From positions 1 through 51,846 of the forward strand of contig JAFIGH010000028.1 of assembly GCA_020831525.1 (NCBI GenBank): 51,846 nt of DNA, read 5' to 3'. The notes under the pieces were generated by a model that was not told the origin of the DNA, ran no database searches, and worked only from the letters and a program-made list of their open reading frames with translations. This document shows positions 1-51,846 of this stretch, one piece after another. This DNA is from Opitutales bacterium. Its GTDB lineage: Bacteria; Verrucomicrobiota; Verrucomicrobiia; Opitutales; Oceanipulchritudinaceae. Position 1 is the first letter of the stretch. Every line of letters begins with the position of its first letter. The position numbers were made by a program, and so were the translations under genes.

Positions 1-1803
1 GGGTTCGATAGAGAGGCGGAAGAAGGCGGGCTGGGTCGCGGGGGGGGGGCGGGCTTGGCGGAGTTCGAGGCCGTTGACGGTTTCGAGGGTGGTTTCGGTG
101 AGGCCGGGGCGGTGCCAGGTTTCGAGGTCGGTGGACCATTCGACGTGGTAGGCGATGTCGGGCAGGCGGGTATCGTGGTGATAACGGAAACTGGCTTGTC
201 CTCCATCCCACACGACGAAGGGCAGGCTGCCTTGGGAGGCACCGGGCTCGCGCGGGTCCATGCCGAGGGCGTATTTGAGAAGATTCGGGAGGCCGTCGCG
301 GGCCGGGCTGGCGGCGGGTTGCCGCGCGGCAGTGGTCAAGCCCTCAAAACCAAGAATCCAGGTTGTGTAGGTGGTCGGGGCGCCTGCGGGCACGGGTAGA
401 CTGGCGAAGGGTATTAGAACAGCGGATACGGGCCGACCGGCCGGGCTGTTCTGGCGGAAGGGCATGGCGGTGAGCCAAATCTCGTTGCGCGTATCCCATG
501 CCCAGCGCTCGAATTCGGGATCGGCGGCGAGAAGGTCGGTGTCATCGATGACTACGGGCGCGGTCCACTCGGTGAAAGGAGGGCGCGAGGCGGCGGCGAC
601 GGTGCGGTTGCCGAGGGCCTCTTCCTGCCATGCGACGTAGACGCGGTCGGCGATGTAGAAGCTGCGGGGCTGGGAGAGGTTGGCGCGGGAGGAGGCGGCG
701 TCCTGCCAGAACTGCGTGTAACGCGTGTCGGTGACGGAAGTGGGCCCGTGCACGGTGTCGTTTTCGTCGATCCAGAAGTGAAAGATCTGGATGTAGCCGC
801 GCTCGTCGAGGCGACGGTAAAAGCCGTGGATACGGCCTGCGCCGTCGGCCATCATATCCCATCGGTGGTCGAGCATGGAATCGCTTTCAGCGGGATCGAC
901 GAGTGTACCGAAGAACGGGGTGACCGGGGGGCTGAGGGGCGTGCCGTCGAGGCGTTGCCACTGGTTGGCGGCGGCATCGAATTTGATCACACTGAGGTCT
1001 TCATTGGTCGTCGAATTGCCGGTGATTCGGTGGGTGTAGCCGACGTAGAGGTCATCCCCGCGAAAGACGACGTCGTGCGCGACATACTGGGCAAAGATGC
1101 CGGAGTCTTGGAATAGGCGACCATCGGAGGCACGGGTGCCGGGAAAGGCGGACCAGATTTGGGCATCCGCATCGAGGACGAAGAGGGAATGCCCACTGCC
1201 GGAGCGGCGCAGGGCGAGGGTGAGACGACCGGTTGCGGGATGCTTGGAAAAGCGCCAGTAGGTGGAGTTGGTGTTGCTGCTCCAGCCGGGCAGCCCGTTG
1301 GCGGAGCGGTTGATCAGACCGCCGCTCCAGCCCTCGTGCACCGGCAGGTCGGACCGATGGTAGCGGAAGCCATCGGAACCGCCGCGCCCGTCGTAGATGA
1401 AGTGGGCATAGCCGGCTGTGTCGATGCCGACGGACATATAGCCGTGCCAGTTGGATCCGGGGGCGGGGAGGATGGTGGCATCCGGTCCGATCCGCGCCCA
1501 GAGGGACCATGCACCGGCCTCCGTCTCTTGCTTTCGCCATTGGATGACGGGCAAGCGGTCGAGTGAAATATACGCCGCTACTTGCCAGAGCGTGCCTTCC
1601 GGATCTTCGAAGGAGGCGAGGGGCTGCCGATCCTGATAAGCGTATCCGGCGTTTGTCAGGCTGCCGTCCCCGAAGCTCGGGAGGAGATCAGCATGGGTGA
1701 AAAGCCCGGCGGCGAGCGAAGACAGGAGGAGGCAACCGGAGATGAGTCCGATCAGCCATCGCCGGAATAAGGCACCCCTTCGTTGAGCTTTCTTTTCGAT
1801 CAT
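1..1803 (-). CDS. Secreted BNR-type beta-propeller protein (BNR_4-like), 3' end cut by window edge
   Basis: The frame stays open from an ATG at 1803 to base 1, giving 601 codons without a stop, so the C-terminus is missing. Residues 1-35 are a basic stretch followed by a hydrophobic segment (LIGLISGCLLLSSLAAGLF), a signal peptide or anchor. Residues about 45-480 have alternating beta segments and match the BNR_4 pattern: NWHGYMSVGIDTAGYAHF, then YWRFSKHP and RRSGSGHSLFVLD. That family includes carbohydrate-active propellers such as some polysaccharide lyases, but I cannot assign a catalytic residue. The last 100 residues visible are the shared tail of this locus: DGLPNLLKYALGMDP, then STDLETW and AFFRLSIEP. 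It is the last gene of a minus-strand series, 109 bp after the 2565-aa gene, and a 26-bp palindrome lies in that gap. Propeller call fairly sure, enzymatic role unknown. Confidence 0.72.
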   Translation of the reverse strand, partial: MIEKKAQRRGALFRRWLIGLISGCLLLSSLAAGLFTHADLLPSFGDGSLTNAGYAYQDRQPLASFEDPEGTLWQVAAYISLDRLPVIQWRKQETEAGAWSLWARIGPDATILPAPGSNWHGYMSVGIDTAGYAHFIYDGRGGSDGFRYHRSDLPVHEGWSGGLINRSANGLPGWSSNTNSTYWRFSKHPATGRLTLALRRSGSGHSLFVLDADAQIWSAFPGTRASDGRLFQDSGIFAQYVAHDVVFRGDDLYVGYTHRITGNSTTNEDLSVIKFDAAANQWQRLDGTPLSPPVTPFFGTLVDPAESDSMLDHRWDMMADGAGRIHGFYRRLDERGYIQIFHFWIDENDTVHGPTSVTDTRYTQFWQDAASSRANLSQPRSFYIADRVYVAWQEEALGNRTVAAASRPPFTEWTAPVVIDDTDLLAADPEFERWAWDTRNEIWLTAMPFRQNSPAGRPVSAVLIPFASLPVPAGAPTTYTTWILGFEGLTTAARQPAASPARDGLPNLLKYALGMDPREPGASQGSLPFVVWDGGQASFRYHHDTRLPDIAYHVEWSTDLETWHRPGLTETTLETVNGLELRQARPPPATQPAFFRLSIEP

Positions 1804-1848
1804 GTGCTCATGGGATGGGGATCGCATCCTCCGGCTTCACGGGGAGCG

Positions 1849-1874
1849 AAAAATGTTTCAGCTGGGACATTTTT
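1849..1874. promoter_or_regulatory. 26-bp near-perfect palindrome, candidate operator (or weak terminator)
   Basis: The two halves AAAAATGTTTCAG and CTGGGACATTTTT are reverse complements at 11 of 13 positions, with an AG/CT centre. The element sits 46-71 bp before the ATG of the BNR protein and 39-64 bp after the stop of the 2565-aa gene. The symmetric centre and A/T arms resemble an operator for a dimeric regulator; the T-run at either end could also let it act as a weak bidirectional terminator. Which one is not decided by sequence. Confidence 0.4.
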
Positions 1875-1912
1875 GCCGGTACGGGAGACGTTTGGACGGG
1901 GGAGCATGCGGA

Positions 1913-4900
1913 CTAGGGAAGAACTTGGATGGTGAGGCGATAGAAGGCACGCGCGGGTGCGCTGGTGGTGAGCGGGACGCGAACAGTTTCTCCTTGGCGG
2001 ACGGGATCGAGGGCGGGGGCATTGGGGGCACGGGTGAAAGCGGTGGTGTGCCCTACCGCTTCGGCCAAAGGCGACCACGTTTTGAGGTCCCCGGACATCT
2101 CCAGGATGTAGTGCAGTTCGGGGCGGTCGAGCCCGGCGGGAACGTGCAACTCGATAAAGCGGTCGGGGCCTTCATTCACCAGATCAACCGTGGCGCGGGC
2201 GGCTTCGGCAGCAGGTACCTTTGGGTCCATGCCAAGGGCGAACTTGAGGAGGTTTGGGAGACCGTCGTCGGCGGGGTCGGCGAGGTCGGCGGCGTCGCCT
2301 TCGTTGGCTGTGTCACCGAAGTGGTTGAGGCGCCATGCGGCGCGGGTGCCGGGTGCCGGCGCGTCGTCGTCTGCGGCCTCCTCCACGAGGCGCATGGCGT
2401 TTATGGAGACACGGGACGTTGACCGGTTCGACGTTTTGAGGTCGATCACCAGGGTTCCGGTTTCATCGGGCTGCACGCTCTCCCAGATCATCCATCCCTC
2501 GACGCTGTATTCATCTTCGCCGCCGTCGTCCGGGCCGATGGTCGTCCAGCGCACGCTGGTGCCGAGATTGTCGCCGGTGTGGGCGTTGAAACCCGCCACA
2601 AAACCATCCGCACCGAGCACCTCGAGGATGCCATAGTGAGCGCCATTGCGCGGAGAATCCCATGAGGAGGCGATCTCAACGGTGTAGGTGCGCTCCGGGT
2701 TGAGGTTGCGCAGCGTCAGGGTGGCCGAGCTGCTGACAAAAAGGCGGTCATTGAGAGCGACGGCGTCGGCCCATGGAGGCGAGACTTCGCGGGTGCCCCA
2801 GGCGGTTGTGCCGCTTGAATGCTGCAGGGCGCCGGAAACTTCAAGGATGAGACCGGGAATCGAGGTGCCCGTGAGAAAGTCGACGAGGTCAGTGAACTCA
2901 CTGCCCGCACCGATGGTGTTCCAATTGCCGGCAGGATTGGGGAGAGCATCGCCGAAGTCGAAAAGGGCCATGATGGTGGCATCGGCAGGCGGATCGATAA
3001 CCTCAAGGAAGGCAGGCTCGCTCGCGGTCGTGCCCACGGGATTCGTCGCTTCGAGAACATAGTTGCCGGTATCGGCCAACGCGAGGCCGGTGATCGTTAG
3101 ATGCGGTGTATCCGCTCCGGAAATCCGTTCATTGTCGAAGAGCATGACGCCGTCCCGCAGCCAGCGGTAGGCTTGAACGGGCGGCGATGCGGCCGCTGTG
3201 GCGGAGAACTCAGCGGTGGTGCCGATGAGCGCGATCAAGCCCGAGGGCTGTTCCGTGAAGATCGGCGCACTTTCGAGGGCATCGCCCTGGCTCTCGACAA
3301 GGCGCATGGCATTGATGGATACCCGCGAGTTGTTGTTGGCCGTGGTCGAGAGGAAAATGACGATCTCGCCTTCGGCATTGGGCTGCACGGCGGGCCAGAT
3401 GAGCGAGCCCTCGGCGGCACCGCTGCCGCCCCCGTCGTTGGGGCCGCGGGAGGTCCAGTGGACCTCGGTGCCCAGTTCGTCGGCGGTGAGGGCATTGAAG
3501 CCGAGTGCGGAGCCCTCGCCGCCCACCACCTCAAAGATGCCCGGGGCGGAGCCGGAAGCCCCTCCACCCGCAAAGGAGGAGGCAATCTCGACATCGTATG
3601 TTCGCGAGGGCACGAGATTGCGGAAGCGGATGGTGGCGGAGTCGCCCTGGTTGACCCACATACGGTCGTTGAGGGCATTCACATCGGCCCATTCCGGAGC
3701 AAAATCGCGCGTGCCCCAGGCTTCTGTGCTGGCGGAGGGTTGGAGACCGGCGCCGCCCGTGTTGACGATATCGATTTCGACGTCGCTGGTCACCTCGCCG
3801 TTGATGGAGTTGATGAAGGGGCCAAAGGAAGAACCGGCGGCGAGGGTGTTCCAGAAACCCGCAACGGGGGCCGGGCCGTTGTCACCGAAGTCGAGGAGGA
3901 TGGAAAGGTCGGGCACTTCCTCGACGGTGAGGACCGCGGGGTCGGTGACGGTGGTGCCGAGGGCGTTCGTGACGGCGAGGGTGTAGACGCCGCCGTCGGC
4001 GAGGGCGGTCTCGTGGATGACGAGACGGGGCGATTGCGCGCCGGAGATGCGGGGTCCGTCGGCGATCAGCTCGTCGTCAAGGTACCACTGGTAGCTCTCG
4101 ATCGCGGGGTTGCCGATGACGAGCGCGTTCAGTTCGGCAGCGGTGCTTTCGAAGACCGTGAGGTCGGCTGGATGCTCCAGCACGACCGGTGCCTGCGCGG
4201 TGGGCAGCACAGTGAGTGCGACGGTGTCGGTCGTTGTGAGGTCGCTGTCGTTGGTGGCGGTGAAGGTAATTTCGTGCACACCCATGGAGAGTTCGCTGGT
4301 GACGAGTGTCGCACCGGACCCGAGGATGCCGTCGATGTCCGAGGACCACGAGAGAAAGACGTCGTCCAGCGGTTGGCCGCCTTGCAGGGCGCTGGCGCTG
4401 AGCGTCACGGATTCGCCTACGATCAAGGAGTCGCCGTCTTCGGGCGAAATGATGGCAACAACCGGCGGGGCGTCGGCAGCTCCCGTGCGGTCGACAATCT
4501 GGAAACCGTAGATGGCGGGGTTATTGCTGCCGGAGTCCAACTCAACGGTCGTCGTCGAACCACTGAGATTGCGCCAAACGAGGACGTTGTGCCCGTCCAC
4601 CGCGTCCGCGGGGACGGAGGCCTCCGAGGGCATCCATGTGCCGCCGAAGTCATAGCCCAGTTTGCGTCCGTAGCGGACCTCATCGTTGACCTGGAACGCG
4701 TAGGCGTTGGCGTTTTCCGCTCCGGCGTAATAGAGAAGGACATTGTAGTTGTCGTAGGGAATGCCTTCGATGACATAGCGAAAGGCCCCGCCGGAGGCGC
4801 GCTGGGTCATGCGCTCGTTGCCGTCGAGCCAAACGCTCAGCTCGTTGGACACGGATGTCGTGCCCGTTCCTCCTTCGGCCGTCACGGTGATGTCGACGGG

Positions 4901-7900
4901 ATTGCCGCTTGAATCAAACCATCCCGGAAAAACGGCATTACTTGCGAAGCCGCGGTCGAGGAGGTTGTTCCAGTAGGGCACGGGCATGAGACCGGCGCCC
5001 ACGGTGTAGGCCATATGCCGGCGGCGGTCATTGAGATTAAAGCTGAGGATGCCGCGTCCACCGTTGGGCGGAAGGACTTCAATGGTCTGGAATATGCTCG
5101 CCACGCGCCCGCGCTCGTCGTGAACGATGAGTACGACGTCGAAGTGACCGGGCTTGTCGAAGGTGTGGCTGACCGTTTCGCCCCCGGCGCGGCGCCCGTC
5201 GCCGAACTCCCAGTGAAACTCTATGGCGTCGCCGTCGGGATCAAATGTGGACGAGGCATCGAACTCCAGGCTCGTGCCGGCAAGGACCGAGCTGACAGGT
5301 ACGGAGAAGGAAGGCACGGGGGCCTCGTTGGCGGTGGGCGGATCGACAACGATGGTATGCGTGAAGCTGTCGGAGGCCCCGTTGCCGTCATGCACGGTGA
5401 CCGTGGTATGGTAGGTGCCCGGCTCATAATAAGTGTGCTCGAAAGTGTCCTCGCCAAGGAGGAGGGAATGCACGTGGCCGTTGCCGAAATCCCAAGTGTA
5501 GTAGAGCCAGTCGTTTTCCGGATCGGTCGTGCCGCTGGCGTCGAACTGGACGGTGAGGGGCGCTTCACCGGTTTGGGAGGACACCTCTAGATCGGCCACG
5601 GGCGGTTGGTTGCCGAAGACGTCTGTCTGCGTGTCAAGGTAGCTGAAGAGCTGCAACTCCGTCAGCTCCACGCTGCCGTCGATGCCATCCGACTGGTTTT
5701 CGAGGCGGAAGAGGTAGTGGGCATAGGCATCTGTATTGGGGAGCGAATACACCGTCGGCATGATGCGCGAGTAGCCCGCCTGATCCGTCACGGTATCGAT
5801 GAGGGTCCACGAGGGATTGGCCGCGCCGGGTTCGAGATCGAAGGGCTCGGGGTCGTTGGACCCGTAGATGCGCCAGTTTTTCGGATCGCGGTTCGCAGTC
5901 CAGGCGAGACCGCCGGAAGTGAGAGAATACTCCGTGATGATGTAGGGCTTGTCGACGCCGTCCTTCTGGAAGTGGAACCACAGGTAATCAACCGGATTGC
6001 TCGATACCCAGCGCGTCTGGTAGGCCCCGTCAGCGGTCATGGCCGCGCCAAGGTCAGCGCGAAGCTGACTGGAGTAATAGAGCTGGGTGCCTGGCTCGAG
6101 GGCATGGTTGACGGCTTCGAGGAGGTTGCGCGGTGTGGTGCGGAGATCGAAATTGTTTGCCGTAGCGCCGATGGAAGTGTGCTCCCGCATGACGAGATTG
6201 GCATAGCGCGAGACCGTGATCAAATCGCCTACAGTCTGCGAGGCGCCGGTGCTGTCAGTAATGGTGAGAACGGCGCTGTAGACACGGTGCGCAAGATTTG
6301 AGGGAAGGTCGTAGGTGTGGGCGACACTGCGACCGGTGGCGGTGTTGCCGTCGCCGAAGTCCCACGCAAAGTGCAGGGGCTCGCCGTCAGGGCTCACGGT
6401 GGTGGCCTCGAATTGTACCGTGCCGCCGTCGTAGACAATATTCGGCGTGGCGCGAAAGGCGGGCTCCGTCAAATTGACGTTGGAGAAGAGAAGGCTATCC
6501 GGAATGGGACGGAACTGGTCCGTGCCCGGCGGTGCCCATGTGAGGTCGTTGAAGTTCCAGCGATCCCAGAGATTGTCGGCATTGTAGGTGGTCTTGAAGC
6601 GGAAGGGGTGGTAGCCGGCTTCGAGGGCGACTAGTTCAAGGTATTCCTGGGTGTGCGGGAAACGGGTGCTGATGATCACCTCGCCCGAGATAGTGAGACG
6701 GCTTCCGTGCTGTGCGCGAAGGCGAAGTGCATAGGCCCCGGTTTCGGGCACGTAAAGGTAGCCGTCGTAGCGGATGACGAAACGGTTGTCGCGCTCGGCC
6801 ACATGAAAATCGAGGTTGCCCACGCGCCCGCTCCGCAGCGGTCGCAGGGTATCCACGTTGGGGAGGTCGCTTTCCGCTCCGGGATCGCCTGCGAAGACCC
6901 GGTAACTCAAACCCTGAGCGATGGTGCCGGTATCCGCGGTTGAACCGATGATGGATTCCGGCCCAAGGGCCGTGACCGTCTCCGTGCGGTTGTCCGACTT
7001 GCCGGCAGGATCGTAGACCGTTAGGCGCACGTCGAAACTTCCCGGCGTCGTGAACTCGTGGGAAATGAAAGGATCGGTCGTTTGCACGACGGGCGTGCCG
7101 TCGCGGAAGTTCCATTCGTAGAGGAGCGGTTCGCCTTCGGGGTCCCAGGATTCCGAGGCGTCGAAACTGACCGTGAAGGGCACGAAACCGCCCAAGGTGT
7201 CCGCGCTGAAGCGTGCCCGCGGCGGTTGGTTCTCCACGCGGATGGAGGTCCGTGCCACGTTGACGTTGCCCGCGGGATCAGTGACGCGGAGTTCAATGCG
7301 GAAGGTGTCTTCCACGGGCCAACTGGCCGTGACGACGTCGCCGGAGAGGGTGCGGCCGTCGCCAAGGGTCCATTCGTAGGTGAGGTCGTCGCCCTCCGGA
7401 TCGCTCGAACCGGAGCCGTCGAGCGTCACTTCCACACCCGGAAGGATGATCGATTCGCTGAGGGAGATATGGGCGGTGGGCTCGCGGTCGCCGACAAAGA
7501 CGCGGCGTGTGGCGCGGTCGGAACCTCCCGCGCCGTCGCGCACCTCCAGCATGACGATGTAGATGCCTGCTTCGGTGTAGGTGTGCGTGGGGTTTTGTTC
7601 GGTTGAGGTATGGCCGTCGCCAAAGTCCCAGAAATATCCGAGGCCCTCGCCCGGATCAACCGTGGCGCTGCCCGTGAAAGCAACGGTGAGTGGCGGGAGA
7701 CCGGCTGTGGTGTCGGCCGCGATCTGCGGGTCGGTGGAGGCATTGAGGTCCGTGAGCGTGGAGGATTGGATACGGCGGGTGGCGGCATCGAAGGTGAGCA
7801 CACTGTCGCCCAAGGTGACGGCGGTCTCGTTGCCGCTGCCGGAGATGGAGGCCGCCGGGGGCGTTCCCCGTCCGGTTGCCATGACCGTCCAGATGTCGAG

Positions 7901-9610
7901 CGCGGCGGCGGGCGCGTATTCGTAGGTCACGTGGTTGCTGCCGTTGGCAAAGCCCGTACCCGGCGTGACAAACCAGATCTTGAGGTATGCCCCCTCATGG
8001 GTCAGGAGCGCATAGGGCACGCCGTCGTCGCTGCCGGTGGTGAAGGTCCGCTCGGGCACAAAGGCGTTCCATGCGAAGGTTTTCGCTTCCTCCGCTTTCA
8101 GCTCATCGAAGGTCGAGATGATGTCGAAGTCCGCCGGTGAAAAATCCGCGAGGACGTGCCGGATGGCGGTGTCCACTTCGAGACTCGAAAACTTCGAACC
8201 CCCGCTGACACGCGCATACCCGCCGCCGGGCGAGACCTGGTGGCCGAGGAGGGAGCCCGTCCCGGTGGTTTCCCGGGCGGTGCCGTTGACAAGGATCTGT
8301 GAAAAGGCGTTATCGAGACCGGAGGTCGCCGGCCCGGGCCCTGCCGTCCACTTCACACCGTAGGACATAAGGCTGATCTGCCCCGCGTCGGCCTGGCTCC
8401 ATGAACGTCCGAAGTGGACTGTGTCGCCCCACAAGCCGACAATGGAATGGTCGGTGCCGTCCCAGCCGGAGCGGAAGATGTAGCCGCCGCGGTTGTCGTC
8501 CATCACCGTGGGGTAGCTTGGCGTCGGGTCGGCGGGTTCGAGGTCTTCGGGGTAAAAGATCAGCCCGTAGATTGTGCCGCCGGCGTGGTAGTCGTATTTA
8601 TCGGCGGGATCGGCGGGATTGAAGATGCCGCGGGCGCGGTCGTAGAACCACTTGTAGGCGGGCAGTTCGCCGGGTGCGACGAGGGCGAAGAGCGCGCCGG
8701 TCAATCCCGCGTTGGGGATGGTGTCGCCGCCCACGCCCCATGTGAGCGAGTTCTGCGCGGCGTTGAACATACTCGCATACATGATGATGTGGTGCGGCCG
8801 GCGGGCGGCGAAGGTTGCCGTGGCGTTGGGATCGCCGATCTGCCGGAGCGCGGCCATGGCGGGGAAAACGTATTCCATGGAGAGGCCGAAGTAGTAATTT
8901 CCCTCCTGCGTCCAACCGCGGCTGCCGAAAGAGTTGGGGTGGATGCGCACGATATCGCGGCTGCGCTGGAAATCGCGCCGCCGTTCGCCCATGTGCTGGT
9001 CCATGGCGATGAGCGACATGACGTGTGCGCCCGCGACGACGCCATTCCAGTTGGAGTTGCTTTGTTGATACTCAATGTTCGGATGCCCAAGGGCGGTTCC
9101 GTAGCGGTCAAAACTTTCATTGACCTGAGCCAGAATCCAATCCCTCTGCTCCTGGGTGAAGCCGTCGTAGCCCCAATTGTAGGCCAAGGCAAAACTGGCG
9201 AGGGTTTGGGCACGGGCCAAACCACTGCCGGAGACGGGGGTGCCATCGTTTTCAGGATCGCTTACCGTGAAAATCTCCTGCAGGCGTGTGAAGGCCGTGT
9301 CGAGATAAGCGGTGTTGCCCGTGAGAAGGAAAAGAAAGGTGGCCTCGCGGGCCATGTAGCCACGCCGGTAGCTACTGGTGCCGGGAATGTTGTTCGCCTC
9401 CACGCGGGCCTTTACAGCCTCGAACATCTCGTAATGCGTTGTGCCGGGGACGGCCACGAGCGTCTGGATTTCGGCGAGCCGGTCCTCGTCGACGAGAAAG
9501 AGGGGCGGACGGGCTTGCGCGGTAAGAATGCTGAGCAGCAACACGCCAAGCAGCGGGAAGGCGTTGCGGCACCGAGGAGCAACAGAAGCAAGTAGGCGCA
9601 AATAGTTCAT
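1913..9610 (-). CDS. Giant secreted heparinase II/III-like polysaccharide lyase with PKD, PA14, Ig and LDFG modules
   Basis: The open frame extends to 9664, but the ATG at 9610 puts a signal peptide (LLGVLLLSILTAQA) directly at the N-terminus, giving 2565 aa. Residues about 40-330 look like the alpha/alpha toroid of heparinase II/III and alginate-lyase-type enzymes (GYDGFTQEQRDWILAQVNES, GWTQEGNYYFGLSMEYVFP), and about 340-590 like their beta-sandwich (DNRGGYIFRSGWDG). Then follow PKD repeats near 635, 710 and 800 (WDFGDGHTS), a PA14-like domain 895-1045, a PKD near 1050, a discoidin-like domain 1145-1325, PKDs near 1335 and 1430, an unassigned sandwich 1518-1708, a Big-type domain, Ig, LDFG module 1900-2107, Ig, LDFG 2210-2410, and the FYRL-type tail from 2420. 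The lyase reaction is inferred; the catalytic His/Tyr cannot be placed with certainty. Family usual length is 600-800 aa, so two thirds is accessory. Confidence 0.8.
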   Translation of the reverse strand: MNYLRLLASVAPRCRNAFPLLGVLLLSILTAQARPPLFLVDEDRLAEIQTLVAVPGTTHYEMFEAVKARVEANNIPGTSSYRRGYMAREATFLFLLTGNTAYLDTAFTRLQEIFTVSDPENDGTPVSGSGLARAQTLASFALAYNWGYDGFTQEQRDWILAQVNESFDRYGTALGHPNIEYQQSNSNWNGVVAGAHVMSLIAMDQHMGERRRDFQRSRDIVRIHPNSFGSRGWTQEGNYYFGLSMEYVFPAMAALRQIGDPNATATFAARRPHHIIMYASMFNAAQNSLTWGVGGDTIPNAGLTGALFALVAPGELPAYKWFYDRARGIFNPADPADKYDYHAGGTIYGLIFYPEDLEPADPTPSYPTVMDDNRGGYIFRSGWDGTDHSIVGLWGDTVHFGRSWSQADAGQISLMSYGVKWTAGPGPATSGLDNAFSQILVNGTARETTGTGSLLGHQVSPGGGYARVSGGSKFSSLEVDTAIRHVLADFSPADFDIISTFDELKAEEAKTFAWNAFVPERTFTTGSDDGVPYALLTHEGAYLKIWFVTPGTGFANGSNHVTYEYAPAAALDIWTVMATGRGTPPAASISGSGNETAVTLGDSVLTFDAATRRIQSSTLTDLNASTDPQIAADTTAGLPPLTVAFTGSATVDPGEGLGYFWDFGDGHTSTEQNPTHTYTEAGIYIVMLEVRDGAGGSDRATRRVFVGDREPTAHISLSESIILPGVEVTLDGSGSSDPEGDDLTYEWTLGDGRTLSGDVVTASWPVEDTFRIELRVTDPAGNVNVARTSIRVENQPPRARFSADTLGGFVPFTVSFDASESWDPEGEPLLYEWNFRDGTPVVQTTDPFISHEFTTPGSFDVRLTVYDPAGKSDNRTETVTALGPESIIGSTADTGTIAQGLSYRVFAGDPGAESDLPNVDTLRPLRSGRVGNLDFHVAERDNRFVIRYDGYLYVPETGAYALRLRAQHGSRLTISGEVIISTRFPHTQEYLELVALEAGYHPFRFKTTYNADNLWDRWNFNDLTWAPPGTDQFRPIPDSLLFSNVNLTEPAFRATPNIVYDGGTVQFEATTVSPDGEPLHFAWDFGDGNTATGRSVAHTYDLPSNLAHRVYSAVLTITDSTGASQTVGDLITVSRYANLVMREHTSIGATANNFDLRTTPRNLLEAVNHALEPGTQLYYSSQLRADLGAAMTADGAYQTRWVSSNPVDYLWFHFQKDGVDKPYIITEYSLTSGGLAWTANRDPKNWRIYGSNDPEPFDLEPGAANPSWTLIDTVTDQAGYSRIMPTVYSLPNTDAYAHYLFRLENQSDGIDGSVELTELQLFSYLDTQTDVFGNQPPVADLEVSSQTGEAPLTVQFDASGTTDPENDWLYYTWDFGNGHVHSLLLGEDTFEHTYYEPGTYHTTVTVHDGNGASDSFTHTIVVDPPTANEAPVPSFSVPVSSVLAGTSLEFDASSTFDPDGDAIEFHWEFGDGRRAGGETVSHTFDKPGHFDVVLIVHDERGRVASIFQTIEVLPPNGGRGILSFNLNDRRRHMAYTVGAGLMPVPYWNNLLDRGFASNAVFPGWFDSSGNPVDITVTAEGGTGTTSVSNELSVWLDGNERMTQRASGGAFRYVIEGIPYDNYNVLLYYAGAENANAYAFQVNDEVRYGRKLGYDFGGTWMPSEASVPADAVDGHNVLVWRNLSGSTTTVELDSGSNNPAIYGFQIVDRTGAADAPPVVAIISPEDGDSLIVGESVTLSASALQGGQPLDDVFLSWSSDIDGILGSGATLVTSELSMGVHEITFTATNDSDLTTTDTVALTVLPTAQAPVVLEHPADLTVFESTAAELNALVIGNPAIESYQWYLDDELIADGPRISGAQSPRLVIHETALADGGVYTLAVTNALGTTVTDPAVLTVEEVPDLSILLDFGDNGPAPVAGFWNTLAAGSSFGPFINSINGEVTSDVEIDIVNTGGAGLQPSASTEAWGTRDFAPEWADVNALNDRMWVNQGDSATIRFRNLVPSRTYDVEIASSFAGGGASGSAPGIFEVVGGEGSALGFNALTADELGTEVHWTSRGPNDGGGSGAAEGSLIWPAVQPNAEGEIVIFLSTTANNNSRVSINAMRLVESQGDALESAPIFTEQPSGLIALIGTTAEFSATAAASPPVQAYRWLRDGVMLFDNERISGADTPHLTITGLALADTGNYVLEATNPVGTTASEPAFLEVIDPPADATIMALFDFGDALPNPAGNWNTIGAGSEFTDLVDFLTGTSIPGLILEVSGALQHSSGTTAWGTREVSPPWADAVALNDRLFVSSSATLTLRNLNPERTYTVEIASSWDSPRNGAHYGILEVLGADGFVAGFNAHTGDNLGTSVRWTTIGPDDGGEDEYSVEGWMIWESVQPDETGTLVIDLKTSNRSTSRVSINAMRLVEEAADDDAPAPGTRAAWRLNHFGDTANEGDAADLADPADDGLPNLLKFALGMDPKVPAAEAARATVDLVNEGPDRFIELHVPAGLDRPELHYILEMSGDLKTWSPLAEAVGHTTAFTRAPNAPALDPVRQGETVRVPLTTSAPARAFYRLTIQVLP

Positions 9611-9708
9611 CGGCGCATTGGATGGGTGCATGTCGGCGGTGGGGAGGCGATGGGTGGGATTCATGTTTTACAAGTCGGGGGGATTGTTGGTATTTGAAAA
9701 TGAAGCGG

Positions 9709-9896
9709 GCCGACTACGGAGGGCGGCGGTCGCGAAAAGTAGCCGGACCGCGGCGGCGGGGCGGCGGGGCGGCGGCGGATGGCAGGAGGTGTTCGGCGGC
9801 GGGGCGGGCGCGTTAACGTTCGATACGGCGCTTCCTCAGCGGGTCGGCCGCTGAAGCAGGCCGACTACGGAGCGCGCAGCGGGCAAGATGCCCGCT
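9709..9896. repeat. Intergenic palindromic (REP-like) repeat mosaic, copy 1
   Basis: This G-rich gap between two giant genes holds blocks found again at 13570-13779 and, inverted, at 21756-21905. It includes the hairpin CAGCGGGTCGGCCGCTG at 9837-9853 and a second hairpin AGCGGGCA-AGA-TGCCCGCT at 9878-9896, the latter 18 bp after the stop codon of the 1198-aa gene. No T-run follows on the transcribed strand, so a REP-type or mRNA-stabilising role fits better than an intrinsic terminator. Confidence 0.65.
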
Positions 9897-9913
9897 CTCC
9901 TTGGGTTTTGCCG

Positions 9914-12900
9914 TCATTCCAGGATGGTGATGGTAAGGCGATAGAATCCGCGGGCTGGTACTTCGGGGGTAAGCGACACGCGCACCGTGTCTCCTTCGCG
10001 GTCGACCGTCGCAACGGGTGCGCCGGGCGCGGGTGTGAAGGCGGTGTTTCCGGTCGCTTCCGCGAGCGGATTCCACTCGAAGAGGTTCGTCGAATACTCA
10101 AGGATGTAAACCAATTCAGGCCGATCGAGCGCGGCGGGGATGCGCGCTTCGAGCCTTCGTTGTCCGTCCTCGTCGCGCAGGAGCACGACGGCCCTGTCGC
10201 CGGGGATCGTCGGCACGGTCGGGTCCATATCGAGGGCGAACTTGAGGAGGTTGGGGAGGCCGTCGTCGGCGGGGTTGGCGAGATCGGCCGCATCGCCCGC
10301 GTCGGCAGAGTCGCCGAAGTGGGTGAGGCGCCATGCCGCGCGGGTGCCGGGGGCGGGTTCGTCCGCCGGTTGGGGCGTCTCCATGAGGCGGGCGGCGTTG
10401 AGGGAAACGCGGGCGAGCGAGTCGGAAGCGGTGGAGAGGAGCACGTCGATGTGGCCGTCCGCGCTGGGCGTGACTTCGTGCCAGATCATCCAACCCTCGA
10501 CGGCATAGGGCGCGGTGCCTCCGTCGTTGGGGCCGCGCGAGGTCCAATAGACTTCTGTACCGAGGATTTCTTCGGTGTGGGCGTTGAAGCCCTCGACGGG
10601 ACCGTCTGCGCCGGCCACTTGGAAAATGCCCGGCTCTGCTCCGGCGGAGCCGCTGGCGGCAAACCCCGAGGCAATCTCCAAGGTGTAGGTCTTCGCGGGA
10701 TCGAGGTTGCGGAAGCGGAGCGTGGCGCTGTGCCCGCTACCGACCCACAGGCGGTCGTTGAGGACGTCGGTCGTGGCCCATTCGGGGGCCACCGCGCGGC
10801 TTCCCCATGCGGTGGTGTTCCCGGAGGTCTGGATGCCGCTGCCGCCGGTGGTGATCATGTCGATCACGACCGGGGTTGGCGTGCCATCGGCGAAATTGAC
10901 AAGGCTGCCGTGGCTGGGGGCGTTGTTGAGGGAGTTCCAGTTGCCCCCCGGGGCGGTGTGGTTGGTGCCGAAGTCGATGAAGAGGGCCAAATCGGGGAGC
11001 ACGAGGACTTCGATCTGCACGGGTTGGGTGGTGGAGGTGCCCTCATCATTCGTAACCTCAAGGGTGTAGGTGCCCTGATCTGCGGTTTGCAGGTCGGTGA
11101 TGGTGAGCACGGCGGTTTGCGCACCGGATATGCGGGCATTATCAACGACGATCCCGCCTTCCCTGAACCATTGATACCCCGTAATCAAAGGAAATCCGGC
11201 GGCTTCCGCTTCGAGGGTGACCGTGCCGCCCACGAAGGCGCTGGCGGATGACGGGTGCCGCTCAATGATGGGCGGGAGGGGAATGAGATCGTCCGTCCGT
11301 TCCAGATGAAAGGTTCTCGGGAAATGGGTGACCACGTGCGTCGCGCCTCCGTTGTGGGTGACCTCGGCGGTAAGGGCATAGTCGCCGGGCATGATCGGCT
11401 CCCAGGTCAAGGTGTGCGGTTCCGCCGCCGTGCCCGTGCCAATGAAATCGCCGTTGGCGAAGTAGACCACTTCGGTTATGTCGTCCAGATCACGCGTGTG
11501 GGCTTGGACCTCAAAGACCGTGCCTTGCAGAAAAGGACCTTCCCCGATGTTGGTGACCTCGACAAAGGGCACGCCGGGAAATTCGATCTCCTCGCCGGTC
11601 GTGTCCATGAGCCCGTCCACCGCCCGGCGGCGTTCCCAGACGGTATCCCACGATTTACCGTCGACGGAGGCAAGGAGATCGAAATCCGACCACCGGTTAT
11701 TGCTGGAAGGCATGGTCATGTTCACCCCGGTGGGAACGAAGCGTTGGTCTTCCCCCACGTCCATGTCCCATCCGCCGGGCGTGAAGTAATTGTGATGCTC
11801 CCAGCGGTTGGACGGATTCTGATCGAAGATACGCCAGACTTGGTTAGCATTCCACGTGGCGTTCAGGGTGATGCCGAGGGAGTTGTTGCTGGTCATGGGT
11901 TCCCTCGGAAAGACCGTCGAGCCGGTGCCGAAGGCAAAGAGCCCGATTGCGGGCTGGCGATAGGTCTGATGGGCGGTGAGCCCGACGAAGCGGAAATAGC
12001 GGTAGCCGGGGAAGGTGTCGGTGACGGTAACGGGCCGGGAAACCGTGTGGGTTTGTCCCGCCGACGAAGTGACGGTCAGTTCCACGGTGAAGACGCCTGC
12101 GGAGGTGAAGGCGTGGGCGACTTGCGCTCCGGTGGCGGTATGGCCGTCACCGAAATCCCATGCGTATGCGCTGATCGTCTCCTGGTGTTCGGCGACGCTT
12201 TCGTAGGCGTCGAAGTGGAGGGGCCGTCCGGTCGCTTCATGATTCCGGGAAAAGGTGAAACGCGTCGTGGGCTCAACCGAACGGGCGTGGATCTCCTGTG
12301 TGGCCGCCCGCCGGTTGCCGTCGTTGTCCTCGACAATGACCCGCAGCCAGTACGTGCCGGGTTCTTCCAGGGTGTGGGTGACGCTGGACTCCGTGCTGAT
12401 CACCTCGGCATCCTGAAACCCCGTGTCGAGCGTCCAGCCATGCAGGTAGCGGTCGCTGTAGTCGGCGATAGCCTCCTGCGATTTGAAAATCTGCCAGGTA
12501 TAACCGGCGATCATGCCGCCGTTGTTGGGTGTGGAGGCGGAGGCATCGGCGGTGAAGGTCAGGGGCACGGGGGCATCGGTGATATTGATATCGAGCACAG
12601 CATCGGGGCGCAGGGGCAGATCCGCTTTTGTCTGCGCAAACATCCATGCGATGACCTCGTGTACGTTCCAACCCAACCTGTGCGGAGAATGCCCGGTGTT
12701 TTCAACCCACCAGAAAATGTTGTCGAGGGCCCCGGCTTTTTCCAACTGGTCGAAGGCATGGCGGGAGCCGCGCGGGTTGCTGTTGTCATCGTTGGCCCCC
12801 TGAAGCGAAAACCACTTGATGTGGGCGATGTCTTCGATGGGGCCGAGCATATCCTGAAAGCCTCCGGCGGAGGGAACGGCCGCCGTGATGAGCTTCCGCT

Positions 12901-13510
12901 CCGGTCGGGCGTGGGAGAGGATTGTCATGCTGGAACCGCCGCGGGAGTGCCCGGAACCATAGACGCGGTCCTGATCGATTGGATACGTGTCGAAGAGGTA
13001 ATCGAACACTTCGTGGAAGAGGAGGGCATAATCAAAAAACATCGGCGGCGAGTGCAGCGGTCCGGGCCGCTCGCTGTGGAGAAAGGCCACCACATACGCG
13101 GGGTAATGCTCACGGTAGGTGTCCAGCGCCATGGCTTCAGCCAGCGTTCTCCGGCCATAGGTCGTGAAGACCAGAGGGAACCCTCCCGGCGGCATCTCCG
13201 CGTTGGGGTGTGGATACATGATCTCGTAGTCGAGGGTTTGGGTTGATGCGTTTTCGGTTTGAAATACCCGGCTGCCGGTGAAGGTGCGGCGTTCGAACAA
13301 GGCGTCCGCGTTGGCGTTGCTGATCATCGTGCGGAAGGAACTGATGGCCGACCGAATGGGCTGGGGAAAGGCGCCCTCGTTCACCGACTCATGAAAGCCC
13401 GGTTCCATGAACTCGTCCGGCACCATTTGCGGAAAGGGGTAGGTGAGCTGGGCGGAAAGCGCGGAGCCGGCGAGGAGACTGGCGCTGAGGAGAAGGCGTG
13501 TGGCTTTCAT
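9914..13510 (-). CDS. Secreted alpha/beta-hydrolase esterase with PKD, discoidin-like, Ig and LDFG modules
   Basis: The ATG at 13510 (the frame runs to 13543) begins MKATRLLLSASLLAGSALSA, a clear signal peptide; 1198 aa. Residues about 85-295 are an esterase/PHB-depolymerase-like alpha/beta hydrolase: nucleophile elbow GSGHSRGG with Ser near residue 189, a likely acid in GANDDNSN near 242, and a His in NTGHSPHR near 273. Then come two PKD-like domains (about 305-405 and 415-500; YAWDFGDGHTA), a discoidin-like domain 505-660, a Big-type domain 670-760, Ig 760-850, an LDFG module 840-1045 and the FYRL-type tail. Substrate unknown; a carbohydrate ester is the contextual guess. Its last 130 codons plus the following intergenic DNA are nearly identical to those of the next gene upstream, a sign of recent gene conversion or duplication. 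Confidence 0.82.
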   Translation of the reverse strand: MKATRLLLSASLLAGSALSAQLTYPFPQMVPDEFMEPGFHESVNEGAFPQPIRSAISSFRTMISNANADALFERRTFTGSRVFQTENASTQTLDYEIMYPHPNAEMPPGGFPLVFTTYGRRTLAEAMALDTYREHYPAYVVAFLHSERPGPLHSPPMFFDYALLFHEVFDYLFDTYPIDQDRVYGSGHSRGGSSMTILSHARPERKLITAAVPSAGGFQDMLGPIEDIAHIKWFSLQGANDDNSNPRGSRHAFDQLEKAGALDNIFWWVENTGHSPHRLGWNVHEVIAWMFAQTKADLPLRPDAVLDINITDAPVPLTFTADASASTPNNGGMIAGYTWQIFKSQEAIADYSDRYLHGWTLDTGFQDAEVISTESSVTHTLEEPGTYWLRVIVEDNDGNRRAATQEIHARSVEPTTRFTFSRNHEATGRPLHFDAYESVAEHQETISAYAWDFGDGHTATGAQVAHAFTSAGVFTVELTVTSSAGQTHTVSRPVTVTDTFPGYRYFRFVGLTAHQTYRQPAIGLFAFGTGSTVFPREPMTSNNSLGITLNATWNANQVWRIFDQNPSNRWEHHNYFTPGGWDMDVGEDQRFVPTGVNMTMPSSNNRWSDFDLLASVDGKSWDTVWERRRAVDGLMDTTGEEIEFPGVPFVEVTNIGEGPFLQGTVFEVQAHTRDLDDITEVVYFANGDFIGTGTAAEPHTLTWEPIMPGDYALTAEVTHNGGATHVVTHFPRTFHLERTDDLIPLPPIIERHPSSASAFVGGTVTLEAEAAGFPLITGYQWFREGGIVVDNARISGAQTAVLTITDLQTADQGTYTLEVTNDEGTSTTQPVQIEVLVLPDLALFIDFGTNHTAPGGNWNSLNNAPSHGSLVNFADGTPTPVVIDMITTGGSGIQTSGNTTAWGSRAVAPEWATTDVLNDRLWVGSGHSATLRFRNLDPAKTYTLEIASGFAASGSAGAEPGIFQVAGADGPVEGFNAHTEEILGTEVYWTSRGPNDGGTAPYAVEGWMIWHEVTPSADGHIDVLLSTASDSLARVSLNAARLMETPQPADEPAPGTRAAWRLTHFGDSADAGDAADLANPADDGLPNLLKFALDMDPTVPTIPGDRAVVLLRDEDGQRRLEARIPAALDRPELVYILEYSTNLFEWNPLAEATGNTAFTPAPGAPVATVDREGDTVRVSLTPEVPARGFYRLTITILE

Positions 13511-13569
13511 GATTACCGATTTGAGAGGGTTAGTCGTGTTCAACGCTGCGGTGACATTTGAACCGCATT

Positions 13570-13779
13570 TGCGGCGGATGGCAGGACGTGTTCGGCGGCG
13601 GGGCGGGCGCGTGAACGGCCGATACGGCTCTTCCGCAGCGGGTCGGCCGCTGAAGCAGGCCGACTACGGAGGGCGGCGGTCGCGAAAAGTAGTCCGGCTG
13701 ATTTATCGCAGGACAGCGGCGGCGGGGCGGTTGCTGAAGCAGGCCGACTACGGAGCGCGCAGCGGGCAAGATGCCCGCT
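13570..13779. repeat. Intergenic palindromic (REP-like) repeat mosaic, copy 2
   Basis: Same building blocks as 9709-9896, in a different order and with one unit doubled: hairpin CAGCGGGTCGGCCGCTG at 13636-13652, the block GGCCGACTACGGAGGGCGGC, and hairpin AGCGGGCA-AGA-TGCCCGCT at 13761-13779, ending 17 bp from the stop of the 1673-aa gene. With the downstream coding sequence it forms a direct repeat of roughly 400 bp (about 9851-10250 versus 13733-14135). Confidence 0.65.
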
Positions 13780-13796
13780 CTTCTTGGGTTTTGCCC

Positions 13797-16700
13797 TCAT
13801 TCCAGGATGGTGATGGTGAGGCGGTAGAATCCGCGGGCGGGCACTTCGGGGGTAAGCAACACGCGCACCGTATCTCCTTCGCGGTCGACCGTCGCAACGG
13901 GTGCGCCGGGCGCGGGTGTGAAGGCGGTGTTTCCGGTCGCTTCCGCGAGCGGATTCCACTCGAAGAGGTTCGTCGAATACTCAAGGATGTAAACCAATTC
14001 AGGCCGATCGAGCGCGGCGGGGATGCGCGCTTCGAGCATTCGTTGTCCGTCCTCATCGCGCAGGAGCACGACGGCCCGTTCGTCGGTGGCCGTCGGCACG
14101 GTCGGGTCGAGGTCGAGGGCGAACTTGAGGAGGTTGGGCAGGCCATCGCCCGTGGGGTTGGCGAGGTCGGCGGCATCGCCTTCGCCGGTGGCGTCGCCGA
14201 AGTGGGAGAGGCGCCATGCCGCGCGTGTGCCGGGGGCGGGACCGGAATCGTCCGCCGGTTGGGGCGTCTTCATAAGGCGTGCGGCGTTGAGGGAGACGCG
14301 CGAAAGGGAGGCCGATGTGGTCGAAAGCACGACGTCGATACGGCCTTCGGCGTCGGGCTCGACTTCATGCCAGATCATCCAGCCTTCGACAGCATAGGGC
14401 GCGTTTCCTCCATCGTTCGGTCCGCGCGAGGTCCAAAACACCTGCGTGCCGAGGCTTTCTTCGGTATAGGCGTTGAAGCCTTCCACCGGACCATCGGCGC
14501 CCATGACCTCAAAGATGCCCGGCTCCGCTCCGGCGGAACCGGCGGCGGCAAACCCCGAGGCAATCTCCAAGGTGTAGGTCTTCGCGGGATCGAGATTGTG
14601 GAAACGTAGAGTAGCGGAGCCGCCCGCATCAATCCACAGGCGGTCGTTGAGGACATCGGCGGTGGCCCAATCGGGGGAAGCCGTACGGCTTCCCCATGCG
14701 GTGGTGTTCCCGGAATCCTGAATCCCGCTGCCTCCGGTGTTGATCATGTCGACGGCCACGCCGGTGGTCTCGCCGTCGAGGAAGTTGACGAGGCCGCTGT
14801 GGCTGGCGGAGGCGCCGAGCGAGTTCCAGTTGCCCCCGGGCGCGGTGTGGTTCGTTCCGAAGTCGATGTGAATAGCGAAATCGGATGGGATGAGGATGTC
14901 CACGCGCGCGGGGATTGTCGCTGTCGCGCCGATGTCGTTGGTCACCTCAAGGGTGTAGAAGCCTTGGTCGGAAGCCTCGAGGTCCGTGAGGGTCAGCTCG
15001 GGGCTCTGCGCGCCGGAGATACGTGTGTTGTCGAAGAGCATCGCGCCGTCTTTGAGCCACTGGTACGCGGTGACGGGAGGGTTCGCCTCGACCTCGGCCG
15101 CAAGAGCGACCGTGCCGCCCGCGAGCGCACCGGTGGAGGCCGGTTGTGTGACGATGACGGGTGCCGCGGGCGGCGGAAGGACTTCGATTTTGATGGAGTC
15201 GAAGCTGCTCAGGCCTTCGGCGTTCGTGCCCGTGAGCGCAATCACGTGTTCGCCCACGGAGAGGCCGTTGACGACGAGTTCGGTGCCCGTGCCGAGGGCA
15301 CCGTCGACGTCGGAAACCCACACGAGGGCGGCGGGGTCGATGGGATCGCCCTCTTGCAGGGAACTCCCGGAGAAAGTCACCGGATCGCCGCCTGTGAATG
15401 TATCCCCGCTCGTCGGCGAGAGGATCGTCGTGACCGGCGGCGGGACGTCGCCCGTGGCTTCCACCGATCCCTCGAAGACCAGCTCCGCGAAGGTGAACCA
15501 CAAGCGGGAGGTGGCCCAGTTGTCGTTGTCGATGACGACCCCGTAGGCGGTGATGTCGGAGAAGACGCGGGTTTCGAAGACGGCGGCGTCGGCGTCGAAG
15601 TTCAGCTCGTCGGCCACTGCCGCCGGATCCCATGCGGCCCAGCGCCCGTGGTCGAAATCGCCCGGCACGGTGAAGGCGGCGTTGCTGCTCGTCAGGGTCG
15701 CCTCGGAGACGTAGAACTGGTCGCCGTCGCGCACGAGCCAGCGCAGCGGACTCATCTGCCCGAACCGGCCGATATCGAGCATGTGGAATTGATCGCCGCC
15801 GCGCAGTTGTACGGTCTGGTGGCGGGCGTCCCCCAGAAAATCCTCCTTTTTGATGAAGAAGACGCCATGCACATTGACCGGATTTGTGCTGGAAGCGCCG
15901 ATGCGCAGCCCGAAACCGCTGGAGCTGACCCCTTGGTCCTGAAAACCGTTGTCGCCCCCGAGAGTCGTCATCCAGAGGCCGCCGTAGACCTTGGTGCCCC
16001 GCTCGCTGATACGGTTCCAGAGGACGATCTCCCCGTCGAAGGGCGTGCCCCGGCGGATGTCGTCGAGTTCGCCGTTGCCCGTGAGGTCGAGGGCGATGGT
16101 GTCGTTGCCCCCGAAGCGGAAATTGGAACTCCGCAACTCCCCGCCGAAGGCGGCGATCGTGCGTTCGGGGCGCGGGGTGCCGGGGCTCGTCACGGAGATG
16201 TCGGTTTCCGCCGTGACGTCGAGTTGTTGGTCGTCCCACACCTTGAGGGTGCCGGTGTAGTTGCCCGCCGCCACGTAGGTGTGCTCGAAGAAATTACCCG
16301 CCGTGCTCGTGCCGTCGCCGGAAGTCCAGCGCACAAAGGTGATCTCGCCGTCGGGATCGAAGGAGGCGGAGGCGTCGAAACTCACGTCCGCAGGGGCGGT
16401 GAGGATCCCGGCCGGGGTCACGGCGGGCACGGGCACGGGCGGCTCGTTGAACTCCGCATTGAGGGCGAAGTTGACCTCGAAGGCGTCCCAGTCCGAGGTG
16501 AAGCGGCTGCCCGTGAATTCGGGGCGGTATTGCAGGAAGCCGACCGCCGTGACATCCGTGAAAACGTGCGGCTCGTAAACGGTGGATTCGGGGATCTCAA
16601 AAGCGAGCGGATCGGCGGGATCAACGTCGAGCACGGCCCAGTTGCCGTTGTCCACCGAGCTGTCGAAGCCGAGGATGCGGTCGGCCGTGCCCGTTTCGGA

Positions 16701-18818
16701 GACATAAAGCGTCTCGCCGTCGCGCACGATCCAGCGGCCGCCTGTGATCGCGCCGCCCGAGCCTCCGTTGAGCATGAGGAAGCTGTCGCCGTCAAAGGTC
16801 AGCGTTTCGTCGGTTTCAATACCGTCAAAGGAATCACGGGTGAAGAGAAAAATCGCCTGGCTCCGCGTATTGCTGGCTTGGATACGGATATTGGTGCGCG
16901 AGCCCGAGTAGCTGTTGGAGGCAAAACCGCGGGGGCCGTCCTCGACGCGCATAGCGCGCACACCGCCGAAGAAGGGCGGGCCGGTGTAGCCGGGCGCGGG
17001 TGGACTCAGCGGCAGGGTCTCGCTGTAGGCGTATTCGGTGATGTCCACAAACTGGCCGTCGAAGGTGTCGGTGCGCTGGGTCGGCGCCGTGCCGCGCAGG
17101 GTGGTGCTTGACGCCACGTAGTCCACGCCGCTGCCACCATAGGCGATGACGAAGCGCCCGCCGGCGTCCAATGCCGGTTCGCCCCCGAGGACGGCGAAGA
17201 AACCGTCGTTCTCGCCGTAACCCGGCTGGGACTGGATGGCGTTGAAGACGTGCATGGGCCGCGTGAGCGCGGCGCGTCCGCCCCACGCGATCACCGGATC
17301 GGTCTCTCCCGTCGGCACGCGCGCGTGCACCGAGCGCGTGGAACCGGCCCCCGTGCGCCCGACAAAGAGGCGCGTGGCCATGTCGCTGTCCACCACCCAG
17401 ACGAAGGCACCTCCCTCGTTCGTGGTGACGCCGAAAGGCTCAAGGGAGACCTGCCCTTCCATCGGCGGGCGCGCCGGATTTCCCGGCAGGGGCAGGCCGG
17501 AAGCGGCCGCGCCGCCGAAGTAGAGCCGCCCGTCCGCGTCCACGAACATGCCGCCTTGGCGGATGAAGAGGGCGTTGGCGCGGAGGCCGCTACTGACCTC
17601 GATGAGGGTGTTGAATTGGTTGCCGAGCACGCGCTTGCCCGTGGTCGGCTCGTAGCGGCCGATGAAGGTCTTGTGGCTCGCCCCGGTATTGATGAACTCG
17701 TTGAAAAAGTCGCCCCCGGCCCGCGGCGTGTTTTCACGGAAGCCGGGCTGCGAGGGGTCGTTCTGCCCCTGGCGGCGGAAGATGTGGTTGCCTCCGGCGC
17801 ATTCAAAGCCGCCGTAGAAGTAGCCGTCGTTCCCGCGGATGAGGCGGTAGCCCCGTGTATCCGCCATGTTGTTGAGGAATCCGTAGAGCGGGCGCCCGAG
17901 GGCGTCCACCTCGCCCGTCGGCTGGCCGGTGGAGTTGAGAAAGCGCGGATTGGTGATGAGGACGAGGCCTGTGTCGGAATCAAACTCCATGGGGTTTCCG
18001 TCGATATCCGGGTTCGTCGACCAGTCGTAGTTCAGCCACTTTTCCGCGCCGTCGAAATCCAACCCGCGCAGATACGAGATCTGCACCGGCAGCACGCCGC
18101 CGCTGTCCTGCTGCCATGCGCTTGCCTGCCGCCAGCCGATGTGGGCCACCGTCTGCGATTCGTCGTCGATGGCGATGTCGAGCGTGTGGCGGAGACCGCG
18201 CGCCATCCATTGCACATCAAGTCCGCCGCGCGTGTAGAAGGTGATGTCGCCCGGGCCCGGTTGGATGTGGGCGTTGCTGATGTTGTCCGGCACGAGTGTG
18301 GCGACATGGAGCGGACTCGTTGTCACACGCTTCACGTAATCGCCCGCCTGTCGCTGCGCGAGGATTGTGTCCGCCGCCGCGTTGAGGACGAGGAGCCCGT
18401 CATAGCCGGCGGCGAGGTAAAGGTTGTCGTCGGCGTCGATTTCGAGGTCGCGGATGTCGTTGGCTACGCGCGTGATGGAAAGGATCTCGCGCCCGTCCTC
18501 GGTGAGGCGCAGGACGACGCCCGGCGTCTGTGCCGTCGCCCCGTTGAGGAGAATCGGCGTGACGGGTTCGGTTGCGCCGCGGTTTTTCGGCCGGGCCTCG
18601 CCGATGAGCGCCGCCACGGCGAGCGTGCCGTCCGCGAGGACGCGAACGCCCATGACTTCGTTGTCGTCGCTCAGGTCGCCGAGGTAGGAGGATGCCGAGA
18701 GGTGGTAGGGGTGGTCCGGCGTATCCGCGGAGACGGCGGGCGCGGCTGCGCAGAGGGCCGCGAAACCGGCGAGACGTATGACGGAACGTCGGAATGAGGA
18801 GGCGGGGATCTTACACAT
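13797..18818 (-). CDS. Giant secreted beta-propeller protein with duplicated internal domain, PKD, Ig and LDFG modules
   Basis: The ATG at 18818 (frame open to 18887) starts MCKIPASSFRRSVIRLAGFA with cleavage expected after AAPAVSA; 1673 aa. Residues about 35-560 are a propeller of the SBBP sort (SSYLGDLSDDNEV, VRVLADGTLAVAAL, EIDADDNLYLAAGYDG) and are homologous to the N-terminal half of the 1117-aa protein at 32063-35416 (both have DGRLYF-GGA/S-S-G and DMxTRL). Two copies of an unrecognised domain follow (about 635-785 and 960-1115: RWIVRDGETLYVSE against RWLVRDGDQFYVSE), separated by a PKD at 790-880. Then a Big-type domain, Ig 1215-1310, LDFG 1312-1518 and the FYRL-type tail. No catalytic site is recognised; a binding, structural or lyase role are all possible. 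Confidence 0.75.
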   Translation of the reverse strand: MCKIPASSFRRSVIRLAGFAALCAAAPAVSADTPDHPYHLSASSYLGDLSDDNEVMGVRVLADGTLAVAALIGEARPKNRGATEPVTPILLNGATAQTPGVVLRLTEDGREILSITRVANDIRDLEIDADDNLYLAAGYDGLLVLNAAADTILAQRQAGDYVKRVTTSPLHVATLVPDNISNAHIQPGPGDITFYTRGGLDVQWMARGLRHTLDIAIDDESQTVAHIGWRQASAWQQDSGGVLPVQISYLRGLDFDGAEKWLNYDWSTNPDIDGNPMEFDSDTGLVLITNPRFLNSTGQPTGEVDALGRPLYGFLNNMADTRGYRLIRGNDGYFYGGFECAGGNHIFRRQGQNDPSQPGFRENTPRAGGDFFNEFINTGASHKTFIGRYEPTTGKRVLGNQFNTLIEVSSGLRANALFIRQGGMFVDADGRLYFGGAAASGLPLPGNPARPPMEGQVSLEPFGVTTNEGGAFVWVVDSDMATRLFVGRTGAGSTRSVHARVPTGETDPVIAWGGRAALTRPMHVFNAIQSQPGYGENDGFFAVLGGEPALDAGGRFVIAYGGSGVDYVASSTTLRGTAPTQRTDTFDGQFVDITEYAYSETLPLSPPAPGYTGPPFFGGVRAMRVEDGPRGFASNSYSGSRTNIRIQASNTRSQAIFLFTRDSFDGIETDETLTFDGDSFLMLNGGSGGAITGGRWIVRDGETLYVSETGTADRILGFDSSVDNGNWAVLDVDPADPLAFEIPESTVYEPHVFTDVTAVGFLQYRPEFTGSRFTSDWDAFEVNFALNAEFNEPPVPVPAVTPAGILTAPADVSFDASASFDPDGEITFVRWTSGDGTSTAGNFFEHTYVAAGNYTGTLKVWDDQQLDVTAETDISVTSPGTPRPERTIAAFGGELRSSNFRFGGNDTIALDLTGNGELDDIRRGTPFDGEIVLWNRISERGTKVYGGLWMTTLGGDNGFQDQGVSSSGFGLRIGASSTNPVNVHGVFFIKKEDFLGDARHQTVQLRGGDQFHMLDIGRFGQMSPLRWLVRDGDQFYVSEATLTSSNAAFTVPGDFDHGRWAAWDPAAVADELNFDADAAVFETRVFSDITAYGVVIDNDNWATSRLWFTFAELVFEGSVEATGDVPPPVTTILSPTSGDTFTGGDPVTFSGSSLQEGDPIDPAALVWVSDVDGALGTGTELVVNGLSVGEHVIALTGTNAEGLSSFDSIKIEVLPPPAAPVIVTQPASTGALAGGTVALAAEVEANPPVTAYQWLKDGAMLFDNTRISGAQSPELTLTDLEASDQGFYTLEVTNDIGATATIPARVDILIPSDFAIHIDFGTNHTAPGGNWNSLGASASHSGLVNFLDGETTGVAVDMINTGGSGIQDSGNTTAWGSRTASPDWATADVLNDRLWIDAGGSATLRFHNLDPAKTYTLEIASGFAAAGSAGAEPGIFEVMGADGPVEGFNAYTEESLGTQVFWTSRGPNDGGNAPYAVEGWMIWHEVEPDAEGRIDVVLSTTSASLSRVSLNAARLMKTPQPADDSGPAPGTRAAWRLSHFGDATGEGDAADLANPTGDGLPNLLKFALDLDPTVPTATDERAVVLLRDEDGQRMLEARIPAALDRPELVYILEYSTNLFEWNPLAEATGNTAFTPAPGAPVATVDREGDTVRVLLTPEVPARGFYRLTITILE

Positions 18819-19252
18819 GATATTCAAGGGGGGAAGGACGGAAGGGTAGAATTTCCGGCTCACCGTATTGTTGAGCCGGGCGGGCACTGGAAGAGCGCAA
18901 TACGCATCGCGGATTTCGGCGGGCGAAGGACACCGCTGCGTTTTCTCCGGCGAACGGGGAAGCGCGTTCCCCCGCCGGTATTCCGGCGGGGGAACGCTGT
19001 CTACCCCTGTTTCGGCGACTTGCGGAACGAAGTCCCTCTGCCCATCCCGACAGAGAGACGTTTTCCGGCTTAGCCGCCAATGAACAAACTTCCATAATCC
19101 AAGCGAGAATCACCGGAGTGAGGCTGAACTTTTCCAGAACGATCTAAAAGTATAGCGGACAGGTCCCGGTTCCGATACCCCCCGCCAACGGATTCTTGGG
19201 CTGATTTTGGGAAGACCGCCGCCTCTTCGGAATGCTCCGCCCGAACGCAGCG
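18819..19252. other. Gene-free leader of the 1673-aa gene, with a 15-bp perfect hairpin
   Basis: No coding sequence is credible here. The main feature is a perfect inverted repeat at 18964-18997: GCGTTCCCCCGCCGG, loop TATT, and its complement, 146 bp before the ATG at 18818. There is no T-run on either side, so it is not a standard intrinsic terminator. The rest is unremarkable, with a few A/T-rich hexamers on the minus strand around 19100-19160 that could hold a promoter, none convincing. Confidence 0.45.
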
Positions 19253-19287
19253 AAAAAAATTCCCCCGGTGGAGGGCCGCCGGGGGAA
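19253..19287 (-). terminator. Rho-independent terminator of the first PEP-CTERM gene
   Basis: On the minus strand a G/C hairpin with arms CCCCCGG and CCGGGGG (bases 19262-19268 and 19279-19285) is followed by seven T residues (complement of 19253-19259). It lies about 80 bp beyond the stop at 19367; a further 8-bp hairpin (CGGATGCG/CGCATCCG, 19319-19341) sits between. Confidence 0.85.
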
Positions 19288-19474
19288 AAGAGACACGGAG
19301 GGAACGGGGGAATCAATGCGGATGCGTCTCACGCGCATCCGTCCGTGCCTTTTCCGTCAAAGAACCTTACGACTTGCGGCGGCGCACCCAGACGGCCAGC
19401 CCGAGGGCGAGCAGACCGAAGAGCGCGGCGTAGACGCGGGGCTCGGGAATGACCGTAATCTGCATGGCGTTGAG
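19260..19474. repeat. Duplicated 3' block of PEP-CTERM genes, copy 1
   Basis: Almost base-for-base identical to 20563-20775. It spans the terminator, the 3' untranslated hairpin, and the codons for the PEP-CTERM segment and the last beta-strand of the passenger. Divergence begins sharply inside the coding region, so only the anchor-plus-terminator end was kept identical. Confidence 0.85.
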
Positions 19475-20221
19475 GGCCATGCGGCTATTACTTGAATTGG
19501 TTTGTGTGCTGATATGAATTATGACATTACCATCAAGAGTCGGCGCCACACCGGACCAGCTAATCCAACCGTCACTGGGCGCATCCGCATTGGTCTCCGT
19601 GGCATTTGGATAAAATCCAAATCCATAGCTGTCGTCGCTTGTCGAGAAGCTACTGTAGTTGATCCAAGGCAGGGGATCGCCATTCAAACCATTGGTAGGA
19701 ACAAGACTCCCGACATCATTGCCTGATTGGTTGCCGCCAGTGGAGTTGGCCCCCTCTATGTTATACATCGTCGCCCGGCTGGTTCCATTGGATCTCGTTG
19801 CAGCAACCAGTTCCAAATCATAAGTCAGGTTCGCATCCAGCCCCGAAATAATTACTGTGGAAGTTCTGTTTTGTGCCTGGAAGAACCGGTATTCCAACGC
19901 ATTGGAGGAATCAGGGGCAATCCAGGAAGGTTGGCCGGAACGGGCAGCTCCGGCATCGGACCATTGAGTATCCGCAGTGGAGGTTTGGAAGCCATCCCCT
20001 TCGAAGGCGATTCCAATACCCGTGCTTACCCCGGCGGTGGTGGATAGGTTATTCAACCCACTGAGACCACTGACTGTATTCCATTGGTTTCCATTTTCAT
20101 CGGGCGAGGTCACTTCGTTTGACGTGCTGTTGAAGTCCACCAGCAATATCTGCCCGCTCGCCAGACCGGCGGAAAGTCCCAGCGCGAGGGCGGAGGTGAG
20201 GAGTTGTTTTGTTTTTATCAT
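19367..20221 (-). CDS. PEP-CTERM surface protein with LDFG module (1)
   Basis: 284 aa. Residues 1-23 are a signal peptide (MIKTKQLLTSALALGLSAGL). Residues 24-256 form one LDFG module: ILLVDFNS, NQWNTVSG, GLDANLTYDLELVAA, DGWISWSGVAP and RMALNAMQI, matching at corresponding places the modules inside the giant proteins. The C-terminus is a PEP-CTERM signal: VIPEPRVYAA, a hydrophobic helix, then RRRKS. In characterised systems such tails are recognised by an exosortase; no exosortase gene is in this window, so one must be elsewhere in the genome. It has its own terminator at 19253-19287 and a conserved upstream block at 20418-20493. It is a paralog of the next gene: signal peptide and tail nearly identical, passenger diverged. 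Confidence 0.9.
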   Translation of the reverse strand: MIKTKQLLTSALALGLSAGLASGQILLVDFNSTSNEVTSPDENGNQWNTVSGLSGLNNLSTTAGVSTGIGIAFEGDGFQTSTADTQWSDAGAARSGQPSWIAPDSSNALEYRFFQAQNRTSTVIISGLDANLTYDLELVAATRSNGTSRATMYNIEGANSTGGNQSGNDVGSLVPTNGLNGDPLPWINYSSFSTSDDSYGFGFYPNATETNADAPSDGWISWSGVAPTLDGNVIIHISTQTNSSNSRMALNAMQITVIPEPRVYAALFGLLALGLAVWVRRRKS

Positions 20222-20417
20222 AGCTATGTATTTTTTGGTTTTTTATACTTTGTTGGGTTTGGGGAACTGCCGGTGCGTTGCCTAGGACGAGCCGGTGGTC
20301 CCGGAGAGAGTGGGTTCAAGGCTGCACTTTTGGATATGTCCTGTGTGGCACGTGAGCACCAAGGCACGGAGCCGCGGAGAGCTGGGTTTCAGAGGGGAGG
20401 TATTCAAACATATCGGG

Positions 20418-20493
20418 CAACCCCCTTGAAAGCACTTTTTTTCTGGATCAGTAAAGACCGCCGGTCTACGGGCTGGCGGGCAATGTAACGCCG
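20418..20493 (-). promoter_or_regulatory. Conserved upstream block of PEP-CTERM genes, copy 1
   Basis: Read on the minus strand it contains GGCGTTACATTGCCCGCCAG, a short spacer, CTTTACTGATCCAGAA, an A-rich run, and TTTCAAGGGGGTTG. The same order and wording recur before the two sister genes (21640-21713, 39364-39438), each with its gene-proximal edge 190-197 bp from the ATG. TTTCAA followed after 17-18 bp by TTTGAA/TTTGAT might be a weak sigma-70 promoter; the rest could bind an activator. The remainder of 20222-20667 holds a leader with conserved GAAACCCAG and, at its far end, the terminator of the next gene. Confidence 0.6.
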
Positions 20494-20553
20494 TTTGGCG
20501 AAAGTGTGCAGGCGGGACGCCTGCGGTCCCATGGGGGGGCGAGGGTGATCATT

Positions 20554-20590
20554 AAAAAAATCCCCCCGGTGGAGGGCCGCCGGGGGAAAA
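20554..20590 (-). terminator. Rho-independent terminator of the second PEP-CTERM gene
   Basis: Copy of the structure at 19253-19287: arms CCCCCGG/CCGGGGG and seven T residues on the minus strand (complement of 20554-20560), about 80 bp beyond the stop at 20668. Its presence shows that the two PEP-CTERM genes are separate transcription units rather than an operon. Confidence 0.85.
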
Positions 20591-20775
20591 GAGACACGGA
20601 GGGAACGGGGGAATCAATGCGGATGCGTCTCACGCGCATCCGTCCGTGCCTTTTCCGTCAAAGAACCTTACGACTTGCGGCGGCGCACCCAGACGGCCAG
20701 CCCGAGGGCGAGCAGACCGAAGAGCGCGGCGTAGACGCGGGGCTCGGGGATGACTGTAATCTGCATGGCGTTGAG
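20563..20775. repeat. Duplicated 3' block of PEP-CTERM genes, copy 2
   Basis: Partner of 19260-19474; terminator, 3' untranslated hairpin and PEP-CTERM codons are nearly identical in the two copies. Confidence 0.85.
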
Positions 20776-21450
20776 GGTACCACGCGAGTTGCTCCCGCTT
20801 AAACCGCGGATCGTCAGAGTGATTTCGTCTTGCGCATCCGGGGCAACATCGGCCCAGCGGATCCAGCCTTGGCTGATGTCGTCATTAGTGGTTCCCGCCG
20901 GGTTTGGATACCATGTGACCGTGGTTCCAAGACTCACGTCGCGGTGCGGATTGTACCCTTCGACCAAACCGGCGCCGCCATTGAGTTCAAACTCATTGGG
21001 ATCCCGCCCGAGGCCGGTGGATCCCGTCGAGCCGCCTTGCGCCAAAGCCGAAGCGATTTCAATCGTGTAGGTGAAGCCGCTCTGCAAGCCGGAGAGGACC
21101 ATGGTTCCCTCGGTATTTCGATCCCAACTCAAGCGATCACTGAGGACGCGCGCACCGTCTGTGGTCGACGGGTCGGCCCACGGCGGATTCACGTGGTTGT
21201 CGGCATCCCAACGGTCCAAGGATCCAAAATCATCGGCATTTGTGAAGGACAGGCTGATTCCGGTCAGGTTGCCGTTGGTGTCCGTGAGGTTTGGCGCGCC
21301 CGTGTCGCCGCGGATGCCCGCGTTCCACTCGGAGCCGGCCGGGTCTGTCTCCGCGTCGCCGAAATCGACGAGGATTGTCTGCCCGCTCGCCAATCCCGCG
21401 GAGAGGCCCAGTGCGAGGGCTGAGGTGAGGAGTTGTTTTTTGCGTATCAT
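20668..21450 (-). CDS. PEP-CTERM surface protein with LDFG module (2)
   Basis: 260 aa. Signal peptide MIRKKQLLTSALALGLSAGL, then one LDFG module (ILVDFGDAETDP, EWNAGIRGD, RVLSDRLSW, GLQSGFTYTIEIASALA, EGYNPHRDVSLGTTVTW, QGWIRWADVAP, RGTLNAMQI) and the same PEP-CTERM tail as the gene at 19367. This copy is the closest of the three to the LDFG modules of the giant proteins, especially at SDRL, the EIAS strand, the EGYN/EGFN turn and LGTxVxW. The exported part is therefore a single free-standing LDFG module on a C-terminal anchor. Conserved block at 21640-21713, terminator at 20554-20590. Confidence 0.9.
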   Translation of the reverse strand: MIRKKQLLTSALALGLSAGLASGQTILVDFGDAETDPAGSEWNAGIRGDTGAPNLTDTNGNLTGISLSFTNADDFGSLDRWDADNHVNPPWADPSTTDGARVLSDRLSWDRNTEGTMVLSGLQSGFTYTIEIASALAQGGSTGSTGLGRDPNEFELNGGAGLVEGYNPHRDVSLGTTVTWYPNPAGTTNDDISQGWIRWADVAPDAQDEITLTIRGLSGSNSRGTLNAMQITVIPEPRVYAALFGLLALGLAVWVRRRKS

Positions 21451-21639
21451 AGCTATGTATCTTTGGTGTTTATTCTTTGTTGGGTTTGGTGGAGACCGCC
21501 GGTGCGTTGCCTAGGACGTTCCGGTGGTTCCGGAGAGAATGGATTCAAGGCTGCGTTTTTGGGTATTTCACGTTTCGGGAGCGCGGCAAAGGACCGCGGA
21601 GAACTGGGTTTCAGATGGCGCGCATTCAAACAGGTCGGG

Positions 21640-21713
21640 CAACCCCCTTGAAAGTACTTTTCTTCTGGATCAGTAAAGTCATTGGGTTCGAGGGCTGGCG
21701 GGCGATGTAACGC
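21640..21713 (-). promoter_or_regulatory. Conserved upstream block of PEP-CTERM genes, copy 2
   Basis: On the minus strand: GGCGTTACATCGCCCGCCAG, spacer, CTTTACTGATCCAGAA, A-rich run, TTTCAAGGGGGTTG; its near edge is 190 bp before the ATG at 21450. The leader between block and gene also matches copy 1 (CCTAGGCAACGCACCGGC and GAAACCCAG), so the duplication that made the two genes included the whole 5' region. Confidence 0.6.
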
Positions 21714-21755
21714 CGCGTTGTAAATGGGTGCAGGGCTTTTCCGGAGGTGGAGGCT

Positions 21756-21905
21756 CTTCGACCAACCGTAGTCGGACTACTTTAGCGGTCGACCCGCTGC
21801 GGAAGCGCCGTATCGAACGTTCACGCGCCCACCCCGCCGCCCCGCGCACCCGAAGTTCCGGCGACGCTCCGCCGCCGCGGTCCGGCGATGAATCAGCCGG
21901 ACTCC
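21756..21905. repeat. Intergenic palindromic (REP-like) repeat mosaic, copy 3 (inverted)
   Basis: This is the reverse complement of parts of the mosaics at 9709 and 13570: hairpin AGCGGTCGACCCGCT at 21784-21798 next to GGAAGCGCCGTATCGAACGT and a block rich in CCGCCGC. A short palindrome GTAGTCGGACTAC lies at 21768-21780. The loop-side change GGCCGCT to GACCGCT leaves the stem paired. The rest of the gap 21451-21938 is the leader and block of the PEP-CTERM gene. Confidence 0.55.
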
Positions 21906-21938
21906 TTTCCGCGGTGTTTCCGCGGAGACCCTGTCGCG

Positions 21939-23147
21939 TCAGCCGCCGACGGGATCCCTGCGGACACGGTAAAAGCGGTTGTCGTCAGGCACCGGCGGCG
22001 CCACTTCCACCGAGACCGGCCAACCGGAGCCCTCCCATGGGCCGCTGTGCGCTTGCCACCCGTCGAGATCGGAAGAGACTTCGATCCAATAAAGGTGACC
22101 GGGAAGGGTGGGGAACTCCAAGCGGGCGCTGCCGTCCGCGTGCGCGACCCAATCCGCTGCAAAGGGTTTCTCCGGCACCCACCATGCGTGCAGGTAGTCC
22201 ATGCTCACATTCTCGTAGCCCCGGAAGTAAAGGCGGAGGCCTTCGAAGGACTCGAAGTAGCGGTAGAGCGGAGCGGTCCCAGGCGCCTCTTCTTCCTCGG
22301 GTAGAGGCATAAAGCCGTCGCGCACCCAATGGACACCGTCGTCGTCGGCATTGACCCATAGTTCCTGATGGTGCGGCGCAACAACGTAGCGGAAGCGCTG
22401 CCACTGGGTGGAGGCAAGACCGCGCGAGCTGCGTACCCAGCCATTGTACGGCCACGGATCGCCCACGCCGGGGCTGGGACCGCCGTTGGAGGCGCTGCCA
22501 CCCGCCGTCGAGGAAAACCCGGCAAGCCACCAAAGGGGGGTGCCGCTGCCGTCGTAATAGATCTCGAATTCGCCCTCGTGCGCGTAGCCGCCGCCATACA
22601 TGAGGAGGGCGGTGGCGGCGTTGAAGCCGGTGGTGTCGCTCCCGCGCAGGCGCACTTGGTAGGCCGGACGACCCCACCATTCGGCGGAAAAGTCGTGTGC
22701 TTTGTCATCGCGCGTGAGGTCGAGTCCGCCCTCGGGGTAATCATGCACGAGGGTGATCCCGATGCGGTTCCATTCTCCGCGGATTTCGTCGATGAGCGAG
22801 TGCCAGCGCACGCGGAACTCGATCACGAGCGTTCCCTCGCGGTGTTGCATGGGACCCGCGAAGCGCTGGTCGAGAGCGGTGAAGGAGCGGGACCGGGTTT
22901 CGCTCTCCCATGGGCGGAGGCCCACCGAGGCGATCCCGGCGGCGGAGAGTTGCACGCTCCCGCCGACGATCTCGAAGGCGGAGCCGGAGGCTGGTTGGCC
23001 CGCCCAGCTTAGGGCCGTGCTGAGATCATCCCAGGCGTCGAGGGCGGAAAAATCCTCCTCGATGATCCATTGGGTGCCAAAGGCCGTGCTGAGGCTGCCG
23101 AGGAAAAGTCCAAGAGCGCCAATAATGAGGGGGTTTCTTCCGGCCAT
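21939..23147 (-). CDS. Secreted ConA-like (jelly-roll) domain protein
   Basis: 402 aa with signal peptide (NPLIIGALGLFLGSLSTAFG). Residues 26-330 have the pattern of a concanavalin-like beta-sandwich such as laminin-G or GH16-fold proteins: IEEDFSALDAW near the start, EGTLVIEFRVRWHS, RIGITLVHDYP, EFEIYYDGSGTPLWWL, QWQRFRYVVAPHHQELWVN and LRLYFRGYENVSMDYLHAW. I do not see the ExDxE motif of GH16 enzymes, so carbohydrate binding is likelier than catalysis. Residues 340-402 are the shared tail (HLYWIEVSSDLDGWQ, NRFYRVRRD). It is the last gene of the seven-gene run, 49 bp after the SUMF1-like gene. Confidence 0.7.
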   Translation of the reverse strand: MAGRNPLIIGALGLFLGSLSTAFGTQWIIEEDFSALDAWDDLSTALSWAGQPASGSAFEIVGGSVQLSAAGIASVGLRPWESETRSRSFTALDQRFAGPMQHREGTLVIEFRVRWHSLIDEIRGEWNRIGITLVHDYPEGGLDLTRDDKAHDFSAEWWGRPAYQVRLRGSDTTGFNAATALLMYGGGYAHEGEFEIYYDGSGTPLWWLAGFSSTAGGSASNGGPSPGVGDPWPYNGWVRSSRGLASTQWQRFRYVVAPHHQELWVNADDDGVHWVRDGFMPLPEEEEAPGTAPLYRYFESFEGLRLYFRGYENVSMDYLHAWWVPEKPFAADWVAHADGSARLEFPTLPGHLYWIEVSSDLDGWQAHSGPWEGSGWPVSVEVAPPVPDDNRFYRVRRDPVGG

Positions 23148-23196
23148 AGTATGGTTTACGTGATCCTGTCACTGGGGATATTCGCACGGAAAAAGT

Positions 23197-24297
23197 TCAG
23201 GGAGCCGCGCGCCGGGCAATGCGGAAACCAAAGGGCGCATGGCGCGGCGAAGGTTCGTGAACGTCGCGAATGGCCACTTGGAGATAGACGGGCTCTTGCA
23301 GCCAACGGCCACCGCGGTAGACACGATATTTGCCGACTTCACTCGCGCAAGGTCCACGTGTGTCCGGTTCCGATGCGGCGGGCTGGCTATACCAGTCTGC
23401 CGACCACGCGTCCCAGAGCCACTCCCAGACGTTTCCCGCCATGTCAAACAGTCCATAACCGTTGGAAGGATAGCTGGCCACAGGTGTTGTTCCGTTGGTT
23501 TCGCTGCTGTTCCAATAGTTCGCGCGCGCCGGGTCGATGTCGGCATCACCCCATGGCCAGCGCTTGCCGACAAGGCCACCGCGCGCGGCCTTCTCCCACT
23601 CCGCCTCCGTTGGCAAGCGATAGCCATCGGCGTCCCAATTGACTTGGGCGTTCGTAAGGATAACACGCGTTCGACGGTAGACCTGCATATGGTCGTCGTC
23701 CAAATAGTAGACGGGCGTGAGCCCTTCCATCTCGCTCTTCGCGTTGCACCACTTCACCATATCATACCATGAGACCTGCGTGACCGGATGCTGGTTGTTT
23801 TCCGGCGTATCGGGCAACCCCGACCATGTTTCCCCCGAATAGCCCCGGCTGCCCTCCTTGTCGAAGCCATAGCCGTGGGCGATTCCCCAATCGCGGACCA
23901 TCTCCCACTCGGCATAGGTAACCGGCGTCTTCGCCATATAAAAAGCCGATACATACACCTCATGCACGGGACGGCTGGGCTCCATCCAGGGTTCGGGCTC
24001 GTTCTTGTGATCCCCCATGGAGAAGGTTCCCGCGGGGATGAGCGAAAAGCCCTCCGGCCCGGACCCGGGGGCAAAGTCCGCCACATCCAATCGAAAGAAG
24101 GAGGGATTCGAGAGGTCCGTGAGCGCAAGGCGTCCGTCCTCGTTGATCATCTCCGCCGTGACGTGGACATCGGTCCAGGTCCGGCCGTCTTCGGAGTGCT
24201 GCAGGGTAAGTTTGCCGCTGAGCGCGCCGGAAGCGGACTCGGCCAAACCAAGCGTTGCGCAGCTCAAAAAGAAGAAGGGAAGCGTTTTTACTTTCAT
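23197..24297 (-). CDS. Secreted SUMF1/formylglycine-generating-enzyme-fold protein lacking the catalytic cysteines
   Basis: 366 aa. Residues 1-24 are a signal peptide, 26-75 a short copy of the locus-wide module normally found at C-termini (LTLQHSEDGRTWTDV, SFFRLDV), and 76-366 an FGE-sulfatase domain: FSLIPAGTFSMGD, PVHEVYVSAFYMAKTPVTYAEW, HPVTQVSWYDMVKWCN, YRLPTEAEWEKAARGG, LFDMAGNVWEW and FGFRIARR. Where true formylglycine-generating enzymes have a cysteine pair after the RGGS segment, this protein reads RVYRGGRW followed by LQEPVYLQVAIRD (residues 325-345) with no Cys. Sulfatase activation is therefore unlikely, and no sulfatase is in the window. A binding role or an unknown reaction is inferred. 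Second-last in the run, 21 bp after the PQQ-type gene. Confidence 0.85.
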   Translation of the reverse strand: MKVKTLPFFFLSCATLGLAESASGALSGKLTLQHSEDGRTWTDVHVTAEMINEDGRLALTDLSNPSFFRLDVADFAPGSGPEGFSLIPAGTFSMGDHKNEPEPWMEPSRPVHEVYVSAFYMAKTPVTYAEWEMVRDWGIAHGYGFDKEGSRGYSGETWSGLPDTPENNQHPVTQVSWYDMVKWCNAKSEMEGLTPVYYLDDDHMQVYRRTRVILTNAQVNWDADGYRLPTEAEWEKAARGGLVGKRWPWGDADIDPARANYWNSSETNGTTPVASYPSNGYGLFDMAGNVWEWLWDAWSADWYSQPAASEPDTRGPCASEVGKYRVYRGGRWLQEPVYLQVAIRDVHEPSPRHAPFGFRIARRAAP

Positions 24298-24318
24298 AGG
24301 GCGGTGATTTTTTGAAAC

Positions 24319-26985
24319 TCATTCCTCCTTGACCAAACGGTAGAAGCGCCGTTCGCCCGTGAAGTTGTGGTGCGTGTCGACCTCTTCTCCGGTTCCCTCT
24401 ATCGGGCTGCCAACGGGCACCCAACTGCCTACTTCGAGGGTCGTAGAGGTTTCCACCTGATAGGTGGCACCCGCTTCCGCGAAGAAGGAGAGAGCGATTT
24501 CCCCGGGGGTGGCACTCCGCCGGATTTTCACGCCCTGGTAGGCTTGGGGTGCGGGCATGTTCTGCAAAATCGCGGTGACCGGTCCACTGCGGGTGTGCTC
24601 GATCCCCCATTCGGCACTCCACGTTCCACTGACGGGATAGAGGCCCGCTTCGTCGGGTTCGCCGAAAGTGAGATCGAGGGTCACATATCCGGCGAGGGAG
24701 CCGCCGTTTTGCCAGTCACCTTCAATCCAGGCATCTGTGTTGATGATGACGAGGGCTGTGCCGCTGAGGCCCTCCGGGGTGACGACAAGGTCGCGGGCGT
24801 CAATCTCATGATAGGCTTGGTTGTATCGAAAGGCTCCGCCGACGGCGGTGAGGACGGACGTGTCGTCGTGATCGAAGGCGAGGATGAGGTCTTTCAAACC
24901 GTCGAAGCGGGGGAGAGCTTCGGGGAGGATGAGGTGCAAACGCTCCTGGCCTTCCGGAAGGGGCCCGAAGAAACTCACGGGTGTGCCGGTGTTGCCCGGG
25001 TTGGGCCAGCTCTTCAACGGGTAGCCGCCGGTGCTGGTCTCGTGGAGAGGGCCGCTCACGCTGACCGGTTCCTCCCATCCCGCGAAGGAGCGCGACCAGG
25101 TGCCGGTCCATTCGTTTCCGTTGGCGCGTTCCATTTGCAGAGACCCGGACCAGGAAAAGGAATAGAAATGAAAATCCGCATCGACCTCGACGTCGGTCCC
25201 GATGGGAATTTCTGCCGCGAGGCCAAACTCCGTCCACATATCCACCCGGTGGAAGGCGTTCGGGATAATGCCCAGCTCGAGCCGCGGGGGCGATTCAAGG
25301 CGTCCGCCGTAAAGGTTGCCGTTTTCTCTGCCAAAGAGAACGGCTTGCACCGGACGCAGAGCGCCCGCCCATGCGTCTTCGAGGAGCAGTTCTGCTCTGG
25401 GGCTGGTGAAGACGGTCAAATCGACCGCGGCGATCTGCCGCATGCCCCGAATGAAAACTTTGCCCCCGGCGTAGGGCATTTCCCATGGATGAAGGTAGTC
25501 CGTCATCTGCTGGATACCGAAGCCTTCATACTGTATGTTGTGAAGGTAGGTGAACTGGCCGTCCCCGTGTAGTTGATAAACCATCAAGCCTGCTTGGCTA
25601 CCTGAGTGAGCCGAATCATTTTGCACAAAGAATTTATCCTCGGCGATGAAGGGCATGCCTTGGCTGCGGATTCTTGGTGAGTCGGGCTCATGGATGACGG
25701 CACCAGTGGCGAGATCAAAGGAGACGAGGTAGCCCTCCTCGGGGCGGCGACCCGTGCCAACGAGCAGATAAACCACTCCATCCCGGATAACGCCTTTGCG
25801 CTCGCCGCCGCGGTCATCTTTGACCTGGACGCGGTTGCGTGGGGTATCCTCGAACTGCCAGCGCCATGTGAGGCCGTCGAGACCAACTTCGTAGCACTCG
25901 AGGAGGGCCTCGTCATTGCGGCTGGGATCATTGTTGATAAGGACATGATCCTCGCCGACAAGGAGCTGGCCGGGATTGTAACCGTTGGTGGGGAAGGTCC
26001 AGAGGATGCTTCCGTCTGCGGGGTCAAGCAAATGAATGCCGTTGCGGTTGAGGCGACCGGCGTTGTTGCAGATGAGGTAGGTTTTGTCCTCGTGCGTCCA
26101 TGGGATGGGGGTGGCCTGCGGGTGCAGGACGGCAGCCGTCTCCCAAAGGACGTTTCCATCCGTGACTCTCAGACCGATGAGCCCGCGCTGCATATCGGGG
26201 ATTACGGCTACATCGTCGACTATGATGGCACCGGAGCGTCTCATGCCGAAAGGTCCGGTTGTTTGGGCCGGGATCGTTCGTGTATCCAGCATCTCCTGCT
26301 TGAAGGCCCCGGCTATGGCATTCCAGTTCGGGATGGTGAAGCTCCAACGCAGATCACCCGTTGCGATTTCGTAGGCGAAAACCTCTCCGAGCAGGGTGAC
26401 GGTCACATACAGGCCGTCACGCGCGGCGGCGTGGAGGCCGTTGTGATCCCGTTTCGAAGAGAGGAAGTTGAGCGAGGCGGAGGGCTGCATGCGCCTCCAG
26501 AGCATATCGCCGGTTTCGGCGTCGAGGGCGATGGTGTGCCAGTCGGCGTCGATGCGGAGGTAGTTATCCTGCAAGATGGCATTTCGCTCCGCATCCCGGT
26601 AGTAACGCTCGGTGATCTTGGTGTAATCCGCCACCACATCGCCGGTGGGTTGACTCCATGAGATAAGGAGCATGCCGTCGATGAGAACGGGGCTCCCGGT
26701 TTCTCCATAGGCGGGATCAAACCCTTCCTCGAGAAGCTCAACGGGACGCTTGCTATCCCCTTTGCCAAAGCCGGTGTGGATCCCGTATCGCCAGGCGACA
26801 CGGGGGTGTCCGGGCTCGGTGGTCAAGGCCACCCCGGATTCGCTTGGCAAGGCGAAATGGTGGTCGGGAGCGTGTGCGGTTAATCCGGGCTCGGGACCGG
26901 CCGCCGCGGAGGAAACGACCACGAGAGCCAACATGGCGGGAAGGAACGCTAGACGGAGGGATGAGGACGGGGAACGGGTTTTCAT
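24319..26985 (-). CDS. Secreted PQQ-type (BamB-like) beta-propeller protein
   Basis: 888 aa with a signal peptide (LAFLPAMLALVVVSSAAAG). Residues about 50-520 show PQQ-like propeller blades with the recurring motif of a display segment followed by xDGxxLW: ALDAETGDMLWRR, AYEIATGDLRWSFTI, GLRVTDGNVLWETAAV, LLDPADGSILWTFPT, SFDLATGAVIHEP. The conserved residues for binding PQQ in alcohol dehydrogenases are not evident, so a scaffold or binding role is likelier. Residues 560-790 are beta-rich and not recognised. The end (about 810-888) is the shared tail: SFFAEAGATYQVETSTTLEV and RRFYRLVKEE. Lies 34 bp after the beta-helix gene and 21 bp before the SUMF1-like gene. Confidence 0.8.
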   Translation of the reverse strand: MKTRSPSSSLRLAFLPAMLALVVVSSAAAGPEPGLTAHAPDHHFALPSESGVALTTEPGHPRVAWRYGIHTGFGKGDSKRPVELLEEGFDPAYGETGSPVLIDGMLLISWSQPTGDVVADYTKITERYYRDAERNAILQDNYLRIDADWHTIALDAETGDMLWRRMQPSASLNFLSSKRDHNGLHAAARDGLYVTVTLLGEVFAYEIATGDLRWSFTIPNWNAIAGAFKQEMLDTRTIPAQTTGPFGMRRSGAIIVDDVAVIPDMQRGLIGLRVTDGNVLWETAAVLHPQATPIPWTHEDKTYLICNNAGRLNRNGIHLLDPADGSILWTFPTNGYNPGQLLVGEDHVLINNDPSRNDEALLECYEVGLDGLTWRWQFEDTPRNRVQVKDDRGGERKGVIRDGVVYLLVGTGRRPEEGYLVSFDLATGAVIHEPDSPRIRSQGMPFIAEDKFFVQNDSAHSGSQAGLMVYQLHGDGQFTYLHNIQYEGFGIQQMTDYLHPWEMPYAGGKVFIRGMRQIAAVDLTVFTSPRAELLLEDAWAGALRPVQAVLFGRENGNLYGGRLESPPRLELGIIPNAFHRVDMWTEFGLAAEIPIGTDVEVDADFHFYSFSWSGSLQMERANGNEWTGTWSRSFAGWEEPVSVSGPLHETSTGGYPLKSWPNPGNTGTPVSFFGPLPEGQERLHLILPEALPRFDGLKDLILAFDHDDTSVLTAVGGAFRYNQAYHEIDARDLVVTPEGLSGTALVIINTDAWIEGDWQNGGSLAGYVTLDLTFGEPDEAGLYPVSGTWSAEWGIEHTRSGPVTAILQNMPAPQAYQGVKIRRSATPGEIALSFFAEAGATYQVETSTTLEVGSWVPVGSPIEGTGEEVDTHHNFTGERRFYRLVKEE

Positions 26986-27019
26986 ATTCGGGTATTTTGG
27001 GAGAGAGTTTTCGGTGGAA

Positions 27020-29428
27020 TTACGGAAGGGGAACGGCCAAACGGAAGAAGCGACCGTCGGTAGCCTCCCAGCCGTTCAGCTCAACTGTGACCTCTTCGGA
27101 GGTGGCATCGCGGGGCTCTACGCCGAAGGTAATATCGTCACTTACGGGAAGACCTTCCCAACTTTGCAGATCGCCCGATGTCTCGACGCGGGATGCAGTG
27201 AAACCGACACGCCGAGCAAATTGCAGGGCCATTCCGCCACTATGCTCTTCGACGCGAAGGAGGCGGGGGGCGACGGAAGCCGCCGCCGCTTCCGCCCCGA
27301 GGGCGAAGCGCAGGAGATTCGGGATGCCGTCGTTGAATGGCGTGGCTGCGGGCGAGCGGGCGTCCGCCGGCAGATCGTTTGCCCACGCTTCGTACCCCGG
27401 AGGCAGAGCAGGCGGAACGCCGAGGGACGGCAGGCTGACGGGACCGACGCCGGCGGAAGCACCGGTGTCGTCATCGGCGCAGTTGATGGCTACCGCGCGG
27501 TAGTAGAGGTCCACCCCGCGCGGGGCAAGGGTGTCGAGCCACGCCGACGGGTTCCAGCGGTGGGCCGCGCTTTGGCGGGGACGGTAGGCAATGGCCGTCC
27601 ACGCACCGTCGGGACCGATGCGGCGGTCGATGCGGTAGCCGATCTCGTGGTCGGTGGTGTCTTCGTAAGTGATCCACACGGCGTCGCCCTCAATCACCGC
27701 CGCCACTTTAGCGGGAGGCGTCAGCGATTCGGTCGGACACTCCAAGAGTCCGCCGTCGGGATCGGTGCTGCTGCCCGTGGACGGGTCTGCCCCGCTGTTG
27801 CCGACGACAGAGACATCGTGTGTTGTGTTGCCGCCCACGACACCGACCCAGCGGGTGGTCTGGTTCCATGCCCAGAGGGAACCGTAGTGCCGCACGTTGT
27901 AGCCGGCCATGTATTCCGGACCACTGTTGCGCGTGACAGCCCATGAATAGAGCTGCGTGCCGCCGTGGTCCTGGCAGAGGATGCCCTCGCCGTCATTGGC
28001 ATGAAAGGAACGGGCGGCGGCAAAGGTGTTACCGTCGACCCACAGCGGTCCGGCGACGAGATCGAAGGCGCGCGAGAGGGTGTCGGAGATGCTCCCGGAG
28101 CCTCCGCGCTTCACCTCCACGTAGCCGTCCATCGTCATAAAATACTCTTGGCCCGAAGCGGGTCCGTAGTCTTGCGGAAGGACGGGCCCGAAGACGGCGC
28201 GCGGATTGGTGTTGTTGCGCACCACGGCATAGGCGCCACCGATGTTGAAGCCCTTGCGGCCGTGGTTGAATACGTAGTTGTCCTGCACGACCACGCCGTG
28301 AAGGAAGTAGACATTGTCGGAATAATCGGGCGTGCGCCGGCTCTCCGGCACAAAGGGGTTGAGCAGTTCGTTGTTTACGTCGACACCGGAGACGTAGTTG
28401 TAGTCAAAGACGATTGTGTGCTCTTCATGGACCCAGTCGTTGGCGTTGTTCGTCTGCTGCGGATTGCGCCCGACGAACTGGCGGTAGAGGAAGCTGCGGC
28501 GGCTCTTGGGCATGACATTGTTGGCGATAAAAACCTCGGAGCCGTGCACTTGGACGCGCGCGCCGAATTTCTGCGTGAAGTAGCCGTCCGGCCCGAAGTT
28601 CCGGTTCGGGCGGTTTTCCATGACGGCATTGTTCACCGGTGCGGAATCTTCGAATACGCACCCAAAGACCAACCGTCCCGGTCCGGCGCCGTCACCCACC
28701 GTCCGCCGGGCAAAACCGGACCCGGCGAAAAAGTCCCAATGATAGGTGCCGTCGGCCACACGGTCGGCCCAATCAGGATGCACCACCCCGGACTTCCATC
28801 CGCCCGAGTCGGCATAGGACGTCGTTCCGTCCCAATCGAGTTCGAAACCCCAGAAAATCCACGCCCCGACAAAGTGGATCCACGCCACGCCGATGTCGTT
28901 GACGTCCGCGACTCCCTCGTCACCGCTCGGAATGAGTCCGACGAAATTCCAGTCGCGCGGCGTGTCGCCCGTCGGGGTCACGCCAGTGCCAATACGCTCG
29001 GTGAAGCCGAAATGAAAGCGCGTGGGCAATTCGAGCACGCCGTCCGTGCCCCCGCCCCCGCCGCGCGCCCAGCGGTCCCCCGTCGGTGTGGCACCGCGAA
29101 TGACCACACCCGAGCGCAGCATGAGCCCGCGGCCTTCGGGACCGTCGGCCGGCATATCGGTGAAGTCGTAGTCGCCCGCGGGGTAATAGAGCACCCCGCC
29201 GCCCTGCGCGTGGAGTTCGTCGCGGGCGTTCTCAAAGCGCTCGAACTCGGTTGCACCGTTGGTATAGGCGGACATATCGATGACGTTGTCCCATGCGAGG
29301 CGGTCCGACCATGCCGGGTAGCCGTCGTCTCCGGTGTAGTGGGCGGCCACGGGATTGTCCGAGGGCACGGCGGACACGATTGCCGATGCGAGGAAAACGG
29401 CGGGGATTAGGGAATACAGGGATTTCAT
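27020..29428 (-). CDS. Secreted pectate-lyase-like right-handed beta-helix protein (1)
   Basis: 802 aa; signal peptide SLYSLIPAVFLASAIVSA. Residues about 30-570 match the pectate lyase superfamily beta-helix: FENARDELHAQGGGVLYYPA followed by GDYDF near residues 68-93 is the typical first coil, then GLMLRSGVVIRGA, EVFIANNVMPKSRRSF, GVVVQDNYVFNHGRKGFNI. A fibronectin-III-like domain covers about 585-690 and the shared tail 700-802 (DGIPNLLRFALG, TSGDLQSWEG, RFFRLAVPLP). Polysaccharide cleavage is inferred from fold and setting; acidic catalytic clusters cannot be assigned by eye. A clear paralog is on the opposite strand at 44795-47398. In the run it is 36 bp after the toroid gene. Confidence 0.82.
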   Translation of the reverse strand: MKSLYSLIPAVFLASAIVSAVPSDNPVAAHYTGDDGYPAWSDRLAWDNVIDMSAYTNGATEFERFENARDELHAQGGGVLYYPAGDYDFTDMPADGPEGRGLMLRSGVVIRGATPTGDRWARGGGGGTDGVLELPTRFHFGFTERIGTGVTPTGDTPRDWNFVGLIPSGDEGVADVNDIGVAWIHFVGAWIFWGFELDWDGTTSYADSGGWKSGVVHPDWADRVADGTYHWDFFAGSGFARRTVGDGAGPGRLVFGCVFEDSAPVNNAVMENRPNRNFGPDGYFTQKFGARVQVHGSEVFIANNVMPKSRRSFLYRQFVGRNPQQTNNANDWVHEEHTIVFDYNYVSGVDVNNELLNPFVPESRRTPDYSDNVYFLHGVVVQDNYVFNHGRKGFNIGGAYAVVRNNTNPRAVFGPVLPQDYGPASGQEYFMTMDGYVEVKRGGSGSISDTLSRAFDLVAGPLWVDGNTFAAARSFHANDGEGILCQDHGGTQLYSWAVTRNSGPEYMAGYNVRHYGSLWAWNQTTRWVGVVGGNTTHDVSVVGNSGADPSTGSSTDPDGGLLECPTESLTPPAKVAAVIEGDAVWITYEDTTDHEIGYRIDRRIGPDGAWTAIAYRPRQSAAHRWNPSAWLDTLAPRGVDLYYRAVAINCADDDTGASAGVGPVSLPSLGVPPALPPGYEAWANDLPADARSPAATPFNDGIPNLLRFALGAEAAAASVAPRLLRVEEHSGGMALQFARRVGFTASRVETSGDLQSWEGLPVSDDITFGVEPRDATSEEVTVELNGWEATDGRFFRLAVPLP

Positions 29429-29464
29429 GTTGAAAGAAAGGAAGGTGGAAGAAGAAGAGGGGGA

Positions 29465-31924
29465 CTAGGGCATCTCCGCCTCAAGACGGAGAAAGACGGG
29501 CGCGGGAAGATCGCCTGGGAGTATCACCGTGACGCTTTCACTGTCGCCTTGCGGCACGATCTCGAGCTGAAGCCCGGCGTTGTCCTGAAAAGCTTCCCAT
29601 GTCTCTATGTCCGCGGAATGCTGAAGGACCATGGCGTCAAATCCGGCGCGACGTGTGTAACGTATCTTCAAGGCTTCCCCGTCGTCCTCCAGGCGGGGCA
29701 GACGGTCGGCGATGTTGCCGCCCGCTGCGCTGCCGCCGAGGGCGAAGCGAAGCAGGTTTGTCACTCCGTCGCCAAAAGGGACATCCTGCGCGCCACGCTG
29801 CCCTTCCGGAAGGTCGTCCGCCCAATCTGCGAAGACGGGTGCAACCGGTGCGCGCGAGAGTTGGAAGTAGTCCACATCGGCCGTCTCCGGGTTGACCCGG
29901 ATTTCCATGCCTTCACCGCCGGCCGTGAGCCGCATGACGCCGCTGCCCCATTCCTGGTGGACTATCGGTTCGCCCTCGACCACGCGGTAGCTGTCCCATG
30001 AGTGGAAATCTTCCTCCACCCCATCACGCCAAACCCGCGCGGGTACACCGGCGTTATTCCAAACGTGTGAACCGTCGGACCAGTCTCCGGGGTTGAGAAG
30101 AAGGGATCCCGGCTCAACGTATTCCATCATCAGGGTGTGCCCTTGCGTCGACGTGTAGGCAATGCGTCCGCTTTCGGGGGAGGTCAAGTGCCCCGCATCG
30201 AGTCCGGCCTCGACGGCGGCCTTGAATGCATTGAAGCTTCCGTGGTCGCGCTCCACGCCCAGCTCAAGGACAACCGCGCCAAGTTCGTGCGAAGGCACCG
30301 TCCACCGATAGCGCACGTGGGTTCCCGCGCCATATTCGGCCTCGGTCAAGCCGGAGGCGTTGAAAGGAATGACGGCGAAGTAGACTCCGTGTCCAAGGTT
30401 GACGAGCAGCCGGTCGCCGTCCGTCTCGCGCTCGGCCTCCGCCGGAATCACCTTAAAGAGCGTTTCGGCTGTTCCGAGCGAACGGAAGATCCGCATCATG
30501 ACATTGCGCTGCTGCCCGATCTGCTCGCGCGGATGGCGCCCCGCTGTATTTGTGTAACCCGAACTTCCCGCGTTGCCCGTTACCTGAATCCCGCCGTTGT
30601 TGCTGCCCTTGGCGACGATGCGCCACAGATTTTGCTCGGTGAAGAAACCGTTTTGCGTCGGGATTCCGGCTGCCCGGTCCGGCCGGTAGGTGGCGAGGGA
30701 GGAGAGCAAGTAATTTTCATCGAGGTAGAGCGTCTCAAACTCGAACCGGCGGCTCATCTCCGTATCGCCCTTCCAGCCCTCGTAGCGGTTCACATCAAGG
30801 TAATAGAACGGCTTGGCCGACTGGATTTCCACCGGCAGGGCAAAGTTCCGGCGGGCGATATCGATGAGAACCTGCGGAGGGCGGTAATCCGACCACATGA
30901 GGTAGCCGATAAAATCGCGGTAGAACTCTTCGTGGACATCGGATAGTGAATACGTCGGGATATAACTATCGTCGACAAAGTAGGCGTAGATGGCATTCCA
31001 AATGCCCCCGGCGAAGGGTCGGTAGGCGTTGCTCTTCGCCCGCACGTCGGAGGCGCCGTAGGCACCGTCCATGTTGTGCAAAGCCGCTTCCGCAAGCATC
31101 CAATCGGCGATGGCCTGCGCTTGGCGGCGCATCTGTTCCGTCGGCCCGAAGTCGTATAAGTTCAGGACCGAGGTGAAGGAGTGGATCCAGTAATTGTTCG
31201 AATTCCACTCCACACGCCCGGCGTTGAAAAGAGCGCGGGTGAGGTTGTCGATGTAGCTCGTGTAGTAATCGCGGCTGCCTCCACGGTCCACCCCCGGGTT
31301 GTCCGGGTGGTCCCCCATCTCAAAATCGTCCACATCATACGCCCAGATAAGCCCGCCGATATGCATCATCCAATTGAAATTCTCGGAATTGAAAAGAGAG
31401 GGCTGGTAAAGCGTGTCGTAGTAGCGGTCGGGCCGGGACAGAAATTCCGTGAAACTCAAGGCAGAGGTGGCGCGGTCACGGGCATGGGTGGCCACGTCGG
31501 ACGGCAGCGGGACCTTCGGGTGGTCGCGGAACTGGAAATAGTAGCGCGTGTAGCCCGGCACCGAGAATGCCCTCTGGAAGGACCCCGCGCCGCTGCTGCG
31601 GAAGAGCGAAGAGGCGCGCCCTTCGTGCTCGCTCAAAACGGTCGCCGGGGCGTCCATTTTTTTCCAAACCTCCGCTAACAGGGGCGACCATGACCCCTTT
31701 CCGGCGTCGACGCCTTGGTTGCCGTTGCGCACCGACCATGTTTGGCTCTCCGCAACGGAGGCTGCGCGGTCGAGGAATTGCGCCTCCCATACCGTGCCGG
31801 GCCGGAAGTCGGCACCGTCCGCCGGAGTTGTGTGCCACGCCTCCGCGTGGACGATATTGAAGCAGGCCATGGCGGCGAACATGCCGAAGCCGCACGCGAT
31901 TTTCACGGTGTGGTTAACTGTCAT
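29465..31924 (-). CDS. Secreted alpha/alpha-toroid protein, polysaccharide-lyase-like, family not recognised
   Basis: The frame opens at 32041, but the ATG at 31924 gives an immediate signal peptide (MTVNHTVKIACGFGMFAAMA, then CFNIVHAEA); 819 aa. Residues about 95-400 are helix-rich with aromatic/Asn motifs typical of alpha/alpha-toroid lyases (FNWMMHIGGLIWAYDVDDF, EWNSNNYWIHSFTSVLNLYD, QAIADWMLAEAALHNMDGAYG), and about 410-680 are beta-rich, like the two-part layout of heparinase II/III and alginate-lyase-type enzymes. I cannot name the family. The tail is the shared module: DGVTNLLRFALGG, SADIETWEAF, VFLRLEAEMP. The 138-bp gap upstream is the largest in the seven-gene run, and an internal promoter is possible there. 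Confidence 0.65.
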   Translation of the reverse strand: MTVNHTVKIACGFGMFAAMACFNIVHAEAWHTTPADGADFRPGTVWEAQFLDRAASVAESQTWSVRNGNQGVDAGKGSWSPLLAEVWKKMDAPATVLSEHEGRASSLFRSSGAGSFQRAFSVPGYTRYYFQFRDHPKVPLPSDVATHARDRATSALSFTEFLSRPDRYYDTLYQPSLFNSENFNWMMHIGGLIWAYDVDDFEMGDHPDNPGVDRGGSRDYYTSYIDNLTRALFNAGRVEWNSNNYWIHSFTSVLNLYDFGPTEQMRRQAQAIADWMLAEAALHNMDGAYGASDVRAKSNAYRPFAGGIWNAIYAYFVDDSYIPTYSLSDVHEEFYRDFIGYLMWSDYRPPQVLIDIARRNFALPVEIQSAKPFYYLDVNRYEGWKGDTEMSRRFEFETLYLDENYLLSSLATYRPDRAAGIPTQNGFFTEQNLWRIVAKGSNNGGIQVTGNAGSSGYTNTAGRHPREQIGQQRNVMMRIFRSLGTAETLFKVIPAEAERETDGDRLLVNLGHGVYFAVIPFNASGLTEAEYGAGTHVRYRWTVPSHELGAVVLELGVERDHGSFNAFKAAVEAGLDAGHLTSPESGRIAYTSTQGHTLMMEYVEPGSLLLNPGDWSDGSHVWNNAGVPARVWRDGVEEDFHSWDSYRVVEGEPIVHQEWGSGVMRLTAGGEGMEIRVNPETADVDYFQLSRAPVAPVFADWADDLPEGQRGAQDVPFGDGVTNLLRFALGGSAAGGNIADRLPRLEDDGEALKIRYTRRAGFDAMVLQHSADIETWEAFQDNAGLQLEIVPQGDSESVTVILPGDLPAPVFLRLEAEMP

Positions 31925-32062
31925 GGGGAATTCTCTTTCAGGGGTGGCAATCGTGCAGGCGAGGGCGCTGCTGATCCCTTCGGGCACGATTGGATACGGG
32001 GATTGGACTCCTAGTGAGGGGGACCGAAGGCTTCGTGGCAACTTCTTCCGGAAAGACTGGCA

Positions 32063-35000
32063 TTACGGCTCCGTCACCCGAATGCGGTAGAAGACAGGGT
32101 TGGCCTCCGGTGTCTCCACCTCGATGTGCAAATCGTTGCCGTCGCCCGTGCGGGACTTGCCCCAATCCGCCCAAGCCGCCTCATCATTGAGTGCGGTCGA
32201 CGACTGCACTTGGTAGAGGGCTCCGGGGCGGGTGCGAAACGAAAGAATGAGCCCTTCACCATGGGCGGGCGGTGCAGCGCGGACGGACGGTGGCGGCAAG
32301 CCCCCGCCAAGGGTTGCCACTTGGATCTCATTGGAAAATTCCAGAATACCGGCGTCGTTGGCCGCACCCACGCGGAAGGTGTGGGCCACGCCGGGAGAAA
32401 GATCCTCGATGAGCACCTCGGTGGTGTTGCGGCCGACGGTCAGGATCTCCTCAAACTCTCCCTCGCCGGATCTGGCCTCGATCACGAAATGCGACTCATT
32501 GGAAGCATTGTCGCGCCAGCGCAGGCCGATCTCGTTGGAACTGATGAGACCGGCTTCAAGGCGGTCCGCCGGTGCGGGCAGATCGGTCGCGGGCGATGCG
32601 GTGGTGAAGGTCGCGATGGGCGAATACGGGGAATAGCCCGCCACACTGAGCGAGCGCACACGGACTTCGTAGAACGTGTCCGGCTCGATATTGATGAAAA
32701 CGTAGCTGGTTTTCTCCGCCGCGATGCGCTGTATCTCCTTGAAGCGGTCATACGTGCTCCACCCGACGGGCGTGAGTTCGAGGGTGTGCAGGCCCTCCAT
32801 GCCGGGATCGCCGTCCCACTCCACGCGGACGACGTTTCCGGCAAGTTCGGTGACCGTTAGGTTTGTCGGTGCGGCGGGCGGTGGTCCGTAAACCGGCGAA
32901 CAATCCATGGGTCGGTAGAGCATCCCGTCCGGCACAATCTGCCAAGACATGCCCGGGCCGCTTATCCGCAGTTCCAGGACGGGCAATTGTCCGCGCGGGT
33001 AGCCGTGAATAAATTGGCAAACGAAGCGGTGCTTGCCTGCTTTCAGTCCGATCTCGCCGCGCTCCGGCCAGGCAGACCATGTCCACGTGCTGTTGTCGAT
33101 GACGACGCGGTCGTTGATGAAGAGCATGCCGTGCTTGTTGGCAAGATACTCAAAGCGATAAACCCCGTCTTCCGGAACCTCGATGTAGCCGGAGTAAATG
33201 AACGCGAAATGACCGTCACGGGGGTCAAAGTCGGGCACGGCCTGCATGAGTGGATCCATGTTAGCGACCTTGCCGTCCCGCTCAAAAACCATTTCTCCGG
33301 GATCGGCGAAATTGCCCCACCAAGAAAAGTTGCCTGTGCGCCGGTAGAGCGCATAGCAGAGTCCCGGCTCAACATCTTCGGGATCTGCGGCGGGTTCGAG
33401 AGCGAGCGGATGGGTTGTCGCCTCCGCAACCAGAGACGGTTCGGAAGCGCCGTCTTCATTGTAGGCACGCACACGGAAGCTGTACGGCATGCCCGCCTGC
33501 AAGCCGGTAACAAGGTGCGCGTCCGCTTCCGGAGCAAGATCGGCGAGCGATTGAAAGGAAGGCTCATTCTCGGCCTGCCCCTCAAGCAAGTAGCCGGAAA
33601 CCGATCCACCCACCGGTGTCCACGCGAAGCGCACTTGTGTCGCGGTGAGGGCACGCGCCGTCACATTCGTCGGCGCGTCCGGCGGTTCGGGCGTCAATGC
33701 CGCGCTGGCTACAACCGCCGTGTATGCGGAAAGCCCCGTATGGTTGAAGGCCGCCACCCGGTACTCATAGGCATTGCCTGCCTCCAACCGCATATCGCGG
33801 AAGGCTGTGCGTCCGGGAAATGTGCGCGCGACGGCCTCGAAGGGACCGCCGTTGACGCTGCGCTCGACAACGAATCCGTCCTCGTTTTGGGAATGCGACT
33901 CCCATTCCAATAGATTGCCGACGGCCGAAGCGGAAGTCAGCGTAAGGCCGGAGGGCGCGGCGGGAAGCTCGGCCGGTCCGGGTGCGTTGATAATGGCGAA
34001 ATACCCGTCTCGTGAGCTGGCTTTTTCAGGTTGCAGGGGGTTGTGGATATAGTGGCCCACGCTCCCTCCCGTGCGGCCCGCCGCCACGATGACCTCCGCC
34101 CCATTGATACGGCGGACGGCGATGGCGTTGAATCTCCCCTCGGAGAACTTCGCGGCATAGAGCCGCGTCCCCATGTCGGCACTCATGAAAAACATTGTCG
34201 CTCCGCCCGTGTAGCTCGTCCCCAAAGGATTGAAGCACTGCGTTCCTGGGGCACATTCGATTTCCGGCGGTATGGGAAATCCGGTCGACGCGCCTCCCGC
34301 GAAGTAGAGCCGCCCATCCGGGCCGACAGCTTGCCGCCCGGGATGTTCATACTGTACGCTGGAGCCCGAGCCGCCCATAATACCGGCAAATACCTGCCAG
34401 CGGTCGAGGGCACCGTCCTCGACGCCGTAACGCCCGAAGGCAAACTTCTTTCGTGTGTCCTGCCACGCCAGCGCCTCCGGCGTGTGGTAGCGGTCGCCCC
34501 CCACCGGATCGCGCCGCAGGCCGGTGTCAAAGGGATCGAAAAACAACGGATTTTCGTAGGCCTGGCCCGTGTATGTCGGAAAGAGATACAATTCTCCGTC
34601 CTGTCCGATGGCGGTAGAGTAGGGGCGCGCCATATTCCACGGATTGATCGCAATGCGGTCTTTCAGCTGAGGATCATAACCGGTGTACCGCAAGGCTCCA
34701 TTAAAGCCGAAGGCTTTGTAGAAGGGAAGGTGGTACTCACCGACGCCGAGCCACTCAATGTTGAAACCCGCCACAATGAGCATGCGGTGTTCCTCGCTCA
34801 CCGCGACATCGCGCAAGCCGCGCTGCGGGTAATACCTCTCGAACAGCAGATGACCGTCCGGATCGTAGAGGCGCACGCGGTGCGGTTGGCCGAAGTCCAT
34901 GCCGGGGTCGCCCACGACGGCGAAGAAACCTTGCTCACCCGCATCGACCTGAAGCCAGCGCGCGTCCGCGTTTTCAAACAATATCGTGTCGGCCGCCGGG

Positions 35001-35416
35001 TTCAGCTTCATCACCTTCCCCACGCTCGTCGCGTGCGTGTCGCCCCTGCGTTCCACGGTCACGTAAATGTTGTCGAGACCGTCGAGGGCGAGATCCACGA
35101 ACCGCATGTCCTCGGTGAGCTTCGTCACGGAAACCACCGACTGCCCGTCAGTGGAAAGGCGCACGATTGTCGCCATGCTGTCGGGGTCCGCGCCGTCGAG
35201 GTAGACCGGGGTCACCCCGGCATACGCGTCAAAGCTCAGGTTCCCGGCGAGCACGAGCGTGCCGTCCGATTGGATGGCCGCCGACGTCAACTCGTCGTTA
35301 TCTCCGGGACCGCCGAGATACGAGGAGGATAGAACATTATAGTCCTGCGCGGAGGCCGCGAAGGCGGTGAGTGCGAGAGCGGAGCAGATATGGAGTAGGC
35401 GTTGTCGTTTTTTCAT
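32063..35416 (-). CDS. Secreted propeller protein with four Fn3 domains and a PA14 domain
   Basis: 1117 aa; signal peptide MKKRQRLLHICSALALTAFA, cleavage near ASAQ. Residues 24-480 are a propeller homologous to that of the 1673-aa protein (SSSYLGGPGDNDELTSAA, LALDGLDNIYVTVERR, GPDGRLYFAGGASTGFPIP, SADMGTRLYAAKFSEG). Fn3 domains follow at about 485-575 and 578-665, a PA14 domain at 685-835 (GLCYALYRRTGNF, YSGYIEVPEDGVYRFEYLA, FINDRVVIDN, KAGKHRFVCQFIHG), Fn3 at 845-940 and 945-1035, then the tail 1050-1117 (ALYQVQSSTALND, VFYRIRVTEP). PA14 and Fn3 point to carbohydrate contact or spacing. The start lies only 4 bp after the stop of the CE15 gene, so the two are co-transcribed. Confidence 0.8.
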   Translation of the reverse strand: MKKRQRLLHICSALALTAFAASAQDYNVLSSSYLGGPGDNDELTSAAIQSDGTLVLAGNLSFDAYAGVTPVYLDGADPDSMATIVRLSTDGQSVVSVTKLTEDMRFVDLALDGLDNIYVTVERRGDTHATSVGKVMKLNPAADTILFENADARWLQVDAGEQGFFAVVGDPGMDFGQPHRVRLYDPDGHLLFERYYPQRGLRDVAVSEEHRMLIVAGFNIEWLGVGEYHLPFYKAFGFNGALRYTGYDPQLKDRIAINPWNMARPYSTAIGQDGELYLFPTYTGQAYENPLFFDPFDTGLRRDPVGGDRYHTPEALAWQDTRKKFAFGRYGVEDGALDRWQVFAGIMGGSGSSVQYEHPGRQAVGPDGRLYFAGGASTGFPIPPEIECAPGTQCFNPLGTSYTGGATMFFMSADMGTRLYAAKFSEGRFNAIAVRRINGAEVIVAAGRTGGSVGHYIHNPLQPEKASSRDGYFAIINAPGPAELPAAPSGLTLTSASAVGNLLEWESHSQNEDGFVVERSVNGGPFEAVARTFPGRTAFRDMRLEAGNAYEYRVAAFNHTGLSAYTAVVASAALTPEPPDAPTNVTARALTATQVRFAWTPVGGSVSGYLLEGQAENEPSFQSLADLAPEADAHLVTGLQAGMPYSFRVRAYNEDGASEPSLVAEATTHPLALEPAADPEDVEPGLCYALYRRTGNFSWWGNFADPGEMVFERDGKVANMDPLMQAVPDFDPRDGHFAFIYSGYIEVPEDGVYRFEYLANKHGMLFINDRVVIDNSTWTWSAWPERGEIGLKAGKHRFVCQFIHGYPRGQLPVLELRISGPGMSWQIVPDGMLYRPMDCSPVYGPPPAAPTNLTVTELAGNVVRVEWDGDPGMEGLHTLELTPVGWSTYDRFKEIQRIAAEKTSYVFINIEPDTFYEVRVRSLSVAGYSPYSPIATFTTASPATDLPAPADRLEAGLISSNEIGLRWRDNASNESHFVIEARSGEGEFEEILTVGRNTTEVLIEDLSPGVAHTFRVGAANDAGILEFSNEIQVATLGGGLPPPSVRAAPPAHGEGLILSFRTRPGALYQVQSSTALNDEAAWADWGKSRTGDGNDLHIEVETPEANPVFYRIRVTEP

Positions 35417-35420
35417 AAAT

Positions 35421-38249
35421 TCAATGATTGATGGTGGGGAGACTGAAGCGGTAACGCACTCGATAGAAAACCGGCCCGTTTGAGTCGGCGCGGCGGCATT
35501 CGTAAGTCACAGTCTCGGTGAAATCCGAAGGGCCGGGACTGACCGCGACGGGCACAAGGTCCTCAAGGCCGACGCGGGTCCATGGGCCGGAGAGGTTCAC
35601 CGCTCGTTCGAACGATTGTTCCACGCCGCGCCAATGATAGCCCCGCCCCGGTCGGCCCGTGCCGCCCCGCCGCTGCGGCAGAGCGATCCGAATCCGTCCG
35701 TCTGCGCGGGATACGACCGGCGGGACGCTGCGGGGCGTCTCCGGATCGAGTCCGAAAAGGTAGGCTTCGAGCAGGGTCGTACCGTCGCCGTTGGGATCGG
35801 AGGCGGCGAGTGCCGCGACGGACGTGCCCGCCGGGTCTTCCGGATAGAGGCTATGATCCCGCGCCCATTCGAGGAAACCCGCCTCTCCGCCGGGCGGCAG
35901 GGCATTTACGGCTTCGTGAATGACGGCCCAGTGCTGCGGCTCAAAAGAGTGACCCGTTGTCGTGTTCCACTCAAGGACCACGTCCGTCTCCGCATCCGCG
36001 CCGAGAAAATCCCAAACCGGCGCAGCAGCCGTGCGCACGGCGAGAAGGCCGTTGTAATTGGCGCCATAGGACCGGTTTTCGGATAACAGTACCCGCCTCG
36101 GAGCGACTGCGGCGACGGCAAAGTGCTGATCGAAGGGGAGGCGAAAGTAGTCGTTCGGGCTGCCGTCGCGGTCGATGGCATTGTAGCGGTCGAGAAACCA
36201 GTGTGGAAACTGGTGGCGGAAAGTCGGCGCCCAACCCCATGTGCTGCGTGTCGGATGCGCCCCGCCCGTGCCCGTCTGGTGCGGGGCCGCCAAAGCCACC
36301 CGTTCGTCGAGAGCCGCCGCCCAAAGTGCCGCTTTGCCGCGGCGCGAATACCCCGTGAGAGCAATCCGGTGCGGATCGATCTCCGGAACTTGTTCAAGGT
36401 AGTCGACGACGCGCGCAAGGCCCCATGCCCATGCGGCGATGGTTTTCCAATCCCCCGTGAAACCGGACGATGCGTAGGGACCGATGAGCGCATTGGAAAA
36501 CCGGCTTCCGTCTGCCGCGAAATCGGAAACCGCCACCGTGGCGAGGGCGATACCCGCTTGCAGTGTGCCCGGAAGATCCCAGCGGTCAGCGCGGCTTCCT
36601 CCCGGTTCGATGAGTTCGTTGCCCTGTGCGTTCAAAGCCGCTATGACGGGAACCGGTTTGTCCGCGTTGTCCGGCACATAGAGATTGATAAGCAGGGGCT
36701 GCGCTCCCGGCGGGCCGTAGTCACCGCGCACGACCATCTTCACCGCAAGCCCCCCGAGGAAGTCGGGCTCGACGGAAAGTAGGGAAAACTGAGGGTCCTG
36801 CGGTGGTCCCGGCTCGGTGCCGTATTTGTAATGCCGCAGCATATCGAGAATCTCAGGGCGGCGCCGTTCAAACCAGTCCGCACTCGTCGCCAAAGCCGGG
36901 CCGGAAACATTGCCGGATTCATGATCGAAGAAGCGCAGTGGATCCGGCAGGCCCGGAAAGTCCGGATGCGATGCTGAGGCTACCGTGAGGATATACGGAA
37001 GGTCCGCCACATCCGGCCATACGCGGGGATTTGCGGAAAGGCCCTTTGGCAACGACAGGACGGCGGCGTGCAGGGCCGCCCAGTGGTAAGGTTCGTGGCG
37101 GTGGGCCGAATCCGTATCCCACTCAAGCACAACGCCTGTCTCCGCATCCGCGCCGAGAAAGTCCCAAACCGGCGCGGCGGCCGTGCGAATGGCGAGGGCG
37201 CCGTTGAAATTGGCTCCCGAAGAGCTGTTTTCCGTGAAGAAGGCCCGCCTTGGAGCAATGAGCGCGACTTGGAAATGCTGGTCAAAAGGGAGGCGCTCAT
37301 AGTCGGAGACGGACATCTCATTGAAGCCGGGGAGGTACCACCATGTGAAGGAGTTGCGGTAACCGGTGTTGTTTCCCCATCCGGGCCTGTTGGGCACCGG
37401 ACCGCCCGCGCCCGATTGATGCGGGCCGACCAGCGCGATCCGCTCGTCGAGGGCACCGGCCCACAGGGCCGCTTTTCCCCGGCGGGAAAAGCCTGTCACG
37501 GCAATGCGGTTCGGGTCGAGCGCGGGAACGGTCTCAAGGTAATCCACCATCCGGCTCAGGCCCCATGCCCACGCTCCCTGGGTGCGCCAGTTGCCCTGAA
37601 AACCGGCCTCCGCGTAGGGATCTATGAGCGCGTCGGCATACCGGTTGGCGCTGTCGGCGGCAAAATCATCGACAACCGCGGTGGCGAGGGCGATTCCCGC
37701 GCCGAGCGTGCCGGGAAGGTCCCAGCGACCGGCCCGCGGACCTCCCGGTTCAATGGCCTCGTTGCCCTGCGCATTCAACGCAGCAATCACCGGAACCGGC
37801 CCGTCCGCCGCGTTGGGCAGGTAGACGTTCATCACCATCGGACGCGATCCCGGCGGCCCGTAAACGCCGCGCACCACTTTCTTCGTTGCGGTGCCGTCGA
37901 GGTAGTCGGACTCGACGGAGAGGACGGCGAAGGTTACGTCAGTCGGCGGCGGCGGTTCATGGCCGTACATATAGTGCCGCAGCATATCGAGAATCTCGGG
38001 GCGGCGCTGATACTGCCATGCGGCCCCGTCTTGCACGGCAGCGCCCATGGGACTTCCGGCGGCATGATCAAAGAACTGCAGAGGATCGGGTAATCCGGGA
38101 AAATCCGCCGCCGCCGGTGAAGTCACTGCGGGCATGGCGGGCAGGCTTGCCGCGTCCGGCCATGCGTAGAGCGGTTCCGCGGAGGCCAGTGCCGCCGCAA
38201 GGGCTGCCGTGACGACCGCGATGCTCTGCATGCACGCGCGGGATTTCAT
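35421..38249 (-). CDS. Secreted tandem CE15-type glucuronoyl esterase (two alpha/beta-hydrolase domains)
   Basis: 942 aa, signal peptide MKSRACMQSIAVVTAALAAA. Two homologous copies of a carbohydrate esterase family 15-like domain occupy about 30-405 and 410-795. Each has its own nucleophile elbow of the CE15 type (GFSRRGKAALWAGALDER with Ser255; GYSRRGKAALWAAALDER with Ser635), followed by PHQSGAGG or PHQTGTGG, LPFDQHF, and a His-rich segment (HRHEPYHW, HSFEPQHW) carrying the likely catalytic His. CE15 enzymes cleave esters of glucuronic acid; several have been studied from the verrucomicrobium Opitutus terrae. Two apparently intact domains in one chain are unusual. The tail 815-942 is the shared module with a TSP3-like start (DPNGDGTTLLEAYLFGLDPE, end VFYRVRYRF). 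First gene of the seven-gene run. Confidence 0.87.
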   Translation of the reverse strand: MKSRACMQSIAVVTAALAAALASAEPLYAWPDAASLPAMPAVTSPAAADFPGLPDPLQFFDHAAGSPMGAAVQDGAAWQYQRRPEILDMLRHYMYGHEPPPPTDVTFAVLSVESDYLDGTATKKVVRGVYGPPGSRPMVMNVYLPNAADGPVPVIAALNAQGNEAIEPGGPRAGRWDLPGTLGAGIALATAVVDDFAADSANRYADALIDPYAEAGFQGNWRTQGAWAWGLSRMVDYLETVPALDPNRIAVTGFSRRGKAALWAGALDERIALVGPHQSGAGGPVPNRPGWGNNTGYRNSFTWWYLPGFNEMSVSDYERLPFDQHFQVALIAPRRAFFTENSSSGANFNGALAIRTAAAPVWDFLGADAETGVVLEWDTDSAHRHEPYHWAALHAAVLSLPKGLSANPRVWPDVADLPYILTVASASHPDFPGLPDPLRFFDHESGNVSGPALATSADWFERRRPEILDMLRHYKYGTEPGPPQDPQFSLLSVEPDFLGGLAVKMVVRGDYGPPGAQPLLINLYVPDNADKPVPVIAALNAQGNELIEPGGSRADRWDLPGTLQAGIALATVAVSDFAADGSRFSNALIGPYASSGFTGDWKTIAAWAWGLARVVDYLEQVPEIDPHRIALTGYSRRGKAALWAAALDERVALAAPHQTGTGGAHPTRSTWGWAPTFRHQFPHWFLDRYNAIDRDGSPNDYFRLPFDQHFAVAAVAPRRVLLSENRSYGANYNGLLAVRTAAAPVWDFLGADAETDVVLEWNTTTGHSFEPQHWAVIHEAVNALPPGGEAGFLEWARDHSLYPEDPAGTSVAALAASDPNGDGTTLLEAYLFGLDPETPRSVPPVVSRADGRIRIALPQRRGGTGRPGRGYHWRGVEQSFERAVNLSGPWTRVGLEDLVPVAVSPGPSDFTETVTYECRRADSNGPVFYRVRYRFSLPTINH

Positions 38250-38295
38250 TGCGGAGGTTTGGTTCAGGGTAGTGAAGGCTGGCGGGAAGGGACTT

Positions 38296-38315
38296 CATCA
38301 GCGGGTCGGCTGATG
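38296..38315. repeat. Isolated REP-like hairpin, copy 4
   Basis: CATCAGCGGGTCGGCTGATG folds into a 7-bp stem around GGGTCG. Its core AGCGGGTCGGC matches the hairpins at 9837 and 13636, but the arms differ in a paired way (CAGCGG/CCGCTG there, ATCAGC/GCTGAT here), which argues for selection on the structure. It lies 47-66 bp before the start of the CE15 gene. Nothing else is seen in 38250-38368. Confidence 0.45.
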
Positions 38316-38368
38316 AGGCGGCTGTCCGGGGTTCTTGCGGAGGCGCGCTCCGTTGCGGAGGGGTCGAG

Positions 38369-39169
38369 TCAAACCCGGCGGCGCATCCGGAACGCCACCC
38401 CGAGCGCGAGCAGACCGAAGAGCGCGGCGTAGGCACGCGGCTCGGGGATGACGGTAATCTGCATCGCGTTGATGGATGCGCGCGAATCACCGCCGAGGGT
38501 CGTGAAATGGATCGTGATTGAGTTGCCTGCGTCCGGCATAACTTCATTCCAGACGATCCAACCTTCCACGCTGTATTCGCTCACGTCAGCATCGGGGAAA
38601 TCATTGCCGTAGTAGGCCGTGCTCCACGCGGCGTCGTCCGGGCGGGCGGGATCGTTTCCTGTCAGCAAGGTGCTGTCCAGGCCATTGTACGCGGGGACGA
38701 CTCCCTTGGGGTCGGTGATCCGCAGGTAGCCGGGCGGATCACCCGCACGGTTCAGGTTTCCCTGGCCGGTGACGGACGTCGACGAAGAAACAAGCTCAAT
38801 TGAATAGGTCAAGTTGGAATCGAGGCCCGATAGCATCACCGAGGCAGTGCTATTCGCTCCGGTGAAGAACCGGTCGTTTAGCTCATCCTGTGCGGCAGTC
38901 GCCCATCCGGGCGCTTCCAAGCGGCCTTGGAACGCATTTGCCTGATTCGAGCTGGTCCAACCGTTGAGGCTTAGGCTGATTCCGGAGGCATTCCCGTCGG
39001 TGTCGTCCAGCCCGGCATTGGAGGCGGAATTCGAGGAAATTATGTTCCAATTACCCGCCGGATCCGCAACCACATTTTGAAAATCCACCAGAATATTTTG
39101 CCCGCTCGCGAGGCCCGCGGAGAAGCCCAGCGCGAGAGCGGAGGTGAGGAGATGTTTTGTTCGTATCAT
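38369..39169 (-). CDS. PEP-CTERM surface protein with LDFG module (3)
   Basis: The frame is open to 39289, but the ATG at 39169 gives MIRTKHLLTSALALGFSAGL, the same signal peptide as the two sister genes; 266 aa. The passenger is one LDFG module: NILVDFQNVVADPAGNWN, DELNDRFF, GLDSNLTYSIELVSSS, YSVEGWIVWNEVMPD and RASINAMQI. These are the same words as in the giant proteins (VEGWMIWHEV, SLNAARL). The tail is VIPEPRAYAA, a hydrophobic helix and RRRV, a PEP-CTERM signal. It sits just upstream of the seven-gene run, on the same strand, with a 119-bp gap and no clear terminator, so read-through into the run is possible. Confidence 0.9.
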   Translation of the reverse strand: MIRTKHLLTSALALGFSAGLASGQNILVDFQNVVADPAGNWNIISSNSASNAGLDDTDGNASGISLSLNGWTSSNQANAFQGRLEAPGWATAAQDELNDRFFTGANSTASVMLSGLDSNLTYSIELVSSSTSVTGQGNLNRAGDPPGYLRITDPKGVVPAYNGLDSTLLTGNDPARPDDAAWSTAYYGNDFPDADVSEYSVEGWIVWNEVMPDAGNSITIHFTTLGGDSRASINAMQITVIPEPRAYAALFGLLALGVAFRMRRRV

Positions 39170-39363
39170 GGCTGTGTTCTTTTTGGTGTGTTTGTTTTCT
39201 GTCGTGTCTGGTTTTTGGAAAGTCCGCTGGTCGAGGATCCGAAAGGTCCGGTGAAAGGGATGCAGGGAGGGGAGTTGGGCGCTCCACAATGGGGATCCGC
39301 GCCACAGGCTTCAGAGAGATGGGTTTCTTTGCTTCCAAAACGAGGTTATCAAACCACGCCATC

Positions 39364-39438
39364 CAACCCCCTTGAAACCATTTTTCTTTTGGAACAGTAA
39401 AGCTATTGTTTCCACGGGCTTTCGGGTGAAATAACGCC
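39364..39438 (-). promoter_or_regulatory. Conserved upstream block of PEP-CTERM genes, copy 3
   Basis: On the minus strand: GGCGTTATTTCACCCGAAAG, spacer, CTTTACTGTTCCAAAA, A-rich run, TTTCAAGGGGGTTG; near edge 195 bp before the ATG at 39169. This copy is 18 kb from the other two and its leader is otherwise diverged, so retention of these words and of the distance argues for function. The rest of 39170-39363 is leader with GAAACCCA shared with the others. Confidence 0.6.
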
Positions 39439-39584
39439 TGTCGCCGAAAGTCAGCCAACGTCGAACCGGATGCTGCCCGGCGTGCGTTTGGCGGGGTGGA
39501 GCGGCAGGTGGTAACCATATATTAGGGTAACAAGAAATCTCTCGTTGAGATACCCCGCTGCAATTGAATTATGGCTGATTTTGA

Positions 39585-39740
39585 GAAAAGACGGCGAATC
39601 TGCCCCCGGACAAACTCCTGACGCCCCAGACGACCCACGCCTCCAATATGCTCTCCGCTGACACCGCGGTTCCCGCCGGAAACGGCATCATCGAGGCCAT
39701 TGAAGGCAACCGCATGACATTCACTCCCGTATGCGGACGG
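39585..39740 (+). other. Possible degraded coding fragment, plus-strand frame with coding-like third positions
   Basis: From 39585 one plus frame reads through about 50 codons rich in G/C third positions (segments DKLLTPQTTHASNMLS and GNGIIEAIEGNRMTFTP) before running into the antisense of the metallophosphoesterase. There is no upstream start: a stop lies directly before it at 39582. It could be the tail of a lost gene. The antisense frame at the same place also has low-grade coding character. Otherwise I see nothing in 39439-39720. Confidence 0.2.
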
Positions 39741-40506
39741 GCGAATTCTTCTCAGAAGTATCGAGAAGACAGATACGTCCCTGGCCGCGGTAGGCTTTTC
39801 CGGAAGCGCACAGGCCGAGGGGCAGGAGGTGCATGGCCGTCGCGTCCACCTGCACATGGCCGGGGAAGTGCAAATGCCCGGAAAAAACAGCTTCGACGCG
39901 GCCGCGCACGGCATCGTCGAAGAGAGTGGGAGCCTTGCTCTGGACGTATTTCCGCAGGTCGCGCCGGGGTTCCACGGAGAGAATGTAGTCAGCCATCTCC
40001 GGCGTATTGAGGGGAACATGCGTGATGAGGACATTGCGTGCCGAGCCCTCTGTTTCCGCACGCATCCAGTCGGCCGTGCCCTCCGGCACAGAGCTGTCGG
40101 GACTGTCGACGAGGAGAAGGCGCACGCCGTCGGCGTCGACCGAGCGATTGCCCATGGCGACGCCCCTGGCCGCCCAGCGTCTCCGGACCTCGTCCGGATC
40201 GGGGCACTCGGGGGCCGTATCGTCGGTTTCAGCTGCGGGCGAGAAGTCGTGGTTGCCGGGCGTGACCAGCCACGGCACCTTCAAGGCGTCCAACTGATTG
40301 AGGGCAAAGTCGCGGTTTTCGTCGCTGTAATAGTCCACGAGATCTCCCAGAAAAACAACGAGATCCGGTGACTCCTCGCGCAGTAGGGCGACGGTTCGCG
40401 CAAACGACGGCCAGGCTTCGGCGAAATGCCGCCGCCGCTCCCGCCACCGACAGGATGGATCATCCGGCGAGACAAAGTGAAGATCTCCGATTAGGGCGAT
40501 GCGCAT
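39721..40506 (-). CDS. Cytoplasmic calcineurin-like metallophosphoesterase
   Basis: 261 aa, no signal peptide. The full set of family motifs is present: MRIALIGDLH (residues 1-10), VVFLGDLVDYY, VTPGNHDFS, VLITHVPLN and VFSGHLHFPGH. These supply the Asp, His and Asn ligands of the two-metal centre. It hydrolyses an unknown phosphomonoester or diester. It lies 144 bp downstream of a secreted esterase on the same strand; a functional link is not evident. Length is normal for the family. Confidence 0.9.
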   Translation of the reverse strand: MRIALIGDLHFVSPDDPSCRWRERRRHFAEAWPSFARTVALLREESPDLVVFLGDLVDYYSDENRDFALNQLDALKVPWLVTPGNHDFSPAAETDDTAPECPDPDEVRRRWAARGVAMGNRSVDADGVRLLLVDSPDSSVPEGTADWMRAETEGSARNVLITHVPLNTPEMADYILSVEPRRDLRKYVQSKAPTLFDDAVRGRVEAVFSGHLHFPGHVQVDATAMHLLPLGLCASGKAYRGQGRICLLDTSEKNSPVRIRE

Positions 40507-40650
40507 CGTTTTGATGTGTGATGAACTCCAGTGGGTGACAAGGCTTTGGGGGGGCGCTTCGGGCGGGGGAATCTATCTGTCTCAGATTCATGGTTTTTTG
40601 GTGCGCACGGTTTCTTACTTCCGCCACTTTCCGGCTGACGGGAGCGGGGA

Positions 40651-43140
40651 TTAGGGCGCACTGGTATCTTCGCCGTAGTCGAGGCGCACGCGCATGAAGA
40701 GGTCTTCGGGCGGGGACTCAAGGTCGAGGCGGGCTTTCACGTGTTCCGTGCCGTCGGCATTGGGGACGACCGTATGATCAAAGGGACCGGATTGCCAGTT
40801 CCGGAGATCTTCCGACCATTCGGGAACGTATTCGATTTCGCCGACAATGGCTGGATCGCGCTGGTAGCGTAGGTGCCTTTCGTTCGTAGTCGGCCCCTCC
40901 CCGCCGACGTCAATCCAGGGCAGCCCCGGCCGGTCGATGCCGGCCTGCGTGCCGTCGAAGAAGGCGTCGGCGGCAAGACCGAAGGCGAATTTCACCATAT
41001 TGGCCACTCCGTCGCCTGCCGGCATGTCGAGGGGACCGCGTTGGTCAGGGGGGACTTGCGGAAAGCCGTCGATCCATGCGGGAAATCTCCCGGACGGAGG
41101 CACCGCGGGACCGGACGAGACAACCTTGAGGCGGGGGCGCAGGTTCGGCTCGGGCCAGTGGCGGGAAGCGTAGGACGGGCCGTCGTTGGAGTCGCTGCGC
41201 AACATGAGAGTGAGTGAACGCTCTCCGGCGGCGACGGCAGCCTTTACCGCCGCCGTGACATCCACGGAATACGGGCCCGGACTGTCCACGGAGAATGTGC
41301 CCGCGATGTCCGACTCGCCTGAAAGGGGTTGCACAATCCCCCACGTGGAGGCGAGGCCGTCCCGTGCGTCCCATGGGTCGGCGGGCATGCGGTAGACGGT
41401 GATGGTATCTGTACCTGTGTCACGGTTGCGCGTGTTGACATGCACGTGAGCCTCGGCGGAGACGGGTTCGCCCGCCACGGCTTCGAGCGGAAAGCGGATG
41501 TAGGCCGAGCGGAAGTCCATCCAGTCGGGATACGGCCCCGTCTTCAGCTTCATGGTGGCACCGTTTATCAGGGAGCCGGCTTGATCCGTGGAGCGCTGTT
41601 GCACGGCATTCATGTCGGCGGGAATGACGATGGAGGACTCCGTGACCGTCAGTTCGATGGTCAAATCCGCGTGCAGGCCGAGCCCGTCCGTCGCGCGAAG
41701 AACAAAAGTGTCTTCGCCGAGATATCCCTCCGCTGGCTGGTAAACGAGGTCGGCGAACTCTCCGGAACTTTCAATAAAATCGAGCGTCCCGTGGGCCGGC
41801 CCGGTCTCCACCGACCACAAGAGCGAGGCCGAATCAATGTCGAGGGCGCGGTACCGCAGTAAGGCGGGTGTGTCGCGCAGGATCGAGCGGTGGTCGACGG
41901 GACCCTCGAGGATGCGCGGTGGACCGTTGAGGACGACCAGAACGGAGTCTGTCTGTGTGAAGCCAAGCGGGTCGGTAGCGCGGAACTCAATCAAGATTGG
42001 CGTGTCTTCGTCCACGGACCGGGCCGTGAAGCTGAAGCTGTCGGTCCGGCTGAGAGCTTGACCGGGGCCCATCGAGCCGCCCGGCTCACGGCTGGGGCGG
42101 ATGGCGGCATTATTATGAATTGGAATCCAGCCGTCGAAACCGTCGATGTAGCGTGCGGCGTAGCTGTGTTGGTCGGTGGATCGAAAATCGTGCGACTCCA
42201 CGCTGACCTGGTGCCAGAAGAGCTGGAGATCCGCGTCGTCGTGCTCCGCGTGGGTCGCCGTCGCGGTGAGGGTATGCGAGTCGCCGGGGTTGACAACGAT
42301 CACGCGCGGACCATCGATCTCTGCCGTCGGCGGCGGATTGTCCGGGTGCGCTTCGAGGCGCAGCATCATGTCGATGATGGCCAACTGCGCCACGTGTTGC
42401 GTGGAGTGTCCGCCGGGAGCCCAGAATGTCTCGTAGTGGGGATGCTTAAAGAGATGCTGCATCTCCATGTTCATGAAATACGTCGACGTGTAGCGCGGGT
42501 TGTCGTTTATACCCATGATGTTTAGGATGGGAACATCGCGTGCGGCGGGTATGGCTGGCTCGCCGAGGCCAACTGTCGTGGCCGAGCCGGTCCACCCGGT
42601 CGAACCTGGGGCGCTCGGTCCCATTTCAATGTCAGTCCAGCCCCCTTGGTTGGAGTCGATGTTCTGCACAAGCCGACCGCTTGGCGTGGTCACGCTGCCC
42701 GCGTTTTGCGGTGCCGCCATAAAAAGCCGGTCCGGCATCTGCTGCATGATGCGGTTGGTCATCTGCCCGCCGCGCGAAAAGCCGGTGAGCACAATGTCGT
42801 CATAAACATCGAGTCCGTGCGGCTCGGCCCGCAACTGATCGACTAGCACGGCGGCAAGGACCTCACGGTACGAATCCGCGTTGGTCACGACAACGGCGTG
42901 CACGCCGCGTTCGGTCAAGGCGTCCATGATCTCGGAATGCCGGTCGATGCCTGCCCCGGCACCGCGCATTCGGACGATCACGCGTAATGTCTCACCGGCA
43001 GGGGCGTCTTCCGGAACCCAGTAAGCCCAAGTGCTTTCGTTGTGGGTAAACTCGACGCCGTTCTGCGGCCAGCTCTGGCCATACAAAGCGGCGTAGATGA
43101 GCATCGGAAGAATACACAACAAAGTGCGGAGGGATTTCAT
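40651..43140 (-). CDS. Secreted alpha/beta-hydrolase esterase with a CBM96/DNRLRE-type module
   Basis: The frame opens at 43320, but the ATG at 43140 (MKSLRTLLCILPMLIYAALY) starts a signal peptide; 829 aa. Residues about 25-270 are an alpha/beta hydrolase: YDDIVLTGFSRGGQMTNRI with Ser near residue 122, a likely acid in NIMGINDNPRY, and His in WAPGGHSTQH. Two Ig/cadherin-like segments follow (about 275-480; EDTPILIEFRATDPLG, GEDTFVLRATDGLG). About 485-665 is a DNRLRE/CBM96-like module: QQRSTDQAGSLINGATMKLK, SAYIRFPLEA, YRMPADPWD, DVTAAVKAAVAAGERSLTLM. Such modules bind acidic polysaccharides in characterised examples. The end is the shared tail (DGVANMVKFAFG, SEDLRNWQS, LFMRVRLDY). Substrate unknown. 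Its promoter must lie in 43141-43375, where I see no clear motif. Confidence 0.82.
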   Translation of the reverse strand: MKSLRTLLCILPMLIYAALYGQSWPQNGVEFTHNESTWAYWVPEDAPAGETLRVIVRMRGAGAGIDRHSEIMDALTERGVHAVVVTNADSYREVLAAVLVDQLRAEPHGLDVYDDIVLTGFSRGGQMTNRIMQQMPDRLFMAAPQNAGSVTTPSGRLVQNIDSNQGGWTDIEMGPSAPGSTGWTGSATTVGLGEPAIPAARDVPILNIMGINDNPRYTSTYFMNMEMQHLFKHPHYETFWAPGGHSTQHVAQLAIIDMMLRLEAHPDNPPPTAEIDGPRVIVVNPGDSHTLTATATHAEHDDADLQLFWHQVSVESHDFRSTDQHSYAARYIDGFDGWIPIHNNAAIRPSREPGGSMGPGQALSRTDSFSFTARSVDEDTPILIEFRATDPLGFTQTDSVLVVLNGPPRILEGPVDHRSILRDTPALLRYRALDIDSASLLWSVETGPAHGTLDFIESSGEFADLVYQPAEGYLGEDTFVLRATDGLGLHADLTIELTVTESSIVIPADMNAVQQRSTDQAGSLINGATMKLKTGPYPDWMDFRSAYIRFPLEAVAGEPVSAEAHVHVNTRNRDTGTDTITVYRMPADPWDARDGLASTWGIVQPLSGESDIAGTFSVDSPGPYSVDVTAAVKAAVAAGERSLTLMLRSDSNDGPSYASRHWPEPNLRPRLKVVSSGPAVPPSGRFPAWIDGFPQVPPDQRGPLDMPAGDGVANMVKFAFGLAADAFFDGTQAGIDRPGLPWIDVGGEGPTTNERHLRYQRDPAIVGEIEYVPEWSEDLRNWQSGPFDHTVVPNADGTEHVKARLDLESPPEDLFMRVRLDYGEDTSAP

Positions 43141-43375
43141 GGTCTGCTCGAGTATGAACGGTAGAAGGTGAAAAGATGTGCGGTGCGGAAATGCCATGAC
43201 AGCGTCGTCAAAGCAAGGTATGGAATCATCATCAAAAAACAGTGATGGGACGGGGAGAGGAGAGGCAAAGACCGATTGTCCAACATCGTCAAGGGTCTTC
43301 CGTCCAACCGTAAGAACCAAAAGGTGTCGCGGGGCTTGGACAACGGGTTGTCAGGAAGTTCTGGCGACGGAGCGT

Positions 43376-44545
43376 TCAGGCATCCGTCGCTTTAGAGCTT
43401 TGCCGGAAGTCACGGGGAGACATCCCGTAAACCTGCCGGAAACGAAACGAGAGATTGCTTTGCTTGCTGAAACCAGTGGCAAACGCGATGTCCGCGATAC
43501 TACGGTCGGTTTCCTGCAATAGTTTTGCCGCTCGCTTGATACGCGCTTCGATGAGGTAATCCCGTAACGTGTTTCCCGTCGAGTCACGGAAATGAGAGAG
43601 GAGCGTGCGGCGGGACACCCCGAGAGCCCCGGCAAGTGAGGACACGGAGGGAGACTCGTCCTTTTCCAGCATTTTCTCGATTTGGCGGACGCAACGGGTG
43701 ACCAACGGGCTGCGCCCGCCGGGCCCGCCCCATGTGGACTCCCGTTCAATCCAGCGGGCGCCGCCAATGCGGCAGACATTCCCGTTTTCCCAGCGACCGT
43801 CTTTTAAGGCGGCCCGAAGAGTTTCGGCAAGGGCCTCGCCCACGCCTGTGTAATTAGGGCGCAAGCTGCTTAGCTGAGGCAGGCCCTCGGACGCGGCCGT
43901 GTCGTCCACTCCCGCCATGGACAGCAGCCATGCGCGTTCACCGAAGTGCATTTCGGCCATACGGGTGACGTGCGCGGCGACAGAGTCATTGACGCAGAAA
44001 ACCGCGGCCGGCAGCTCGAGTTTTTCGAACCATCTTTTAAAGAGCTTGCGGCGCTCCAACTCGAAGCGCAGGGGGTTTTCGCGCAGATCCGGATCCAGCG
44101 TCCAGGGGGAGGCGCTCTTCCCTGCCTCTCGCAATCGCGCTTGAAATGCCTCGCTGCGTTCCGTGCTGAAGGCTATATTTTCATACGTGGCGACAACGAA
44201 ATGGGTATGTCCCTTGGAGAGAAAAGACTCCGCCGCCAGTCGTCCGATCTCGTGTTCGTCAAAAAATACATTTATGGCCTCTGCGGACGGTCCATGGTAG
44301 TTGCTGTAATTTACAACCGGGATGGACAGTTTGGCTGCCAGCGCCCGCTCCTCCTTCCGGGTCAGCATGGCCACCCATGCGCGGCATTCCGGGCTCTGCA
44401 CGCTGCGGATCACACTCTCGCCCGCACCTCCGTCGAAAACCGGAATGGCTGACAGAGACGACCAGTGCCGCTTAAAGGCCTCGAAAACGCCCGCCATAGG
44501 CCGGTATTTGCATGAATAGTGAATGTAACCGAGTTCCTCGAGCAC
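43376..44545 (-). CDS. XylR-type transcriptional regulator (periplasmic-binding-like sensor + AraC HTH)
   Basis: 389 aa from a GTG at 44545 (next ATG 17 codons later). Residues 1-275 resemble the type-1 periplasmic-binding fold used by LacI and XylR sensors: INVFFDEHEIGRLAAESFLS, HFVVATYENIAFSTERSEAF, LPAAVFCVNDSVAAHVTRMA, LSMAGVDDTAASEG. Residues 285-385 are an AraC-type double helix-turn-helix: SVSSLAGALGVSRRTLLSHF, IEARIKRAAKLLQETDRSIA, DIAFATGFSKQSNLSFRFRQ, YGMSPRDFR. XylR of enteric bacteria has the same order and senses xylose; the ligand here is unknown. The gene is divergent from the second beta-helix gene with 249 bp between, so it probably controls that gene. Confidence 0.93.
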   Translation of the reverse strand: MLEELGYIHYSCKYRPMAGVFEAFKRHWSSLSAIPVFDGGAGESVIRSVQSPECRAWVAMLTRKEERALAAKLSIPVVNYSNYHGPSAEAINVFFDEHEIGRLAAESFLSKGHTHFVVATYENIAFSTERSEAFQARLREAGKSASPWTLDPDLRENPLRFELERRKLFKRWFEKLELPAAVFCVNDSVAAHVTRMAEMHFGERAWLLSMAGVDDTAASEGLPQLSSLRPNYTGVGEALAETLRAALKDGRWENGNVCRIGGARWIERESTWGGPGGRSPLVTRCVRQIEKMLEKDESPSVSSLAGALGVSRRTLLSHFRDSTGNTLRDYLIEARIKRAAKLLQETDRSIADIAFATGFSKQSNLSFRFRQVYGMSPRDFRQSSKATDA

Positions 44546-44611
44546 GACCCCTCAATCTGCGTATTCGGTGCGTTAGAGCAACTTCTCTTTCCCGAAATCA
44601 GTCTTAAATTA

Positions 44612-44642
44612 CGGAAAACGGGGTAGAACCCGGGAAACTGGG
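44612..44642 (+). promoter_or_regulatory. Direct repeat in the divergent regulator/beta-helix gap, candidate AraC/XylR site
   Basis: CGGAAAACGGGG (44612-44623) and CGGGAAACTGGG (44631-44642) agree at 10 of 12 positions and start 19 bp apart, close to two helical turns. AraC-family proteins commonly bind such tandem direct half-sites. The pair lies 67 bp from the regulator start and 153 bp from the beta-helix start. No other strong motif was seen in 44546-44794. Confidence 0.4.
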
Positions 44643-44794
44643 ATGATACTGTCGGAGTGGTCGTGTTCACGGGGCTGCAAAACACATTTCTTTCTGAAGA
44701 AACCCGGCGGACGGGTTCCATCTCCGGAAACGCCCTTTGACGGTGCGGCCCCCATTCCGTTTTTCACCTCAATCCAACCATCGTTCTTAAATCC

Positions 44795-47398
44795 ATGATA
44801 CCCTCCCACTTCATTCCACGATCCGGCCCCGGTGGGGTCCCGGCGCTAATCCGGACGGTGCGAAGCGTTTCGCTCGTTTTCGGTTCGCTTCTTTTCACCG
44901 GTTCCTTGGCAGCCCAGCCCACGGACAATCCGGTGGCCTCGCAGTACGTGAACAATTACCCAGTGTGGACCGACTCGGTGCGCTGGGATAACGTCATCGA
45001 CATGTCCGCCTATACTAACGGCGACAACCACTTCGAGCAGTTCGAAAACGCCCGCGACGAACTCCACGCGCAGGGCGGCGGCGTGCTCTACTATCCGGCG
45101 GGCACCTACCACTTCGACCTCCCGGACATGGGCTACGGCCCCGGCATCGGGCCGACGAGCCGCGGGCTCATGCTCAAGAGCGGTGTCGTCATCCGCGGCG
45201 CCGATCCGCTGCCCGGGCAGGACCAGGCCGTGGTGCGCGCGAGCGAGGATCCGGCCGACCCGCTCTTTGCCAACGATGTCACGCACAACCTCACGCCGCA
45301 GACCATTTTCACCTTCCCCATGCAGATGCGTGGGACGGATCCCGTGTCGGGCGACCCGAACTCCGCCGGCGAATTGCCTTCCGACTGGAACCTCATCGGC
45401 ATTACGCCCGGCGACGGTGAGGAAACCCTCGCCGACGTGACCAATGTCGGCATCGTCAACGTGAAGCTTGAAGGTGGCGTGATCTACTGGGGTTACCACA
45501 CGCCCCGCGCCGCGACGTTGAACGAGGGCCGTTGGTTCAACGGCGTATTCAAGACCGCGTGGCCCGCATTTGCTCCCCCGGAAGAAACTTGGGCCGGCCA
45601 CGCCCCCACAGGCGAGCACTACATGCACTCCATCCACGGCTCGGAAGGCTGGCACTCGGATGTATCGGCGGGCAGCGGCCGTCTCGCCATGAACGTGAAG
45701 ATTCAGGACGGTGCCACCTTTAACGACATGTTCTATCCGGACCGGAGGGGGAATACGGATATGGGCGAAGATTCATTCAGCCACTACCGCTTCACCGGTC
45801 GCCTCACCGCGCACGGCGGCGACATCTTCATCGCCAACAACGTCCTCGCCAAGCCGACGAAAAACTTCGTCTATCGCGAGATCCAGAACGCCGGTATGCG
45901 CAACGTCCTTTTCGATTACGCCAACCACATCGGTATCGACGTGAACAAGAGCAACTACGGAGGCAACCAGGACAACCCCACGGTCTTTACGCCGGGCAGC
46001 GGTTATTACGCCGAGAATGTCATTGTGCGGGACAACTGGGTCTTCAACCGCGGCAATAAGAACTTCGAGATCTCCGGCATGTGGGCACAGGTGGTCAACA
46101 ACCACGCGGAGAAATATTACATCGGCAACACCATCTACGCGGGCTACATCACCAACCCGCAGGTCTTCGGGTTTGATCCCGGGGATCCGGAGTTCAATCC
46201 CATGGCAACGCTGGACCTCGGCGGCCACACCTTCGACGGTTGGGGCTGGCGGACAGGCACAAACTCCTCCGATTACATGAACCGCGGCTTCGACTTCGGC
46301 GGGCGTAACCTCTGGGTACACCGCAACTCAGTCGTCAATCCCGGCTCCATCGGCAACGACGGCGAGGGACTCATCGGGCAAGAACACAACCGTGTCGGCG
46401 TTTACTCGTGGGCATGGTCCGACAACCAATCCGGTCGTGTTTCCAAGGGTCCCGGCACTTTAGGCGAGGGCGACGGAAAGGGATGGATCGGTCCGTATAA
46501 CATGCAGCAGTTCGGCTTTTTATCGCTCCGCAACGGCACGCAGGTCTCGTCCTCCGTGGGTACCATTGCCTCCAGTCGATCCGGTAGTCCGGACACCACG
46601 TTCAACTACTTGCTCGATACCTCTGTCATCGGCACCACTCTCAGCGGTCGGTCCACCGACGGCATTACCCGGCTCGATCCGGATCATCCAAATTACGAGC
46701 GCGACCTCGGGCCCGAGGAGCCGGTCGACATCATCATCATCGACGATGTCACCGAACACGCCGGCCCCGTCAGCGCGCCGGTGGATGTGAGCGCCCAGCT
46801 CCTTGACGACGGCAGTGTGTTTGTGAGCTGGACGGATACGGCGGACAACGAAGTCGGCTTCCGCGTCGAACGCCGTGTCGGCGGAGGCGCATGGCAGACC
46901 ATCGCCTACCGCCCGCTTTCCAACATGCTTGCGACCCTCACGGATGTGCAGGATCCCCTCGACATGAACCGCGCCCGCACCCAATCGCGCGTGGAAAATC
47001 CGATCATGATCGCCGAACTCAATCCCCAGGCGTGGCGCGACTACACTGCTCCGACAAACGGCGGAGAGACCATCGAGTACCGCGTCGTGGCCATCAATGC
47101 CATGGACGACGACTCCACCGGCATCAGTGGAGTCGCCGCCCTCGGCGACGCGCCCGGCCCGGTCACTCCGGACCTCCCGCGCGCCGTCCACATTGCCATG
47201 GTCGGCGGTGCCGTGGAGCTGAACTTCGGATCGCAGTCCGGGAGGGTCTACCAACTTCAGCGCTCCTACGACTTGGAGAGCTGGGAAGACGTCGGCGCGC
47301 CGATGAGCGGCGACGGCTCCGTCCTCACTGCCGAAGATAACGATCCCGGCGCGGAAGACGGTGTCGTCTTCTACCGCATAGGAGTGGCCGAAGAATAA
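44795..47398 (+). CDS. Secreted pectate-lyase-like right-handed beta-helix protein (2)
   Basis: 867 aa; signal peptide SVSLVFGSLLFTGSLAAQ after a longer basic N-region. The helix domain (about 45-620) is a paralog of that at 27020-29428: RWDNVIDMSAYTNG, QFENARDELHAQGGGVLYYP, GLMLKSGVVIRGAD, DIFIANNVLAKPTKNFVYRE, NVIVRDNWVFNRGNKNFEIS. A fibronectin-III-like domain follows (about 660-790, VFVSWTDTADNEVGFRVERR) and then the tail (GRVYQLQRSYDLESWEDVG, VFYRIGVAEE), which lacks the NLLKFALG part. Likely a polysaccharide lyase or hydrolase; not proven. Unlike its paralog it is a single gene, divergent from the XylR-type regulator, with its own terminator at 47435. Confidence 0.82.
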   Translation: MIPSHFIPRSGPGGVPALIRTVRSVSLVFGSLLFTGSLAAQPTDNPVASQYVNNYPVWTDSVRWDNVIDMSAYTNGDNHFEQFENARDELHAQGGGVLYYPAGTYHFDLPDMGYGPGIGPTSRGLMLKSGVVIRGADPLPGQDQAVVRASEDPADPLFANDVTHNLTPQTIFTFPMQMRGTDPVSGDPNSAGELPSDWNLIGITPGDGEETLADVTNVGIVNVKLEGGVIYWGYHTPRAATLNEGRWFNGVFKTAWPAFAPPEETWAGHAPTGEHYMHSIHGSEGWHSDVSAGSGRLAMNVKIQDGATFNDMFYPDRRGNTDMGEDSFSHYRFTGRLTAHGGDIFIANNVLAKPTKNFVYREIQNAGMRNVLFDYANHIGIDVNKSNYGGNQDNPTVFTPGSGYYAENVIVRDNWVFNRGNKNFEISGMWAQVVNNHAEKYYIGNTIYAGYITNPQVFGFDPGDPEFNPMATLDLGGHTFDGWGWRTGTNSSDYMNRGFDFGGRNLWVHRNSVVNPGSIGNDGEGLIGQEHNRVGVYSWAWSDNQSGRVSKGPGTLGEGDGKGWIGPYNMQQFGFLSLRNGTQVSSSVGTIASSRSGSPDTTFNYLLDTSVIGTTLSGRSTDGITRLDPDHPNYERDLGPEEPVDIIIIDDVTEHAGPVSAPVDVSAQLLDDGSVFVSWTDTADNEVGFRVERRVGGGAWQTIAYRPLSNMLATLTDVQDPLDMNRARTQSRVENPIMIAELNPQAWRDYTAPTNGGETIEYRVVAINAMDDDSTGISGVAALGDAPGPVTPDLPRAVHIAMVGGAVELNFGSQSGRVYQLQRSYDLESWEDVGAPMSGDGSVLTAEDNDPGAEDGVVFYRIGVAEE

Positions 47399-47434
47399 GA
47401 CCCCCGTCTGGCAGACCGCGGATTCTTTCATCTG

Positions 47435-47477
47435 GCGGCCCGCTTTCCTTTCACGGGGAGCGGGCCGCTCTTTCTTT
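47435..47477 (+). terminator. Rho-independent terminator after the second beta-helix gene
   Basis: Perfect 10-bp arms GCGGCCCGCT (47435-47444) and AGCGGGCCGC (47459-47468) with a 14-base loop, followed by TCTTTCTTT. It lies 37 bp beyond the stop at 47398 and separates that gene from the LacI regulator. Confidence 0.88.
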
Positions 47478-47587
47478 CCGCCCTCGCACTGGGCGTCTTC
47501 GCCGGGTCTGAAGTGAGTTAGCCCTTCGAGCTGTAATACTAAAGGAAAGGGCTTGTCCTTGTTCACGCAAAGCGGAAGCCTCTGTGA

Positions 47588-48754
47588 ATGGATGAAAAGC
47601 GAGTTACCTTGAAGGACGTGGCGGCGAAGGCGGGGGTCTCTCTCATGACCGTTTCCTACGCCCTGCGGGATTCGAAGCAGGTTTCGACGGCGACGGCGGC
47701 GCGGGTGCGCAAGATCGCCGACCAGATGGGTTATCAGCCCGATCCGATGATGACGCGCCTCGCCTCCTACCGCACAAAGCAGAGGCGTGTGGCCAGCGGA
47801 GTCACTTTGGCTTGGCTCAACCTTCACCGAAGCCCGCAAAGCTGGAACTTTCGCGGAAGCCATTATCTCGAAGCCTATGAAGGGGCGGTGCGCCGCGCAG
47901 GCAACCTTGGTTATCAAATGGATGCCTTTAAAGTCCACGCTCTCGGGGGATGGAATCGAGTATCCGAGATCCTCCGTTCGCGGGGCATTCAGGGGGTGAT
48001 CATCGGGCAACCACCGGCCAATACGGACACGGCGGATTTGGACTGGCCGCGTTTTGCCTCGGTGGCCATTGGCCGGGCGATCCGCACGCCGGATCTCCCG
48101 CGCGTCGTTATCAACCACGTTCAGGCAGTCGGGCAGTTGTATGAACAACTTCGCGGTCGCGGCTACCGTCGAATCGGTTTGGTCATGGAGCTGGGCGAAT
48201 GCGTAAAGAACGCCTACCGCAACGTTTCCGGCTATTTCGGCGTCTGCGAACGGCTCGGCATTCCCGCCGCAGAACGTGTCCCTCCTTTGCTTCCGAAGAC
48301 GCTCTCCGCCAAAGCGCTCAAGGCGTGGATCGAGCAGTGGCAGGTTGATGGCATCCTTGTGCATCGACAAGACCAGATGGAGCGGATGCTTCCTGTGCTT
48401 GGCCTCTCTGTGCCCCGTGATATCGGGTTTGCCCACATCAGCATGCACGCGCCCATTCCCGGGGTTACGGGCTTCGTGTTCGATCCCGCGGGCTATGGCA
48501 GTTGGGCGGTCGATCTCGTCCACTGGCTCCTCGACCGCGGAGAAAGGGGGCTCCCGGATCCGGCCCCGACCCTCATGCTGACTTCCTTCCGTTGGGCCGA
48601 AGGAAAGACCTTGCGCCCGCCCGCAACCGCCGAGCGCCCGGCGAAGAAAAAGAGCCGCGGGCGCAAACTTGATTCGGTGAGCCCTTCGCCTCCGGTTGCC
48701 CGGAGTCCATCCCCGTCCAGCTCGAAGAGGCGCGTGCGGCGTAAGGCGGGGTGA
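47588..48754 (+). CDS. LacI-family transcriptional repressor with basic C-terminal extension
   Basis: 388 aa. Residues 6-55 are a LacI helix-turn-helix with hinge: VTLKDVAAKAGVSLMTVSYA, LRDSKQVSTATAARVRKIAD, QMGYQPDPMM. Residues 70-335 are the sensor fold (AYEGAVRRAGNLGYQMDAFK, GIQGVIIGQPP, RGYRRIGLVMELGE, VDGILVHRQDQMERML, IGFAHISMHAP), of the form common in Opitutia. After about residue 340 the usual end is followed by a low-complexity tail of about 45 residues rich in Lys, Arg, Ser and Pro (RPAKKKSRGRK, SPSSSKRRVRRKAG), which is unusual. It is the first gene after a terminator; an inverted repeat AGCCCTT/AAGGGCT (47520-47526, 47547-47553) 35-68 bp before its ATG might be its own operator. 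Confidence 0.93.
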   Translation: MDEKRVTLKDVAAKAGVSLMTVSYALRDSKQVSTATAARVRKIADQMGYQPDPMMTRLASYRTKQRRVASGVTLAWLNLHRSPQSWNFRGSHYLEAYEGAVRRAGNLGYQMDAFKVHALGGWNRVSEILRSRGIQGVIIGQPPANTDTADLDWPRFASVAIGRAIRTPDLPRVVINHVQAVGQLYEQLRGRGYRRIGLVMELGECVKNAYRNVSGYFGVCERLGIPAAERVPPLLPKTLSAKALKAWIEQWQVDGILVHRQDQMERMLPVLGLSVPRDIGFAHISMHAPIPGVTGFVFDPAGYGSWAVDLVHWLLDRGERGLPDPAPTLMLTSFRWAEGKTLRPPATAERPAKKKSRGRKLDSVSPSPPVARSPSPSSSKRRVRRKAG

Positions 48755-48866
48755 AGTGACATCCTGACGGTCTTGTCCGAGCGCCGTTGCGCCATGATCG
48801 AACGTTCTTGGTTGAAGCGGAGGAGCGGGGGGACGACGGAGCAGGAGAGGAGGGTTTGCGCGCGCC

Positions 48867-49640
48867 TCAGAGCGGACAGCCGGTCTCGAGAAAGACGGAC
48901 TCCAGGCGGAAGAGCCGGGCGGTTTCGTCGGCAAGGGCGCGGACGCCGAACGTTTCCGTGGCGTAGTGTCCGCAGAGGTAGAGGTTGAGCCCTTCCTCTT
49001 CGGCAAAAGTGAAGTGTTCCTGGCGCAGCTCGCCGGTGACGAGGGTGTCGCAGCCGTTGTCCCGCAGCGCAGACAGCGCACTGCGCCCGCTGCCTGTGAG
49101 AATGCCGATGTGCTCCAGTTCTTCGCCGCCTTTCTCAATGGCGGTGAAACCGGCCGGGAAAAGACGGGTGAGGCGTTCGCGCAGATTCGAGCGGTCGAGC
49201 CCGGCTTTGGTGAGGAGTCCGATGTTGACCCCCTCGTAGGGTACGAATCCGCCGTGTGCTTCGAGTCCGAGCGCCTTGGCGAGGAGAATGTTATTGCCGA
49301 TCTCGTGGTGCGCGTCGAGTGGTAGGTGGCTGCTGTAGACGGCGAGATTGTTGTCCAGGGCGAGCTTGAGTTTGCGCCGGAAGGGACCCGTGAACGGACG
49401 CGCCCCGCCCCAGAAAAGACCGTGGTGGACAATGAGAAAATCCACCCCGGCTGCGACCGCCTTTTGAAAAGCGGACTCGCTCGCGTCCACGGCGGCCCCG
49501 ATTTTCGAGACGGTGCCGTCGTTTTCAATTTGCAGGCCGTTCTCCGCGCCGGGAAAGTCCTTCACGAAGGACCGGCGTGTGCGTTCGTCACAGAAATCGA
49601 GGATATCGCGCAATTCTGGCATGGAGGAATGATTTGCCAT
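48867..49640 (-). CDS. NIF3-like dinuclear metal-centre protein
   Basis: 257 aa from the ATG at 49640 (MANHSSMPELRDILDF; a second ATG six codons later is possible). The frame is open far upstream, but that part is antisense to the HAD gene. Family marks: FPGAENGLQIEND, VDFLIVHHGLFWGG (metal-binding His pair), LAVYSSHLPLDAH, DTLVTGELRQEHFTFAEEEG, and LCGHYATETFGVRAL with the C-terminal His and Glu ligands. The family (GTP cyclohydrolase I type 2/Nif3-like) is widespread and mostly of uncertain function. Length is normal. It is convergent with the LacI gene and divergent from the HAD gene (33 bp between starts); the 112-bp gap to LacI shows no clear terminator. Confidence 0.9.
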   Translation of the reverse strand: MANHSSMPELRDILDFCDERTRRSFVKDFPGAENGLQIENDGTVSKIGAAVDASESAFQKAVAAGVDFLIVHHGLFWGGARPFTGPFRRKLKLALDNNLAVYSSHLPLDAHHEIGNNILLAKALGLEAHGGFVPYEGVNIGLLTKAGLDRSNLRERLTRLFPAGFTAIEKGGEELEHIGILTGSGRSALSALRDNGCDTLVTGELRQEHFTFAEEEGLNLYLCGHYATETFGVRALADETARLFRLESVFLETGCPL

Positions 49641-49673
49641 GGCGCCGCGCCATCTCAACACCAATCCCCGCCT

Positions 49674-50384
49674 ATGGACGAAAACCTGATTCCACGTGCG
49701 GCACCGTCGGAACTGCCCTGGCCCGCGGCCGTCGTCTTTGATATGGACGGCACCCTTCTCGACACCGAGCGGGTCTCGCTCGTTGCATGGCGGGCGACGG
49801 AGGAGGCGACAGGCTTCCGCATGCCGGAGGGATTTTACGAGACCATGATCGGGCAGAGCGAAGCGGGCTACCGCGCGCGGCTCGCCGACGTCATGCCCCC
49901 CGAATGCGATCTCGACGCTTTCGTGCGCGAGGCAAACGACCGCTATCGACGCCTCCTGCACGAAAGTCCCGTGCCGCAAAAGAAAGGGCTCCTTGCGTTG
50001 CTCGATTTTCTGCGCGCCGCCGCCGTGCCGCTTGCTGTGGCCACGTCGACACACCGGCGCATGGCCGAGGCAAAACTCAACTACGCGGACCTGACCGGTC
50101 GCTTTGCCGCGCTCGTGTGCGGCGATGAGGTCGCCGACAGCAAGCCGCACCCGGAGATTTTCGCGCGCGCCGCCGCGGCACTCGGTGCCGCGCCCGGGTG
50201 TTGCCTCGCCATCGAGGACAGCGCCAACGGTGTTCTTTCCGCCACAGCGGCCGGCATCCCCACCGTCCTCGTGCCCGACATCGCCCCGGTCCCGGAGGAA
50301 GTCCGGGCCCGTGCCACCGCCGTCCTGCCCGATCTCGATGCTGTACGGGAAGCGCTCGACCGCGCATTCATAAGGTCTTGCTGA
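49674..50384 (+). CDS. HAD-superfamily hydrolase, beta-phosphoglucomutase/phosphoglycolate-phosphatase type
   Basis: 236 aa from the ATG at 49674; the longer open frame upstream is antisense to the NIF3-like gene. Motif I FDMDGTLLDTE has the nucleophile Asp23 and Asp25, motif II is AVATSTHRR, motif III SKPHPEIF supplies the Lys, and motif IV CLAIEDSANG the acidic pair. A four-helix cap lies between residues 35 and 100 (subclass I). It acts on a small phosphorylated metabolite that cannot be deduced. Housekeeping in character, with a divergent promoter region shared with the NIF3-like gene. Confidence 0.93.
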   Translation: MDENLIPRAAPSELPWPAAVVFDMDGTLLDTERVSLVAWRATEEATGFRMPEGFYETMIGQSEAGYRARLADVMPPECDLDAFVREANDRYRRLLHESPVPQKKGLLALLDFLRAAAVPLAVATSTHRRMAEAKLNYADLTGRFAALVCGDEVADSKPHPEIFARAAAALGAAPGCCLAIEDSANGVLSATAAGIPTVLVPDIAPVPEEVRARATAVLPDLDAVREALDRAFIRSC

Positions 50385-50710
50385 GGCACGACGGCATTTT
50401 AAGAGATCCGCAGGAGTCGATGGAAAAAGTTTTCTCGACGACACCAGCCACTGAAACGACGACCGGCTCAATTATCGGAAAACGCTCGGAAGAGCTGAGG
50501 AGGGCGGGGTGAAACACCTATAAAACGCCGGATTACTTTCGGAAATTCGGTATTGACAGTGCCGTACGCCAATGCAATTAATACAAATTGCTCATTTGGT
50601 TTGTCCGTATTTCCTAGCTGTCAGCTTTCCGATAAGCACGGGTTTATTGAGAGAGATTTGGCGGACCTATATGCACCGACTGTTCCTACGATCATGAAGT
50701 TCCTATAAAC
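50385..50710 (+). other. Gene-free stretch before the CHRD gene, with a possible promoter at 50553-50581
   Basis: It has lower GC than the surroundings from about 50515 on. TTGACA at 50553-50558 is followed after 17 bp by AATTAA (50576-50581), a fair -35 with a weak -10; TAATAC lies three bases further on. Another 130 bp of A/T-richer leader precedes the ATG. No terminator for the HAD gene and no close match to the conserved block of the other PEP-CTERM genes were found. Confidence 0.35.
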
Positions 50711-51226
50711 ATGAAATCAACCCTTCGCTGTTCGATAATAGCATTCGCGGGCCTCTTGGCTTCCGCCGCCGTTCTTTCGGCCAACTTGTATACTTTCACA
50801 CTTCCGCTTTCCGGTCTCCAGGAGGTTCCGCAGGTAGTGACGCCTGGCTCGGGTACGGCCACCGTTACATTGGACTCGGAGACCAATGAGCTGACATGGG
50901 ATGTATCCTACGAGAACATGCTCGGGACGCTGACCATGGCCCACTTTCATGGACCGGCTGATTTTGGTGAGAACGCGGGCGTTTTGGTGAATATGAACCC
51001 AGACCTTGGCTCGAATACGGGAACCATCGTGGGCTCAGCCACCGTGACGAATGAGGTACGGGATAACGTCCTCGCGGGTATGACCTACATCAACCTCCAT
51101 TCGTCGGAGTTTGGTGCCGGTGAACTCCGCGGCCAGGTGATTCCCGAGCCCTCGACCTATGCCTTGCTGCTAGGCTTGGGAGCGCTTGCAGGCGTATTTG
51201 TCTGGCGCAGACGCCGGAGTGTCTGA
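50711..51226 (+). CDS. CHRD-domain PEP-CTERM protein
   Basis: 171 aa. Signal peptide MKSTLRCSIIAFAGLLASAA (cleavage near VLSA), then a CHRD domain at 26-145: LYTFTLPLSGLQEVPQVVTP, TNELTWDVSYENM, MAHFHGPADFGENAGVLVNM, YINLHSSEFGAGELRGQV. The C-terminus is a PEP-CTERM signal: VIPEPSTYALL, a hydrophobic helix and RRRRS. CHRD domains occur in chordin and in many bacterial exported proteins; their role is not settled. The tail is similar in design to, but not a recent copy of, those at 19367, 20668 and 38369, and the passenger is unrelated. The stop overlaps the likely GTG start of the next gene by 8 bp. Confidence 0.92.
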   Translation: MKSTLRCSIIAFAGLLASAAVLSANLYTFTLPLSGLQEVPQVVTPGSGTATVTLDSETNELTWDVSYENMLGTLTMAHFHGPADFGENAGVLVNMNPDLGSNTGTIVGSATVTNEVRDNVLAGMTYINLHSSEFGAGELRGQVIPEPSTYALLLGLGALAGVFVWRRRRSV

Positions 51227-51846
51227 ACACAGCGGCTCTTTCAGTGGCCGGGACCGCCTTCAACACGGGGTGGTCCTGGCCGCGCTTTTTGCGTCGGGAA
51301 CCGCGGCGCTGATCTACGAGGTTTGCTGGATCCGCAAGGCCTCCCTTGTTTTCGGCTCGACGACCTTTGCGCTCAGTACGGTCGTGGCGGTGTTCTTCTT
51401 GGGAATGGCGGCGGGCTCCTGTGTTTTTGGGCGGGTGGGCCCGCGATTGCGCCACCCCCTGCGGGTCTTCGGTCTCCTGGAGGTTTCCCTGGGAGTTTTT
51501 GCTCTCTTCACGCCGGTTTTTTTCGGCTGGGCCGATGCGCTTTACGGCGTGCTTTACCGCGCGGATCCGGCCTTTCTCTCGGCGCACGCCATCGCGCGGG
51601 CGGGCTTGGTCGGCATGATCGTGTTTCCACCGGCGGTGATTATGGGCGCGACTTTGCCTCTGTACTGCCGGTGTTATGCGGAGGGGGTCGCGGGGGCCGG
51701 TCGCCGGGTCGGCGGTCTCTACGGACTGAACACCCTGGGTGCGGCCGTCGGTGCGGCCCCGGCGGGGTTTGTACTCCAGCCGCCCCGCCGGGTGGGCCGG
51801 GGCCGGCACCTGCCCGGCGGGGTGTGCGGGGTCGTTGGGGGGCGTG
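51219..51846 (+). CDS. Membrane protein of the fused MFS/spermidine-synthase type, truncated by window edge
   Basis: The frame is open from a GTG at 51219 to the edge (209 codons); other GTG codons a little downstream could also serve. It shows hydrophobic segments around residues 17-35, 45-68, 75-98 and 120-145, with GTAALIYEVCWIRKASLVFG, FALSTVVAVFFLGMAAG, PPAVIMGATLPLYCR and VGGLYGLNTLGAAVG. These are the typical first helices of the membrane half of fused MFS/spermidine-synthase proteins, whose soluble half would lie beyond the edge. The last 20 codons (QPPRRVGRGRHLPGG) lose the expected hydrophobic character, which suggests a frameshift or sequence errors near the contig end. Confidence 0.75.
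   Translation, partial: MSEHSGSFSGRDRLQHGVVLAALFASGTAALIYEVCWIRKASLVFGSTTFALSTVVAVFFLGMAAGSCVFGRVGPRLRHPLRVFGLLEVSLGVFALFTPVFFGWADALYGVLYRADPAFLSAHAIARAGLVGMIVFPPAVIMGATLPLYCRCYAEGVAGAGRRVGGLYGLNTLGAAVGAAPAGFVLQPPRRVGRGRHLPGGVCGVVGGR

Follow-up and report, generated by a model that had tools for sequence, protein, structure and literature searches.

In the type 9 secretion system (T9SS), cargo ends in a C-terminal domain (CTD) that PMC11285876 presents as an Ig-like sandwich of seven strands, and a review restricts such CTDs to Bacteroidota (PMC10202324). In type 2 secretion (T2SS), loops 3 and 5 of the Fn3 domain of PelI and Pel3 are reported as secretion determinants, and PelI is reported to bind GspC and GspD (PMC7949064). 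Another C-terminal end, PEP-CTERM (TIGR02595), belongs to the exosortase route (PF09721) and consists of a PEP motif, a transmembrane (TM) helix and a basic end. Dockerins usually occur, as the module described here does, as one copy per enzyme at the C-terminus. How large enzymes and adhesins leave verrucomicrobial cells or are retained on them is poorly known, and an end-domain common to such proteins would be a concrete handle on the question.

We analysed a window of 51,846 nucleotides, which is one contig (C52) of the 5.3-Mb genome (G000, 184 contigs) of an Opitutales bacterium. Many of its proteins end in a folded module whose family has no name in the libraries searched and is both abundant and phylum-wide; the kind to which it belongs, C-terminal targeting domains, is already known.

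One terminal module in two forms

The original prediction was that thirteen unrelated proteins of the window share one small end module. Using models that contain no window copy (123 long rows, 121 of them distinct, and 44 short rows), we found a shared C-terminal module in 12 of the 12 proteins listed with it, in a long form at 1, 1913, 9914, 13797, 27020, 29465, 35421 and 40651 (47-107 bits) and in a short form at 21939, 24319, 32063 and 44795 (60-75 bits), the module ending 1-7 residues from the last residue (Table 1). This test is not fully independent because the outside copies came from searches seeded with the window tails. The same models matched 0 of the 8 other window proteins (E <1) and 0 of 2,000 shuffled 150-residue tails. 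The gene at 1 is cut by the contig edge, as had been noticed, yet the module is present; a close relative (L098) continues for 24 residues past it.

Other parts of that prediction need correction. The thirteenth member, the SUMF1-like protein at 23197, has an N-terminal stretch (SEDGRTW...FFRL) that resembles the module by eye, but neither the long nor the short model detects it. The strict motif SxDLxxW is kept in six of the 12 window proteins, with STNLFEW (two), SADIETW, STTLEVGSW, STALNDEAAW and SFERAVNLSGPW in the others, and the proposed FYRL, FFRL or FYRV ending is replaced by FYRI in two proteins, FLRL in one and FMRV in one. Furthermore, while the carriers are diverse, some of their bodies are related: homology extends over the full length of 27020 and 44795 (E 2e-94), 13797 and 32063 have about 500 N-terminal residues in common (E 8e-21), and one domain precedes the tail in each of 1913, 9914 and 13797. 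The tails at 9920-10345 and 13803-14228, which belong to neighbouring genes whose proteins differ in length and start, are 90% identical, which suggests recent copying of the 3' end between the genes at 9914 and 13797. Elsewhere in the window, the protein at 35421-38249 holds two CE15-type (GCE_fung) stretches within one chain.

Table 1. Module copies and related features of the window (bits are scores of the window-free models)
Feature	Position	Strand	Evidence
Long module at the end of a BNR_4 protein; gene truncated at the contig edge	4..372	-	106.8 bits
Long module, end of 2583-aa PKD-containing protein	1916..2347	-	92.9 bits
Long module, end of 1209-aa protein (PKD, Ig, domain X)	9920..10345	-	81.5 bits; AlphaFold pLDDT 91
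Long module, end of 1696-aa protein	13803..14228	-	81.1 bits
Two PEP-CTERM genes (19367-20221, 20668-21450), body = domain X	19367..21450	-	PEP-CTERM match
Short module, end of 402-aa protein	21951..22172	-	70.8 bits
Look-alike, N-terminus of SUMF1-like protein, unconfirmed copy	24058..24219	-	motif by eye; no model match
Short module, end of PQQ-propeller-type protein	24322..24555	-	59.6 bits
Long module, end of 802-aa protein homologous to 44795	27026..27394	-	76.1 bits
Long module, end of 858-aa protein	29471..29836	-	74.3 bits
Short module, end of fn3/PA14 protein	32066..32290	-	60.4 bits; AlphaFold pLDDT 84.6
Long module, divergent, two-GCE_fung (CE15-type) protein, residues 790-935 of 942	35445..35882	-	46.9 bits
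Third domain X gene, PEP-CTERM-like tail, outside the 50 matches	38369..39289	-	by eye
Long module, end of CBM96-containing protein	40675..41085	-	79.9 bits
Short module, end of 27020 homologue	47171..47395	+	74.9 bits

The long form, about 135 aa, consists of an N-terminal helical cap, a loop of the type DPDGDGxPNLLEYA and a sandwich that ends in FLRLxV. The short form is a sandwich without the cap and ends in FYR[VIL], and the two profiles are related (hhalign 97.8%, E 1.3e-12). In the AlphaFold model of the 9914 tail (pLDDT 91) the long form has two helices and seven strands, with an EF-hand-like loop held in the cap and an Ig-like sandwich following it; the model of the 32063 tail (pLDDT 84.6) is a smaller sandwich with five strands listed.

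Conservation across 131 long tails (129 distinct) is highest at W5 (94%), G31 (89%), N34 (93%), S82 (90%), W88 (97%), F123 (92%) and R125 (93%). The loop had been likened to a TSP3-type calcium-binding stretch, and a loop does stand before the sandwich, but its ligands are eroded: in the same tails D is found at loop positions 1, 3 and 5 in 62, 37 and 71%, G at position 6 in 89%, N at position 9 in 93% and E at position 12 in 33%. Conserved calcium binding is doubtful because of this erosion, and we rejected it as the core function. The TSP3 repeat models PF18884 and PF02412 gave no match over the gathering score, each touching one of 65 members (E 0.058 and 0.092). With dockerin and TSP3 EF-hand loops the module shares a DxDGDGxxN loop, placed before the sandwich; unlike a dockerin it has a single eroded loop, and no cohesin passes the cut-off in this genome (best E 0.04), so that a dockerin-cohesin pair was rejected. 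Six of 64 loci (L064, L076, L079, L088, L093 and L094) are missing from the alignment of 65 rows on which the structure and the phylum search are based, and two tails of genome G088 are counted double in the tail-identity, conservation and window-free sets, for which the distinct numbers are given separately.

No Pfam or NCBIfam model passes its cut-off on 65 long and 19 short members, in agreement with the expectation that the module is no named domain. The best Pfam match of the long members is DUF3999 (E 0.0014; five match at E 0.1) and the best NCBIfam match has E 0.024, while the best Pfam match of the short members is F5/8 type C (E 0.017; 3 of 19), a likeness that stays weak throughout (E 0.017-0.073). 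The Fn3 and Ig families of Pfam are not among the matches of these members at E 0.1. A PDB sequence search gave no convincing relative, its best match (E 0.0079) being an unlike enzyme, and Foldseek with the long form gave generic Ig V-type matches (Z at most 7.7). Literature search listings contained no account of such a tail for Verrucomicrobiota or Akkermansia and no description of a dockerin- or cohesin-like one in Verrucomicrobiota, which is not proof of absence; what PMC3482391 offers on the point concerns other systems.

Position, carriers and spread

With seven window tails as queries we found at least 71 long-form matches in this genome at E 1e-3 (150 of 174 candidates scored); the 35421 protein was recognised as the eighth long-form member of the window after that search. 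At E 0.01 the short form was matched 27 times, which adds about 25 open reading frames (ORFs) and brings the genome to about 97 module ORFs, some of the short ones weak. In the short list, L240 duplicates the ORF of long-form L066, and L229 and L236 fall in a single ORF. Across 240 genomes and 131 genera sampled from the phylum, the long form is present in 126 genomes and 82 genera and the short form in 114 genomes and 71 genera (E 1e-3). A plasmid search with one tail gave no match. One very long open frame, of 6792 aa, has the module at its C-terminus (G166:C1:3020517-3020897).

The predicted restriction to the C-terminus proved near-absolute, on proteins that mostly have a signal peptide. 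In this genome 67 of 71 long matches end within 26 residues of the C-terminus, a count that takes in L093 with just the first half of the module, and the short form is C-terminal in 24 of 27 (at most 45 residues after the match). In other genomes the short form is C-terminal in 28 of 30 copies and the long form in 62 of 62 distinct copies drawn from the best-scoring matches of 12 genomes, followed by 0-6 residues in 61 of them and by 24 in one. As a control from the same genome, LamG domain copies lie within 50 residues of the end in 2 of 22 cases and PKD copies in 0 of 30 (30 of 45 PKD matches examined). Many control ORFs themselves end in the module. With those excluded, LamG is terminal in 2 of 10 ORFs and PKD in 0 of 3, so that the LamG figure is the fair comparison and PKD says little.

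The exceptions, four long and three short copies in this genome, are N-terminal or internal. In L088 the long module stands directly behind the signal peptide, and its body is homologous to that of L080, which has the module at its C-terminus (E 3e-52); judged by this homology, L088 is a true relocation of the module. In L064, L079 and L094 an internal long module precedes parts that by eye are kelch-like, SUMF1-like and GH30-like, and Pfam finds one kelch carrier and one FGE-sulfatase carrier. The part before the module in L064 matches the tail-ended L057 (E 5e-146), that in L079 the tail-ended L061 (E 2e-68) and that in L094 the PEP-CTERM protein L152 (E 1.5e-25). Because these preceding parts match tailed or PEP-CTERM proteins, all three copies look as if a further part had been fused on behind a protein that was already finished.

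By a home-made rule, 57 of 69 carriers start with a signal peptide-like stretch, whereas none of 134 internal stretches passes; of the 12 carriers that fail the rule, some start hydrophobic by eye, so that 57 may be a lower bound. A TM-like segment follows the signal peptide-like start in 2 of 69 carriers, and 3 of 69 have a lipobox-like stretch. The bodies include CotH, pectate lyase-like, subtilase, RCC1, PKD, Ig and LamG types among others, in open frames of 250 to 2657 aa.

Comparison with PEP-CTERM and with secretion domains

A search for PEP-CTERM gave 50 matches in the genome at E 0.01. By position none of the 50 ORFs is a module ORF, 30 of them having also been scanned with the module model, and TIGR02595 gave no match among module members at E 0.1; the module is thus absent from the PEP-CTERM ORFs found, as predicted. 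The two ends are exchanged on homologous bodies of the same genome. Domain X, about 210 aa, is the whole body of the PEP-CTERM proteins at 19367-20221 and 20668-21450 and of the protein at 38369-39289, whose tail is PEP-CTERM-like by eye, and also stands directly before the long module in 1913 (two copies), 9914 and 13797, and a second exchange of this kind relates L152 to the N-terminal part of L094. Further swaps are those of long for short form (27020 and 44795) and of C-terminal for N-terminal placement (L080 and L088). While the module resembles PEP-CTERM in being exchanged in this way and in being found mostly in the same genomes, it differs in being a folded stretch of about 70-140 aa without PEP motif, TM helix or basic end.

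Of the 50 PEP-CTERM genes, 14 have a module ORF within 1.5 kb, where uniform placement would give 5.7 (p 0.001); with the window contig removed the count is 12 of 47 (p 0.006). This adjacency is about 2.4 times expectation, with six gaps of 59-437 bp, and may be explained by ordinary clustering of genes for secreted proteins. Exosortase PF09721 has four matches in G000 and is present in 122 of 126 long-tail genomes (Fisher p 2e-18, uncorrected for kinship). The four without a match are G071, G113, G208 and G226; such absences are unsafe, because G113, which is Akkermansia muciniphila MucT, was missed at E 1e-3 despite the EpsH (Amuc_1470) reported for it in PMC3048395. Dependence of the module on exosortase was dropped as something that genome co-occurrence does not let one read.

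The analogy to T9SS CTDs, part of the original prediction, holds for the architecture and not for membership. Alike are the C-terminal Ig-like sandwich of seven strands (TIGR04183/PF18962 type A) and its occurrence on varied Sec-exported proteins. Unlike a CTD, the long form begins with an additional helical cap, the module is also found in N-terminal or internal position, and no T9SS was demonstrated in the phylum here. TIGR04183 matches 0 of 65 module members at E 0.1 and nothing in this genome, on which ground T9SS membership was rejected; the scattered matches in 19 of 240 genomes mean little, because the control matched in Deinobacterium too. Within the window, one weak TIGR04183 match to 9914 (E 0.037, under the cut-off) falls inside an Ig domain, outside the tail. 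SprA matched in 0 of 240 genomes, yet 14 positive controls were also without a match, and the absence of T9SS CTD structures among the long-form Foldseek matches listed excludes nothing. A weak T9SS-CTD-like match was seen in an open frame of 20466 aa (G015:C142:25762-25911).

The short-form model had PelI (Z 7.3, rmsd 2.4-2.5, 71 aligned) and Pel3 (Z 6.8 and 6.5) as its top VIA matches; with Z below 8 the likeness may be one of common arrangement only. In plain Foldseek, Pel3 ranked 19th (E 0.16). The module may resemble the PelI/Pel3 Fn3 domain in its sandwich and, like it, is terminal on secreted enzymes; they differ in that the latter is N-terminal in PelI, is confined to one enzyme family and shows no sequence relation to the module. 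A GspD secretin is found in G000 with a best E of 3.4e-95, in MucT with 1.2e-30 and over the cut-off in only 62 of 240 genomes. GspD-like secretins occur in 235 of 240 genomes, the other five all being tail-free; near universal in the sample, they do not discriminate.

A candidate surface tag and its Akkermansia carriers

We see about an even chance that the module is a tag for surface sorting or attachment that is read once Sec has exported the protein and is separate from the exosortase route. The Sec signal peptide would carry the protein to the periplasm, where the Ig/Fn3-like end-domain would fold and be held by a putative envelope partner; the partner would then send large and diverse enzymes and adhesins to the outer surface or fasten them there, with crossing of the outer membrane as a presumed step. 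Such a route would run beside PEP-CTERM/exosortase and take the place of PEP-CTERM on a given protein. The proposal is based on what is observed: the module in its two forms, its position, its carriers, its spread in the phylum, the lack of any doubly tagged protein and the end swaps. PelI and Pel3 offer a precedent in which an Fn3-like terminal domain acts as the secretion signal, one that tolerates N-terminal placement. A strict T9SS-like C-terminal export signal fits less well, because there is an N-terminal copy and no such machinery was found in a search whose positive controls were silent too. The role first suggested, in export, surface attachment or assembly, agrees with the position, the signal peptides and the absence from the PEP-CTERM proteins found but does not extend to a strict export signal, given the N-terminal and internal copies; its three options are inseparable by sequence. 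It is possible, although rather unlikely, that Verrucomicrobiota have an outer-membrane secretion or surface-attachment system of their own, parallel to exosortase, for which the module would be the cargo signal on dozens of proteins, two candidate mucin-degrading enzymes of A. muciniphila among them.

Several results count against a tag. No partner for it was found, and N-terminal and internal copies exist. There is no general sign that the tails are tuned to a single receptor in each genome: in G000 the median tail identity is 24.6% among unrelated proteins and 25.7% between genera, and genomes G045, G088 and G137 have a slight within-genome excess. Only two genomes of the genus Akkermansia are uniform, with medians of 58% (G021) and 53% (G033) among unrelated bodies against 27% to other genera, and per-genome receptor tuning was therefore rejected as a general property. 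The wide occurrence of the Ig/Fn3-like fold and the weak F5/8C likeness of the short form also weigh against a tag, and the latter suits a binding module. That the module is an accessory domain for polysaccharide or extracellular matrix, terminal by chance, is a tentative alternative which we hold to be on the unlikely side: many carriers are polysaccharide-active or adhesive and displaced copies are tolerated, whereas LamG, an accessory domain of the same genome, rarely ends module-free ORFs, the RCC1, subtilase and sortilin-like carriers are not polysaccharide-active by name, and the module was never found on a PEP-CTERM ORF. In the predicted structure, moreover, the most conserved W, S, W, F and R lie at or beside strands and thus look structural.

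This conservation, mainly at core-type positions with loops free to vary, would suit a passive cap that stabilises the ends of long multidomain proteins without any partner, as would the lack of genome-specific tails in G000. Such a cap leaves unexplained the exchange with the PEP-CTERM signal on homologous bodies and the end position on open frames of 250 to 2657 aa, and we regard it as improbable. A divergent cargo signal of a true type 9 system, for which the shared architecture of the modelled sandwich on signal-peptide cargo would speak, is very improbable in view of the TIGR04183 results and of the limits of CTDs given in the review (PMC10202324).

Contigs of the gut bacterium A. muciniphila also bear the tail. 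At E 1e-3 the long form is found twice in MucT, at the ends of open frames of 1474 and 1277 aa that each run one residue past the match. Without the tails, one of these carriers aligns with L127 at 82% identity over 1299 residues and the other with L130 at 59% over 1111, and Pfam finds sulfatase, PA14 and BACON domains in L127 and GH18, LamG and BACON domains in L130. According to PMC3048395, two MucT proteins have a BACON domain at the C-terminus, the sulfatase Amuc_0953 and the glycosyl hydrolase Amuc_2164; because the body types match this pair, the two MucT carriers are very probably Amuc_0953 and Amuc_2164. The relevant passage of PMC3048395 notes the odd C-terminal BACON domain of both, without mention of a domain after it. 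As enzymes, Amuc_2164 is listed in PMC12834350 and PMC9415379 and Amuc_0953 in PMC12834350, with nothing on localisation in the portions concerned, and neither is named in the main texts of the A. muciniphila papers checked for localisation. Sec, Tat and part of a T2SS are reported for the species (PMC6538878). With two long-form carriers in MucT, only a small set of constructs would be needed.

Three further observations concern Akkermansia. The tail there comes after BACON domains (L344 and L345; homologues L127, L128, L129, L130, L133 and L134). In the genus of MucT (g27), a GspD-like secretin reaches E 2e-27 or better in 10 of 10 tail-bearing genomes, and 8 of 10 tail-free genomes (all but G096 and G228) have GspD-like hits only at E 6e-22 or worse, a pattern that may be clade structure. 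Finally, the weak matches at ranks 15 and 21 of the short-form Foldseek list are to the linker/ALT region of the A. muciniphila glycopeptidase Amuc_1438 (8dek and 8df2; E 0.15-0.17, 20% identity).
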